DNA of 64,000 nucleotides, taken from contig OZ037900.1 in the NCBI GenBank assembly GCA_964035575.1, forward strand, positions 434,001 to 498,000, in the 5' to 3' direction. This document shows, one piece after another, positions 1-64,000 of this stretch. How positions within the stretch are numbered: the stretch's first letter is position 1; every line of letters begins with the position of its first letter. The notes under the pieces were generated by a model that was not told where the DNA came from, made no database searches, and saw only the letters and a program-made list of their open reading frames with translations. A program made the position numbers and the translations under genes. Source of the stretch: Rhynchopus sp. YZ270_cl-10 (taxonomy: Eukaryota; Euglenozoa; Diplonemea; Diplonemida; Diplonemidae).

Positions 1-577
<577 letters not shown>

Positions 578-838
578 GGCCCGGGAGTCGGGAGTCGGCT
601 TATTTACACCCTTGTGGGGAAGCATGCCACCAGTAAATTTTTACAAGGCGGGGAAGATTTTTCGAAGGCTGATTCGCACTTTTTTCCGCACTTTTTCCCC
701 CTTTTCCGCACTTTCTCGCACTTTTTCCTCCCCCGCCCCCATTCAGCCACACCAGAGAAGAAGAGACATTGGATTGTCAGGTGATCGCCGCCTGCCTCAC
801 CTAGGGCTTTGCTCGCATTCTATTGACGTACGAATGGT

Positions 839-2899
839 TTATACTATTTCAGACCGGTCTTTGCACTGCTTCCTGTGATTGTTTAAGGAACTCGGGGTAA
901 AGGCCTGTCCTTTTGTCGTTGTTCCTTTGCCACAGTATCTGCACGTTAATCGTGCCAAATCGTCCTCGTCCGCTTGTAAGGAGGGAGTGAAGTTTGTGGA
1001 AAAAGGACCGAAGTGAGACTGAAAGTTCTGTGCATCCACAATACCGGCACGCACACCGTCTTGCACAGCCTTTTTCAGTACTTGATCGTCTTCTACGCGT
1101 TTCTTCGTAACAAAAAGGTAGACGTCCCCACTGGTAGCTGCAACCTCGGCATTCTTCTCGGATGCCTTCTCATAAGGACTGACTTCCCCGACATCACTTT
1201 CGGTGTGCTTGGCCTGCGTGACTACATGAATTGTCTTGTCACCTTTCTCTTCCACCATGGTTAGGGGGAAGAAAAGGTCACCTGCGGAGGCCCCGTCAGC
1301 ATTCATCACACAGTGGCCTTGCAGGGAGATGGATGCAATTTTGGTAGGAATGACGGTGTCGACGAGGAGGCAGCCATCCTTTGTCTGGGGAACATCGTCA
1401 GAGAGGGGCGCTGCATTTTTCTCGGAGCATGTGTGCAGTTGGTGTTTTGCTTCCAAAAACCTCAAGGGCACAGGCTTCACTTTCATTAGATCGTTCGGAT
1501 AGGATGTGCTTTTGGGCTCCGTACACCACCTGACGCCATGGAGAAACTCCTTGAGAGGGACTTCCCCTGAGAACACCTTCGAGCGAACGCACTGCACATA
1601 GCCTATGAACTCTTCGAAAAATCGTCCAGTTCCGTCGTTGGTGTAGGGCTTCCAGTCCTGAAGAATCGAAAGCGAATCGTCCTTCCATAGGGCATACATC
1701 AGGGCAGGGGAAATACGCAGTGTTTTATTGGTGAGTGTCAGCAGCCCTCGGCTCAGCATATCGTCAACAACCCTGTTACCGACTGGTGATGTTTTGGTAC
1801 ACGTTGCAGAAAGGGAGTAGCGCAAGAGGTCGCTCAACTCAGTCGGGGACAGCTTCACAGCTGACGCATAACGCATCCTCAACTGCTCAGTACAGACATC
1901 CATAATTTCTGGTATTTCTGTCTTCTGTATATTTAGAAGAAACTCCATTGTGCGAGGATGTTCTCCAAACAGAGCCATAAAGTGCCCCTTATGCCGGAGC
2001 ACGGTCGTGTTCTGGATTTCATCCGGCAGACTGGTCAGCGCTGGTGGTCGTATGAATTTCTTGAGCAAGACGTTTGAGCCTGTAATAACAGCGTCGAGCG
2101 GGAGCGTCACTGTGGATGACACAGCGCACATCACGCGACCAACACCGTGCAGCACACTCTGAAGCACAACGAGCACCTCCCGCAGCGCGCTTCTCTTATA
2201 CCACCCTTTTCTGTCGCCTTCGCTGTAAATACCTTCGTCGATGTACTCGCCGTCCCTCTGATCCAGATTGTGAGCTCCATCAACGCTCACAAGCACGTAC
2301 ACTTTCTTCTTTTCAACAGTTTCCACGTGTCTCTGTATGGTCTTTACCAGTTCAGGAAGGTTGAATCTCCATCTCGTGTTCTGGCAGAAGTAGACAAACT
2401 CCTTGTCACCCCCGATCAAATGGTACATGATCCTATCCAACAGTGCTTTCTCAACAACATCGGCTCGATTGGAAGTAGAACGTTCGTGCTCTTTTGCAGA
2501 CTTGCCATTTTCAAAGTTGACTCGAAGCTCGATTAGGATAGACCCTTCATCTAGCTCAGGCTCGATGAAGGTGTGCAGCTCCGTCAGTACCCGTGACTTA
2601 CCGCCGCCCATGCCCGCAGGGACGAATAAGATGTGCCTCTTCTGCTTGTCCATGCTGCCGGTATTACAAACACGTGCTTCTTCGGCGATTGTTTCTTCCC
2701 CAAGCCACCCCTCGTGCTGGAAGCTTACAAATTCGAACTCGCAAAATTGAGGGGGGTTCTTAATTTCTTCACGGCACGCACCAAAGTCTATGCTATCGAT
2801 GTTTACCAGGGGGATCTTCTGCTGTTGAGCTTCCACCTCCAACGCACGCTGCTTGTCTGCTGCAATCCGCTGCTTGTCTGCTGCAATCTGCACCATCAT
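839..2899 (-). CDS. Crinkler/RHS-like P-loop NTPase with C-terminal nuclease-like domain and zinc finger
   Basis: 686 aa in one exon. Residues 89-104 hold a P-loop (GMGGGKS at 96-102) and residues 200-210 a Walker B-like strand (VYVLVSVDGAH), so an AAA/STAND-type NTPase covers about 80-350. Residues 425-600 look like a PD-(D/E)XK nuclease fold: FFEEF near 427, D541 in AGDLFF, and the Q-x-K signature in VTQAKH at 561-565. A C2H2/C2HC-like finger follows at C653, C656, H675, C679. NTPase plus REase-like fold is the known arrangement of Crinkler (CRN) effectors and trypanosome RHS proteins. Those are nuclear, often chromatin-associated, and their genes commonly sit among mobile elements, as here. 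Just upstream of the first ATG the minus strand reads CACTAACAG, a good branch point and 3' splice site, so a short 5' exon may be missing. The family call is by motif only. Confidence 0.62.
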   Translation of the reverse strand: MMVQIAADKQRIAADKQRALEVEAQQQKIPLVNIDSIDFGACREEIKNPPQFCEFEFVSFQHEGWLGEETIAEEARVCNTGSMDKQKRHILFVPAGMGGGKSRVLTELHTFIEPELDEGSILIELRVNFENGKSAKEHERSTSNRADVVEKALLDRIMYHLIGGDKEFVYFCQNTRWRFNLPELVKTIQRHVETVEKKKVYVLVSVDGAHNLDQRDGEYIDEGIYSEGDRKGWYKRSALREVLVVLQSVLHGVGRVMCAVSSTVTLPLDAVITGSNVLLKKFIRPPALTSLPDEIQNTTVLRHKGHFMALFGEHPRTMEFLLNIQKTEIPEIMDVCTEQLRMRYASAVKLSPTELSDLLRYSLSATCTKTSPVGNRVVDDMLSRGLLTLTNKTLRISPALMYALWKDDSLSILQDWKPYTNDGTGRFFEEFIGYVQCVRSKVFSGEVPLKEFLHGVRWCTEPKSTSYPNDLMKVKPVPLRFLEAKHQLHTCSEKNAAPLSDDVPQTKDGCLLVDTVIPTKIASISLQGHCVMNADGASAGDLFFPLTMVEEKGDKTIHVVTQAKHTESDVGEVSPYEKASEKNAEVAATSGDVYLFVTKKRVEDDQVLKKAVQDGVRAGIVDAQNFQSHFGPFSTNFTPSLQADEDDLARLTCRYCGKGTTTKGQAFTPSSLNNHRKQCKDRSEIV

Positions 2900-3040
2900 T
2901 ATCTGTTAGTGTGTGTAAAGTGAATGTACAAAACTACAAAACAAAAAACAAAGTTGCACCACACTGCACATCTCCACTGCCAACTTTGCAACCCCAATAC
3001 ACACATTGTTGCATGGGTGATGCTAGAAAAATTCACTAAT

Positions 3041-3532
3041 TTATTCGAGTGAAATAAGGTCGCACACCTCGTACTCCTTCTTGAGCTCGACGATCACTGC
3101 TCCAACTTCATCCTTTGTTGGTAGACCCTTCCAGAAGAGAGAGTGATACGATTCGTCCAATGATGACAACCGTCCGTTCTGGTCCCACACAGTGCTGTTC
3201 CACAGCAAGCCACCAAGGAAATCGATCTGCCCCCTCAGCGTCTTCACCTGCTCCTCCAGATCGTTAACGGAACGTTGGACATCTGTAAGAGCACCTTGAG
3301 GCGAGGCGTCGCTGGCAGAACCAGACATAGTTGACAGACCCTTTGCCCCCAGGTTGGTCTGACCAGCTGTGACCTCAGGGGACCTGCTATCGTGCGACAG
3401 CATCGGGCTAACTGAGAACGACCGCGAGACAGATGAACGGTACCTGGCGGCACGCACGCACATCGCCAGTCTACGCATTGTGTTTGCAATAGTGTAACTT
3501 TTTCTGCTGGGGATTCGGGGTGTGTGATGCAT
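3041..3532 (-). CDS. Hypothetical protein with possible transit peptide and coiled coil
   Basis: 163 aa. The N-terminal part is rich in Arg and Ser with few acids (MRRLAMCVRAARYRSS from residue 19), like a mitochondrial transit peptide. Residues about 84-105 (DVQRSVNDLEEQVKTLRGQI) look coiled-coil. The C-terminus is charged (VELKKEYE). It ends about 140 bp upstream of the NTPase-nuclease gene on the same strand. It could be a separate gene or a 5' exon of that gene, since a GAG|GTGTGC donor lies near its end and an acceptor lies just before the next ATG. No family is recognised. Codon use looks coding and the reverse frames look weaker. Confidence 0.35.
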   Translation of the reverse strand: MHHTPRIPSRKSYTIANTMRRLAMCVRAARYRSSVSRSFSVSPMLSHDSRSPEVTAGQTNLGAKGLSTMSGSASDASPQGALTDVQRSVNDLEEQVKTLRGQIDFLGGLLWNSTVWDQNGRLSSLDESYHSLFWKGLPTKDEVGAVIVELKKEYEVCDLISLE

Positions 3533-4333
3533 TATTGGTTCCCCCTTTGGTAGTAGAAGTTACGGGAGAGAAAGTACATTTTGGGGAATTTTGGGTTCCG
3601 ATCTCACCAGGGTTGACACCTGATAAGAAGAATCGTCATCGCACTGCAGCTGTGGAATGTGCGATTTTGCGACCCAGTTCTCTCCTACTGGAGTGTCGGT
3701 AGGTGAGGATATCATTATTTTTTGGAAATCCTTGAGAAGATGATGTCAAATACTCAGGGGGGGTTCGTAATTTTGACACGCGGTGTTCCAGCATGAGCAT
3801 GGTGTAGCATGGCTGTGTGGGAGGGGGGGAAAAAATAGAACTGATGGGGTGAGGGAGGAGGGTCCCCTTTTCTCTTTTTTTTTAATATTTTAAAAACGGG
3901 GAACGTGCCCCCGCCTTAACCTGGTCCATCTCTTTAGCTGTTTGTTTTTTTTTGGTTTGTTTGCTTGTTTTTTGTGTTTATTTTTTTGTTTGCATTTTTT
4001 TGTTGTTTGTTGTTGCTTTTTTTAAAAAATTTTACTCACAGGAAAAAAACCCAGTTTTTTTCCGAACGTGTGTTTTTTTGTTGGATTTTTTTGTGTTTTT
4101 TTTTTGTGTTTTTTTCCCGACCTCCCAAATCCCACCCGAACGTGACTCTACCTTTTTTTAAACTTTTTTGCGTTTTTTTTTTAGTTTTTTTATTTGTGAC
4201 AATCACCCACCAAGAAGGTAGGTTCTCGCACTCAAATATCATTCACACTTACAAATTTTTTTTTAAAAATTGAATAAATAGTTGGAACCCTGTACCACTA
4301 ATTACCCACCCCATTTTTTGTTGTTGTGTTTGT
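3533..4333. other. Non-coding, T-rich intergenic DNA
   Basis: No convincing gene. 3615-3670 contains a degenerate piece of the dispersed repeat also seen at 22507-22570 (shared ATCGTNATCGCACNGCAGC). 3850-4200 is dominated by T-runs and gives only low-complexity ORFs. Confidence 0.6.
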
Positions 4334-4420
4334 CACGGCTTCGCAAATATATTCAATATATTTTAAATATTGATGAATATTGAAATATGATTATTATTAA
4401 AAATATTGAATCAATATTTT

Positions 4421-6000
4421 TATACATAGCGCTCTAATTAGAGTATTAGGGTATAATTAGAGTCTGGGATTTTGGGCCAAGTCAGTTAGAGTCCAGTTAG
4501 AGTATAATTAGAGTCGCTTTTCTTCAATTAGACTATAATTAGAGTGCAGTTAGAGCATAATTAGACTCTAACTACACTCTAATTATAGTCTAATTAGAGT
4601 AAAACAACAGGCTTCTTGTAGGTGCAAACGCCGTAAGGAACCGGTCTCCCTAAGGTTCCTCTGTAGGACCCAGGTGCCCAGGTACCCACATAGCTGAAAA
4701 TAAGACTTGGGGAACCGAGTTATCAGGACACAATATGTGAAGGCGCCGTGGGTCCGCCTGAAAGCGGGTCGGGGACCCGGTCGCGGGAGGGTGGGGGCCT
4801 AGTCCTAGTCCTACTGTACCTAGTACCCAGTTTTATTGTTCACTTTGTCAAAATCTCTTTGTTTTTCTCTTTGTCTATTTTTCCTGCATTTTTTATTCTC
4901 TTCTTTGTACTTTCTTTTGTTTTGGTTGTTGTTAGATAAGCTCAATCGCCTATCGAGTTCTGTGAATAGCACGGAACTCCTTTTCATGTGTATCCATGGA
5001 AATCAGTATCATATGTGATACCGGGGGGCATGTGTGATACCAGTAGGCGCAACCCGGGACTCGGGACCCGGCTTATTCTCAGCTATGGGTACCCAGGTAC
5101 TCAAACCCGCGCAGTGGCACATGCCCTCAAGTGTGAGTGACCCACACATTAGGGAATGCGATGCAAAAACTCTATGTGCACCTTCGGTGCAACGGCGCAG
5201 ACAGGCCAAGCAGCGTTGGACTCAGAGGAATGCCCGCTGTGCAGGTATCAAACATGAGAACCAACTCCCAGCAACAAGGGGCGCCTTTTGGCGGGCATTA
5301 TTGAAGGTGTTTCGGGTGCAAAGTTTTCTACAATTTTGATGCGCGGGTACAGAAGTGTTGTCTTGTTCTTTCATCTGTAGGAATGTAAATGTCAATCGAA
5401 TTTAACTACCACTAAGGGGTCGAAGGGATAATCCCAGTATCAACGGCTGTGTTGACGGGAAATCTATAGCGAGCATACGTTCATTTCATCCGAAGAAATA
5501 CTACTTATGAACCCAGGAGAGATCCAAGCCTGAACGCGCTGAACAACTACCCGCGATTGACTTAGATGTTATACCAAAGAGAATTCATAACAAAAACAAC
5601 ACCCTGCCCCATACACCAAATAGCCATGCTTCAAGTGCATGCCCTGGGCCAAAATTCCTGTGCTACAAAGGCAACAAGACCATCCACAAGGAGTGTGAAT
5701 TGTGCACTGGTTTTCTGGGGGAACAAACAATATTTTCTTGTGTCTGGTTCTCTGCAAGCAGAGAACAGACTTTCTGGATTACAAATTCGAATTTCTTGCA
5801 CTAGCTATGCCCCCTGGGTTGATGGCTATAGCATTGATTGATGTGCCCCTCTTTATTGACCCTCTTATAGGACTCTAATTAGACTCTAATTAGAGTCCAG
5901 TTAGAGTATTAGAGTTCAGTTAGAGTTTTAAAGACTCTAATTATACTCGAACTGCCGACTCTAATTATCTAGTTAGAGTCTAATTGGAGCGCTATGTATA
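4421..6000. mobile_element. Nested TIR element with ACTCTAATTAGAGT palindromes (element A)
   Basis: The left end TATACATAGCGCTCTAATTAGA and the complement of the right end TATACATAGCGCTCCAATTAGA differ at one base. TATTTT flanks both sides (4415-4420, 6001-6006), a possible 6-bp duplication in AT-rich DNA. Subterminal blocks 4431-4600 and 5870-5990 are full of TTAGAGT, commonly as the palindrome ACTCTAATTAGAGT. An inner inverted pair (about 4680-4702 and 5072-5094, GGTACCCA-CATAGCTGA type) suggests a further nested piece. No intact coding region. The middle (5150-5830) is related to 10138-10830 in another element. Confidence 0.75.
5150..5830 (+). repeat. Diverged copy of a shared internal segment (pair with 10138-10830)
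   Basis: This stretch aligns for about 680 bp with 10138-10830, for example TTGGACTCAGAGGAATGCCC, CAACAAGGGGCGCCTTTTGG and CAAGGAGTGTGAA. Short peptide tracts are kept in both (KGNKTxHKEC, then CTGFLGE), with CxxC-like spacing as in transposase zinc ribbons. Both are broken, so they are probably relics of one transposon gene carried inside two different TIR elements. Family not identified. Confidence 0.6.
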
Positions 6001-6405
6001 TATTTTGGAAAAAAATAATCAATATTTTAATAAATATTGACAAATATTGCAATATATTGAAAATATTGATAAATATTGAAATATTGGTAAATATTGGTAA
6101 ATTTTATGTGCAATTTTACTGTGGTGGTTTCCGTTTTTTGTTTTTGTTAGACGTGTAGGATTGTGACCTGACAAACTGCTGAGACGTCCCCTTATTGTTC
6201 ATCCAGCACCACGCGTGTCTCATTTTATGCACCAGGCCACGTTCTACTGTGACCCCGACGGCGTGATTCGTCGGGCGGGTTGGCCATCGGGAGGGCAGCG
6301 AGATGTCAAGGAGAAAACTTCGCGCTGCAATTGAAGAGGAAACTAAGAGAGGAGATTCAAGCTAGGGGAAAAAATGTTACTTCGGGGAGGGGACCGAAGG
6401 GGTCT

Positions 6406-7137
6406 TTATGTGTCGCTCTTGACAAAACAATTCTGATACACAACACTACAAAGTGTGTCGAGGGGAGGGAAAACAGGTGACCCTAGATTTAAGGGGCAGG
6501 ACGGGGTGGGTGAGCCAGATGACACACCGCGAACAGTGGGGGTAGAACAACAGTCCAGTCTGATGGCTGCTTGCACCACTTCTTCTTGACGGAGCGCCTC
6601 CTGCAACTCTTCTAGGGGGCGAGAACCAAAAATTCTGCACAACGACTTCAGCGACTCGCAAGGTTTATCTGTCCCGCTTAGCTCGCTCGCCAAGAAGCCG
6701 ACAAGAGTTCTGAGGCGAGGTGTCACGTGGCTGTAGATGTCGGCCCCTGAGGAGGCCCGGGTATCACCAGGAGTGGGGCATCGTTTCGCGGCTGGGGGTT
6801 GTGGACTATCCCTTTTCCCGGCCACGATGTGTTCCAACTTAGATTCGAGTTCATCCAAGTCTGTGGCGGTCACCTTGTGGAAAGTGGACTCCACGCGTTC
6901 CAAAAACCCCTTGAGCCGGTACATCTCTTCTTCGTCGGAGGAGGCTGCTTCGTTCGCTTTCCTCACTTCCACCAGGATCGCCCCCAGCGTCGAGCCGTTC
7001 TGCGCCTTGCCGATTTTGGCCTGGAACGCCACCCACCGACCCGCACGGGACGCGTTCATCTTGCCGGAGAAGATGTTGCCGATTAGATCGACAATCTGGT
7101 ACGCCACAGTGTTCCACGTACATTTTTCAACGTACAT
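6406..7137 (-). CDS. Hypothetical protein encoded in element C
   Basis: 243 aa, inside the TIR element 4334-7373. No family recognised. Residues about 40-115 are Ala/Glu/Lys-rich and likely helical (RKANEAASSDEEEMYRLKGF, then DLDELESKLEHI). The middle is Pro/Ser-rich with a basic patch (AAKRCPTPGD). The rest is polar. There is no DDE-like spacing. The ATG falls at the edge of the ATATTGA array, so the true 5' end could lie in a spliced exon. It may be an accessory protein, a captured fragment, or the remains of a longer ORF. Confidence 0.4.
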   Translation of the reverse strand: MYVEKCTWNTVAYQIVDLIGNIFSGKMNASRAGRWVAFQAKIGKAQNGSTLGAILVEVRKANEAASSDEEEMYRLKGFLERVESTFHKVTATDLDELESKLEHIVAGKRDSPQPPAAKRCPTPGDTRASSGADIYSHVTPRLRTLVGFLASELSGTDKPCESLKSLCRIFGSRPLEELQEALRQEEVVQAAIRLDCCSTPTVRGVSSGSPTPSCPLNLGSPVFPPLDTLCSVVYQNCFVKSDT

Positions 7138-7373
7138 TTTTCAATATTTTCAAAATATTGAAAATATTGATCAATATATTGAAAATATTGATCAATATTT
7201 TCAATATATTGATCAATATTTTACTATTTTCCCACTGAAAAATACCATACAAAATAAATCAATATTTATCAATATTTTTAATATTTTTGTTTTTTTTACA
7301 CGTACTTTTTGAAAATATTAAAATATTGAACTTTTTTCAAAAAACTATTATTAAATATATTTGCGAAGCCGTG

Positions 7374-8259
7374 GTTTGTATTTTTTTTTTTTTTGTGTTT
7401 GTTTTTTTTGTGTTTATTTTTTTTTTTGTTGTTTTTTGTTTTTTTTTTAATTTTTTTGTTTTTTTTTTTGAATTTTTTTGAATTTTTGTTTTTTTTTTTT
7501 GAAAGTTTGACCAAACATGTATCACCCCACAAACATAGTAGATCATTCACACTTCCCGCTGCTTTCCCCCTTCTTCTCGACATTTCCCCCCCTTGCTTTT
7601 TTTTTTTTTTCATTTTTGTTGCTTTTTTTAAAAATATTATCGGCATCGGATCACCATGCCAAAAAAGACAGGTCTTGATCCAAAAGAAAAAAAAAAAAAA
7701 AAACAATGTTCAAGAGGTGAACCTCGTGCTGTCACCTGATCAAAAAAAGGGGGGGAAAAGAGGGGGAAAAAAAACAAGAAAAATGTCACCCGAAGGCTAG
7801 AATGCTTTACAGATTTGTTTCTTTTTGAGGAGAAAATCTGTCGGATTTTTTTTTTGTGGAACTATGTTTGGCGCTCCGGGAGGGGTCGATATTGACAGGT
7901 CGCTGACACAGGGACTTGGTACACACCCCAGGTCGCCGACAGGTCGTGACAGATCGCTGACAGGTCGCTGGCCGACTTCCGAAAGCACCAATGTTGTTTA
8001 AAGTAGTTTTTCCCACTCTCTCTCCTTTTGAGAGATAATAAAAGAAAGAAAAGTTTATAAGATGATCCTAAGCCTCTCGTGCTTAGTCACCTTAAAGAAA
8101 AGAAAGCGGTTGGAAAAGATGTAACGTAAGCTTCTCTGTGTGTTTTTTTTTTTTTTGTGTTGCAGTACGTCATCAGATAAAATCAATAAAGGGGGAGAGG
8201 AAGCAATGCACCCTTTTAGCGAAGAGGACAAGGGGTTATCACCTAAAATCACCACACAA
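7374..8259. other. Non-coding; T/A homopolymers, GACAGGTCGC repeats, one hairpin motif
   Basis: 7380-7700 is almost all T- or A-runs. 7890-7975 holds four or five imperfect copies of GACAGGTCGCTGACAG, reminiscent of the TTGACATGTCC array at 46430-46510. 8052-8096 is one copy of the CTAAGC hairpin repeat. No gene seen. Confidence 0.6.
8052..8096 (+). repeat. Interspersed CTAAGC-hairpin repeat (family of more than 12 copies)
   Basis: Consensus TTTATAAGATGAACCTAAGC, then CTCTCGT, then GCTTAGTCACCTT. The core forms a stem CTAAGC/GCTTAG around a 7-nt loop. Other copies, all in the + direction: 8791-8832, 22089-22130, 25761-25803, 30951-30985, 31126-31170, 51538-51580, 58961-59015, 59544-59585, 60824-60880, 61262-61310, 62310-62345, and partial ones near 14458, 22275, 59323 and 61744. 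Several continue into TTGATCATATTCGTTATCGCA. It could be a SINE or an RNA element. Confidence 0.7.
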
Positions 8260-8738
8260 CATAGCTAGAGAATGCGCATCATGCGCATGATGCGCATAAT
8301 GCGCATAATGCGCATAATGCGCATAATTGTGTTATGCGCATGTTTTTTGTGTGTTTTTTTTATGTCATGCGCATACAAAAAAACAAAAGTGGATGCGCAT
8401 ATTTTTTTGTGTTTTTCTTCATGCGCATGTCTTTTTGTGTTTTTTTGGTATGCGCATAACGCATATGTGTGATTCGCATACCAAAAAAACACAAAAAAAA
8501 CACAAAAAAACATGCGCATTTCAGAAAAACACACAAAAAAATATGCGCATCAGAATGCGCATAATGCGCATGACGCGCAAAATTTTGTGTGTTTTTCTAA
8601 ATGCGCATATTTTTTTGCTGTTTTTTTTAATGCGCAAAATTTTGTGTTTTTCTCTTAGAAAAAACACAAAAAAATATGCGCATGACAATTTGTGTTTTTT
8701 ACACAATTTGCGCATGATGCGCATTCTGTATCTATGTG
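8260..8738. mobile_element. Short TIR element packed with ATGCGCAT palindromes (element D)
   Basis: The ends read CATAGCTAGAGAATGCGCAT and, on the complement of the right side, CATAGATACAGAATGCGCAT (two differences). ACACAA lies on both sides (8254-8259, 8739-8744), a candidate 6-bp target duplication. Between them are about 20 copies of the octamer palindrome ATGCGCAT or TGCGCA separated by A/T runs. No coding capacity. The architecture matches the larger TIR elements of the window. Confidence 0.65.
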
Positions 8739-9287
8739 ACACAATCATTTTGTTTTTTTTTATGTCGATACTAAATCAGAAAAAAGAGAATAGTTTCCAG
8801 GATGATACTAAGCCTCAGTGTACTTAGCCATAACCACCCTTAAAAAATGGGGAGGGTAAAGGGGTCTTATTTTTTTTGCGTTTATTTTATTTTTTGAAAG
8901 CATGAAAAATAAAAAAACTGGGGGAAGTGCAGTCGGCAAGATACATTTTCTCCTTTCCTTCAGGCGGCTAACAGAAAGAAAATAACGGAAGCTGGGGGGA
9001 GGGGAGAGGAATCCTCAATTTGACACACACCAGACCAATTCACTACACAGCTCTGACCTGCTCTGTATTTAGTTTTGAAGCTTGGCCTGTCTCTTCCTTA
9101 TTTTGCCTTTATTGTCTTTTTGTTTAGAACCTAAGTTCTTGAGGGGATGGGGATTTTTTTTTTGTTTTTTTTGTTTTTTTGAAAACGTTGACAACGTGTA
9201 CCTCCCGCGAACGGGCAATCCACGAGTTTTTTGTTTTTTTTGAAAAACTTGGTTGTATTAGTGTAGACACCCGAGGATGAACTCCAC
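8739..9287. other. Intergenic, no gene seen
   Basis: Contains one CTAAGC hairpin repeat (8791-8832), T-runs, and at 9241-9295 a copy of the short dispersed repeat GAAAACTTGGTTGTATTAGT followed by GTAGACACCCGAGGATG. Other copies of that repeat: 32385-32435 (diverged), 43048-43100, and 61683-61735 on the other strand. Confidence 0.6.
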
Positions 9288-9348
9288 TATTTTTCAACTT
9301 ACCTTCCTTCACCCCCCTGTAAGGGCAACCGTAGGTGAAGTAAGGTAT
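9288..9348. repeat. Left half of an interrupted repeat (continues at 13394)
   Basis: TTTTTCAACTTACCTTCCTT and onward to GTGAAGTAAGGTAT matches 38690-38746 and 38954-39010. In those copies the sequence runs on as AGTATTGAAATCG, here found only after 13396. The 4-kb element therefore inserted into this repeat. Confidence 0.85.
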
Positions 9349-9496
9349 CACCGTGCGCTGGTCAGAGGTCTGACCAGGTAATACCTGGTCAGATTTATGA
9401 CCAGGTACACCTGGTCAGATCTGACCAGGTATACCTGGTCAGATGACCAGGTACCTGGTCACATTTACCCGGGTAAGTACCCAGGCGCCCAGGTGA

Positions 9497-9654
9497 CCAG
9501 GTACCCAGGTACCCAGGTACCCAGGTACCCAGGTACCCAGGTACCCAGGTACCCAGGTACCCAGGTACCCAGGTACCCAGGTACCCAGGTACCCAGGTAC
9601 CCAGGTACCCAGGTACCCAGGTACCCAGGTACCCAGGTACCCAGGTACCCAGGT
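9497..9654. repeat. (CCAGGTAC)n satellite, about 20 copies
   Basis: An 8-bp unit containing GGTACC. The same octamer occurs singly near 4665-4690, 5085-5100 and 10048-10065 beside repeat ends, so the array probably expanded from a terminal motif. The overlapping ORFs with PRYPGTQV- or GTWVPGYL-type repeats are artefacts. Confidence 0.9.
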
Positions 9655-10137
9655 CCAGGTCCAGGAACAGGTACCCAGGAACAAGAAAAATGTCGTGAAA
9701 GAGCAACCACAGCTCCACATGACAAACACAAAAGTGTCCAGTCACGTGGGGCATTCATGCACTGAGGAGATAATGATCCAACAATTTACAAGAAAGATTA
9801 CTTAACCTACTGCTGGAAATTGCCAGGTCGTAGTAACACACAAAGTGTGCCTCCGTTCGGGAAGACCGGATATTCTAGAGACCAAAAAGGCCTCAAGAAT
9901 ATCTTCCGGTAGTCAAGGTAGAACCGAGTGAACGGCCCAAGACCCCCGTGGAGAAGTTAAATGTGTAATGCTATCAGGTAGAAACTGCGAACACTGTCTT
10001 ACCCTCCTCAATGCATGGTGGTTGATGTCTTCCACAACAAATTTCCTGTACCCAGGTACCCAGGTTCCCAGACCCACGCAGTACCACGTCGCAGTACTAC
10101 GCAAAATTTACCACCAGACCCTGTCTTCGTGCACCTG

Positions 10138-10830
10138 AAGTACAACGCCGCAGACAGGCCAAACATGCGTTGGACTCAGAGGAATGCCCGCTGTGCAGGT
10201 ATCATGAGAACCAACTCCCAGCAACAAGGGGCGCCTTTTGGCGGGCGTTGTTGAGGGTGTTTGGGGTGCAAAGTTTTCCACAATTTTGATGCGCGGGTAC
10301 AGAAGTGTTGTCTTGTTCTTTCATCTCTAAGAAATGTAAATGTCAATCGCGTTTAACTACCACGAGGGCTTGTTCAGTGAACCCACAAGGGGTCGAAGGG
10401 GGTTGGTTATCCCATATCTATCAAAGGTTGTGTCGACCAGGCTAAACCACTATGTTACGCTGTACGTTGTTAAATCCGAAGAAATAACACTTTAGCAGCC
10501 GCAGGAAGTTTGCTAAAAAGAGTGCCTCACGCTACACAAACCACCACCCGCGATTGACTTAGATGTTATAACAAAGAGAATTCAGAACAAAACAACACCC
10601 TGCCCCATACACACTAAATTGTCATGCTTCAAGAGCATGCCTGGGCCAAAATTACTGTTGACAAAAAAGGCAACAAGACCACCCACAAGGAGTGTGAAAT
10701 GTGCACTGGTTTTCTGGGGGAACGCAATATTTTCTTGTGTCTAGTCCTCCGCAAGCAGAGGACAGACTTTCCGGAAGGTTTCCAAAGTCGAATTTCTTGC
10801 ACTAGCTATGCTCCCTGGGTTAAATGGCAA
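10138..10830 (+). repeat. Diverged copy of the segment at 5150-5830
   Basis: Shares long blocks with 5150-5830, including CAACAAGGGGCGCCTTTTGG and a conserved peptide tract KGNKTTHKECEMCTGFLGE in the 10624-10833 frame. It is broken and has no recognisable full gene. It lies inside element B. Confidence 0.6.
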
Positions 10831-11282
10831 TAGCAGTGACTGACAAAATATTCCCACCCCCCAGGTCTTCGTCCACAAACCCAGAATAGATTGATGTGGG
10901 TGAAGCCTTTCGGATTTTTGAGTTGTTGATAGAATGTCGAAGAGCGGCGAAACTTCTCATCGCAATCACGGATGCAGTTCAGATTTCACGATCCTGTGAT
11001 GAGTGTAAATGTGGGGTGTGATTAAGTTATGGTGTATAAACGCAGTACTGTAAAATCGTTTAATTTGTCACCTACAATTCTTCCGTCCCTAATACAGAAA
11101 GTATCACTCAAGGCTGTACTTTAAAAAGTAGACACAAAAAATCGCCCAACGTAATGTGAGGGGGTGACAAAATTCATTTATGACTGATATTTCAACTCGG
11201 TTAATTAGGGTGTGACAAATTAAACGATTTTCCAGTATTAAAGATGAGGTTAATGAAGAAAGTGGTAATAACTATGCATTGC
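10831..11282. other. Interior of element B, no gene seen
   Basis: Mixed AT-rich sequence without a credible ORF. Confidence 0.5.
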
Positions 11283-11460
11283 CGTGAAATAAGGTAGCCT
11301 TTTTTTCACGCCACAGCGGATTTCCTGCTGCACTAATGGTTCCCAAGCGAAGCGAGGGGACCATGTATAAGTATTTACCGAGCGAAGCGAGGTGAATATT
11401 ATGTGCAGCAGGTAACGAGCACGCCTGCAGAAGTTAAAAAACGGCTGCCTTATGACAAGC
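11283..11460. mobile_element. Small inverted-repeat element (MITE)
   Basis: Ends read GTGAAATAAGGTAGCC and, complemented from the right, TTGTCATAAGGCAGCC, followed by T-runs. The middle carries the doublet CGAAGCGAGG (about 11346 and 11384). No coding capacity. It is nested in element B. Confidence 0.5.
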
Positions 11461-12497
11461 AATATGTAAGTTTATTCCGATTACACAAAGTAGGGGTAGT
11501 CTGCAAGCACCAGCCAAAAAAGAGTGAGATCGGTGATCAGGGAAAACAAACACCACCACACAACAACTTGACAACCACTAAAGGAATGAATCTACACTAG
11601 TGCCTGACAGTTAAACATATTTACATACCTTGTCTTCATCGTAACCTGCGCCTTCGCTGCTGTCAAGGTGCCTTCTCTGGGTACAGTGCCCAGTGTCCAG
11701 TACAGAAAAAAAAAATTCGTCTAAAAAATCGAGTACGCAAAACCACATTTTAGACATTTTAGACCCCTACAGAGGCTCAAAAGTGCCAAATTTTGCTTTT
11801 ATGGCCTCAAATCGTAAAAATTAGCTACTACAGTACACGGGGTATGACCGTATTTTGGCTGAAATTTTGACTTGAAAATTTTTTTCGACATTTGCCCAAT
11901 CTGAGGTTTTCTTTGGATTTTTTGGGCCATTTTATGACCTACCACGGCCAGTTTTGGGCAAAAAAGTTATTTTTTCTTTGGTCAAAAATCGCCTTGTCTA
12001 ACCACTGTTTAGTGTAGGATTGTTCAAATACGTGTATTTGGTGAAACCCCAGATGGTCAAAACACCCGAATTTTGCGTTTTTTTGCATTTTTCGGTGCCC
12101 CAAGACCCAACCCAGAGGCCAAATTTTTCCCGAAAAAAAAAAATTTTTTTTTTGAGATTTTTCGATTTTTTGCTAAGGTGATGCCCATACAAAATGTACA
12201 GGGTGCACACAAATAGCCGTGGAATAAATTCTAGATGCTCTAAACTGCTCGTAAGTGCCTTTACTTGCACTTTTAGCCCAGTTTTGAGGTCATATGGACC
12301 CACCAAGGGCATTTTTGTGTTGTCAAAAAAAAAAAAAAACCTGGTCACAGTGGCCAGAGCTCGCGCTAAAGTCCATCCCTCATCCCGGGATTTTTGGGGG
12401 TTTTGGTAGGAACGTTTTTTTTTTGCAGTACGGGGATTTCATTAAGAAACCAGAAGTTCTAATATTGTTGAGTAAGACCACCACATAGTGGACTTGC
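11461..12497. other. Interior of element B, no gene seen
   Basis: Contains A/T-runs and short overlapping ORFs without coding character; about 11700-12400 has a few imperfect direct repeats of AAAATTTTTT type. Confidence 0.5.
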
Positions 12498-12620
12498 ATA
12501 TACATGTGACCCCTCCGTGGAACGCAATTGGCTCGGAAAGTCAAAAGAAAGAGGAGAAAAAAAAAAAAGAGAAAAAAAAAAAAGTTGGTTACCGTGCGCC
12601 TGCGGCGCTGCCTGTTCCCT
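12498..12620 (-). repeat. 120-bp pyrimidine-rich dispersed repeat
   Basis: On the minus strand: GGGAACAGGCAGCGCCGCAGG, then CGCACGGTAACCAAC, a long pyrimidine tract, CTTTTGA, then CCACGGAGGGGTCACATGT. Two further copies lie on the + strand, at 34757-34880 and 46212-46335. Similar blocks with poly-pyrimidine and a CACGGNGGGGTCA end recur only inside TIR elements here. Confidence 0.7.
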
Positions 12621-12639
12621 TCCAGTTTCTACAGGCAAA

Positions 12640-13120
12640 CACTTGCCCCCTTTACCTTACACTGACGGGTTTTGACCAAAACCAAGAACTTGTCCATTTC
12701 GGCAAATTGACCCCACCACAGAACGGACGGATTCCGGAAATGCAAATGCCGGTGTTTTCGCGCATTTTCATGTTTCAAGACGTCAGGATCAGGGAGAGAA
12801 AATCTGGTTGTGGGATTTACCTTGGCCCTCTTTACCCACATGGATTTTGACCAAAACCAAAAAATTGGCCATTTCGGCAAAGTGACCCCACCACAGCGCG
12901 GACGGATTCCGGAAATTCCAATCGCGGTGTGTTTTGGGGCTGAAAACCCACTGATTTTCAGGAGAAAAATTGCTTCCAAATCTCGGAATTTTCCGAATTT
13001 TCCTGAAAATGACCCTTGTTTACGAGTATGGGTTCATATTTTACGAAAATTTAAGTCACTAAAATTTTGTCCATTTTTCCGTATATACCCCACCACAAGC
13101 CGGGATTGGCCCGGAAATGC
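12640..13120. repeat. Two diverged tandem copies of a TTTTGACCAAAACCAA repeat
   Basis: 12668-12760 and 12845-12930 share TTTTGACCAAAACCAA, ATTTCGGCAAA-TGACCCCACCACAG and GGACGGATTCCGGAAAT. They are distantly related to the GACCCCACCACTGCACGGGC repeats at 13550, 38900 and 39170. Located within element B. Confidence 0.6.
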
Positions 13121-13393
13121 CACAAAACGGGGTTTCCGGGCCTCCCCAGCTAACCTTTTCAAGGAACGTTTTTCCGTACCCGAAATCCATTTTTTCCCCA
13201 TTTTTTCCCATAATTAGCGCGACCACTGACAGTGGCCAAATACCCGGTCACTGACCAGGTATACCTGGTCATGACCAGGTATACCTGGTCAATACCTGGT
13301 CATGACCAGGTGTACCTGGTCAATCTGACCAGGTCAAAACCTGGTCATATTACCTGGTCAACTGACCAGGTATCCTCTGACCAGCGCACGGTG

Positions 13394-14160
13394 TATAGTA
13401 TTGAAATCGATGTGGGGGGGGAGTAAAGGGTCAATTTTACAAAACCAGATTTTGAGGAAAATTTTAGCCGAAAATGGGCCCCGCGTATAAGCAACCGGGC
13501 TCATATTTCTCAAAATTTAAGTGGTCAAAAAATTGTCCAATTTTCGAGATTGACCCCACCACTGCACGGGCGGAGCCCAAAAATGCAAATAAGGACCCTT
13601 TTTAATTTGTTCTCTTGAAATGTGTAATTTCATGTTTTCGCGAAAAAAATAACAACTGATCCCTACAAGGGTTGAAGGAAGGTGGTTGAAAACAACAATA
13701 ACAACAAGGACAAGTAATTGCTAAGAAAAAACGGGGTGTGCTGTGGAAAACTCCGCGCGATTTTCAAAACCACCGTAGCATCCTGGCGATTTGCTGGAGG
13801 TGCTGATGTGCCTGGTGTGATCGATGTGTTGTAGTCTGTGCATTCTGTGTTCCTTCCGCACTGCTCCAACGACGACGACAATGTGGGGAGCCTGTGGACA
13901 AAAACGAGCTGGACCACGCCGAGCCTGCCGAGCCGACGTCCAACAACGCTCTCGAGCGGATGGTGCTGGACGAAGAGGACAGCCCCCCTTCTTGAACGTT
14001 TCAGATGCTGGCGTCCCAGTGGGTCTGGCAGTGTACGAAGAGCGTTAGGATACCTGCAGAAGAGCAGAATGCTGGGCGTGTTGTAGATTATTTCTACAGG
14101 ATGGAGTTCCACATCACACCCCGTTTTTTTTCCGATAGCAATTACTTGTTTTTTTTTTGT
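13394..14160 (+). repeat. Right part of the interrupted repeat; carries a decayed acidic-tail ORF
   Basis: Matches 39002-39760 (same direction) and, from about 13620 on, 27500-28065 (opposite direction). Across copies the frame PAETTSNNALDQMVLDEEDS is best kept at about 39530-39598 and 27670-27740; at 13920-13990 the same DNA is shifted. It is probably the 3' end of a transposon gene with an acidic C-terminus. Confidence 0.65.
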
Positions 14161-16443
14161 TTTGTTCCGACCGCCGCGTTTTGTTTAAGCATTTGGTTTC
14201 TTCTTGTTACCCTTTACGTTCGAACCAGTACAAGAACGACTGTACTTTATCGTTTGAAAAAGGGTGAAAGAAGCGGTTAAATAGCGTCTAAATAACATTT
14301 TTTTTTTATTTTTTTTGGGGGAAAAGGGGGGCTCAAAATGATGCACATTACGTGGTAAAGTGTGTCCGCGAACAGGCTTTTCTGTGATTATCTAAAGGGA
14401 AAAGCGCGCATCGGGGGGAGGGGAAAGTTGCTAAAAAAAAAAAAGACAAGACAAACCTAAATTTAAGCCTCACATTACTTAAAGTCATCTTGAAACACAA
14501 CAAAAAGGGGGAGACTTTTTAAGATAGTTGCATCTTACGAAAGACAGCGATCCATCTTTGTGGGGGGAAAAGGCGTTCGCCTATATTTGGAATAAGTCCC
14601 CAAACAAAAAAAAAGCAAGCGAACACAAAAGAAAGCTTTGCAAGCAAACAAAACCCTGTCTCTAAGACAAGTAAATGTATCTCCCGTTCTGAAAAACATA
14701 CCCATTTCTTGTGGAAAAAAAAAATCGTAAAAAAAAAAAAATGTTTGGAATATGCTCAGTTTTGTCACCCCTACCCCCCTTTTTTGTTCGTTGTGTATGT
14801 GTGGAATAATCGAAGAGAGAACTCGGTTCTGGGAACACAAGCACCATACTAAAGTGCTGTGGTTTTAGCTTTTCAATCCATTTTTCAAATAAAAGAAAAA
14901 GAAAAAGAAAACACTGAATAATAATTAGTGCAAAACGTGGCCCTTTTTCACGGAAAAGTTTCGTTTTAACGCTCTCAACCCCTGTTTTTTGCTTCTTCTT
15001 TTTGTCATAGCGACTATCACCATTTTTTTTTCAAAAGAAAAAGACTGGGTAAGGATTGCTGGGTGGTTACATACATACGCATTTAACCCTCAGTAACTCG
15101 GAGTGACCACGTTCACTAATATTGAGTAACGCTTTTTTAAAGGGACCAAATTGTTTTTGTGAACCCTACATGACTTTTTCGTACAAAAGAGATAAGAAAC
15201 ACACAGCACTCAGCACTCAGCAACCCATTGTGTGCACAGAACCACAAAACCACCTGAATTTCTGTGACCTGATGTCCCCTCATTTAGTAATAACCACCAC
15301 CACCCTCACCCCCACCTTTTTTTTTGCACAACCCATTTCAAACCCAAAGACAACAAAAATGACCCCTTTTTTATCATCCAAAAACCCCCCTCCCTTTTTT
15401 GATAGTTTGAAAAACTTAGTCGTATTTAGCATTTTTCTTCTTCGTTTTTCCTTCATCCTGAATACGATCATTTTCCCCCCTCCTTTTTTTATATTTTTTC
15501 TTTTTGCACAAAAACAGCGTGTCTTTACCACCCATCACCCTCGTTGAACAGTCTCTTTGCCCTGAAGTGCACATAAAAAAACAATAAGCAAATTCCTTAA
15601 AACAACGATTCCTGCAAAAGTACACCACAGGCGTCTTTAAGAATCCCCCAGAAGGAGACGGTAATTTCAAAAAAAAAAATCCCACAATTTTTTTTTGGGG
15701 GGAGAGATATACGTTACCAAGAACAGAATGGTGAAAAAAAAGAGGGGAAAACGACACATGAAAAGAAAAATCTGAACAATTTTTCCCCTACAGTAACACA
15801 AAGTTTTTTTTTTGTTTTTTTTTGTTTTTTTTTTGGAAGATTTGTTGCACAAAAAGTATGCGCCATTTCTCTGCCCCTTTTGTTTCGTGCTTTATTTCCT
15901 TAGGGGCTAACTGGCCCACACTAAAAGAACAAAGCAATCAGAACTGCTTTGCCACGATTCATAGATTCTATCACCATATTTTCCCACAATAAGGGGTGTG
16001 AAAGGAGAGGGGAGAGGGCAGGGAGTTGTCGAGATGAAAGCAGTGGGGGGTGGGGACCCCCCGCTGTGCTAGACAATGTTTCCCCTCTGATTGGCTCACT
16101 GCACGCACCCCTCACCCCCCAACGACCCACAATCACCCACTATTCATTCTGTCTTCTAGAACGTATGGGGGGGAAAAAACGCTGGCAAAAGCATCGTTTT
16201 GTGGAGTTCGGCAACCTTTCCGAATCAGAGAGTCACTCAAACCACGGATTTTTCACCCTATATGCCAGCGTTGACTTGATCATTCCGCCCACAATATCGA
16301 CCCACGGAAATTCTACGAAAAAGAGGACTTGAAATACAAAGCCCTATCGTGACAGTACCTTTGGGTTGGTGACTGGTGCACCGTGGGGTAGATCAGAAAA
16401 ACGCTGCTGGTGTTTGGGAAAATCTTTGTGAAAGTTATTTTTT
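14161..16443. other. Non-coding, homopolymer-rich
   Basis: No ORF with convincing coding character; many A/T-runs and a few C-rich stretches. A degenerate CTAAGC-type repeat lies near 14458. The stretch 15949-16332 is open on the + strand, but its composition is not protein-like. Confidence 0.55.
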
Positions 16444-16515
16444 TTTCGATAAATTGTTGGAGTAGTGTAGTTGCCTCGGTTGTGTTGCCAACAGTCGTGC
16501 AATCTCCACTGTCTG
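16444..16515 (+). repeat. Short dispersed repeat (TTGTTGGAGTAGTGTAGTTG family)
   Basis: GATAAATTGTTGGAGTAGTG, then TAGTTGCCTCGGTTGTGTTG, then CAATCTCCACTGT. Four + strand copies: here, 30105-30166, 31449-31517 and 61785-61848. TGGAG...CTCCA at the ends and TTGC...GCAA inside could pair, so an RNA hairpin is possible. Each copy follows a T-run. Confidence 0.75.
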
Positions 16516-16967
16516 TTTTTTTTTGTCTGACATGAAAAGCGATTCTTCAGCTTCGTCGTTTCACAATAGATGAATACAGACACATAAAAACCCCCACACC
16601 AAGCCTTCCCAAGGAATCTTTTTTAAAGTGCAAAAAATCAAAAGAGAGAAAATGTTTAAGTATGACCAGCTCCTGCTGTCCTTGGAAGAAAAGAAAAAAA
16701 AACAACAACAACAAAACACATCACAGTGCGCACAATGGCTGTGGCTCCCACAGAAGCACGACAACTCAACTTAGTTAGATTGAAGGGGGGGGGGTGCGGC
16801 GGGGGGTAAGTGCACGACACTACTAAGAGCTGTTCGGGGGTGGGGTGGTGGGGGTAACACGCTGCGAGAACATCAACACTTTCCCTTCCCAATTAACCCT
16901 GTTGTTTTGTGTTTAACTGCATGGATTCTCAGTCGGCAGGACCACGTGGCTTGATCCACGCGAGCCC
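16516..16967. other. 3' flank of the Ataxin-2 gene
   Basis: No gene seen; holds the 3' region of the minus-strand gene that ends at 16968. Includes an A-run with CAACAACAAC near 16705 and a G-run near 16790. Confidence 0.5.
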
Positions 16968-19900
16968 TTACGCGTTTGGTCTGAACTGCTGTTGCTGTGG
17001 TGTTGCCTGTGCGTGAGTGTGGGTTGGACAATGAAAGAGTAAAGCGTTGAGAAGATCAACCAAAAACAATAAGAACATACCCGTGCATATGGGACCCCTG
17101 GGCTCATGCCCGGCGCGGTCTGTGCGTTGACCTGCTGTGGGAACTGCATGTTCGGGTCCGGTCTGCCCTGCTGGTACTGCTGCGTTTGCTGCTGTTGCTG
17201 CTGCTGGTAGTACTGCTGCTGCTGTTGTTGTTGCTGGGGGGGGAATTGCTGCTGGTTTGGCTGGAAGTTGGACTGCCCCGCAAAGGGGTGCTGTGGGTTC
17301 TGCTGGTTGAACTGTTGTTGCTGCGCAGGCTGCTGTTGCTGCATCTGCGGCTGCTGGTACATGCCCTGCGGCTGCCCCTGTGGAGACTGCATGGGCTGCT
17401 GTGCCTGTGCGTACTGCGGCTGGTACCCCTGTGGTGGGTACTGCTGCTGCTGCGCAGGCTGCTGGAACGGAGGTGCCGGGGACTGTGTGAACCCTGGCTG
17501 TCCGAACTGCTGTGCCGCGGGTTGTGGTTGTTGCCCCTGTGCCGGCTGGCCCTGTGGTGCCTGTTGCGGCTGCCCCTGCTGTGCAGGCTGCTGCTGCTGG
17601 TACTGCTGCGGGTACGCAACCTGCTGCATTTGCTGCGGGTTCTGCTGCTGGTATTGTGAGGGGTTGTATTGCTGCTGCTGCGGGAACTGCTGCTGTCCCG
17701 GCTGGCCCTGCTGGAGGATCTGCTGCTGTTGGTACTGCTGCTGTTGTTGATGCTGCTGTTGCTGCATTTGCTGTTGCTGTGGAAAATAGGGTACAAAAAT
17801 GAAGAAAGACAGAACATACCATGTGCTGGTGCTGGTGCGCCTGCTGAGGTTGTTGATGTTGCGGTTGCTGGGGGCTGGGCTGCTGCGCTTGCTGGTGGTT
17901 GGGGGTGTTGTGCGGCATGTAGTTCGTATGTGGGTTGAGCGGGGGCTGGCTGGGCGCCTGTGGCTGTGCCTGGGGCTGCTGCTGGAGTTGTTGTGGCTGT
18001 TGCCCCTGAGGCTGCTGTCCCTGTGGTGGCTGGGACTGCAGTTGCTGTGGGGCCTGTTGCTGCGCCTGCTGTTGCGCCGCTTGTTGCTGTTGTTGCTGCG
18101 GGAAGTGCGGTGTCACGGGCTGCACACGCGGCACTGGTGCCATCCCTGCACGCTGCGGCTGGTTAGGCGCCATGTTCTGCCCACTGGCACCATACGTACG
18201 ATCCTCTCTGCCGCCTGTCTGGTCTTCCTCCTCGTCCCAGTAGTGGTCATCGCCCTTCCACTCGTACTTGAAGGCTTCTGCGTCTCCGGGGATGGGAGGG
18301 CGTTCGTTGGTGGGGTTTGCGCCCTGGTTCTGTCCCTTGTTCTGGTATTTGCGCAGCTTCTCGTAGATGGCGGTCGAGATGACGGAGCTGATGAACTTCT
18401 CCTGCACGCAGAGGATTTCGTCCTTGCCTTCGCCCAGTGGTGGCTTCCACTCGGGGGTGACGGGTGCGACGGGCTGGGGCTGCTCGGGTTCAGGCTCGGG
18501 TGACGCCTTGGCAGCCTCGCCGTCAGCAGGGTTGCCGAAGGGCTGGGCGTTCGGGTTGAGTTTGTCAACGTCGTCCTTGTTGGCTGCAGCGGGCGCTGCC
18601 TTGTCTGCAGGTGCCTTGGCTGTCTTGGACGGTGCGGGTGCCGCAGCCTCCTCCTTCTCGGTCGTCGGTTTTTTTTTGAACAACTTGTTCAGTTCGTCTC
18701 GCGACTGTAATGTGAAAAGTGGTGGCAATGCAAACACAGCAGCATACCTTCATAAAGTCTGCTATTTCCTTCGCCTTGCTCGTTTTCCCCTCCCGTGCCG
18801 GGAGTGCCGTCTTGCCACCGGGCTTGACTGCTGCGGGCTTCGGGTTGACCTGTCTCTTGCTTGCATCTGCGATGGGCACAACGCTGACCGCTGCTGCTGC
18901 GGGCTGTGCCACGGGCGAGCCCTGTGCTGCAGGCGGTGGGCGCTGCTGTGGGGGTGGGGGTGATGGCTGTGGGGCGACTGCCGTGCCTTCGTTGTAGCAG
19001 TCTGCAGGGAGCACGGCTGCACCGGGTGTGAGGGGCGTGCCTCCTCCGTCCTGGCGTACCTGTGGTGGTGTGGTGTGGTTTTAATGCCTAGTGAGGGTAA
19101 TTCTTGCGCAGAATATGGCCCTTTGGTGTGATGTGGTGTGGTGTTGTTGAAAGCAGTTGTGGGCAGCTCCTGAGAGCGAAACGCCCACAGTGGTGTTGTG
19201 TTGTGAGAATGCAGAGGGGGGGAAGCATCTATACCTGGAGCTGCCCTTCTTGTCTGTACTGAAGGTGGTGGTGGTGGTTGAGAACTGACGTGGGCACCTG
19301 GGCGTTAGGCCCCACCTGCCCGGCTGGCCCAGGCTGCTGTCCTTGGACGGGCACTGCGAAGAGGGAAAAGATTTGGGATGTAGAAGAAAAGACAAATTGT
19401 AGACAAAGCAAAACAAAAGTTAGAAATATGGTCAACCAACCTTCAAACGTGAAGGATGAGCCTCACGCCAGGATTTTTCGTTGCTCAATTCCCCTTGGAG
19501 GGCGATTGGTGACCGTATCGGAACTATTTCTCCTTGTAGGTATAAAAAATTGCAGGAAAAAAAACTAAACAAACCTGCGCCTGCTGGGACTGGCCCTGCG
19601 CCGTTTGGCTGAGGGTTCTGCTGCTGCACAACCATGCCCGGCTGGCCGCGAAGGTGAGGCGGGACGTACTGGTTCTTGCTCTCCTCCTGGTTCTTGAGCT
19701 GCTGCGACGAGAGCGGGTCCGACTCGCGGATGACAGCAGAGTGGAGCGCCTCTTCGTCAAAGTCTGCAGCCCAGTCGCCCACGGTCGAGTCGAACTGCCC
19801 GCCCTTGCCTCTGTTGCTGCCCTCAATTTCTTTTGCCTTTTCTTCGGCCCACTTAAGCTGCTCCTTCGACATCTTGCTGACGTCCAACACTGTCGAGTAG

Positions 19901-20379
19901 TCCTCGAAGTTGTACGTCGATTTGACACCAAATTTGCGTTCGTTCACTGCGAACTGGTCGAAGCCCCCTGCAGAGTACCCTTTGTCGTCGAAGTCGAGCG
20001 TCTCGCCTCCTTGCATATCAGCCATGGGGTCCCACGAGAGCTTCTCCAGCTGACGGTTTGCTGAGGAGGAGGTGAACTCATTGGTGTTTGCTGGGGGTGG
20101 GGTGAAGCCCTGGAGGGGCACCTCGGACGCCGCCATGGATACAATTTTGTCGATATCGTACACCTCCGTGCGTTTCACGACCGCACGATCCCGTGGTTTC
20201 CACTTATCCCCTGCCTTCCTCCGTACATGCGCCAATTCCAACGCAATCTTATCCGTCGGCTTCCGTGCCACAACCAACCCCTCAAACTGCCCCCCATCCT
20301 GCATCTTCACCACAATAACCTGCCCCACCATCTGCTGCGTCAGCCATCTCATCCGTTCGGTCCCCATCTTACCAACCAA
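16968..20379 (-). CDS. ATXN2: Ataxin-2/Pbp1 homologue (six exons)
   Basis: Predicted exons on the minus strand: 20379-19575, 19353-19238, 19059-18748, 18704-17820, 17776-17081 and 17006-16968. All introns are GT-AG and the frame stays open, giving 950 aa. An Lsm-type SM-ATX domain spans residues 5-90 (LTQQMVGQVIVVKMQDGGQF, later AVVKRTEVYDI). The LsmAD region follows at about 155-195 (ERKFGVKSTYNFEDYSTVLD). A PAM2 motif DKLNPNAQPFGNP near 458-470 should bind the MLLE domain of poly(A)-binding protein. From about 610 on the protein is Gln/Pro-rich and would be disordered. Ataxin-2 proteins act in cytoplasmic mRNP and stress granules, in mRNA stability and translation. Ex4-ex6 encode the poly-Q tail, with CAG/CAA mixed. 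I chose the first ATG because the Lsm fold starts directly after it. Confidence 0.9.
19484..19555 (+). repeat. Dispersed repeat inside intron 1 of Ataxin-2
   Basis: GGGCGATTGGTGACCGTATC, then GGAACTATTTCTCCTTGTAGG and TATAAAAA. Related copies: 25317-25400 and 62036-62120, there preceded by GTTGATTGCACA. All three lie on the + strand, antisense to the gene here. Confidence 0.65.
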
Positions 20380-20692
20380 GGGTTTTGCTCAAAACGGTGA
20401 GCCAGAAGAAGGGGGGAAAACAATCAGGGAAATCGGGGAATTGGGGGGGGAATTGCGTGGCTAGTGTAGGCGGCACAGCGGCCGAGGGGGACGGGAGGGA
20501 GGGAGGGAAGGGGGGGGGTCTGAAACAGGCAAACCCGTATCAAAGGGGTGTTGAGCACCCAGCGTTGAAGCTAGGGCGGGGTGCTAACGGGGAAAGGGGG
20601 GGGATGGGGTGGGGGGGTGCGGTGTGTGAGATGTGCCCCACTGTGGTGTGTGATGGAAGGGGGGAGAAGGGAAAGAGAGGGGAGAAAAGAAG
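20380..20692. other. 5' flank of Ataxin-2
   Basis: G-rich on the + strand (GGGG runs at 20440-20660), so pyrimidine-rich on the gene strand. Likely promoter area; no defined motif. Confidence 0.4.
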
Positions 20693-20795
20693 TACCGTCT
20701 TCGTAAAAACGTTCGACCGTAAAAAAAAAGGACGTCCAGAAAAATCCAGAAAAGGACGAACTTTATTACGGTCGAACATTTTTACGAAGACGGTA
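20693..20795. mobile_element. MITE with TACCGTCTTCGTAAAAA ends
   Basis: Inverted ends TACCGTCTTCGTAAAAACGT and its near complement; within, GTTCGACCGTAAAAAA is mirrored by TTACGGTCGAAC. A flanking TA is possible. The second member of this type is at 26128-26257. 30448-30548, 31999-32097 and 59905-60015 form a related group with CGTATTCGTAC ends. Confidence 0.8.
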
Positions 20796-23111
20796 CCTTC
20801 ATCATATGCAATCAATAAATTGATAGTATATGGTGAGGGATCAACAAAAAAATGTTCCCATCTTTCTTATGGCTGTTTTTGCAAAACATAGAAAAGAAAA
20901 GTAAAAATGCTTCGTGCACAACGTTGAAACTTCAGTAGATTGGTTTTCTGACCTTAACCCTGTTGTCCTAAGAATCATACAGTTGTATTCGAAAGGGTGG
21001 ACATCTTCAGTGATTTCCCTTTAGATGGTGGGTGAATGTCGTGAAACCGATGTTCGTGTGAACATAATAATGGCGACGTAACAGAAGCTCTGGTGCGGAT
21101 ACACCGGGCGCACGCTCTCGGAGAGAGCGAGCGCAACGAGGCGGCGGCGATGATGAAGCGGAAGAGGAGGGCTGTCTCCCAGTATCTTTACGCACCCCCC
21201 CGTCCGAGAGTTCGAAAAGACAGTATAGTCCCTCATACGGTCAGTCCAAGAGACAGAGACCTAACTGGCGGTATGGACTACGTGTTTCTGCCGGACCGAC
21301 GCGCATGACGACAAGGAGAAGAAGGAGGAGGCATACAGCTGCCATCTTGTGACTGTACCTTTAGAACATAACCGATGCGTGGGGGGGCATTGGTTCGAGC
21401 TGCCTGCTCCTAGACCTGGGGACACCCACGGCAATCTCATATGAGCAACGGTAGTTGAATGGGTTTTTTATGAAGTTTTTTGTTATGTTTGCTTTGTGCT
21501 CTTCTTTTTTTTTGTTTTGTAACATGAGCAAGGACATGTTAAATTAAGGGAGGGTGGACAATGTTTAGGCCTTTTTTTTATTATCATTTTTGTTTTTCCT
21601 TTTTCCAAAATAAAATAAAACTAGGGCAAATGGAGAAGGGGGGGGCTGATGTTTTGACAACTTCTCTTGTAATTGTAATGTTAAAAGTATCGACCAACCA
21701 AATTCCAAATAACATAAACTCTGTCGAGAAGAAGGAAACCAAATAGTAACCCGCAAGCTAATCTCTTTTTTAGACAAAAAAAAAATGCGTTTTTTCCCCC
21801 CTCCACTGAATGCAGGCAAATAGAGTGTCAATTGACATTATTTCTGTTTGCCGAGAGGTGGAACGCAAAGAGTAAAAAGGCAAAAAGGTGAATTTCTTAG
21901 TGCAGAAAATGCCAGTTGTCAGAGAAATCAATCGTTGGTTGGGCTGCCTTTTTGTTGGTTTCTAAATCATATTGTGTGTCAGGAAAAAAAACAAACAACA
22001 ACAACATCAAAGAGGAGTAAAAAAAAGGGTGGAATGTAATGTGCTTCGCTCTCCTAAGCTCATCTAAAAAAGGGAGAATTTTTTTTGCTAAATGGATCCC
22101 AAGCCTCTCTGCTCAGTCACCTAAAAAAGGGGGGTGTAATATAAAGGGGGGGATGCAGAATGGGGATCACTCAGGAGGTGTCCACACATTCAGTCAATTA
22201 TCTCGAGAAATAGAATCTGACTTCGGGAGAGGAGGACAAAAGTGGAAGAAAAAAAAAGAGAGAAAAAAAAAGTTGATAATGGATGAACCAAAGCCTCTCA
22301 CAAAGACCGCAACCCGAAGGAGTGATACTTAATGAGGACATGAGCACAACAGACTTCGCGCCTCGAGCGGATACGTATCCTCAGCAGTCTGCCTTTTTGC
22401 CAACACACAATGCAAAGACAAGGTAGGTGCCGCGAATACGACCTGACGTCCTACCAAGTGGCAGCAGGTTTGAACGGGCCTCTAACTCTTATCACTCATC
22501 GTGTGCTTAGTCACAACCTTGATCAAAATCGTAATCGCACAGCAGCGGCTGACTGTGTGTGGAATTGCACAACGTTGTCTGTGGAAGAACAGCAATAAAA
22601 ACAACTTTTTGTTTGTCACTCACTTAGTGTAAAATAATTGTTCCTCGGCAGAGCAAGCAACAAGAATAGAGAAACAGTTGACAAGAGGGTCAAGCAGCTG
22701 GTGCTGAGCTATTGGGCCTTTTTTAGTAAGGGGGAGTTAGGTTTTTCAGTTAGAGAAGTGGCAAGAGGAGAAAGAGCTGGGGGGCATATCAGACGGAGTT
22801 ACCATCAGGTATCACCATTCTTCCGTCGGTGCACCATTTAAAAAAAAGAACCACACAGGAGTGAAATCACACATGGGATACAAATTTTTTTAAAAGTGCA
22901 GTTGTTAAACGTTCAAACAACTTGAATGTAAGCACGTGACACAAAAAAATACACCTTTAAGCAAGACCTCAAAAAATGCAAAGGAAACGTTTGTAGAGAT
23001 ACACCTAAGTAAGTGTTCTGCTGTACCCAACAAAAACATCCCCCATAAGTTTTGTTTTAGACTACAATCACAGGATAGCAGACACATGTTGGTAAAAAAC
23101 ACCCCATATTT
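20796..23111. other. Intergenic, no gene supported
   Basis: Only short ORFs. 21093-21308 (71 aa, Arg-rich) is the best of them but lacks any family feature. Contains a CTAAGC hairpin repeat at 22089-22130 and, at 22507-22570, a longer version joined to GATCAAAATCGTAATCGCAC and AGCAGCGGCTGA. Confidence 0.5.
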
Positions 23112-25202
23112 TCACTCCTTCTTGGTCATTGCTGCAGTGAAGAACACAAAGGGGTACGGGTTCTTGGTGGTCTCAGGGTCTGACACAGAGGACTCATCGA
23201 TCTGCACCTTCCAGTTCGGGAAGAACCCTGCAATGTCTGTGTTGGAGGTGTGGAAGGGGGGCCCTTCTGTGCGGACAGCAAGCTGGCGTTCGATACCCTC
23301 GAAGAAGTAGTGGGCCCCCGGGGCTGTCCAGCTGTCCATGACCGCTGCGTAGTCGGCACGCAGAGAGGGGTTGATCGCAACGAAGGAGGCTCTGTCGTAG
23401 ACGAAGGTGCATGAGGTAAGTGCAGCCGCTTCGCTGGCAAGGTGCTCTGGGCTGCCGGGGACGAACTTGAAGAAGTCGCAGTCCACAACATGCACACGCT
23501 TCTGGACGTCTTCGGGTGCAGATGCCACCCTCTTGCGGAGTTGTTCGACCGCAAGCTTCGCACCTTCCAACGCAATGACATTCATACCAGCGGCTGCGAG
23601 GTACAGCACCACAGCGCTGTCACCACACAGCGGCACAAACGCAGTGCCTCCTGCAACAACAGGGTCTGTCCCGACAGCCTTGGCCACGCTGGCCACATTC
23701 GCTGCAAATGGTGCAACAGGGCCACTCTCGGGTCCCTGCCAGCCAGTCTCACCCTCCTCCCAGTGCTGGTTCCAACGGTCAAGGGTGTACGGAACAGGGG
23801 CAGGTGTGTCCTTCTTGGTCATTGCTGCAGTGAAGAACACAAAGGGGTACGGGTTCTTGGTGGTCTCAGGGTCTGACACAGAGGACTCATCGATCTGCAC
23901 CTTCCAGTTCGGGAAGAACCCTGCAATGTCTGTGTTGGGGGTGTGGAAGGGAGGCCCTTCTGTGCGGACAGCAAGCTGGCGTTCAACACCCTCGAAGAAG
24001 TAGTGCGCCCCCGGGGCTGTCCAGCTGTCCATGACCGCTGCGTAGTCGGCACGCAGAGAAGGGTTGATCGCAACGAAGGAGGCTCTGTCGTAGACGAAGG
24101 TGCATGAGGTAAGTGCAGCCGCTTCGCTGGCAAGGTGCTCTGGGCTGCCGGGGACAAACTTGAAGAAGTCGCAGTCCACAACATGCACACGCTTCTGGAC
24201 GTCTTCGGGTGCAGATGCCACCCTCTTGCGGAGTTGTTCGACTGCAAGCTTCGCGCCTTCCAACGCAATGACATTCATACCAGCGGCTGCGAGGTACAGC
24301 ACCACAGCGCTGTCACCACACAGCGGCACAAACGCAGTGCCTCCTGCAACAACAGGGTCGGTCCCGACAGCCTTGGCCACGCTGGCCACATTCGCTGCAA
24401 ATGGTGCAACAGGACCACTCTCCATTTGCTGCCAGCGAGTGTCACCCTTCTCCCAGAGCTGGTTCCAACGGTCAAGGGTGTACGGAACGGGGGCAGGTTT
24501 GTCCTTCTTGGTCATTGCTGCAGTGAAGAACACAAAGGGGTACGGGTTCTTGGTGGTCTCAGGGTCTGACACAGAGGACTCATCGATCTGCACCTTCCAG
24601 TTCGGGAAGAACCCTGCAATGTCAGTGTTGGAGGTGTGGAAGGGGGGCCCTTCTGTGCGGACAGCAAGCTGGCGTTCGATACCCTCGAAGAAGTAGTGCG
24701 CCCCCGGTGCCGTCCAGCTGTCCATGACCGCTGCGTAGTCGGCACGCAGAGAAGGGTTGATCGCAACGAAGGAGGCTCTGTCGTAGACGAAGGTGCATGA
24801 GGTAAGTGCAGCCGCTTCGCTGGCAAGGTGCTCTGGGCTGCCGGGGACAAACTTGAAGAAGTCGCAGTCCACAACATGCACACGCTTCTGGACGTCTTCG
24901 GGTGCAGATGCCACCCTCTTGCGGAGTTGTTCGACTGCAAGCTTCGCGCCTTCCAACGCAATGACATTCATACCAGCGGCTGCGAGGTACAGCACCACAG
25001 CGCTGTCACCACACAGCGGCACAAACGCAGTGCCTCCTGCAACAACAGGGTCGGTCCCGACAGCCTTGGCCACGCTGGCCACATTCGCTGCAAATGGTGC
25101 AACAGGGCCACTCTCGGGTCCCTGCCAGCCAGTCTCACCCTCCTCCCAGTGCTGGTTCCAACGGTCAAGGGTGTACGGAACAGGGGCAGGTGTGTCGGAC
25201 AT
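23112..25202 (-). CDS. Triple thiopurine S-methyltransferase-like protein (three fused domains)
   Basis: 696 aa in one exon, three repeats of 231 aa (period 693 bp). Each has the TPMT-family signature: the Trp-rich N-terminus PYTLDRWNQHWEEGETGWQG, the SAM-binding stretch GGTAFVPLCGDSAVVLYLAA and GMNVIALEGA, and the motif FVYDRASFVAINPSLRADYA. TPMT-family enzymes use S-adenosylmethionine to methylate thiols or other soft nucleophiles (thiopurines, thiocyanate, selenium or arsenic species) in the cytosol. A single domain is the usual form. Repeats 1 and 3 are nearly identical. Repeat 2 differs mainly near its start (LWEKGDTRWQQMES for HWEEGETGWQGPES). The near identity extends to synonymous sites, indicating recent in-frame duplication or conversion. 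The true substrate cannot be read from sequence. Confidence 0.85.
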   Translation of the reverse strand: MSDTPAPVPYTLDRWNQHWEEGETGWQGPESGPVAPFAANVASVAKAVGTDPVVAGGTAFVPLCGDSAVVLYLAAAGMNVIALEGAKLAVEQLRKRVASAPEDVQKRVHVVDCDFFKFVPGSPEHLASEAAALTSCTFVYDRASFVAINPSLRADYAAVMDSWTAPGAHYFFEGIERQLAVRTEGPPFHTSNTDIAGFFPNWKVQIDESSVSDPETTKNPYPFVFFTAAMTKKDKPAPVPYTLDRWNQLWEKGDTRWQQMESGPVAPFAANVASVAKAVGTDPVVAGGTAFVPLCGDSAVVLYLAAAGMNVIALEGAKLAVEQLRKRVASAPEDVQKRVHVVDCDFFKFVPGSPEHLASEAAALTSCTFVYDRASFVAINPSLRADYAAVMDSWTAPGAHYFFEGVERQLAVRTEGPPFHTPNTDIAGFFPNWKVQIDESSVSDPETTKNPYPFVFFTAAMTKKDTPAPVPYTLDRWNQHWEEGETGWQGPESGPVAPFAANVASVAKAVGTDPVVAGGTAFVPLCGDSAVVLYLAAAGMNVIALEGAKLAVEQLRKRVASAPEDVQKRVHVVDCDFFKFVPGSPEHLASEAAALTSCTFVYDRASFVAINPSLRADYAAVMDSWTAPGAHYFFEGIERQLAVRTEGPPFHTSNTDIAGFFPNWKVQIDESSVSDPETTKNPYPFVFFTAAMTKKE

Positions 25203-26127
25203 GGTGTTTGTGTGTTTTTTTTCTTTTGAAAAATATTCTGGGAGTGAAGGGGGTTGAATGATTGTAAAAAGAAATAGTAACTCTGATAAGTAAAAGGGAA
25301 AAAAAAGGTTTTTTCGTTGATTGCACAGTTACCGGTGATTGGCCGACCGTATCTGAGGAACTATTTCTCCTTTAAGCTACGCTTTAGGTATAAAAACAAT
25401 AATTTGATGTCTCATCTCTGCAACCAACGCTGTCTCAGAAATGAGACGTTCGGGAGCAACGCCGGAAGAAGAGGAAGAGCGCGGCTGCGACAACGTCTGA
25501 AGAGCGTCCGGAAGGGGTCGGGTAGGGTGCGGGCAAGGGAAAGACAGACCTCAGCAAACAGACTCTGAAGTTTTTTGTCAAAGAAGACTTAGCGCAATCG
25601 TCACCATTTGTTGTAAAAATGAATAAAATCGCTTTTTTTCTAACAAAATGTTTTGAACCAAAAAAAAAAAAAAAAGAAAAAAAAAGGCTAAATTGGAAAG
25701 CTTGTTGAGAATGAACTGTGCCTCTCATATAGAAACGCACAAAAAAAGAGAAAAATAAATGTTTATAAGATGAACCTAAGCCTCTTTTGTGCTTAGTCAC
25801 CTAAAAAAAAAAGAGCTGGGATGACAACCTAAATTCCACTATATAGTGGCAGGGGAGTGCGGGGTGGTTTTTTTCACTAGGCTGAGAGAGGGCGGTGGGG
25901 GTGTAGGAAGACACACCCCCCATTTCCAGTTTGTTCGTGGTGGTGGGGGGAGCCTTTCAGTTCTTTGAGAAAGAGGGCAAGAGAGAGGGGTGGTAACTAT
26001 ATTGAGGGGAGGTGCGAACGCTGCGTGGGGAGTGAGGGAACCATAAGCATAGTACAGTAGGAAGCAAAAAAAAAAAAAAAAAATGACAACAGCAATGACA
26101 AATTCTGACAACCCTAGGGTTCATAAG
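25203..26127. other. Intergenic; dispersed repeats only
   Basis: 25317-25400 is the GATTGG-CCGACCGTAT repeat; 25761-25803 is a CTAAGC hairpin repeat. 25430-25570 is GC-rich and Arg-rich in frame but has no start context or homology I can see. Confidence 0.5.
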
Positions 26128-26257
26128 TACCGTCTTCGTAAAAATGTTCAACCGTAAAAAAGGACGAACTTCCAGAAAAATCCTGAAAAATCCTGAACAG
26201 GACGAACTTTATTACGGTCGAACATTAGTACAGTCGAACATTTTTACGAAGACGGTA
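26128..26257. mobile_element. MITE with TACCGTCTTCGTAAAAA ends (second copy)
   Basis: The ends are TACCGTCTTCGTAAAAATGT and its exact complement. The GGACGAACTT motif recurs, and an ACAGTCGAACATT duplication lies near the right end. Same family as 20693-20795. Confidence 0.8.
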
Positions 26258-26752
26258 ACCCCAAAAAAAAAATTGACTTGTCACAAGGCATCTCGCGTGC
26301 AGTGAGGTTGTAAATGATATCTCATTTTTGGGTCGTCATTTTGCTAACATACGATGCTTCAAGCCAGCTTTTCAGTATGATAGTCATTGCACTGACCTGA
26401 AGGTTGGCTGTGGATGCATATCGTTAAATGCGATAATCAGATTTTGTATTTGAAACATTTTCCCAACCTGCATGGGTTCAGAGGCTTTTTGCGTCACACC
26501 TTGTAGTTAAAGTGAAAACACTGGGTTAAACTATGCTTGTAGGTACAAAGAGAGGGAAGGAAGGAGACATTGACAGTGCATAAACCTCCCTCACCGCACA
26601 CCTGACGCAGGGGCACTGATTTTCTGTAGGGTATCGAACCCCCAGAGAGCACTTCATTGACATGCACACGGTTACCACGAGGGGAGGGTGCATTGCTAAC
26701 ACAGAAGGGTGGAGATAAGGTCTCGGGCCTTCGTAATGCTTAGTGAATGGAT
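26258..26752. other. Intergenic, no gene seen
   Basis: No credible ORF. 26630-26660 contains GGGTATCGAACCCCCAGAG, one of several short segments that look like a tRNA T-arm (others near 30335, 31285 and 61640). Confidence 0.5.
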
Positions 26753-26858
26753 TACAGTAGGATAAGTAATATTGGCGACCAAAAAAAGTCGCCAATTGCA
26801 AAGAAAACCCCCAAAATCCGCCAATTTTTTTGGTCGCCAAGTTTCTTGTCCTACTGTA
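26753..26858. mobile_element. Tc1/mariner-like MITE
   Basis: TACAGTAGGATAAGTAATAT at the left and TACAGTAGGACAAGAAACTT on the complement of the right end, then GGCGACCAAAAAA mirrored by TTTTTTGGTCGCC. TA flanks and CAGT-type ends fit the Tc1/mariner pattern. Only 106 bp, no gene. Confidence 0.75.
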
Positions 26859-27285
26859 AGATAAAAGAGTTATTTCATAATTCTTTTCGAACGAAAAGAA
26901 GGCAAAAAAGGGCGCGGAAAATAAAAGATAAAAGAATGGTTGAGAGATGCCTGCCCTCTCACTTCACCTAATTTTTGCATGCAAAGGTGGTGTTAAAAGC
27001 GGTTTTAACCATATCAAACACCACCAAAAATTTCAGGAAAAAATCAGGTGGCCACTGTGCATACAAAATCTTACATAAAATTCTTTTGAAAGATGGGAGC
27101 ATCTTTTCAGCACTTTCTCGTTGGAAAAAAAAAACAATTTCGTATACTTTCAATTCAAAGAAGAGAAAGTATGTTCAACGCAACGTTCAAAGAACGATGC
27201 AATCCAAAAAGAAGAAGAAAAATCAATAAAAGTCAAAGAAACATCCCCATCAACTGAGAACAGCAAATATTTTCAGACCCTTTGG
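26859..27285. other. Intergenic, no gene seen
   Basis: A-rich stretches; no repeat or gene recognised. Confidence 0.45.
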
Positions 27286-28065
27286 AAAAAGATCGGGTGT
27301 TTGTGCGCTCAAAGCCGGAAAACAAAAAAGGTGAAAAAAAAAAAAATGTGTTAAACTGAAGTACGGTTGTTGTGGTTAATTGAGTACTCAAAAGAAAACA
27401 AGCGAGCTTCTGTCTTTTTTCAATCCGTTTTGTTTTGCCCTGCAGCGCTGCCTCCAATCTTTTTTAGAATTGACAACAAGTTGTTTTAGCAAAAAAAACA
27501 AGTAATTGCTATCGGAAAAAAAACCGGGTGTGCTGTGGAACTCCACTCTGAAAAAAATATAATCTACAACACGCCCAGCATTCTGCTCTTCTGCAGGTAT
27601 GCTAAAACGCTCTTCGTACGCTGCTGAACCCACTGGGATGCCTGCATCTGAAACTTTTAAACAGTGCGGCTGTCCTCTTCGTCCAGCACCATCTGCTCGA
27701 TCGCGTTATTGGACGTAGTCTCGGCAGGCTCGATAACCATTCGCTCGGGCGGCCTCGGCATGTTCCAGCTCGTAGTCGTCCACAGGCTCCCACGCATCGT
27801 CGTCGTCATCAGAGCAGTGCGGAAGGAACACATAATGCACAGACGACAACACGTCGTCGATCGCACCAGGCATCGTCACATCAGCACCTCCAGAAAATCG
27901 CCAGGATGCTATGGTGGTTTCGAAAATCGCGCGGAGTTATCCACAGCACACCCCATTTTTTTTCTTAGCAATTAGTTGTTCTTGTTATTATTGTTTTCCC
28001 CACCCTTCCTTCAACCCAATCAGTTCGTATTGTTTTCGCGAAAACATGAAATTACACATTTCAAG
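27286..28065 (-). repeat. Inverted copy of the acidic-tail repeat plus a second segment
   Basis: 27500-28065 is the reverse counterpart of 13620-14150 and 39215-39760, with the frame EPAETTSNNAIEQMVLDEED. 27286-27495 is shared with 33296-33520 (same strand; for example GTACGGTTGTTGTGGTTAAT and TGCCCTGCAGCGCTGCCTCC). It looks like two pieces of one old element. Confidence 0.65.
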
Positions 28066-28073
28066 AGAACAAA

Positions 28074-29590
28074 AAATTAAAAAGGGTTCGCCCCCTCAAT
28101 GGGACGCCGGAAACCATAATTCCTCAGTGTCAGCCGCATCATTTCAATGAAACCAAAAAGTGGCTTATTTGCATTTTTGGGCTCCGCCCGTGCAGCGGTG
28201 GGGTCATTTCGGAAAATTGGACAATTTTTTGACCACTTAAATTTTGAGAAATATGAGCCCGGTTCCTTATACGTGGGGCCCATTTTTGGCCAAAATTTTT
28301 CTCAAAATCGACGAAATTAAAATTAGACCCCTTACCCCCCCCCCCAGAATCATTTCAATACACTACCTGTATTGGTTGCTGACGCGTGTATACAGGAAGG
28401 TTGGGAAAATTAAAAAGGGTTCGCCCCCTCAATGGGACGCCGGAAACCATAATTCCTCAGTGTCAGCCGCATCATTTCAATGAAACCAAAAAGTGGCTTA
28501 TTTGCATTTTTGGGCTCCGCCCGTGCAGCGGTGGGGTCATTTCGGAAAATTGGACAATTTTTTGACCACTTAAATTTTGAGAAATATGAGCCCGGTTCCT
28601 TATACGTGGGGCCCATTTTTGGCCAAAATTTTTCTCAAAATCGACGAAATTAAAATTAGACCCCTTACCCCCCCCCCAGAATCATTTCAATACACTACCT
28701 GTATTGGTTGCTGACGCGTGTATACAGGAAGGTTGGGAAAAAGTGGCTTATTTGCATTTTTGGGCTCCGCCCGTGCAGCGGTGGGGTCATTTCGGAAAAT
28801 TGGACAATTTTTTGACCACTTAAATTTTGAGAAATATGAGCCCGGTTCCTTATACGTGGGGCCCATTTTTGGCCAAAATTTTTCTCAAAATCGACGAAAT
28901 TAAAATTAGACCCCTTACCCCCCCCCCCCCCCCCCCCCCCCCCCAGAATCATTTCAATACACTACCTGTATTGGTTGCTGACGCGTGTATACAGGAAGGT
29001 TGGGAAAATTAAAAAGGGTTCGCCCCCTCAATGGGACGCCGGAAACCATAATTCCTCAGTGTCAGCCGCATCATTTCAATGAAACCAAAAAGTGGCTTAT
29101 TTGCATTTTTGGGCTCCGCCCGTGCAGCGGTGGGGTCATTTCGGAAAATTGGACAATTTTTTGACCACTTAAATTTTGAGAAATATGAGCCCGGTTCCTT
29201 ATACGTGGGGCCCATTTTTGGCCAAAATTTTTCTCAAAATCGACGAAATTAAAATTAGACCCCTTACCCCCCCCCCCCAGAATCATTTCAATACACTACC
29301 TGTATTGGTTGCTGACGCGTGTATACAGGAAGGTTGGGAAAAGTGGCTTATTTGCATTTTTGGGCTCCGCCCGTGCAGCGGTGGGGTCATTTCGGAAAAT
29401 TGGACAATTTTTTGACCACTTAAATTTTGAGAAATATGAGCCCGGTTCCTTATACGTGGGGCCCATTTTTGGCCAAAATTTTTCTCAAAATCGACGAAAT
29501 TAAAATTAGACCCCTTACCCCCCCCCCAGAATCATTTCAATACACTACCTGTATTGGTTGCTGACGCGTGTATACAGGAAGGTTGGGAAA
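28074..29590. repeat. Five tandem units of 333 bp or about 265 bp
   Basis: Order: full (28074), full (28407), short (28740), full (29006), short (about 29340). The short units lack a segment of about 70 bp that contains TTCGCCCCCTCAATGGGACG. Each unit carries a C-run of 8-25 bases that differs in length between units. The part TTGGACAATTTTTTGACCAC to CCCGGTTCC is the complement of blocks at 13480-13560, 38850-38930 and 39100-39190, so the unit comes from the same repeat as the transposon region. The repeated small ORFs are not genes. Confidence 0.9.
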
Positions 29591-30447
29591 AAAATAGTCA
29601 CTTCGTTGAAAGCAAGTGAACAAAGAGGTTTCAAACCGCTTTCGTGCACAATGAAAAAGTGATGGGCGAATATCACCGGGTAAACAAGAAGCAAAAAAAA
29701 ATCTGAAGACTGGGTGATTATGAATAGGGGGTAAAGTCACGATTCTCCCCCTTTTTTCCTCTGACAACCAACACGCGTTTTTTATTTATTTTTTTACAAC
29801 TAACGAAGAGAGTAATCCCCAACTGCTGATCTCTTTTTAAGACAATTTGAGTTGTTGTCCGAGACTCAATAGTTTGGCTTGCTCTTTTATTTAGTTTCTA
29901 ATCGCATTGGTCAGGAAAAAAATAGGGGGCATAATATCTATACAAAATACAATAAAAACCAAACACAGATGTCGCCCTTTGCAGGCTTTAGAAGCTGAGA
30001 ACGGCACACGTATTTACTTCTTTTTTTTGATTAAATTGGTAATGTTTTCCTACCTTTTTTTTGTGCAAAGCCCTTCAATATGAACTTTTTTTTCTTCTTT
30101 TCTTGATAAAATTGTTGGAGTAGTGTAGTTGCCACAGTTGATGCAATCTCCACTTTCTTTTTTTTGCATTACGTTATCGTTTTTAGACCCATTTTCACTC
30201 AAGTCATGGGTAACGATGACGCCCTGAAGGGGTAACTGTGACTATGTACCAATACATTTTTGTTACAAAAAAGGGTGAAGTTGTTGGATGTGTGCAAAAC
30301 TGCTCTAGGACAGGCACCCACCCACCACTCCGTGGGATATCGAATCCCCCCTCAAGAGGAAATGCTTATAAGATGAAAATGAACAGGTTTCCCCGAAGAA
30401 AAGGCACCATACCAGAATGAAAGAGAGAAAGCTTTATTATTTCATGT
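29591..30447. other. Intergenic with dispersed repeats
   Basis: 30105-30166 is a copy of the TTGTTGGAGTAGTG repeat. 30320-30350 has GGGATATCGAATCCCCC. No gene seen. Confidence 0.5.
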
Positions 30448-30548
30448 ACCGCATTCGTAAAATTATCGTAAAAATGTTCGACCTTTGCAGATTTTTTCTG
30501 GAAGTTTCGACCCTTTTTTACGATAATTTTTTTTTGTACGAATACGGC
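30448..30548. mobile_element. MITE, CGTATTCGTA group
   Basis: Ends TACCGCATTCGTAAAATTAT and TACGAATACGG. Followed by the palindrome CTTCTATTCAATAGAATAGAAG and GGGTGCACTAAATGCACCC (itself palindromic); the same neighbours occur beside the copies at 31999 and 59905. Confidence 0.7.
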
Positions 30549-31998
30549 CTTCTATTCAATAGAATAGAAGGTGTGATAGGGTGCACTAAATGCACCCTAT
30601 TTTTCGAAAGGGAGAAAGCTGAAAGTGCAGACGCCTCACCGTATACCAACGTAGGGCATTAATGAAAGAGGGGTGCTGACTGCAGGATCTGTTCATAATA
30701 AAATCGGGTGGCTGGGTGGGTTTTTTGGAAAAAATGAAGATTGAAGATGGTATTTCGTGTACACTCTTTTCTGAAAGAAAAGAAGGCATAAAAGATGAAA
30801 GAAAAGAAAAGTGCTTCTCGCGACGCACGTCTTTAAAAAAAAATGTATCTCAAGAAACACACGGTTTTTCTCGATCCAAATGTTCCACATTTCATGCAGC
30901 TTTCCAATGAGGGAAGTGTGCAAAGAAGAATCAATTTTGCAAGAGTGTTGTCCAAGCCTCGCTATGCTTAGCCACCCTAAAGAAAGAGACTGGAGACGAT
31001 AAAGCATTTCTCGCCTTGGTGTGTTCAGAGGAAATAAAAAAGAAGTTGAAAGTGTAAAACGCCTCACCGTTTCATCTGCGGACGCAGGCACTAAAAAAAG
31101 GTAAAAAAAAAGAAGAAGAAACGGTTTTAAGATGACCCTAAGCCTCTCGGGTTCAGTAGTTTGGTCACCAAAAAAAAAGTAGACCCCATAGCATAGTGGA
31201 GTTCATCCTCAGGTGCCGCACAAAAAAAGTAAAATTTGATAGTGCAAAACGCCTCTGGGAACAGCAGTGATACACTGCGTGGGGTTATTTCGAACCCCAC
31301 CCCTCGGAGTGGTGCACCTGAAGGAGCTGCTGACAAGGAAAAACTGTAAGCAGGGCGACAACCTGTAATCAAAATACACTACGGTACGTGTCTGTAAGGG
31401 CTTTATTTGGAGAGGAAACTGTCGCGTTTTTTTTTGTTTTTTTGTTTTTTTGATAAATTGTTGGAGTAGTGTAGTTGCCTCGGTTGTGTTGCCACAGTTG
31501 TGCAATCTCCACTGTCCAAGAAAAATTTATTTTGTAAAAGAAAGAGAGGGCTTGAAGAATGCCTTGCGAGCATCATCTTTCAACAAAGAACTTTGGTTTG
31601 TGGCCGACAACCCAAAATAGCAGAAAATAGCACCCCCTTCAGCCACACCAAACTTATCAGAACGGGGCACATCCAAAGGGTACAAGCGTATAGTCAGACA
31701 TCCACAGTGATGCACACTTGCCACAACATACAACACCACAAAAATAACAAGAGAAGAGAGCGTGAAAGAAAGGTTCGTTGAAAACGTGCTCAAGCAAAGG
31801 GTGGGGGACGTGAGTGAAAATCCGTACCGTACCGTAAGAGAACGTAGGCGCTGTACACAAACCGCTCGACAACAAGCCACGCAACCTCTTGATACCCCAG
31901 CCTAAACGGCCTGCGATGAATTTGCACGATACCGTGAAATGCATAGTGGGTACCCTAAGAAACGTGGTCTTCAAATACAATAAGATTTATTATTTCAT
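30549..31998. other. Intergenic mosaic of short repeats
   Basis: Holds CTAAGC hairpin repeats (30951, 31126), the GCAAACGCCTCACCGTTCATC-like motif (30625, 31050, 31238), a TTCGAACCCC segment (31285) and a TTGTTGGAGTAGTG copy (31449-31517). No ORF shows coding character. Confidence 0.5.
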
Positions 31999-32097
31999 AC
32001 ACCGGATTCGTACAAATTAGCGACCACTAATGTTGGACCTTTTCAAAAAAATTCTGGAAGTTCAACCTGTTTTATGATAATTTGTTCGAATACGGTA
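31999..32097. mobile_element. MITE, CGTATTCGTA group (diverged)
   Basis: ACCGGATTCGTACAAATTAG at the left and TTGTTCGAATACGGTA at the right, with GACCTTTTCA/TGGAAGTTCAACC inside, in the same order as 59905-60015. Confidence 0.65.
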
Positions 32098-33083
32098 CAT
32101 TCGATTCTACTGAATAGAAGGTATAGGGTGCACTAAATGTACCCAAAATTTAAAAGAAAAAAACGAGAAAGGTTGGCAGGATGTAACCTTAAGCATCTAA
32201 CTGCAGAATACAAAGCTCTCATGTATTTATTTTTGTAAAAAGCGTTTTAAACCAAAAAAATGCATTTTAAAAAAACGCACCCGTGTTCTTGCTGTAAATG
32301 CAGAATAATACTAATAACACTGTTTCCGTCTCTCTTTATTCTGTAGGTTCTTTGAAAAAAAAAACATTTCTTTTTGATTTTTTGAAAACTTGGTTGTATG
32401 AGTGTACGAGAGGATTACTCTACTACTTTTGTTGAATTCTTGGGGACTCTGTATCATTGAAGACTTTGATAGGCTGATTGACGCTGAGCTTGGTAGGTGG
32501 TAATCCATGGGTGATCCATGGGTGGTCGGTTTAAATCGGTGGTAAAAAGTGAAAAATGGGGCATGCCAGTCCTGCGTCAATCAGCCTACTTGAGGATGTG
32601 ATTTTTTTTCCCTGAAAAAGACTCTTTTTTCCCCCACAAAAGTTTGGATGGAGCAATAAAAGGGAAGTTGAAAAGTGCAAACGCATCACCGTTCGTCGGC
32701 GGACGCAGGCAACTGGGAAAATAAAAGATGGAAAAGGATTAAACAAAAAGGAAAGAAAGACTGGGACAGTGTTTCCGCGCACACCCCACGCTTTTAACAT
32801 CGTTCTGAACACACACCTTTCCTCTCTGTCCTTGGAATGCTTTGCTATGCTGGACCTTTTTAGTACTGTTTGGAGAGCCAAATCAACAATTGGGGGCAAA
32901 TTCCTGAACGTTATGACCACCCTGATTTTGACCCGAATTTGGCGGTGTTGGACGTCTTATTTGGAAGTTGCTACCGGGCCAAAAGGGGTGACATGGTACA
33001 AAAAGGGGCGCAATACATTACGCAAAAAGACACACACCGTTTTCGTTACACTGTAGTTGTTAAATGCAGACACCTCATTTACT
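32098..33083. other. Intergenic, no gene supported
   Basis: 32465-32580 contains a weak inverted pair (GGCTGATTGACGC at 32470 and GCGTCAATCAGCC near 32574), possibly a small MITE. 32680-32715 has the GCATCACCGTTCGTCGGCGG motif shared with 31050 and 62390. No gene. Confidence 0.5.
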
Positions 33084-35205
33084 GGGGGGGAGCTAATACA
33101 AGTACCGGGTACTTGTATTGAGCGGGTAAAACTAATAGATCCGGGTTTTTCAAAAATAAAAAAGGTGATGGGGGTACTTGTATTAAAAACCTTTTCCCTG
33201 TACATTTTGTATGGGGGGAAAATTATTTTTTTGTATGGGCCAACGCCAGGGATTTTTCTAATTGTGGATTTGGATATGGATTTCAGGAAAATAAAAAAAT
33301 TCCCTGAAAAAAGATCGGGTCTTTTGTTTGTGCGCTCAAAGCCGGGAAAACAAAAAGGTGAAAAAATGTGTTACACTGAAGTACGGTTGTTGTGGTTAAT
33401 TGAGTACTCAAAGAAACAAGCAAGCTTCTGTTTTTTTCAATCCGTTTTGTTTGCCCTGCAGCGCTGCCTCCAATCTTTTTAGAATTGACAACAAGTTGTT
33501 TTATCAAAAAAAATCCCTGTTTTTCCCTACAGCAATTTCAGGTACATTCTACCCCACCCCACCCCCAGAGAGTTTCGCCTGTGGGATGCGATCGATCAAC
33601 GCGATCAAATAAGTGAAAAAAGTGAGGGGGGGAAAAATAAAAATCTCGGATTTTCGAGAAAAAAATTGGTCCTGCAGACAGTTGCTGTAGTTGTTGTGGG
33701 TGCAGATGTTCGCGTCAGTTGCAGTCAAACGTCCAGCATCGGAGACATTTGAGGTTGTGCACAAGAAGAAGGAGAAGACGTGTCAATCGCATTCAATTAT
33801 GAGGGTTGGAAGACGGAGGAGATCTCAAATGTTGCGTACCGTGGCTTCGCCAGAAGCTTTCGCTTTAGCAAAATATGGAATCAAAATTGATGGCAATAAT
33901 GTATTGAGGCGCCGATTTCCCGCGCGGGCATTTTCCTGATGCTAATTACCAACGACAGTGCCATTTTATGTCAACATTTTTTAGAAATGTTGCGTACCGT
34001 GGCTTCGCCAGGAACCTTTGGGTGCCTTGACTACCTTTTCTTACATAAATGTACTGAGGTTACTGATAAGGCTGACACCCACGATGGATCGTGATTCACT
34101 CTCCCCACCAGCCTTCTACGATTTTGTGCATCAGAGGGAAGAAGCCTCACCTCCCTGCACTGGCAGGGAGTCGCGCGCGCGACGCGCTCGCAGCGACCGC
34201 TTTTACGGGGGGAAAGCTCGGGACCCCAAATCACCCCGTTTTGGCCAAAAGGGGTGATTGGCAAGAGCCCTGTCAACATGTCGAAAAAGTTTTGTGGGGG
34301 GAAACAAAATTTTTTCCCGCAAAAAAGTCAAAAAACAGCCCAAAAACTGTATCAAAAAAACAGGGAATTTTTTGGATTTGGATTTCGGAATTTGGCCAAA
34401 AAGGGTCGGATTTAGAGATATCCTTGGCCAACGCCTTAGCAAAAATCCGAAAAATCGAGAAAAGAGAAAAGGTGTGAAGCAGGCTTCGCGCTAACTTTTG
34501 GAAAAAATCTGAAAAATCATGTTTCGGGCCCAAAAAAACGCACTTCAAATAGTTGCGACGGGTAACGTCTGGGGTGAAAAAACAGTGTTTTGTGGCATTT
34601 CTGAGCCAATCCCGCGCTGTGGTGGGGCATATTCGGGAAAATGGACAGAATTTTAGTGACTTAAATTTTCACAAAATATGAACCCAGACTCCTAAACACG
34701 GGGCATTTTCAGTCTGAAAACCCAATTTCAGATGAAATTGTGGTGTTTTTGACTGGGAACAGGTAGCGCCGCAGGTGCACGGTACCCAACTTTTTTCGTT
34801 TTTCCTTTTCTCTTTTATCTGCTTTCTTTTGATTGCGCGAGCTGCTTGCTCTCCACGGTGGGGTCACATGTGGGTACAAAAACACTCTAAAGTACCCTTA
34901 CTATGAAATATGAGATTCTCTGGTTTTGGTAAAGAAACCCCGGTTTGCAAAAAACGCACCACAAAAATATCCAAAAATCCCGGGCCAAGGGCCAACAATT
35001 AGCGCAAAGCCGAAATAGAAAAAAAAAATTCTCGATTTTTGTGGGTAAAAATTGCTGGGAAAATTTTTTTGGCACCACCTGCTAAGAAAAACGTACACAA
35101 AAGTGGGGGGTACTTGTATTAAAAATATAAATTAATTTAAATCGAAAAACCCGGGGGGCTTGTATTTGCAGGGGTACTTGTATTACCCGGGGGTACTTGT
35201 ATTAG

Positions 35206-35212
<7 letters not shown>
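33084..35212. mobile_element. TIR element with TACTTGTATT palindromes and G/C-run ends (element I)
   Basis: Left end GGGGGGGAGCTAATACAAGT, right end ACTTGTATTAGCCCCCCC. The left subterminal region contains the palindrome AATACAAGTACC/GGGTACTTGTATT. Single TACTTGTATTA motifs lie at 33174, 35109, 35176 and 35193. The right end runs straight into a 39-base C-run and then the next element. The interior holds a segment shared with 27286-27495, two copies of TTGCGTACCGTGGCTTCGCC (33833, 33989) and one 120-bp pyrimidine repeat (34757-34880). No intact gene. Confidence 0.65.

Positions 35213-35244
<32 letters not shown>
35206..35244. repeat. 39-base C-run at the junction of two elements
   Basis: It lies between the right end of 33084-35212 and the TA that starts the 5-kb element. 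A second C-run (22 bases, 42337-42358) closes the chain of elements; a G-run sits at 36676-36698. Confidence 0.9.
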
Positions 35245-35660
35245 TACACGGTGCGGTAGTCAGCAAAATGACAACCTAAATGACAACCTCAATGACATGT
35301 CATAATTATGACAACCCTATAGGTTGTCAGTGACAACCTAGGGGTTGTCAAATGACAACCTGAGGTTGTCAAATGACAACCTATAGGTTGTCATTTGACA
35401 ACCTTATGCATGTGAAATGCCTTGCAACAGCCATTTTTATTGGAAATGTGGGAGGTTGGGGGGTTGGGAGGTTGGTGGTTACCTGTTTGATTGTTGATTG
35501 TTGAATGTCCATGCACTGTAAAAATTTATTTAAAAAAAAAGGAGGAGATGGGGGGGTGATTTCTGTTTTTGTTGATTTCATGATGATTTGGGTCCCTCAC
35601 CCCCTTTGTAAAAATCCCGCCCATACACATATGCAGGAGTCAAGTGACTGACGTGCCTGA

Positions 35661-36593
35661 CTAGTGCCATTGAACACTCTCTTCGGAGTCCTCCTTGTTT
35701 GCCTCTGTGTCACTGGCCTCAGCAAGAGTCTCCTCAGGATCCTCAGGAGCCTCCTCAGGAACTTCGTCCTCCCCAAACACGGACATCCATGATGCCCCGT
35801 CCATTTTCACAGAGAGTGCGTTGGGGGCCCCCACGGGTATGTCCACACGAGTAATTCCCACCTGCACCATCACGGAAGTCTCCCTCGTCGAATCAAGGGA
35901 CAGAGTGCTGGGGACATCATACGTACCGTCGACCACCCCGATGCTGGCCCCGATGGCAAGGCGCTCCCGCTTCAACGCAAAGCTCAGCTTGTGACCCTGC
36001 AGCGTCGGGTCGGTGCAAAACACGGTGCAACCGTTTTCAATAAAAATTCGGTGCACTTTTCCACCCGGTGTCATCTTTTCCCCCATCACCGTGATGATAG
36101 GCCATACGGAAGCGCGGGGGCCTCTTTTGATGACCCCCTTGGCCGCCGCTGTCCCTGTTCCCTCGTTGACAATGGACGTGTACAAGCACGCCATGTCCAT
36201 GTCCCCCAGCGACGCCCCTTCCCGAACTACAAGCGCCAGACGCTTGTACGCCTCCGTCTTCTTTGCGGCGTCCGATATCCCAGGCAACTTCCGCAGCACG
36301 AGTCCGCCAAACACAGTCTCCTTCACTGCCCCTCCGTTCCCGGAGATGCGGAGGCTGTACACACCTTTGGCAGCATCAGCCTCTGCCCTGTTCTTCGCCT
36401 GTGTGATGGCAAATTTTTTGCCAAGTTCAGCTGCCACTGAGCCATCATTGGACTTGAAGTCCACCTTGAAACATTTCGAAATCAAGGCCCTCGGTGCAGG
36501 GTGACTTAAGGGGGTTGCACCGGCGGGGTTCTTCGCTTTGTACACATAAACAGTACAAAAGTCGTTTGCAATCGTCGTCTGCTTGCTTGTCAT
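35661..36593 (-). CDS. Unknown 310-aa protein of element E with acidic tail
   Basis: The start is set at the ATG at 36591-36593; the open frame continues upstream only through a Pro-run and low-complexity DNA. No family recognised. The body (residues 10-265) is a mix of beta-prone stretches (SFALKRERLAIGASIGVVDG, later TSVMVQVGITRVDIPVGAPN) without transmembrane segments. The last 40 residues are strongly acidic (DEVPEEAPEDPEETLAEASD). It follows the 618-aa gene on the same strand after 238 bp. Its 3' end lies within the inverted arm, so a truncated copy of the last roughly 45 codons sits at 39775-39880 in reverse. It may be an accessory transposition or DNA-binding protein, but that is inference from position. 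Confidence 0.6.
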   Translation of the reverse strand: MTSKQTTIANDFCTVYVYKAKNPAGATPLSHPAPRALISKCFKVDFKSNDGSVAAELGKKFAITQAKNRAEADAAKGVYSLRISGNGGAVKETVFGGLVLRKLPGISDAAKKTEAYKRLALVVREGASLGDMDMACLYTSIVNEGTGTAAAKGVIKRGPRASVWPIITVMGEKMTPGGKVHRIFIENGCTVFCTDPTLQGHKLSFALKRERLAIGASIGVVDGTYDVPSTLSLDSTRETSVMVQVGITRVDIPVGAPNALSVKMDGASWMSVFGEDEVPEEAPEDPEETLAEASDTEANKEDSEESVQWH

Positions 36594-36831
36594 GATATGA
36601 TGTGGTGTGGTTTTTGGATCCTGGAAAGAGGGTGCGACTAATGGGATTGCGATGGAACAAAAACGAGTGCTATGGGGGGGGGGGGGGGGGGGGGGAGGGG
36701 GATTCATTCCTTTGTATAGATTCGCGGTAAACAAACAAACAAACAAACAAACAAATAGTGGAGCACATTCTAGAGTGGCAACACTGAACAAACAAAAAAT
36801 ACAACAACAACAACAAAATGTAAACAGGCTA

Positions 36832-38688
36832 CTACTCTCCGTGCATGTTGTACATATGATTTTCTACGGCTCTCGGTGAGGAAAACACGTCCATACAAAT
36901 GGGACAATGTTTCTTGGAAATATCCTCTGAGTGATTACACAAAAGATGCTGGCTAAAACCTCGCTTGGAAACATTGCGTTCGCATATGGGGCATTCCTGC
37001 CTGCATGCACAAGTAATTGAAGGGCGGTGATTTGCGTCGTAGTGACAATAGAGCTTGTGCGCGGTATTGAAATTTGTTTGTGTTCCAAGTCTGGTACAGA
37101 TGGTGCATATATAGCCTTCGCCCGCATCCTCTGATTCTGATTCTGGTTCTGGTTCTGATTTGCTTTCCACAACAGGGGGTACCCTCCATGATGGCTCCTT
37201 ACACACGCAAATCTTCTTCACCCTACCCTCATCATCAGGGTTGGACAAGAATTTTTGCCCCCACCCTGTTCGGCGTTTTATGTGTTTTCCCAGTCCAGCA
37301 CGTTGCAGTCGCTGCACCAAGTTAGTGCACGCGGTTTTCCAAGTCTCATCTACTACTGTTATGCATTTGCACAGCCACAACGTATCAAACTCCCAAAGTA
37401 CGGGAAGCGCGTCCGTTAGGGGGCCCAGTGGTGACATCGGCACTCCATGTTTAGTTTCAATTTCGAATGCCAAGAAATCGCGTTCCATTGTATTTGGGGA
37501 GGTGCATGCCGTCCAACGCTTCCTCTCCCCATTGGCATGCTCGAACAGTTCGTCCGACACGGTCACTCTGTGTGCGTCTTCTTCATCGAACCAATGTTCG
37601 ACTGAGTGCATGTACGTGCTTTTCGTAACCCCTGGATTCGCCCATTCAAGCAAATACACGGTAAGGTGGTAACACAGTAATGCGAACAAGTAATCTTTTG
37701 CGTATGGCCTCGACTCGTTCGGGTTTGGGTTTGGTGTGTGGAAGAACCTCACTGGTATGTCACTATACCGAAAGTAGTAAAGGCCCTGCATGGCCTGGCA
37801 CAATATTAGTTTGCTCCCCTCATTTTCCTGAATGAGGCTGCGTAGGATAGTTCGTGACTGCGTGCCTGTCATATTGCCGTCCTGCTTACCAAGGATCTTT
37901 GTTTCTACGTCGCGGGCACCCGGTATGGTTTTAATGAGCAAACGCATCACCCCCTTGGTATCATGCAGCATCGGAGTTAGCGTGTAACAAGGTTGCTCGA
38001 ATCGCCCGGCAATGCTGCACTCGAATCCACAGGCGTCCATTTCTTGAAGGCTCAAGCGGGTGCAGTTGTGCAGGGCAGACAATCTGTCGTCCAGGTCGGT
38101 CGCACAGAACGCACTTCTATGTCCCCCGGGGCCGACACCTTTGAAGAGACTTGCCAACTCGGCATGATCTCCCCCGATTTTGTAGTACAGGAGGGAAAAT
38201 TCGAAGCCTCCCTTCCTGAGGATGCGCTCTTGAACGTTTGAGAGCTGTGGCAGAAAGGTAAAAACCCACCAGTCGTGGAAGGTGGATTTTTTTTTGTCAG
38301 CGACCGTCAAAAAGTTTGTCGCTTCAAGCCCGTTCGTCGCAGCAACTGCAAGCCTCTTCCGTGCAAGTTGGGACCTGAAGGCACTGTACGGTGAATACCC
38401 ATCCCACGTGATTATAATGGTCGGGAAGTCACCGCCCAGTCGCAGGGGGAAATACTTCAGAAGCAAAGAGAGCGATTTCTGCACATCACCTACCTGAGCC
38501 TCTGCCTTATCCTTAAACGGCTTCTCCCGCTGCTGCAACGTCTTGTACGCTAGGCCCATTGACGCCCCGGTCTCAGCTTTCACCAATTTTCCGATCTCTT
38601 CGCAGTCACGCATCGACAGTCCTAGCTGGACTCTGTTGCGACCTATGATGTTCCCCACCACCCGCACTGTTTCATGATCAATTCCCAT
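36832..38688 (-). CDS. Candidate transposase with three C-terminal C2H2-like fingers
   Basis: 618 aa, taking the ATG at 38686-38688; the frame is open 33 codons further into a repeat, where it is unlikely to be coding. Conserved-looking acid residues sit in strand-like settings: IITWDGYS (D96), LYYKIGGDH (D174) and TPMLHDTKGVMRLL (D243). This KxGGDH...HDxKG spacing recalls large RNase-H-like transposon ORFs of protists and basal animals, but I cannot place it in a named superfamily. The C-terminus (530-618) has three fingers: CTICTRLG..H..H, CPICERNV..H..H and CPICMDVF..H..H. An acidic linker (SEPEPESESED) comes before them. The minus strand upstream reads GGTAAGT, a possible 5' splice donor in the leader. 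Confidence 0.6.
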   Translation of the reverse strand: MGIDHETVRVVGNIIGRNRVQLGLSMRDCEEIGKLVKAETGASMGLAYKTLQQREKPFKDKAEAQVGDVQKSLSLLLKYFPLRLGGDFPTIIITWDGYSPYSAFRSQLARKRLAVAATNGLEATNFLTVADKKKSTFHDWWVFTFLPQLSNVQERILRKGGFEFSLLYYKIGGDHAELASLFKGVGPGGHRSAFCATDLDDRLSALHNCTRLSLQEMDACGFECSIAGRFEQPCYTLTPMLHDTKGVMRLLIKTIPGARDVETKILGKQDGNMTGTQSRTILRSLIQENEGSKLILCQAMQGLYYFRYSDIPVRFFHTPNPNPNESRPYAKDYLFALLCYHLTVYLLEWANPGVTKSTYMHSVEHWFDEEDAHRVTVSDELFEHANGERKRWTACTSPNTMERDFLAFEIETKHGVPMSPLGPLTDALPVLWEFDTLWLCKCITVVDETWKTACTNLVQRLQRAGLGKHIKRRTGWGQKFLSNPDDEGRVKKICVCKEPSWRVPPVVESKSEPEPESESEDAGEGYICTICTRLGTQTNFNTAHKLYCHYDANHRPSITCACRQECPICERNVSKRGFSQHLLCNHSEDISKKHCPICMDVFSSPRAVENHMYNMHGE

Positions 38689-38689
38689 T

Positions 38690-39214
38690 TTTTTCAACTT
38701 ACCTTCCTTCACCCCCCCTGTAAGGGCAACCGTAGGTGAAGTAAGGTATAGTATTGAAATCGATGTGGGGGGGGAGTAAAGGGTCAATTTTACAAAACCA
38801 GATTTTGAGGAAAATTTTAGCCGAAAATGGGCCCCACGTATAAGGAACCGGGCTCATATTTCTCAAAATTTAAGTGGTCAAAAAATTGTCCAATTTTCGA
38901 GATTGACCCCACCACTGCACGGGCGGAGCCCAAAAATGCAAATAAGGACCCTTTTTCAACTTACCTTCCTTCACCCCCCCTGTAAGGGCAACCGTAGGTG
39001 AAGTAAGGTATAGTATTGAAATCGATGTGGGGGGGGAGTAAAGGGTCAATTTTACAAAACCAGATTTTGAGGAAAATTTTAGCCGAAAATGGGCCCCACG
39101 TATAAGCAACCGGGCTCATATTTCTCAAAATTTAAGTGGTCAAAAAATTGTCCAATTTTCGAGATTGACCCCACCACTGCACGGGCGGAGCCCAAAAATG
39201 CAAATAAGGACCCT
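38690..39214. repeat. Two tandem copies of the repeat that element B invaded elsewhere
   Basis: 38690-38953 and 38954-39214 each contain TTTTTCAACTTACCTTCCTT, the junction GTAAGGTATAGTATTGAAAT, and GACCCCACCACTGCACGGGC. They differ at few bases and act as uninterrupted references for 9288-9348 plus 13394-13620. Confidence 0.85.
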
Positions 39215-39770
39215 TTTTAATTTGTTCTCTTGAAATGTGTAATTTCAAGTTTTCGCGAAAAAAAATAAGAACTGATCCTACAAGGGTTGAAGGAAGGTGG
39301 TTGAAAATTACAATAACAACAAGAACAAGTAATTGCTAAGAAAAAAACGGGGTGTGCTGTGGAAAACCCCGCGTGATTTCGAAAGCACCGTAGCATCCAA
39401 ACGATTTGCTGGAGGTGCTGATGTGCCTGGTGTGATCGACGTGTTGTCGTTTGTGCATTCTGTGCTTCTTCCGCACTGCTCCAACGACGACGACACTGCG
39501 TGGGACCCTGTGGACAAAAACGAGCTGAAACACGCCGAGCCTGCCGAGACTACGTCCAACAACGCTCTCGATCAGATGGTGCTGGATGAAGAGGACAGCC
39601 CCCCTTCTTGAACATTTCAGATGCAGGCGTCCCAGTGGGTACGAAGAGCGTTATCATACCTGCAGAAGAGCAGAGTGCTGGGTGTGTTGTAGGTTACTTC
39701 TACAGGGTGGAGTTCCACAGCACACGCCGTTTTTTTTCCGATAGCAATTACTTGTTTTTTTTTTTTTTGT
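39215..39770 (+). repeat. Acidic-tail relic inside element E
   Basis: Same-strand relative of 13620-14150. Its frame reads TAWDPVDKNELKHAEPAETT, then SNNALDQMVLDEEDSPPS and a stop at 39611. Probably the 3' part of an older transposon gene. Confidence 0.6.
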
Positions 39771-40288
39771 CCTGTCATGGATGTCCGTGTTTGGGGAGGA
39801 TGAAGTTCCTGAGGAGGCTCTTGCTGAGGCCAGTGACACAGAGGCAACCAAAGAGGACTCCGAAGAGAGTGTTCAATGGCACTAGTCAGACACGTCAGTC
39901 ACTTGACTCCTGCATATGTGTATGGGCGGGATTTTTACAAAGGGGGTGAGGGACCCAAATCATCATGAAATCAACAAAAACAGAAATCACCCCCCCATCT
40001 CCTCCTTTTTTTTTAAATAAATTTTTACAGTGCAGAGACAGCAAACAACAATCAACAATCAAACAGGTAACCACCAACCTCCCACATTTCCAATAAAAAT
40101 GGCTGTTGCAAGGCATTTCACATGCATAAGGTTGTCAAATGACAACCTATAGGTTGTCATTTGACAACCTCAGGTTGTCATTTGACAACCCCTAGGTTGT
40201 CACTGACAACCTAGGGGTTGTCTCGCACCGAGGGTTGTCCTTTGACATGTCCTTGAGGTTGTCATTTTGATGACTACCGCACCGTGTA

Positions 40289-41136
40289 GGCATACTGTGC
40301 GGGCGAGTAAAAAAAACTCGCCTACTCGCCAAAAACTCGCCTAAAACTCGCCCATTTTTGGGGGGCGAGTTTTGGCGAGTTTTTTTTTTTTGGGTAGGGA
40401 TTTTACCTTGGGAAAAGTGTACACACGAAAATATGAGGGAAATTTGAGTTTTGAAGAGAAAATTTTTTTCGTTCCACTTGAACAAGACCTCTACAGTTTG
40501 CTTTGTAGGCTTCCACAACCAGTACCACCAGTCCAGCTGTAGCTTCTGCGGATCCATGAAGCTTGCACAGATGGGTGCGATGTACTCGTGGGGGAATACC
40601 GCCAAGGGGTGGCCTGCAGGGTTGCCATTTACCGGCATGACGAGGACATTGTTGTATAGCGAGTGTAGCCCCGGCTCATGTCTTCGTCATCCTCCGGATT
40701 GTAGCACGTCTTGTCCCCCTGGGATCTATGGCACGCCTGGATCTTCCCCTGGAGCAAATGTTTACACACATGCCTGTCAGCCACTGCCGTGACATGGTTG
40801 CCGTTAGACGTACAAGTGACACAATTTCAATTTTTTTTGTGTGTTTTCGAGTGGCATGTTGTCATCAGTCACCCCCGCCCTCCATTTTCACATCCTGGTG
40901 CACATTTTCACCCCCAAGGTGCGTATGTGCACCAGGATTTGCACCCAAATTGGGGCGAGTTTAGGCGAGTTTAGGCGAGTTTTTGGCGAGTTTAGGCGAG
41001 TTTTGGCGAGTTTTTGGCGAGTTTTGGCGAGTAATAGGCGAGTAATGGGCGAGTAGGGCGAGTTTTTGGCGAGTTTTTCCTGAAAATCAGGAAAACAAAA
41101 AACTCGCCTAAAAACGGCTCGCCTGCACAGTATGCC
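40289..41136. mobile_element. 848-bp TIR element inserted at the end of element E (element F)
   Basis: Ends GGCATACTGTGC, then G/A, then GGCGAG, with the complement at the right; TA on both sides (40287-40288, 41137-41138). Subterminal blocks repeat GGCGAGTTT and ACTCGCC many times (40303-40395, 40956-41075, 41100-41123). Without it the flanks join as CACCGTG-TA-GGGGG, which restores the end of element E. No intact gene. Confidence 0.8.
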
Positions 41137-42336
41137 TAGGGGGTCCGACTGTGAGTAAAATTACCGTACAAAAAACTCATTATTAAACTTCTGGTCATCT
41201 CCAAGGCAACTGCGGGTGAAAAACACCCTCAGAGTGGGTCACAGAGGGCCTGTGGGCCGAAAAACGACCCAGAAGCCACCCCAGAATACAAAAAAATGGA
41301 AAAAAATAGTGAAAAAACGGCTTTTTGACGGTTTTGGCCATGTTGGGCAAAATAGCGTTTTTTCAAGAAAAAACCAAAAAAACGGTTATTTTTCGACATC
41401 ACAAAACCTCCTTTGGCACAAATATACCCCAAAAGTGGCCTGTGAGTCCATTCCAACCTGTTTTGGACATATTTGACACTTTTGGAAGTGTTTTTTTGGT
41501 GTTTTTACGTCAAAAAACATACCCTGGCAATACCCTGACCGCGCTCCGGCAGCATTCCGGCATGCTGTTTGACCCATATAGGGGTCAAGAAATGGCCAAA
41601 AACCCCCGAAAAAGCACTCCGGGAACCCAGATAGTTCCAAATATCCACCAGACACCCACCCAAACACCGCAGAAATACGACAGAAAGTCGTCTTGAAAAA
41701 CACACTTTTTTCAAAAAGGCTATTATGGAGCCTGTCTGACGAGCTTTTTGAAAAAAGTGTGTTTTTCAAGACGACTTTCTGTCGTATTTCTGCGGTGTTT
41801 GGGTGGGTGTCTGGTGGATATTTGGAACTATCTGGGTTCCCGGAGTGCTTTTTCGGGGGTTTTTGGCCATTTCTTGACCCCTATATGGGTCAAACAGCAT
41901 GCCGGAATGCTGCCGGAGCGCGGTCAGGGTATTGCCAGGGTATGTTTTTTGACGTAAAAACACCAAAAAAACACTTCCAAAAGTGTCAAATATGTCCAAA
42001 ACAGGTTGGAATGGACTCACAGGCCACTTTTGGGGTATATTTGTGCCAAAGGAGGTTTTGTGATGTCGAAAAATAACCGTTTTTTTGGTTTTTTCTTGAA
42101 AAAACGCTATTTTGCCCAACATGGCCAAAACCGTCAAAAAGCCGTTTTTTCACTATTTTTTTCCATTTTTTTGTATTCTGGGGTGGCTTCTGGGTCGTTT
42201 TTCGGCCCACAGGCCCTCTGTGACCCACTCTGAGGGTGTTTTTCACCCGCAGTTGCCTTGGAGATGACCAGAAGTTTAATAATGAGTTTTTTGTACGAAA
42301 TTTTATACACAAGTCTATTAGGAGTCGGACCCCCTA
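41137..42336. mobile_element. Giant hairpin element (perfect 554-bp inverted repeat, element G)
   Basis: The arms 41165-41718 and 41744-42297 are exact complements as far as I can follow them, around a 25-base spacer. Outer ends TAGGGGGTCCGACT (41137-41150) and its complement (42323-42336) bracket the palindrome with 14 and 25 bases of unrelated DNA. Identical peptides are read from both strands, so those ORFs are mirror artefacts. It is a foldback-type element. Perfect arms mean very recent origin or active homogenisation. Any read-through transcript would be a long dsRNA. Confidence 0.9.
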
Positions 42337-42358
42337 CCCCCCCCCCCCCCCCCCCCCC
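42337..42358. repeat. 22-base C-run
   Basis: Closes the chain of TIR elements; it is followed by AGTAATTT, which mirrors AAATTTACT-like sequence (ATTTACT) just before the G-run at 33084. Confidence 0.85.
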
Positions 42359-43485
42359 AGTAATTTCACTTCAGCCAAGCAGGGGAGGGAGAACAAAAGG
42401 TGGGGACGGGCCGGTTCGCCCGCCCACCCGACTGCACCGCCCCATCGGGTGGTACCACTCCTGGACCTACCTAGCAATTAACGTTTTTTTAAAAAATAGG
42501 AGTGGAGCACCCCGTTCCGAGGAATGTGCAGCCACCCCTGGCTTCAAGCTCTCGAACCCAGGGTTGATTTAGCTCAGGATTCCTGGACTACTTTACAGAG
42601 AGACCTTAAAAACCGATCACAGAGGCACAACAACAACCCAGACACCTCCTTTTTCCACCTTCAAAAAAAAAAAAAAACTTCCTGAGGGAAGTGTGTTTGG
42701 ATACAAAAAGTTGAAAATACCCCCCAAAGAAGCTTCAAAATTTAAGTGCTTTTTGCCCCTCCCCCAGCCCCCCACCCGCTTATTATTAATGCAAATAACG
42801 TTATCTAAAAAAATCGGGCGAAAAGGGGGGTTGGGGTTAAGCATATACAGGACCCTCCCTTTGTACCCAAGGGGGTGTTGTTGTTGTTTTTTCAGACATA
42901 CTATCACTGGGGTAGCAGCCGTGATTATTTTTTTTTTTTCGTCGAGGTTTGCAAAATGCCTCACGTCGGACATCAGTGTACGCACTGCACACATTGCTTC
43001 ACTCTTCCTACAGGGGTGCAGCCCCTTCGGTTAGACGGGTTCTTTTTTTGAAAACTTGGTTGTATTAGTGTAGCCACCCGAGGATGGAGTGTGCTCCACT
43101 ATACTTTTTTTTGTCATTAAAATGGTGCAGGTCAGCAACCCAGTTCCACCTTGGAAAGCTGCACTACTTTTGGGTGTCTAGTGGAAATGCATGGAAAAAA
43201 CAGGGGAGATGGCTTTCTCTTGCATCCCCAGGGTTCTCCTGTGGGAACGCTGACCACACCAAAAAGGAATTTATAAGATTGTTTCTCTCGCTTCTACCTG
43301 AAAAAAAAAAAACTGAACTCAACAAAGGGAGGGGGGAAAATGGTTTTATTTGACGCACCTAAAAAAGAAGTACTGTTGGTGTGGCCCGCCCATCGATTTA
43401 AACCACTTTTGGGCCATTCTTGGGACATCCAAAACCGCAAAACGGGATACACCAACTGTGCGGACAAAAAAAAAAGTACAATAAT
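42359..43485. other. Intergenic, no gene supported
   Basis: Contains one copy of the AAAACTTGGTTGTATTAGTG repeat (43048-43100). ORFs are short and of mixed composition. Confidence 0.5.
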
Positions 43486-44352
43486 CTAATAGCTTGCTGC
43501 TTCACCTTCCTCAGAGTATAAGGTACGTGGCGACCCTGCTGGGGACGACGGCGGCGGCGGGGAGGCAGACGATTCACGCTCCACCTCCCTTTGCATTTCA
43601 TGCATCAAAAACGCTTCATGCTCGAGGCACGCCGCACCACTGCCACACGAGGAGTACCCTCCCCCTCTCCCCCCACCCTCCTCCTCTTCCTCGCCACTGT
43701 CCACCCCCGCTGAGGACAGCGTCATCCCACATTGCGAGACCGGGTACACGGTGCTCTCAGGGCTCCCCGAACGTCTGTAGGGGTTGATTTCCGGCTCAGT
43801 GCGTTCAATTGGGGTTTTTTGAGAGACATTGCATTTGGTAGAGGTGCTACTCTTCCCTTTAGAGAGGGAGGCGGAGGACTCCCATCGTTTTGCTCCGATT
43901 TTTCCTTCTTTTTCTTTTAACGCTGCGCGACGGCGTTGGGATTCACGTTCTCTTTGAAGCATTGTTGCGGTTTGTTTGGTTGCAACCCCACCACTACCAC
44001 CACCACCCCCTCCATTTCCACTCAAAGCGCCCTTTAAAGAAGACTGTGTAGAGTTGGATCGCACACCTTGAGAAGTTCCTCGGATGCCTCGAGGAATAAC
44101 GAATAGGGTGCGTTCATTGTCAGCGAAAGAGAGCGGCGCGCGGTTCGATAAAGGGGTGAGTCCATCCGCTGTGTGTGTGCAAAGCTGGAGCTGAGAAGGG
44201 GTGAATCTCGTATCGTGCGGGCTGAAGGTGAAGTCCGAGGCGCAGGTGCGCAGAATGTCGCTAATAAAAGTGGTTTCTGATTCAAATGGAAAGCGTAACG
44301 CAGCGTCGGCACCGCAGCCGGGTGACTCAATCCAAACGTAGGTTGGGTGCAT
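43486..44352 (-). CDS. Unknown 288-aa protein with possible beta-grasp N-terminus
   Basis: The start is set at the ATG at 44350-44352, which directly precedes ordered-looking sequence; further upstream the frame is Phe/Pro-rich and unlikely to be protein. Residues 1-95 (MHPTYVWIESPGCGADAALR, later RTLFVIPRGIRGTS) alternate strands and could be a ubiquitin-like beta-grasp domain; this is a guess from pattern. Next come a Gly-run, a short basic helix (RERESQRRRAALKEKEGKIG), a Ser/Thr-rich stretch and an acidic Glu/Gly segment. It ends with a Pro/Ser tail. No family assigned. It stands alone between mobile elements. Confidence 0.55.
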   Translation of the reverse strand: MHPTYVWIESPGCGADAALRFPFESETTFISDILRTCASDFTFSPHDTRFTPSQLQLCTHTADGLTPLSNRAPLSFADNERTLFVIPRGIRGTSQGVRSNSTQSSLKGALSGNGGGGGGSGGVATKQTATMLQRERESQRRRAALKEKEGKIGAKRWESSASLSKGKSSTSTKCNVSQKTPIERTEPEINPYRRSGSPESTVYPVSQCGMTLSSAGVDSGEEEEEGGGRGGGYSSCGSGAACLEHEAFLMHEMQREVERESSASPPPPSSPAGSPRTLYSEEGEAASY

Positions 44353-44912
44353 TGAAATATTTGAGAGAAAAAAAGGGGGGAAGAAAGGGATGAAGAAGGG
44401 GCAAGGAGCGGGAGGGGGAAAGAAAAGTTCGAATCGAAGCCTTCTTCGTTGCTTTTTTTGTGAAGGCAACCTTTAAAAATCGGGTCTTTGGTGTAGTAAG
44501 GGTGTGTGTTCTGTATTAGGGTGTATGTGGTGTGTGGGGTGTAGGGGTTGGTCAAGTGCTTGATGAGTTGACGCTTCCACACGGGAAGCCTCAACAAGGG
44601 GGAAAAAAAATATTTTAAAGAAAAATGCTGATGAAAGGGAGGTTGTAAAAAGTAGGTAGTATGGTGTTACCGAAAGGGCCCATATTGACAGGTCCTTGAC
44701 ATGTCCTTGACATGTCCCCGACAGTGGGGGGTGTCATTTTATAATTTGCTTTATAGTGGGGGTTTTTTCTTGCCGGGAAAACCACCCACTAAGGAAGGGG
44801 TGGTGCTCAAAACCGCCCGATGTCTGGAAGTGGCCATCTTCTGGGCTATGTAGGCATCATAGGTGGTGCCTACTAGTGGTCTGAGCACACGGAGTTGTGA
44901 TAATTTGGCCAC

Positions 44913-45702
44913 ACCATAGTACCATAGTACCATAGTACCATAGTACCATAGTACCATAGTACCATAGTACCATAGTACCATAGTACCATAGTACCATAGT
45001 ACCATAGTACCATAGTACCATAGTACCATAGTACCATAGTACCATAGTACCATAGTACCATAGTACCATAGTACCATAGTACCATAGTACCATAGTACCA
45101 TAGTACCATAGTACCATAGTACCATAGTACCATAGTACCATAGTACCATAGTACCATAGTACCATAGTACCATAGTACCATAGTACCATAGTACCATAGT
45201 ACCATAGTACCATAGTACCATAGTACCATAGTACCATAGTACCATAGTACCATAGTACCATAGTACCATAGTACCATAGTACCATAGTACCATAGTACCA
45301 TAGTACCATAGTACCATAGTACCATAGTACCATAGTACCATAGTACCATAGTACCATAGTACCATAGTACCATAGTACCATAGTACCATAGTACCATAGT
45401 ACCATAGTACCATAGTACCATAGTACCATAGTACCATAGTACCATAGTACCATAGTACCATAGTACCATAGTACCATAGTACCATAGTACCATAGTACCA
45501 TAGTACCATAGTACCATAGTACCATAGTACCATAGTACCATAGTACCATAGTACCATAGTACCATAGTACCATAGTACCATAGTACCATAGTACCATAGT
45601 ACCATAGTACCATAGTACCATAGTACCATAGTACCATAGTACCATAGTACCATAGTACCATAGTACCATAGTACCATAGTACCATAGTACCATAGTACCA
45701 TA
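44913..45702. repeat. (ACCATAGT)n satellite, about 98 copies
   Basis: Near-perfect 8-bp array of 790 bp. The unit ACCATAGT equals the right end of its host element (ACACCAT) plus the AGT target duplication, suggesting it grew from an element-end junction. Long ORFs here are artefacts. Confidence 0.95.
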
Positions 45703-45983
45703 AGATCGTTGTGCATGAAGTGTGGGACACAAAAAATATCCAGCCGTCCCTGTATCAGTTGAGGAAGGGTTTGGGAGGAATGGTCGAGGACATCATAAGC
45801 CTACGTGGGGGCGGTACGTGGCCAATAGTTCACCTGTCACATCAGCAGCGATGCGACGTACGATTCTGACGCTGGCCAGCAACAGGCGGACGCAGGACAG
45901 GATCCGAGCGTTCTGCCTACAGGACAAGGAGCTGCGCGAGGAGTTCGACACAGCGCCAACGTAGGGCGTTGACCTCTTCCTTC

Positions 45984-46158
45984 GTACACAGTACACAGTA
46001 CACAGTACACAGTACACAGTACACAGTACACAGTACACAGTACACAGTACACAGTACACAGTACACAGTACACAGTACACAGTACACAGTACACAGTACA
46101 CAGTACACAGTACACAGTACACAGTACACAGTACACAGTACACAGTACACAGTACACA
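45984..46158. repeat. (GTACACA)25 satellite
   Basis: 175 bp of a 7-bp unit. A short piece recurs at 46350-46370. All overlapping VYCVLCT-type ORFs are artefacts. Confidence 0.95.
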
Positions 46159-46528
46159 CCGGCAAACATGGTCAAAATCAGGTGGAATATACAGAAGTAC
46201 ATCATGGGGGGGTAGGGAACAGGTAGCGCCGCAGGCGCACGGTACCCAACTTTTTTCTTTTTTCTTTTCCCTTTTCTCTGCTTTCTTTTGATTGCGCGAG
46301 CCGATTGCTCTCCACGGTGGGGTCATATGTGTGTCCAAAACTATCTGAAGTACACAGTACACAGTACAGTACTGTGGGGAAAAAATCCACTGTAAACCAA
46401 ATTATAAAATGACACACCCCCCCTATTTTGACAGGTCCTTGACATGTCCTTGACATGTCCTTGACATGTCCTTGACATGTCCTTGACATGTCCTTGACAT
46501 GTCCTCGACAGGTGTACGGTAACACCAT

Positions 46529-46868
46529 AGTAGAAAAAATCAAAAAAATATGCCTTTTTTTGACTCCCTTTTTTATCTTCAGCCCGACCCAAGGCATACA
46601 TCCCAAGCGAGTTGCGTTTCTCACGCGCTTTTGTGATCTGGCGAAAAATTCTTGTACATTCTCACATGACCGGTTTTCTTACCAAAATCCTCACTGTGAT
46701 GCGAGAATGGGGTGCCACTTCCATGCGACGCACTTCGGATGTATGCGCCCCCCACCCACCCCAATACGTAGCAAAGCTGCGCAAACACTTTCCCGGTTGC
46801 TCTATTTTATTCATATTTATTGTCATTTGTTGGTGTCCACCGGCATAATATGCGATTTCGTTTCCTGT
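46529..46868. other. 3' flank of ANK1, no gene seen
   Basis: Mixed sequence with no repeat recognised. The last 40 bases resemble the 3' flanks of ANK2 and ANK3. Confidence 0.45.
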
Positions 46869-48635
46869 TTATTTCCTTGTGTACTTTTTGTTTCTCAAGA
46901 TCCGGCAACATTCATAAGAACATTCTTCCGTAGCAATGTCCATTGCTGTCCTGCCATCCTCGTCCTGCACAGACTTGTCCGCACCGTAATCGATAAGCAT
47001 CTGCATAATGTCGGGGTACGAGGCTTCTGCTGCCATGTGCAAGGCAGTGCAGTTTCCAGGTGCGTGTAGGTCCACCCCTTGACTCAGGACATAGCGCACG
47101 AAGTCGGTGGATCCTTGAGACACGGCCTTAGTGAGAAACGTGTTGCCCCCGTTGTCTGCAGCATGCACGTCAGCACCAGCTTCGACCAGTATCTTTATTC
47201 TGTCCATTCCCCCCGCACCTCGACCTGCCGCAGCAAGCAGGGGCGTGGATCCGGTACCGTTTGTTGTGTTCACGTCTGCCCCTGCCTTGATGAGCGTTGC
47301 GCACAGTGCGGCAGTTCCATAGTGCGGCACTGCATATGCCAGTGGTGTGTCCCCAGAGGTGTTCCGCGCATCAATCGGTGCACCTGCTGCAATAAGCTCA
47401 CGCGAGGTGTCGACAAACGCACCTAAGGCTGCAAAGTGGAGGGGTGTCATGTCATCTTCGTTGCGTGCGTCAACGGCTGCACCACGCTTCAGGAGCATCC
47501 GCACCAGCTCCGCTCGTTCGTTGTCTTGACCGTCGTCGATGCCGGTTACGGCGTGCAGCATGGTGTTGCCCTCATGGTCCACGACAGACACAGACGCACC
47601 CTTCCCAAGCAGACACACCACCATCTCCCTGCGCCCCTTCTCCAACGCGTCATAGAGCAGCGTCACGCCAAAGTCGTTTATAGGTTCGTCCACAGACACC
47701 CCGTACTCCACGAGCAGTGCGACCGACGCAACTGTATCCACGTCATCATCCTCCAAGGACTCCGCCACAGCAGCGAGCAGGCTCCGCTGCTCCGGTCCCA
47801 GTTCCAGTGCGCCACGTCCAATCAGCACGCGCAGACAGTCGTGGCTTTCACGAGCGGCAATGCGGAGTGGGCTGTGCCCCTCGTCGTTCGGCACACCCAT
47901 GTCGGCCCCAGCCTCAAGGAGGAGCTCAAGGCAGGCAGGCTGGCGACATCCTGCAGCAACCGTGAGTGCTGTCTCGCCATCGTCGAGTGCGTCCACCGAC
48001 ACCCCATGCACCAGCAGCTCACGTACGCACTCGTCATGACCTTTGCACACGGCCAGGTGGAGACAAGAGTCTTCCTCCTCCTCAATCGGAGCAATGCGGA
48101 CACCTGCACGTATCAGGAGGCGAAGATACTCAACGTTCCCAGTGTCGCACGCCCCACACACTGCTAGGTACAGATATCCCTCAAGCACGTCTGCATCCAA
48201 CAAGGCTGTGAAGAAGGAGGCTGGAAGGGAGGCCAGCACGCAGATGGGAATGGCTATCTCAGAGGCCTGCCCATCTGAGAACGTGACACCCATCCCAAGC
48301 ATGTACCGGAGCACATCCTCATCAGCCGATGCCACTGCTGTCGCAAGCGCGCAGCACACTGGAGAATTGTACCACATCAATACCTTCACACAGTCAAGGT
48401 GTCCCCCTTTGATTGCAGCATGCAGCGCACTGTCGTTGTTCACACCTTTCCTGCAGTCCGCACCACAGTCAGCAAGAAACTCTACCACATCCGCGTGGCC
48501 CAGAGACGCTGCGATGTGCACTGGAGTCTCGTTGTCCTCAACGCACACCTCCAGCCCAACCCCAGCAGCAACCAGCCGCTTCACAGCTGCAAGATCCCCA
48601 ATGCGTGCAGCCTCGCACAGCGGCTCCTGCGCCAT
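46869..48635 (-). CDS. Ankyrin-repeat protein ANK1
   Basis: 588 aa, single exon, no other domain. About 15 ankyrin repeats fill the chain from residue 5 to 580, for example NETPVHIAASLGHADVVEFL, DDMTPLHFAALGAFVDTSRE and CTALHMAAEASYPDIMQMLI. It ends with the conserved tail TEECSYECCRILRNKKYTRK. Ankyrin repeats bind proteins; no signal peptide or membrane segment is seen, so a cytosolic or nuclear role is likely. It is one of three tandem paralogs alternating with the P genes. The first 60 residues and the C-terminal third are nearly the same in all three; residues about 75-200 vary most. The start ATG is in a conserved context (CATGATGATG in antisense) in all three. Confidence 0.85.
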   Translation of the reverse strand: MAQEPLCEAARIGDLAAVKRLVAAGVGLEVCVEDNETPVHIAASLGHADVVEFLADCGADCRKGVNNDSALHAAIKGGHLDCVKVLMWYNSPVCCALATAVASADEDVLRYMLGMGVTFSDGQASEIAIPICVLASLPASFFTALLDADVLEGYLYLAVCGACDTGNVEYLRLLIRAGVRIAPIEEEEDSCLHLAVCKGHDECVRELLVHGVSVDALDDGETALTVAAGCRQPACLELLLEAGADMGVPNDEGHSPLRIAARESHDCLRVLIGRGALELGPEQRSLLAAVAESLEDDDVDTVASVALLVEYGVSVDEPINDFGVTLLYDALEKGRREMVVCLLGKGASVSVVDHEGNTMLHAVTGIDDGQDNERAELVRMLLKRGAAVDARNEDDMTPLHFAALGAFVDTSRELIAAGAPIDARNTSGDTPLAYAVPHYGTAALCATLIKAGADVNTTNGTGSTPLLAAAGRGAGGMDRIKILVEAGADVHAADNGGNTFLTKAVSQGSTDFVRYVLSQGVDLHAPGNCTALHMAAEASYPDIMQMLIDYGADKSVQDEDGRTAMDIATEECSYECCRILRNKKYTRK

Positions 48636-49796
48636 GATGATGTGACTGTGGTGCTGTGAGGTGTGGTTGATGACTGAGTGAAATAAGGAAAAAAGCAGTG
48701 AGGGTAATTCTGGCGTAAACTATGGCCCCTTCTGTGAGGCGCGGTGCCACTTTCCCACTCATGTTGAGGTTCTGTTTGTGCAACCACACTTTTGGCAAAC
48801 ACATGCACCACTGCCCCACACAGCATGGCAACTCAGTGGCCTACTTCTCGTTCATTTCCGTTGCGTGGTAGGGGTGAGAGAAATTATTGTTCAAAAGACC
48901 CCCACTTTTCTTTTCGGGAAGGTTTCACTCTGGGGAGTGACATCAGGAGGGGGGGTGCGGTTTTGTTCTTTGGTGTTGCAACAGGTAGGCTGAGGTGGGG
49001 GGTGATGGGGTTCTACTTCGCACCTTTGTGCAAAGCTCGCACTCTCCCCTCTTGCAAAAGCGTAGTCCTTCTGCAGCGTGGCAGCGTTGCTCAAAAGCTC
49101 TTTGCTTTGAGCAGTGCTGACGGCAGGTGAAAACAGGGTTAGATAGACCTGATGCGTGTGTATAGGTTCGTAGTGGGTGCATAGCCTGCTACGTACACAA
49201 CACGCACACAGAAAAGCGAAGAGAGAGAATAAAGTGGGGAGAGGCGAATATGGTGAAGACTGCCCACACATCACCACAAAAGACGTCACACACCTTTCGT
49301 AGAACAAAGTACGACAAATGAAAGGGGAAGTGAAGTTGATAGTCCACAACGCCTCTGGGACGCAGGTACTCACGCTTCACGGGGAAAAGATGTGAAGAGA
49401 TGGGATTATATGAATAAGGTTTGTAAGTGCAAACACCGTAAGATAAATGAGTCAAGTGCACTCATCTAAAGATGTAAGGCAACTCAAAGGTTAAATGTAA
49501 ACTAGAAAGGCAAAGAGGAAACAAAAAGCAAGGTTTTTGCAAGATTCAAACACTCGCGTGTATTGATTACCAAAAAAGCGGAATAACAAACAAATTTCCA
49601 AGCCAATATCAAACTAAGGGGAAAAACTCATCATGTACACACATGCAGAGCTTTTCTCAATTAAAACCAAAAAACAATCAAAAACGCGAACTCGTTATTC
49701 TTCAGTGCACACCCACACAAACACACCCAACGGATGCAGACAAGAGAAAACTTACCACACAATATCTCTTTGTGTTGCTTATGTGGTCCCACATCA
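48636..49796. other. ANK1-P1 spacer, copied almost exactly at 53745-54845
   Basis: From about 48750 on, this spacer matches 53799-54845 with no difference noticed. The 160-aa minus ORF at 48891-49373 occurs in both copies, but since the DNA is identical this does not show that it is coding. The stretch from 49067 back to 49030 (TAQSKELLSNAATLQKDYAF) follows a pyrimidine-rich CAG and could be an exon. Confidence 0.55.
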
Positions 49797-51277
49797 CTAG
49801 ACCCTGGTGTGTCGACTCCCTGCGTCGTCAATAATGACACGCACCTGCCCAGGGCGTTCACGCATGTTCAGCTCGCACACCTGCATCAGACTCACCCCAC
49901 GGGTACCTTTGAGGGTGACAATCACGGCAAGCTTTGTCTCACCTTCAGCTTGCTTTGCACAACGTATCGAGGCGATGTGGTGCCCTGCAAGCATAGATGT
50001 GAGGGTGCTCCTGAGGCGTGCCGGGCGGGAGGCAAGCGTGGCAGGGAGGTACCCGATCCAGAGCTCTGTCGTGGTGCGTGCGAGCATCGTGCCCCGCCAA
50101 TGGGTGCGGCCTTCTGCACCCCCTCCACTGCCACACAGCTCCTCTTTGCGTGCCTGTGGCTCTGCAAGCTCAGCTGTGCATTCGTCTTCAGTAGGCAGGT
50201 TGTGACGCACACCACAGAGAACAGCCATCTCACGCAACGCACCCAACAGACGCACCCTGTCCCTGCTCCCCACACACGGCACCCTCAGGGTCTTCCCAAT
50301 CTCCGGGAACCGCAGCTCCCCTTCCTCCAACACCACCTCCCTCACCTCAGGCCGCTCCACCCCATTTCTGCTGTACCTCAAGGCCTTCCCAAAACGGTCC
50401 CCCTTCACCACAATCCGCCCGATCTCAGACAGATTGTTGACGTTCCACCATGACACAGACTGCACTGCCTTGGTCTCCCCAGTTCGTGACACCTCGACTG
50501 CGGAAGGGGGGTTGTTGCAACGTCGCACTGAGGTTGCTTCAAGACCACGCCGTGAGACAGAAACGCTGAATTCAACCGAATCTCCAACAGACGGAGCGTA
50601 CTTCTTGCATTGCGAGATATGGCAGAAGAGGTACCCAGTGTGGAGTGCAGGGTCCCTTGAGGTCGAGGTTGGAGTCACAACACCTGCGGGGATCACCACC
50701 GGCGCGTCAGGGAGGACCACACCATGTCCTCTCTGTGTCCAGGAGACAATCCGACCATGCAGACGCGCGCTGCTGTCCACCACACCACGCACCGTGATGA
50801 CATCCGCCCCCTTCCCTGCAAGCTTGGCCTCCTGCGGGGTCGTTGTTGCCACCCCATTGACATGAGTGATCTGCATCCCCACCACCACCCCTGCCACAGA
50901 CGCAGGCAGCCCAGCCACAACCTTCCGCACCACACACCCCTCCCCCAGCACCATCCCCAACGAAGCGCCTTCCGCACGATGTATCGACAGCGACACCACA
51001 ACAGGGCCAAGCCCAGGGGGAGAAGAAGAAGAAGAAGCAGAAGGCGAAGGCGAAGGAGAGCACGGTGCAGAGGCAGTGGACGCAGCCTCAGATGAGGAGG
51101 ATGAGCCCTCGCAGTGCACAGCAGTGCTTGGGGTTGTGGACGGTGGTGACGAAGGGGTCATTGTAGAGAAGAAGGGGAAGAGGGGGTTTGAACAAAGAAA
51201 TATTCTGTTGTGAGGTTTGCCGAGAGGTGAGAGGTGAATGTGGTGAAGGGGGGTGGCCTTTGTGGTGGAGTCGTTAA
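48750..51277. repeat. Duplicated block, copy 1 (pair with 53799-56326)
   Basis: 2.53 kb shared with 53799-56326 at an offset of 5049 bp. It covers the spacer and the whole P gene. The only differences I noticed fall in the Ser/Ala codon tract near 51017-51055. Similarity drops sharply on both sides, where the ankyrin genes and the 5' flank of P have diverged. Confidence 0.9.
49797..51161 (-). CDS. PDZ / cold-shock / RRM-like protein P1
   Basis: 454 aa, one exon. A Ser-rich N-terminus (1-50) leads to a PDZ domain at 54-127: GASLGMVL is the carboxylate-binding loop, and GMQITHVNGV is the usual GD-x-I-x-x-V-N-G-type strand. Residues 133-214 look like a cold-shock domain: HGRIVSWTQRGHGVVLPD, GYLFCHISQC, then GDSVEFSVSVSRRGLEATSV, with a 20-residue insert in the loop. 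The C-terminus 366-445 may be an RRM (ELWIGYLPATL as RNP2-like strand). CSD and RRM bind single-stranded RNA or DNA; PDZ binds C-terminal peptides. The protein could link RNA to a partner. It alternates with the ankyrin paralogs on the same strand. I know no standard family with this order. Confidence 0.7.
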   Translation of the reverse strand: MTPSSPPSTTPSTAVHCEGSSSSSEAASTASAPCSPSPSPSASSSSSPPGLGPVVVSLSIHRAEGASLGMVLGEGCVVRKVVAGLPASVAGVVVGMQITHVNGVATTTPQEAKLAGKGADVITVRGVVDSSARLHGRIVSWTQRGHGVVLPDAPVVIPAGVVTPTSTSRDPALHTGYLFCHISQCKKYAPSVGDSVEFSVSVSRRGLEATSVRRCNNPPSAVEVSRTGETKAVQSVSWWNVNNLSEIGRIVVKGDRFGKALRYSRNGVERPEVREVVLEEGELRFPEIGKTLRVPCVGSRDRVRLLGALREMAVLCGVRHNLPTEDECTAELAEPQARKEELCGSGGGAEGRTHWRGTMLARTTTELWIGYLPATLASRPARLRSTLTSMLAGHHIASIRCAKQAEGETKLAVIVTLKGTRGVSLMQVCELNMRERPGQVRVIIDDAGSRHTRV

Positions 51278-51962
51278 GCTTACGGCAGCTTTGTTATCGA
51301 TGTGATGTAATGGGGAGGAGGAGGAACTGGTGGTAGTGACTGAGGGTGGTACTTTACAAAAATGGGGGGTGGGTCTCTGTGTTTTTTGTGTAGTGACTCC
51401 GTTTTATCTTCAACGCAATTCCCCTGACAGAAGAGGAGGGAGAAGAAGCAGAAGTTGCCGATCCCTTTCCCACCGGTGGCTCTAGTTTATTTCTATTTGA
51501 AAAAATAAGAAATGTTTATTTAAATATTAGATTCACGAAGACTCTCGTGCTTAGTCACCTTGATCACATTCGTTATCATGCAGCAACATATGCGCTGGTT
51601 TCCCACAAGTTTGTTGTCAGGGATGATGTTTTTTTCCCAGCTATTTGTATTTTTTGGCACGTACGATCAAGTGTTCGAGCATGTGCAAGGTGTAGCGCGG
51701 GTATGTCAAACTGGGCGACGGCAGCTGCGCATAAGTAAAACAACTTGATAACGTGTAGACACCTTCGTGTGGAGCTCCGCGCAGCCGTTCCTCGCCCAGC
51801 TATAGTTCCGTGGATACCGTCACTGCGTCCTCGTACCGCCTACACTGGTCAGGTGTAACGAACGGGGATCGAGGGAAACCCAGTATGGCTAGGCACTAGG
51901 GGCGAGATCGTTTGGGTAGGGTATCTATTTTCCCCGCCCACCCTGACACCTTCTGGTTAGGT
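51162..51962. other. P1-ANK2 spacer
   Basis: 5' flank of P1, then a CTAAGC hairpin repeat (51538-51580), then about 200 bp (51750-51960) related to 56537-56785 (GACACCTTCGTGTG, CCTCGCC-AGCTAT). CCCTTTCCCACCGGTGGCTC with CTAGTTTATTTC recurs at 56493-56523. No gene seen. Confidence 0.5.
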
Positions 51963-53744
51963 TCACACTCGATTTGGCTGCCAGTTTATCGTGTATTTTT
52001 TGTTTCTCAAGATCCGGCAACATTCATAAGAACATTCTTCCGTAGCAATGTCCATTGCTGTCCTGCCATCCTCGTCCTGCACAGACTTGTCCGCACCTAA
52101 ATTGATAAGCATCTGCATAATGTCAGGTTCCGAGGCTTCTGCTGCCATGTGCAAGGCAGTGCAGTTTCCAGGTGCGCGTAGGTCCACCCCTTTAATCAGG
52201 GCATAGCGCACTAAGTCGATGGATCCTTGAGACACGGCCTTAGTGAGAAACGTATTGCCCCCTTCGTCTGCAACATGCACGTCAGCACCAGCTTCGACCA
52301 GTACCTTTGCTGTGTCCAGTCCCCCTCGACCTGCCGCAGCAAGCAGGGGCGTGGATCCGGTACCGTTTGTTGCGTTCACGTCTGCCCCTGCCTTGATGAG
52401 GTGTACGCACAGTGCGGCACCTCCATAGCGCTGTGCTGCAAAAACCAGTGGTGTGTCCCCAGAGGTGTTCCGCGCATCAATCGATGCACCTGCTGCAATA
52501 AGCTCACGCGAGGTGTCGAAAAATGCACCTAAGGCTGCATAGTGGAGGGGTGTCATGTCGTCTTCGTTGCGTGCGTCAACGGCTGCACCACGCTTCAGGA
52601 GCATCCGCACCAGCTCCGCTCGTACGTGGTCTTCAGCGCCGTCGATGATGTGGGATACGGCGTGCAGCATGGTGTTGCCCGCAGGGTTCACGACAGACAC
52701 AGACGCACCCTTCCCAAGCAGACACACCACCATCTTCATGTGCCCCTTCTCCAACGCGTCATAGAGCAGCGTCACGCCAAAGTCGTTGATAGGTTCGTCC
52801 ACAGACACCCCGTAGTCCACGAGCAGTTCGGCCGACACAACTGTATCCACGTCACGATCCCCCAAGGACTCCGCCACGGCAGCGAGCAGGCTCCCATCCT
52901 CAGGTTCCAGTTCCAGTGCGCCACATTCAATCAGCAGGAACAGACAGAGGAAGCTTTCACGAGCGGCAATGTGGAGTGGGCTGTGCCCCTCGTCGTTCGG
53001 CACACCCATGTCGGCCCCAGCCTCAAGGAGGAGCTCAAGGCAGGCAGGCTGGCGACATCCTGCAGCAACCGTGAGTGCTGTCTCGCCATCGTTGAGTGCG
53101 TCCACCGACACCCCATACACCAGCAGCTCACGTACGCACTCGAGGTGTCCTTTGCACACGGCTATGTGGAGACAAGAGTCTTCCTCCTCCTCAATCGGAG
53201 CAGTGCGGACACCTGCACGCATCAAGATGCGAAGATACTCAACGTTCCCACTGTCGCACGCCCCACGCGCCACTAAGTACAGATATCCCTCAAGCACGCC
53301 CGCATCCAACAAGGCTGTGAAGAAGGAGGCTGGAAGGGAGGCCATCGCGGCGATACCAGGGGCCACGATAGGGAGCTGCCCATCTGAGAACGTGACACCC
53401 ATCCCAAGCATGTACCGGAGCACATCCTCATATCCAGTCACTATTGCATTGATGAGCGCTCCGGACACTGGAGCATTGTACCACATCAATACCTTCACAC
53501 AGTCAAGGTGCCCCCCTTTGATTGCAATACGTAGCGTTGTGCTGTTGTTCACATAACGGCTGCAGTCCGCACCACAGTCAGCAAGAAACTCTACCACATC
53601 CGCGTGGCCCAGAGACGCTGCGATGTGCACTGGAGTCTCGTCGTCCTCACAGCACACCTCCAGCCCAGCCCCAGCAGCAACCAGCCGCTTCACAGCTGCA
53701 AGATCCCCAATGCGTGCAGCCTCGCACAGCGGCTCCTTCGCCAT
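51963..53744 (-). CDS. Ankyrin-repeat protein ANK2
   Basis: 593 aa, taking the ATG at 53742-53744 that matches ANK1 and ANK3 (the frame opens 21 codons earlier in diverged DNA). Same repeat layout as ANK1. The C-terminus differs, ending KKYTINWQPNRV instead of KKYTRK because the stop lies later. The most divergent part again lies at residues about 75-200 (for example NAPVSGALINAIVTGYEDVL, later ARGACDSGNVEYLRILMRAG). It lies between P1 and P2 on the same strand. No partner can be named. Confidence 0.85.
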   Translation of the reverse strand: MAKEPLCEAARIGDLAAVKRLVAAGAGLEVCCEDDETPVHIAASLGHADVVEFLADCGADCSRYVNNSTTLRIAIKGGHLDCVKVLMWYNAPVSGALINAIVTGYEDVLRYMLGMGVTFSDGQLPIVAPGIAAMASLPASFFTALLDAGVLEGYLYLVARGACDSGNVEYLRILMRAGVRTAPIEEEEDSCLHIAVCKGHLECVRELLVYGVSVDALNDGETALTVAAGCRQPACLELLLEAGADMGVPNDEGHSPLHIAARESFLCLFLLIECGALELEPEDGSLLAAVAESLGDRDVDTVVSAELLVDYGVSVDEPINDFGVTLLYDALEKGHMKMVVCLLGKGASVSVVNPAGNTMLHAVSHIIDGAEDHVRAELVRMLLKRGAAVDARNEDDMTPLHYAALGAFFDTSRELIAAGASIDARNTSGDTPLVFAAQRYGGAALCVHLIKAGADVNATNGTGSTPLLAAAGRGGLDTAKVLVEAGADVHVADEGGNTFLTKAVSQGSIDLVRYALIKGVDLRAPGNCTALHMAAEASEPDIMQMLINLGADKSVQDEDGRTAMDIATEECSYECCRILRNKKYTINWQPNRV

Positions 53745-54845
53745 GATGATGTGACTGTGGTGCTGTGAGGTGTGGTGGGGACAAAGGAAGCACCACCGCC
53801 TTCCCACTCATGTTGAGGTTCTGTTTGTGCAACCACACTTTTGGCAAACACATGCACCACTGCCCCACACAGCATGGCAACTCAGTGGCCTACTTCTCGT
53901 TCATTTCCGTTGCGTGGTAGGGGTGAGAGAAATTATTGTTCAAAAGACCCCCACTTTTCTTTTCGGGAAGGTTTCACTCTGGGGAGTGACATCAGGAGGG
54001 GGGGTGCGGTTTTGTTCTTTGGTGTTGCAACAGGTAGGCTGAGGTGGGGGGTGATGGGGTTCTACTTCGCACCTTTGTGCAAAGCTCGCACTCTCCCCTC
54101 TTGCAAAAGCGTAGTCCTTCTGCAGCGTGGCAGCGTTGCTCAAAAGCTCTTTGCTTTGAGCAGTGCTGACGGCAGGTGAAAACAGGGTTAGATAGACCTG
54201 ATGCGTGTGTATAGGTTCGTAGTGGGTGCATAGCCTGCTACGTACACAACACGCACACAGAAAAGCGAAGAGAGAGAATAAAGTGGGGAGAGGCGAATAT
54301 GGTGAAGACTGCCCACACATCACCACAAAAGACGTCACACACCTTTCGTAGAACAAAGTACGACAAATGAAAGGGGAAGTGAAGTTGATAGTCCACAACG
54401 CCTCTGGGACGCAGGTACTCACGCTTCACGGGGAAAAGATGTGAAGAGATGGGATTATATGAATAAGGTTTGTAAGTGCAAACACCGTAAGATAAATGAG
54501 TCAAGTGCACTCATCTAAAGATGTAAGGCAACTCAAAGGTTAAATGTAAACTAGAAAGGCAAAGAGGAAACAAAAAGCAAGGTTTTTGCAAGATTCAAAC
54601 ACTCGCGTGTATTGATTACCAAAAAAGCGGAATAACAAACAAATTTCCAAGCCAATATCAAACTAAGGGGAAAAACTCATCATGTACACACATGCAGAGC
54701 TTTTCTCAATTAAAACCAAAAAACAATCAAAAACGCGAACTCGTTATTCTTCAGTGCACACCCACACAAACACACCCAACGGATGCAGACAAGAGAAAAC
54801 TTACCACACAATATCTCTTTGTGTTGCTTATGTGGTCCCACATCA
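53745..54845. other. ANK2-P2 spacer
   Basis: Near-identical copy of 48696-49796, apart from a roughly 60-bp difference directly 5' of the ankyrin gene. No gene supported. Confidence 0.5.
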
Positions 54846-56326
54846 CTAGACCCTGGTGTGTCGACTCCCTGCGTCGTCAATAATGACACGCACCTGCCCA
54901 GGGCGTTCACGCATGTTCAGCTCGCACACCTGCATCAGACTCACCCCACGGGTACCTTTGAGGGTGACAATCACGGCAAGCTTTGTCTCACCTTCAGCTT
55001 GCTTTGCACAACGTATCGAGGCGATGTGGTGCCCTGCAAGCATAGATGTGAGGGTGCTCCTGAGGCGTGCCGGGCGGGAGGCAAGCGTGGCAGGGAGGTA
55101 CCCGATCCAGAGCTCTGTCGTGGTGCGTGCGAGCATCGTGCCCCGCCAATGGGTGCGGCCTTCTGCACCCCCTCCACTGCCACACAGCTCCTCTTTGCGT
55201 GCCTGTGGCTCTGCAAGCTCAGCTGTGCATTCGTCTTCAGTAGGCAGGTTGTGACGCACACCACAGAGAACAGCCATCTCACGCAACGCACCCAACAGAC
55301 GCACCCTGTCCCTGCTCCCCACACACGGCACCCTCAGGGTCTTCCCAATCTCCGGGAACCGCAGCTCCCCTTCCTCCAACACCACCTCCCTCACCTCAGG
55401 CCGCTCCACCCCATTTCTGCTGTACCTCAAGGCCTTCCCAAAACGGTCCCCCTTCACCACAATCCGCCCGATCTCAGACAGATTGTTGACGTTCCACCAT
55501 GACACAGACTGCACTGCCTTGGTCTCCCCAGTTCGTGACACCTCGACTGCGGAAGGGGGGTTGTTGCAACGTCGCACTGAGGTTGCTTCAAGACCACGCC
55601 GTGAGACAGAAACGCTGAATTCAACCGAATCTCCAACAGACGGAGCGTACTTCTTGCATTGCGAGATATGGCAGAAGAGGTACCCAGTGTGGAGTGCAGG
55701 GTCCCTTGAGGTCGAGGTTGGAGTCACAACACCTGCGGGGATCACCACCGGCGCGTCAGGGAGGACCACACCATGTCCTCTCTGTGTCCAGGAGACAATC
55801 CGACCATGCAGACGCGCGCTGCTGTCCACCACACCACGCACCGTGATGACATCCGCCCCCTTCCCTGCAAGCTTGGCCTCCTGCGGGGTCGTTGTTGCCA
55901 CCCCATTGACATGAGTGATCTGCATCCCCACCACCACCCCTGCCACAGACGCAGGCAGCCCAGCCACAACCTTCCGCACCACACACCCCTCCCCCAGCAC
56001 CATCCCCAACGAAGCGCCTTCCGCACGATGTATCGACAGCGACACCACAACAGGGCCAAGCCCAGGGGGTGAAGGAGAAGCAGAAGCAGAAGCAGAAGGC
56101 GAAGGAGAGCACGGTGCAGAGGCAGTGGACGCAGCCTCAGATGAGGAGGATGAGCCCTCGCAGTGCACAGCAGTGCTTGGGGTTGTGGACGGTGGTGACG
56201 AAGGGGTCATTGTAGAGAAGAAGGGGAAGAGGGGGTTTGAACAAAGAAATATTCTGTTGTGAGGTTTGCCGAGAGGTGAGAGGTGAATGTGGTGAAGGGG
56301 GGTGGCCTTTGTGGTGGAGTCGTTGA
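53799..56326. repeat. Duplicated block, copy 2 (pair with 48750-51277)
   Basis: See the first copy. Borders: identity begins at CTTTCCCACTCATGTTGAGG-like sequence and ends inside GGTGGAGTCGTT. Confidence 0.9.
54846..56210 (-). CDS. PDZ / cold-shock / RRM-like protein P2
   Basis: 454 aa, the same length as P1 and identical except near residues 38-48, where P1 reads PSPSASSSSSPP and P2 SASASASPSPP. Domain limits as in P1: PDZ 54-127, cold-shock 133-214, RRM-like 366-445. The identity includes synonymous sites and the non-coding flank, so it reflects a recent copy or gene conversion, not selection on the protein. Confidence 0.7.
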   Translation of the reverse strand: MTPSSPPSTTPSTAVHCEGSSSSSEAASTASAPCSPSPSASASASPSPPGLGPVVVSLSIHRAEGASLGMVLGEGCVVRKVVAGLPASVAGVVVGMQITHVNGVATTTPQEAKLAGKGADVITVRGVVDSSARLHGRIVSWTQRGHGVVLPDAPVVIPAGVVTPTSTSRDPALHTGYLFCHISQCKKYAPSVGDSVEFSVSVSRRGLEATSVRRCNNPPSAVEVSRTGETKAVQSVSWWNVNNLSEIGRIVVKGDRFGKALRYSRNGVERPEVREVVLEEGELRFPEIGKTLRVPCVGSRDRVRLLGALREMAVLCGVRHNLPTEDECTAELAEPQARKEELCGSGGGAEGRTHWRGTMLARTTTELWIGYLPATLASRPARLRSTLTSMLAGHHIASIRCAKQAEGETKLAVIVTLKGTRGVSLMQVCELNMRERPGQVRVIIDDAGSRHTRV

Positions 56327-56785
56327 GCCTACAGCAACTTTGTTATCGATGTGTGTGGGGAGGAGGTGGTGGAGGGAGGTGTTTAAAAAAATAGGGGGTA
56401 GAGCTCTGAGTTTTTTGCGCTTTGTCTCCGTTTTATCCTCAACGCAATCCCTCTGACAGAAGAGGAGGAGGAAAGAAAAAGAAGCTGTAGATCCCTTTCC
56501 CACCGGTGGCTCTAGTTTATTTCTATTTGAAAACATAAATTGATAACGTACAGACACCTTCGTGTGTAGCGCAATTCCTCGCCAAGCTATGGTGTCGTGG
56601 ATACCGTCCTCGTCCCGCCTCTACTCGTCAAGTCGTGTAGGAAGCGGATATCATGGGAAACCACGTCCAGCTAGGCCCTAGGGGCGAGATAGGTTTGGGT
56701 AGGGTACTCTACTTCCCCCGCCCCACGTGAGACGTTCTGTTCTGGTTAGGTGCTCACAGCATGACACACGATTTTGGTTGCCTGT
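56211..56785. other. P2-ANK3 spacer
   Basis: Related to 51162-51962 but shorter: the CTAAGC hairpin section of that spacer is absent. No gene seen. Confidence 0.5.
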
Positions 56786-58549
56786 TTATCTCCTTGTGTA
56801 TTTTTTGTTTCTCAAGATCCGGCAACATTCATAAGAACATTCTTCCGTAGCAATGTCCATTGCTGTCCTGCCATCCTCGTCCTGCACAGACTTGTCCGCA
56901 CCGTAATCGACAAGCACCTGCAGAGTGCCGGGGTACGAGGCTTCTACTGCCATGTGCAAGGCAGTGCAGTTTCCAGGTGCGCGTAGGTCCACTCCTTGAG
57001 TCAGGGCATAACGCACTATATCGGCGGATCCTTGAGACACAGCCTGGGTGAGAAACGTGTTGCTCCCTTCGTCTGCAACATGCACGTCAGCACCAGCTTC
57101 GACTAGTACCTTTGCTGTGTCCAGTCCCCCTCGACCTGCTGCAGCAAGCAGGGGCGTGGATCCGGTACCGTTTGTTGTGTTCACGTCTGCCCCTGCCTTG
57201 ATGAGGTGTGAGCACAGTGCGGCACCTCCATAGCACTGTGCTGCATATGCCAGTGGTGTGTCCCCAGAGGTGTTCCGCGCATCAATCGGTGCACCTGCTG
57301 CAATAAGCTCACGCGAGGTGGCGACGAACGCACGCAAGGCTGCATAGTGGAGGGGTGTCATGTCGTCTTCGTTGCGTGCGTCAACGGCTGCACCACGCTT
57401 CAGGAGCATCCGCACCAGCTCCGCTTGTTCGTTATCTGCAACGCCGTTGTCGATGCCGGTTACGGCGTGCAGCATGGTGTTGCCCTCATGGTCCACGACA
57501 GACACAGACGCACCCTTCCCAAGCAGACACACCACCATCTCCCTGTGCCCCTTCTCCAACGCGTCATAGAGCAGCGTCACGCCAAAGTCGTTGATAGGTT
57601 CGTCCACAGACACCCCGTACTCCACGAGCAGTGCGACCGACGCAACTGTATCCACGTCACGATCCCCCAAGGACTCAGCCACGGCAGCGAGCAGGCTCCG
57701 CTGCTCCGGTTCCAGTTCCAGTGCGCCATATCCAATCAACAGGAACAGACAGAAGTAGCATTCACGAGCGGCAATGTGGAGTGGGCTGTGCCCCTCGTCG
57801 TTCGGCACACCCATGTCGGCCCCAGCCTCAAGGAGCAGATTAAGGCAGGCAGGCTGGCGACATCCTGCAGCAACCGTGAGTGCTGTCTCGCCATCGTCGA
57901 GTGCGTCCACCGACACCCCATGCACCAGCAGCTCACGTACGCACTCGTCATGACCTTTGCACACGGCCAGGTGGAGACAAGAGTCTTCCTCCTCCTCAGT
58001 CGGAGCAATGCGGACACCTGCACGCATCAGGAGGCGAAGATACTTAACGTCCCCACGACGGCATGCCCCACACGCCACTATTTGCATATGTCCCTCGAGC
58101 ACGCCTGCATCCAACATGGCTGTGAAGAATGAGACTGGACGGAAGGTCATCGCGGCGATACCCATGGCCACGATAGGGAGTTCCCCATCTGAGAACGTGA
58201 CACCCATCCCAAGCAGGTACCGGAGCACGTCCTCCTTTCCAGTCGCCATTGCTTTCGCGAGCGCGCCGGACACTGGAGCATTGTACCACATCAATACCTT
58301 CACACAGTCAAGGTGTCCCTTTCTGAGTGCAATCTGCAGCGCACTGTCGTTTTTCACACGGCGGCCGCAGTCCGCACCACAGTCAGCAAGAAACTCTACC
58401 ACATCCGCGTGGCCCAGAGACGCTGCGATGTGCACTGGAGTCTCCTTGTCCTCACCGCACACCTCCAGCCCAGCCCCAGCAGCAACCAGCCGCTTCACAG
58501 CTGCAAGATCCCCAATGCGTGCAGCCTCGCACAGCGGCTCCTTCGCCAT
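56786..58549 (-). CDS. Ankyrin-repeat protein ANK3
   Basis: 587 aa. About 15 ankyrin repeats as in ANK1 and ANK2, ending NKKYTRR. Distinct stretches at residues 75-200 (LRKGHLDCVKVLMWYNAPVS, later GHMQIVACGACRRGDVKYLR) and near 520-545. Its middle (residues 200-290) tracks ANK1 (VHGVSVDALDDGETALTV), while parts of the C-terminal half track ANK2 (GRGGLDTAKVLVEAGADVHV), so the three are mosaics. No P gene follows on the upstream side within the next kilobase, so the array ends here. Confidence 0.85.
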   Translation of the reverse strand: MAKEPLCEAARIGDLAAVKRLVAAGAGLEVCGEDKETPVHIAASLGHADVVEFLADCGADCGRRVKNDSALQIALRKGHLDCVKVLMWYNAPVSGALAKAMATGKEDVLRYLLGMGVTFSDGELPIVAMGIAAMTFRPVSFFTAMLDAGVLEGHMQIVACGACRRGDVKYLRLLMRAGVRIAPTEEEEDSCLHLAVCKGHDECVRELLVHGVSVDALDDGETALTVAAGCRQPACLNLLLEAGADMGVPNDEGHSPLHIAARECYFCLFLLIGYGALELEPEQRSLLAAVAESLGDRDVDTVASVALLVEYGVSVDEPINDFGVTLLYDALEKGHREMVVCLLGKGASVSVVDHEGNTMLHAVTGIDNGVADNEQAELVRMLLKRGAAVDARNEDDMTPLHYAALRAFVATSRELIAAGAPIDARNTSGDTPLAYAAQCYGGAALCSHLIKAGADVNTTNGTGSTPLLAAAGRGGLDTAKVLVEAGADVHVADEGSNTFLTQAVSQGSADIVRYALTQGVDLRAPGNCTALHMAVEASYPGTLQVLVDYGADKSVQDEDGRTAMDIATEECSYECCRILRNKKYTRR

Positions 58550-59904
58550 GATGATGTGACAGTGATGCTGTGAGGTGTGGTGGGGACAAAGTTTTGCAGG
58601 AGGATGGTTGAGGCAAGTATTATGGGGACTCTGTGTTTTGCTTTAAAAAATCTGAGAAGTGCTGGTTTTCCCCCCTCCCACCCACGAAAACAAAAGTATA
58701 TAGAAACAGTGGGGAGGGAGGGACTTTAACCACAAAGAGCAAAGAGTATCATATAACAAACAGCTTGCGGAGTATACTCTCGACAGACGACCAAATACGC
58801 ACACAATGGGTGATATCCTGCTAATCAGGACGACCCATATCTGCTTTCAAAACACATTTACACGGGCGATTCATTTTCGAAACAATTTAAAACAAAAAAA
58901 TGCTTCCTTATTTGTCCAACGCTGTTAGTGGACTCGCAAAAAAAAAAAAAGAAAAGAAAAGTTTAATAGATGAACCTAAGCCTCTCGTGTGCTTGGTCAC
59001 CTTGATCATATTCGTTATTGCAAAAAATTCTTGGTGTGGCTGAGTCCAAAAAAAAGAGGACACTGTTTGTCATGACTTTGCCAGGGTCCGTTTTTTCTTT
59101 GGATGTTTTCAGCCATCACCATTTCACAACGCAATCATTGCGTTGTTATTCGTTCCCTGGTGGGAAATTCGTGCACAACCAGAATCTTCGTGGAGAAAAG
59201 CACCCCCCCCACCCTCGCCTTCCTCTCATTCTTTTCTTTCTTTGCCATATGGTTCTTCTTTTTGACATTTTGTAAGCCAAAAAATGGCTCAAAAGAGGCA
59301 GTAACAAAAGTTGAGGAATGCCATGCAACCTAAGCCTCAAAGAAGTGGGTTTTTTGATCAAAACACGCACAGTATGTCCGTAGACCAGGTTGCAACATGG
59401 GGGTAATTCTTTTGTGAATGAATAACAATTCAAGGAAAAAACCCCTACTCGAGAAAACACTTTTGCAACGTCGTAAGAAAAGAGTTCCGTTGGTAGGGGT
59501 GGGATACACCTTGATGGGAAAAGGACAATGTAGAAAAAAAAGAAAAGTTTAAGATGATCCTAAGCCTCTCGCGCTTAGCCACCTCTTAAAAAAATGAAAA
59601 CTTGAAAGATGAAATGTGCCTCTCGTGCACACACACATATTTTAAAAGGTGATTATGCCGCACCGTGCACAACACTCATTGTTTGTATTAAGCTAAAGGT
59701 GTGTGTCTATGTGGGGTAATCTACAGATAATTACACAGAACATATGAACACATACACACCCGCTCAAAAGGGCTTTGGCAGAAAGAAATAGAACGGAAGA
59801 AAAAGAAGAATTTTTTTTTTTGTAAGATGAACGCAATCCTCACAGCAGTTTAGTAACCGAATAAAATGATTTCACAATATACTTCTATTCTATTGAATAG
59901 AAGG
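58550..59904. other. Intergenic with hairpin repeats
   Basis: Two full CTAAGC hairpin repeats (58961-59015, 59544-59585) and a partial one (59323). No gene supported. Confidence 0.5.
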
Positions 59905-60015
59905 TACACCGTATTCGTACAAAAATTATCGACCGTAAAAAAAGGTTGAATTTCCATAAAAATTCTGAAAAGGTCAAACCTTATTATTGATCGATAATTA
60001 TGTACGAATACAGTA
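59905..60015. mobile_element. MITE, CGTATTCGTAC group
   Basis: ACCGTATTCGTACAAAAATT at the left and TAATTATGTACGAATACAGT at the right; AAATTATCGACCGT mirrored by TTGATCGATAATT. The TTCTATTGAATAGAAGG palindrome precedes it and ATAGGGTGCACTAAATG follows. Confidence 0.8.
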
Positions 60016-60210
60016 ATAGGGTGCACTAAATGGCAATGAATAAAATAAAAGAAAATGGTGTGACCACCCAAACCGATTCTCCGTGGTTCTTCCGTAGGTA
60101 CTCCGGTAAGGGGGGTATACTTTTTTTTTGTTGTTTTCGGTTTTCGCCACCCGGGGGGCTTCGAGACCTGGCAACCGCACACGTACCACACGTACCACAC
60201 AGTACACACA

Positions 60211-60561
60211 GTATACACAGTATACACAGTATACACAGTATACACAGTATACACAGTATACACAGTATACACAGTATACACAGTATACACAGTATACACA
60301 GTATACACAGTATACACAGTATACACAGTATACACAGTATACACAGTATACACAGTATACACAGTATACACAGTATACACAGTATACACAGTATACACAG
60401 TATACACAGTATACACAGTATACACAGTATACACAGTATACACAGTATACACAGTATACACAGTATACACAGTATACACAGTATACACAGTATACACAGT
60501 ATACACAGTATACACAGTATACACAGTATACACAGTATACACAGTATACACAGTATACACA
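60211..60561. repeat. (GTATACACA)39 satellite
   Basis: 351 bp of a 9-bp unit containing the palindrome GTATAC, flanked by a few GTACACACA and GTACCACAC variants at 60180-60210. Overlapping long ORFs (YTVYTV, HSIHSI, TQYTQY types) are artefacts. Confidence 0.95.
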
Positions 60562-62534
60562 GTACACACAGTACACATTATATACGGGCGGTTCATTTTT
60601 TTTCAACGGATTTTTTCCGTTATTTTCGCGCGAAAATGCCATTTTTGGCACGTTTCAACCAATACAAACCCGTGGTGACCTCTCTCAGTCAAAATTGTGG
60701 TCATTTCCCCCTTGTGACAGAAACTGAGAACAACAAAAAAAAAGTATACCCCCTAGCAGTTCTCCGAGGTTCCTCCGTGGTTCTTCCGTGGGTTCCCCGT
60801 ACCCCTTGAATCACACCAGAAAAGTTTTTATAAGATGACCCTAAGCCTCTCGTGCTTAGTCACCTTATCATATTCGTTATCGCACATGAACTCATAAAAA
60901 TGTGCTAACGAGGTAAGAGAGAGAGAGGAGAAATGTTTTGCCACAAATTTAGCCAAAAAAAAAATTGACTTGAAATACAACAGCCCAAGACATGTGTACC
61001 TTGGTACAATGACTGGTGGACCCGGGGTGGGAAAAAAACCACCCTAAATATGGCTTGTAAAGGCGGATGAAATACTATTCAGTTGGCGGAGGGGGGGAAA
61101 ATAGTAAAAAATGGTGGTCGATGGGAACACCCCCGACCGACCCACGATACGATTCCACCCACCTGCGGCCAACAGCAGACGGTGCAAAAAGGAAATTTAA
61201 CCCTTACCGTAATGGGTACAGTGCGGGTACACAACCTCTGCCCCACCTTCTTGGAGTAAAAAAGGTTTTGTGAGATGAACCTAAGCCCCTCTCATGCTTG
61301 GCAACCTTAAAAAGACAACGATTGAGAGAAAAAAAACTGGGTTTTTATGGAGGGTTTTACGTTTGGGGGGGGGGAGAAGATACAATGCAAATACAACGGG
61401 GGGGATTGAATGGGCGGTATATGAAGTTTTTGACACGTTTTGCTTTGTGCTCTTGTTTTGTTTGCAATCACGGATCATTTTTTTTCTTTTTTCTATTAGA
61501 CAAAGTGCATGATTCCTTTTTCCGCTTTGCGCCCGTTTCCTACTGAAAAAAGAGCGTATCGAAAAGGTAACCTCAAAAATCGGATAGGGAAAGAAAAAGA
61601 CAGAGAAAAAGGAAGGTGCTAACGACCTACCGTTCATCCGGTGGGGTATATCAAACCCCAGAGCAAAGAAAAAAAAAAGAAAGTAGTGGAGTTCATCCTC
61701 GGGTGTCTACACTAATACAACCAAGTTTTCAAAGAAAGGAATTTGTAAAGATAAACCTAAGCTTCTCTTGTGTTTTTTTTTTGATAAATTGTTGGAGTAG
61801 TGTAGTTGCCTCAGTTGTGTTGCCACACAGTTGCGCAATCTCCACATTTTTTAGTCACCCTTGAAAACAAAAAACACACACATAGCAGAGAAAAAAAGGC
61901 AGTTACGCCTCTTCATTTGAGGAAAAAACATTTTCCTCTTTTTTTCGTTCTATAAACACGAAGTTGGGGAGAGGGAACCTGAAAACAGTAGGATCGGTAG
62001 GTAAGTAAAAGGAAAAAAGGTTTTTTTTTTTTTCGTTGATTGCACAATCCTCCTGTTTGAGGGATGATTGGCGACCGTACCGGTAATACTATTTCCCCTT
62101 TAAAGCAAGCTTCGTAGGAATAATACTAAAAACCCCCACAGGACAAAAAAAAAGGGGGGGTGTACAAAGAAAGTGAAGTTGATAGCGCCAACGCCTCTGG
62201 GACGGAAGGCAACTGCGGAGGTGTTGCGTTTGGGAGTTGTCTACAAGGAAACTGTAAGCAGGCAATCACAGTCATTTTTCCCCCATCCTGACTGGGAAGA
62301 GGAAAGAAAAGTGTATAAGATGAACCGAAGCCTCCTTCGTCACCTTGAAAATAAAGAGAAGTTTTGAAGGTGCAAACACCTCACCGTTCATCGGCTAACG
62401 CAGACACTAATAAATGATGTCTCCCGCTTAGTAGAACTAAGAAACAAAGAGATCTTGATATTTGCACAAAACAACCCAGACAGCGAACGCAGGGCATAAA
62501 AATTTATTTTTCTCCTCCTCCTCCTCCTCCTCCT
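60562..62534. other. Intergenic mosaic of short repeats
   Basis: CTAAGC hairpin repeats at 60824, 61262 and 62310. Also an inverted copy of the AAAACTTGGTTGTATTAGTG repeat (61683-61735), a TTGTTGGAGTAGTG copy (61785-61848), the GATTGGCGACCGTAC repeat (62036-62120) and GCCAACGCCTC/CACCTCACCGTTCATCGGC motifs (62185, 62385). No gene supported. Confidence 0.55.
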
Positions 62535-63611
62535 TCACTTTGCCCACCGAATACTGCCGGTTGATATCTTGCTGACATCCCCTACTGAAGCCACCGAGCC
62601 TGCCTTGCCAAACTCAGGTTCTGAAGATACGATGCTCACATTAGGGTCTCTGAAACGCGTCTCGAATGCTTCACCATGCGTTGTGCTACCTCCAGCACCA
62701 TGGCTCGCGTATTGCACGTCAAACGTTGCGTTTGCCGATGCATCGCTGGTCTCCAACACTCCAGCAACAGGAGTATTAAATGGACTCAAAAAGGGGTCTT
62801 TGTCCCCTCGTCTCCCCCGTGGGCTTGGGGAAACCTGAGGAGGGTGTCCAGTGTGTTCGGTCATTCCATTGCGATCCTCCGCAATGCGCGAGGCAATGAC
62901 GGTGATGGGATCCTGCCGTTGTGTTGCCTGCAGCTCGTCGCTTGGTGGGTTTTTGCTCCGATCGGACTTTACCATTTTCGCTGGTTGTTCGGTTTTTTTA
63001 TTATCCCTTTTCACCATAGATGCTCCTCGGGTGGACCGATACCGTTCCCCACTGTGGTAGGACTGCATTGTCCTCCATTTGCATTTTGGGTCAGAAGAGG
63101 ATGGCCCTGCCCATTCGTGTGGATGGTGTGCAGTGGAGGGGCGTTTGGGGGTTCGTCTCCCGTTTGCTGCGAGGGTAGCCATTTCATGTATATTATGCGG
63201 CATATTGTGGTACAGCATGGTAGTGTTGGCGGAAAGAGTTTCTACGGCATGGTTTTCTGGTAGTAAATTTGCGTTTGGGATTGGCCGAATTGATCGAAAA
63301 ATTTCTTCGCGAATGTCAGCTTTTTGAATAGCACGGACCTGCTGAGGTGTAGAAGGGTGTAGATGAAAGTCTGCCACGTGGTCCTCCCATTTATCCATTG
63401 GAGTGCGTAGGTCGCGCTTCACGTTGCGTCTCTCAAAGCGTGGCGTGCTTGGCTTCGGTGCAGTATCCTCCATGGTGGAAGAGGCAACAGCAGGCGCGCC
63501 ACCAACACCCACGGTGCTCCCCCAAGCGTATTCCCCGTCATCCAGCCATCGGTGGCTGTCGGACACCCCTCGGTATGCGGAAGTACCAGCGGGGGCGCGT
63601 TTTGCTTCCAT
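62535..63611 (-). CDS. Unknown 358-aa basic, disordered protein
   Basis: The start is set at the ATG at 63609-63611; the frame stays open upstream only through Pro/Ser-rich low complexity. No domain recognised. Residues 50-120 are the most ordered part (KRDLRTPMDKWEDHVADFHL, later KADIREEIFRSIRPIPNANL). Residues 150-235 are basic and rich in Arg, Lys and Ser; the C-terminus is Ser/Thr/Gly-rich and ends SIRWAK. A His-Met-Asn tract (TTMLYHNMPHNIHEMATLAA) stands out near 125. It may be a scaffold or cytoskeleton-linked protein, but nothing in the sequence proves this. It is far from other genes (about 4 kb from ANK3). Confidence 0.55.
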   Translation of the reverse strand: MEAKRAPAGTSAYRGVSDSHRWLDDGEYAWGSTVGVGGAPAVASSTMEDTAPKPSTPRFERRNVKRDLRTPMDKWEDHVADFHLHPSTPQQVRAIQKADIREEIFRSIRPIPNANLLPENHAVETLSANTTMLYHNMPHNIHEMATLAANGRRTPKRPSTAHHPHEWAGPSSSDPKCKWRTMQSYHSGERYRSTRGASMVKRDNKKTEQPAKMVKSDRSKNPPSDELQATQRQDPITVIASRIAEDRNGMTEHTGHPPQVSPSPRGRRGDKDPFLSPFNTPVAGVLETSDASANATFDVQYASHGAGGSTTHGEAFETRFRDPNVSIVSSEPEFGKAGSVASVGDVSKISTGSIRWAK

Positions 63612-64000
63612 TTTGGGGAATGTGTATAAAGGGGAAGGGGAAGGGGAAGGGGGCTGTAGGATAAGAGGGTGTGGGGGGAGAGGGAGGGGGCGTGGAGGTG
63701 GCCAGAGGCTGCAGGCGGGAGCGAACCTGGTTGTGGAAGAAGGGAAGAAGGGAAAAGTCATCATGGTCCAGTTGGAACCATGCTTCGAGCTTGGATGACG
63801 GCCCCCTCTGCGAGGCCCCTCTCAGGAGGAGGTATACTCGCGTCTCGCCTTGAAGTGATGTAAGGACGTAAACGGCAGGAAAAATACAAAAAATATATTT
63901 GACGCGCAAAGGAAATGGGTCCCCGCGGCTACGAAATTGATTGAGGTGGTGTGGATCGGGCTAGAAGAGGCTTCGTTGTGGCAGTCGAGAATGGCTGCAC
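63612..64000. other. 5' flank of the last gene
   Basis: Polypurine GGAAGGGGAAGGGG at 63633-63655, so pyrimidine-rich on the gene strand; likely promoter or leader. Nothing else seen. Confidence 0.4.

Follow-up and report, generated by a model that had tools for sequence, protein, structure and literature searches.

The elements reported here recall several described systems. En/Spm-CACTA transposons combine conserved tips with variable subterminal repeats bound by TNPA, with motif subtypes occurring within soybean (PMC2613891, in the portion available). RAGL and Transib transposons have target site duplications (TSDs) of 5 bp (PMC7204232, excerpt), and the CMCT clade, which includes ESTA of fungi, is marked by a RAG1-type RNase H DDE/D transposase, H(3-4)H and C(2)C motifs, CA..TG termini and TSDs of 2-5 bp (PMC12730594, excerpt). 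Among the papers listed by our literature searches, none deals with dyads specific to each family in a comparable lineage of RAG1 fold.

Here we describe such a lineage, with a predicted RAG1-like fold, from a 64,000-nucleotide stretch of Rhynchopus sp. YZ270_cl-10 contig OZ037900.1 (the window) and the genome around it. Its likeness to En/Spm-CACTA, as portrayed in the available portion of PMC2613891, lies in CAC tips, element-specific subterminal motifs in direct and inverted orientation, two proteins, many gene-free copies, and motif subtypes within one species. The subterminal repeats are element-specific in this lineage too; CACTA tips with a 3-bp TSD are not seen, the tips being other than CACTA and the TSDs mostly 2 bp, with TAT once. 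It differs further in its near-perfect dyads as motifs, in the half-site within the terminal repeat and in the lack of a Pfam transposase match. With Transib, RAGL/ProtoRAG and RAG1 the lineage shares the predicted fold and the CAC tip, and with RAGL the two genes in one element; the tip is close to the RSS heptamer, being CACNGTG in classes A, CAGG, C, E and I. It differs from Transib and RAGL in its TSDs, none of which was 5 bp among the 12 insertions read on both sides, and in its dyad arrays; the class A second gene has no Pfam match. CA..TG termini with TSDs of 2-5 bp, as in the CMCT clade, are present, but because C(2)C occurs only in D, E and F and the 5-bp TSD of RAGL and Transib was not seen, we call the lineage CMCT-like with a predicted RAG1 fold rather than a member. 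By description it is nearest in habit to ESTA, which in the excerpt of PMC12730594 has a TA-type 2-bp TSD, as several classes do here, and a kinship to RAG1 that, as here, is visible only by structure-aware comparison; compared with ESTA as described there, class A lacks the C(2)C motif.

How related transposons avoid cross-mobilisation, and how recombinases evolve in step with the ends they act on, are difficult questions to address in a genome with few close relatives. One genome with at least eight transposase subfamilies and readable end codes makes cross-recognition directly testable, and a RAG1-like fold with a CAC tip and an inner key bears on the origin of two-part signals such as the RSS.

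Two elements in the window

The initial annotation placed two transposons with palindrome arrays in the window, and their ends and arrays were borne out as follows.

9349..13393, no strand: CAGG-class element (4-kb element), perfect 20-bp end repeat, TAT flanking both sides
9370..9459: left array of the 4-kb element, TGACCAGG/CCTGGTCA dyads
9480..9660, plus strand: (CCCAGGTA)n array directly inward of the dyads, common to the copies read of B, E and G
9607..10861, plus strand: inner non-coding module of the 4-kb element, 96% identical to a class E element over 1,246 bp, parts of it conserved as islands in B and G
13252..13386: right array of the 4-kb element, dyads as in the left array (TGACCAGG/CCTGGTCA)
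35247..40286, no strand: 5-kb element, a class A transposon with two genes and inverted ends CACGGTGCGGTAGTCAG, TA flanking both sides
35270..35410: left array of the 5-kb element, TGACAACC/GGTTGTCA half-sites and full dyads
35661..36593, minus strand: class A second gene, about 310 aa when P0002 is read from its likely ATG
36832..38688, minus strand: class A transposase, 618 aa from ATG (the length of P0003), RAG1-like predicted fold, C2H2-like zinc-finger tail
38689..39310: repeat inserted in the 5-kb element in two tandem copies, which supply an empty site for the 4-kb element
40127..40268: right array of the 5-kb element, dyads as in the left array (TGACAACC/GGTTGTCA)

The repeat that hosts the 4-kb element is present in two uninterrupted copies inside the 5-kb element, and comparison of these intact copies with the copy holding the 4-kb element reveals the empty site and the TAT duplication. 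No transposase-like frame was found in the 4-kb element. The terminal inverted repeat of the 5-kb element is about 540 bp long, in pieces, and a longer frame of its transposase gains 33 residues from the inserted repeat. Three other class A copies have a dyad spacing of 3.7 kb and a further one of 3.0 kb; in the window copy it is 4.77 kb, the extra length being due in part to the two tandem repeat copies inserted upstream of the transposase. A run of at least eight C or G lies within 22 bp of 12 of the 23 distinct class A ends listed (in the window, 35206-35246), a proportion given without a background rate, which hints at a target preference.

The pattern TGACNNNNTATANNNNGTCA has five exact matches in the window (9422, 13252, 13272, 35374 and 40140) and seven at up to one mismatch, against an expectation of 0.07, and a direct count confirms that the ends CACCGTGCGCTGGTCAG and CACGGTGCGGTAGTCAG are alike at 14 of 17 positions. 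Across the genome (152 Mb, 126 contigs, a palindrome on both strands counted as one site) the exact frame TGAC-N4-TATA-N4'-GTCA occurs at 202 sites, compared with 2 in a reversed control. Chance or a simple repeat as the source of the palindromes was ruled out by these window and genome counts. Among the 50 frame matches listed of the 202, 34 have CAGG/CCTG arms, 12 AACC/GGTT arms and 4 imperfectly complementary arms. Complementarity of the arms, for which a genome-wide check had been proposed, is in these 50 sites far beyond the 1/256 of random pairs; the long series of N4 arms envisaged within one frame comes down, in the same 50, to two perfectly complementary classes.

Transposase subfamilies with their own ends and dyads

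Genome searches with two of these transposases returned 69 and 60 matching stretches, which merged into 72 loci, with second halves of split copies joined and a 75-residue fragment (C24:911876) left out. The genome holds at least eight related transposase subfamilies, each read so far with its own dyad at its ends; a group H of eight loci consists of fragments. Ends and dyads were read in one copy per subfamily, in several copies for A and the CAGG class, and at one end for B and I; those that entered the permutation tests described below were chosen by eye beforehand, from a single copy of each class.

Class A: end CACGGTGCGGTAGTCAG, dyad TGACAACCTATAGGTTGTCA
Class B: end CACGACGGACTAG (single end), dyad TGACAGGTGGTACCTGTCA
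Class C: end CACTGTGGCTAGGGG, dyad GGGGATAGGTTATGCTATCCCC
Class D: end CACGGCGGGGTCC, dyad ATTACGTACCCTAGGGTACGTAAT
Class E: end CACGGTGCAGTCTGTC, dyad GAGTCCGACAGTCGGACTC
Class F: end CACGGCGGGGCTGTG, dyad GACAGTGTCACATGTGACACTGTC
Class G: end CACCATGGACTCG, dyad CCCTCGTAATTACGAGGG
Class I: end CACGGTGGCCTTGTTACC (single end), dyads of the form TTGTTAC-GTAACA
Orphan CAGG class: end CACCGTGCGCTGGTCAG, dyad TGACCAGGTATACCTGGTCA

The six dyad patterns of B to G each gave many sites in the genome and none in the reversed control. Seven of the nine classes have a CAC tip at both ends, and B and I have CAC at the single end read; variants of the tip are CACGG, CACCG, CACTG, CACCA and CACGA. Insertions read on both sides have duplications of TA and CA for A, TA for C, D and F, and CA for E, with G in an A-run, and those of the CAGG class are GT, TA, GC, TAT and one GCAG or G.

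The initial annotation had pictured a single dimeric domain reading a fixed TGAC/TATA frame, with N4 as the key. This strict form is now very improbable. The frame is indeed common to A and the CAGG class, whose ends are so alike, and B also has TGAC...GTCA arms, but TGAC half-sites are confined to these three among the nine classes read; the other six (C, D, E, F, G and I) have different frames, with dyads such as GAGTCCGACAGTCGGACTC, GACAGTGTCACATGTGACACTGTC and CCCTCGTAATTACGAGGG unrelated to it. That no more than two perfectly complementary arm classes appear among the 50 sites listed of 202, and that the CAGG class has no transposase of its own near the ends listed, also counts against it.

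The transposase is predicted to be of RNase H DDE/D type with a RAG1-like fold, which is among the CMCT marks. Foldseek TM-scores of the predicted model to RAG1 were 0.33-0.43 in the ten best rows and 0.40 at rank 1; the model has a mean pLDDT of 74.8, with values under 50 across residues 378-396, the stretch that surrounds the presumed catalytic E. The motif H361-x3-H365, an H(3)H between the second D and the last E, is present in 11 of 11 transposases, and C(2)C in three of the 11 (D, E and F), being absent from class A of the window and the other seven. Profile A5 matched no RAG1 chain in the PDB (two chance matches at E up to 10), and its seven members matched four weak Pfam families, neither RAG1 nor transposase; the viral structure library gave no match at E 0.001 or better. 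With profile A2, zinc fingers account for almost all of the best 60 of 98 PDB matches, and the zinc-finger tail of the transposase resembles C2H2 fingers such as those of CTCF and ZBTB17. At the N-terminus there is at most a hint of a helix-turn-helix, from faint matches to Pfam HTH_3 (E 0.032 in one of seven members) and, in the PDB, to C.BclI (E 1.4).

Seven of the eight subfamilies (A, C, D, E, F, G and I) have a candidate second frame next to the transposase, B having been read in part. Homology links the second proteins of D, E and F (phmmer 1e-13 or better, E being represented by one of its two frames). The D-E-F profile weakly detects those of A (probability 73) and C (62), and the class G candidate has no match to the other second proteins (probability 1). 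The class A protein, P0002, has no Pfam match at E up to 1, and its model (pLDDT 29) is unusable; Pfam scans of two proteins returned no TET/JBP gene. In the copies of D and F that were read, the second-gene region forms a long imperfect inverted repeat (L033 303-2749; L035 4314-7500), which could give rise to long hairpin transcripts.

Linkage to transposases and the terminal half-site

Dyad class had been expected to track transposase subfamily, and it does so closely: the own dyad lies within 8.5 kb at 25 of 27 loci (A 5/6, B 2/2, C 10/10, D 1/1, E 2/3, F 3/3, G 2/2) and a foreign one in 1 of 208 comparisons, the count for each listing (about its first 100 places; exact sites for E and CAGG) being confined to the contigs that it reaches. 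Two of these loci were typed partly from neighbouring dyads (C17:1367678 as C and C13:85101 as G), and without them the own count is 23 of 25. In the single foreign case, at C3:1554468, a cluster of B-type dyads starts about 0.3 kb beyond the own dyad of a class A copy; since this cluster has a partner 3.2 kb further on, it represents a separate neighbour.

A second line of evidence comes from the terminal repeats. In A, CAGG, D, E, F, G and I they contain, from nucleotide 9 to 13 onwards, 7-8 of 8 bases of their own dyad, and in F, G and I this half-site is the start of the dyad array itself. Foreign dyads match the same repeats at 4-7 of 8 bases, always fewer than the own dyad, so that for a single class an own match of 7 of 8 exceeds them modestly; in B (5/8) and C (6/8) the own dyad has no excess. 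In a permutation test that used whole dyads, with no choice of register, the value of the own labels was reached by 2 of 40,320 arrangements for eight classes and 2 of 362,880 for nine. D and F, which are sister branches (tree support 0.947), have the first ten end bases in common, after which each diverges towards its own dyad. Together, the half-site and permutation pattern and the split between D and F are the best sign that dyad array and cleaved end may be read by one protein.

We consider it probable, at roughly 60%, that both elements of the window belong to a cut-and-paste lineage of RAG1/Transib type in which a protein specific to the own dyad pairs the ends and kin mostly move kin. 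The CAC tip, common to the classes, would be read and cut by the RAG1-type active site of the transposase, and a dimeric element-encoded DNA-binding protein would load on its own dyads and the half-site and join two ends. Candidates for this dyad binder are the second protein, as TNPA in En/Spm, and the N-terminal or zinc-finger part of the transposase. Each subfamily's dyad would have changed together with its proteins, and we propose that subfamilies and their gene-free copies would for that reason be mobilised mostly by their own kin. Weighing against this model are TM-scores to RAG1 of no more than 0.43 in the ten best rows, the low pLDDT near the presumed catalytic E, profile searches that reached neither RAG1 nor a transposase family, the modest half-site excess per class and its lack in B and C, the choice of tips and dyads by eye from one copy each, the single ends read for B and I, the unusable model of the class A second protein and the unmatched class G candidate.

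Dyads might instead be regulatory or structural (promoter, silencing or hairpin DNA), with class specificity arising from descent and homogenisation and no role in choosing the element moved. Tandem arrays are commonly homogenised within a family, as such an account would expect, and the CAGG class has spread without a linked transposase, so that matching keys may be dispensable. We nevertheless regard it as unlikely, given that in seven of nine classes a half-site begins at a distance of 9-13 nt from the tip and that transposase-free CAGG copies retain dyads at both ends.

The orphan CAGG class and shared interiors

Far more dyad-bearing copies than transposases are present in the genome. The CAGG end CACCGTGCGCTGGTCAG occurs at 268 places at up to one mismatch, compared with 1 in the control, and the median length among 28 matched end pairs is 3,086 bp. 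The expectation that each class would be paired with its own transposase failed here: of 65 transposase loci, not one is found within 8.5 kb of an end among the 100 ends listed of the 268, all of them exact. The closest, 12.3 kb from a listed CAGG end, is a copy on C89, which was rejected as a partner because its own end and dyads assign it to class I. We also read four elements from the listed end pairs: the three longest, L037-L039, at 4.7-6.6 kb, and L040, whose size is typical. Among their frames of at least 40 residues the query matched only a 32-residue leader from the inserted repeat and a 38-residue stretch (E 0.09), and an autonomous partner in these four was rejected. Forty scored copies of one 261-bp block, from 1,707 first-look candidates, are 99-100% identical, indicating recent spread, and such spread without a linked transposase counts against the end-pairing model that we prefer.

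The CAGG class may have been moved in trans by A, through its ends, or by E, through its interior, with keys that are not exclusive. We hold this, at less than even confidence, as a possibility compatible with own-dyad pairing as the general rule. Pointing towards it are the match of the ends to A at 14 of 17 bases, the interior 96% identical to E over 1,246 bp and the lack of a transposase within 8.5 kb of the 100 ends listed of 268. On the other side, CAGG dyads match neither A nor E, the search for a transposase covered the surroundings of those 100 ends, and the class may have, or have had, a transposase of its own that the assembly lacks, that introns divide, that has diverged beyond the reach of both searches, or that has died out.

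Interiors are shared more widely. Inward of the dyads, the CAGG, B, E and G copies read have first a (CCCAGGTA)n array and then a module that is non-coding. The B and G interiors are nearly identical by alignment despite widely different transposases, and D has pieces; near-identical interiors beside differing dyads indicate that interiors have moved between classes. More tentatively, this may be a RAG1-fold lineage with nine or more mutually orthogonal end codes in one genome, each combining a heptamer-like CAC tip with a swappable dyad key at a near-fixed distance, the keys being replaced wholesale and the interiors moving between classes. If true, such codes would be a natural counterpart of heptamer-plus-nonamer recognition.

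The (CCCAGGTA)n arrays lie at 9480-9660 of the window and at L031 2680-2880, L034 6270-6345 and L036 6260-6316, and their CCAGGTA word also occurs inside the CAGG dyads. A block of 124-130 bp is almost invariant in four dyad classes (window 10716-10844; L031 3697-3820; L034 5099-5228; L036 5331-5457). As a structured RNA this block was rejected, with no Rfam match and a fold energy like that of mononucleotide shuffles (z 0.06 to -1.2). Elsewhere in the window, frames at 49734-56210 repeat at intervals of 5,049 bp (49797-51161 and 54846-56210 are one such pair) and resemble a tandem duplication, and a 696-residue frame at 23112-25202, whose neighbouring frames recur every 693 bp, is probably internally repeated sequence.
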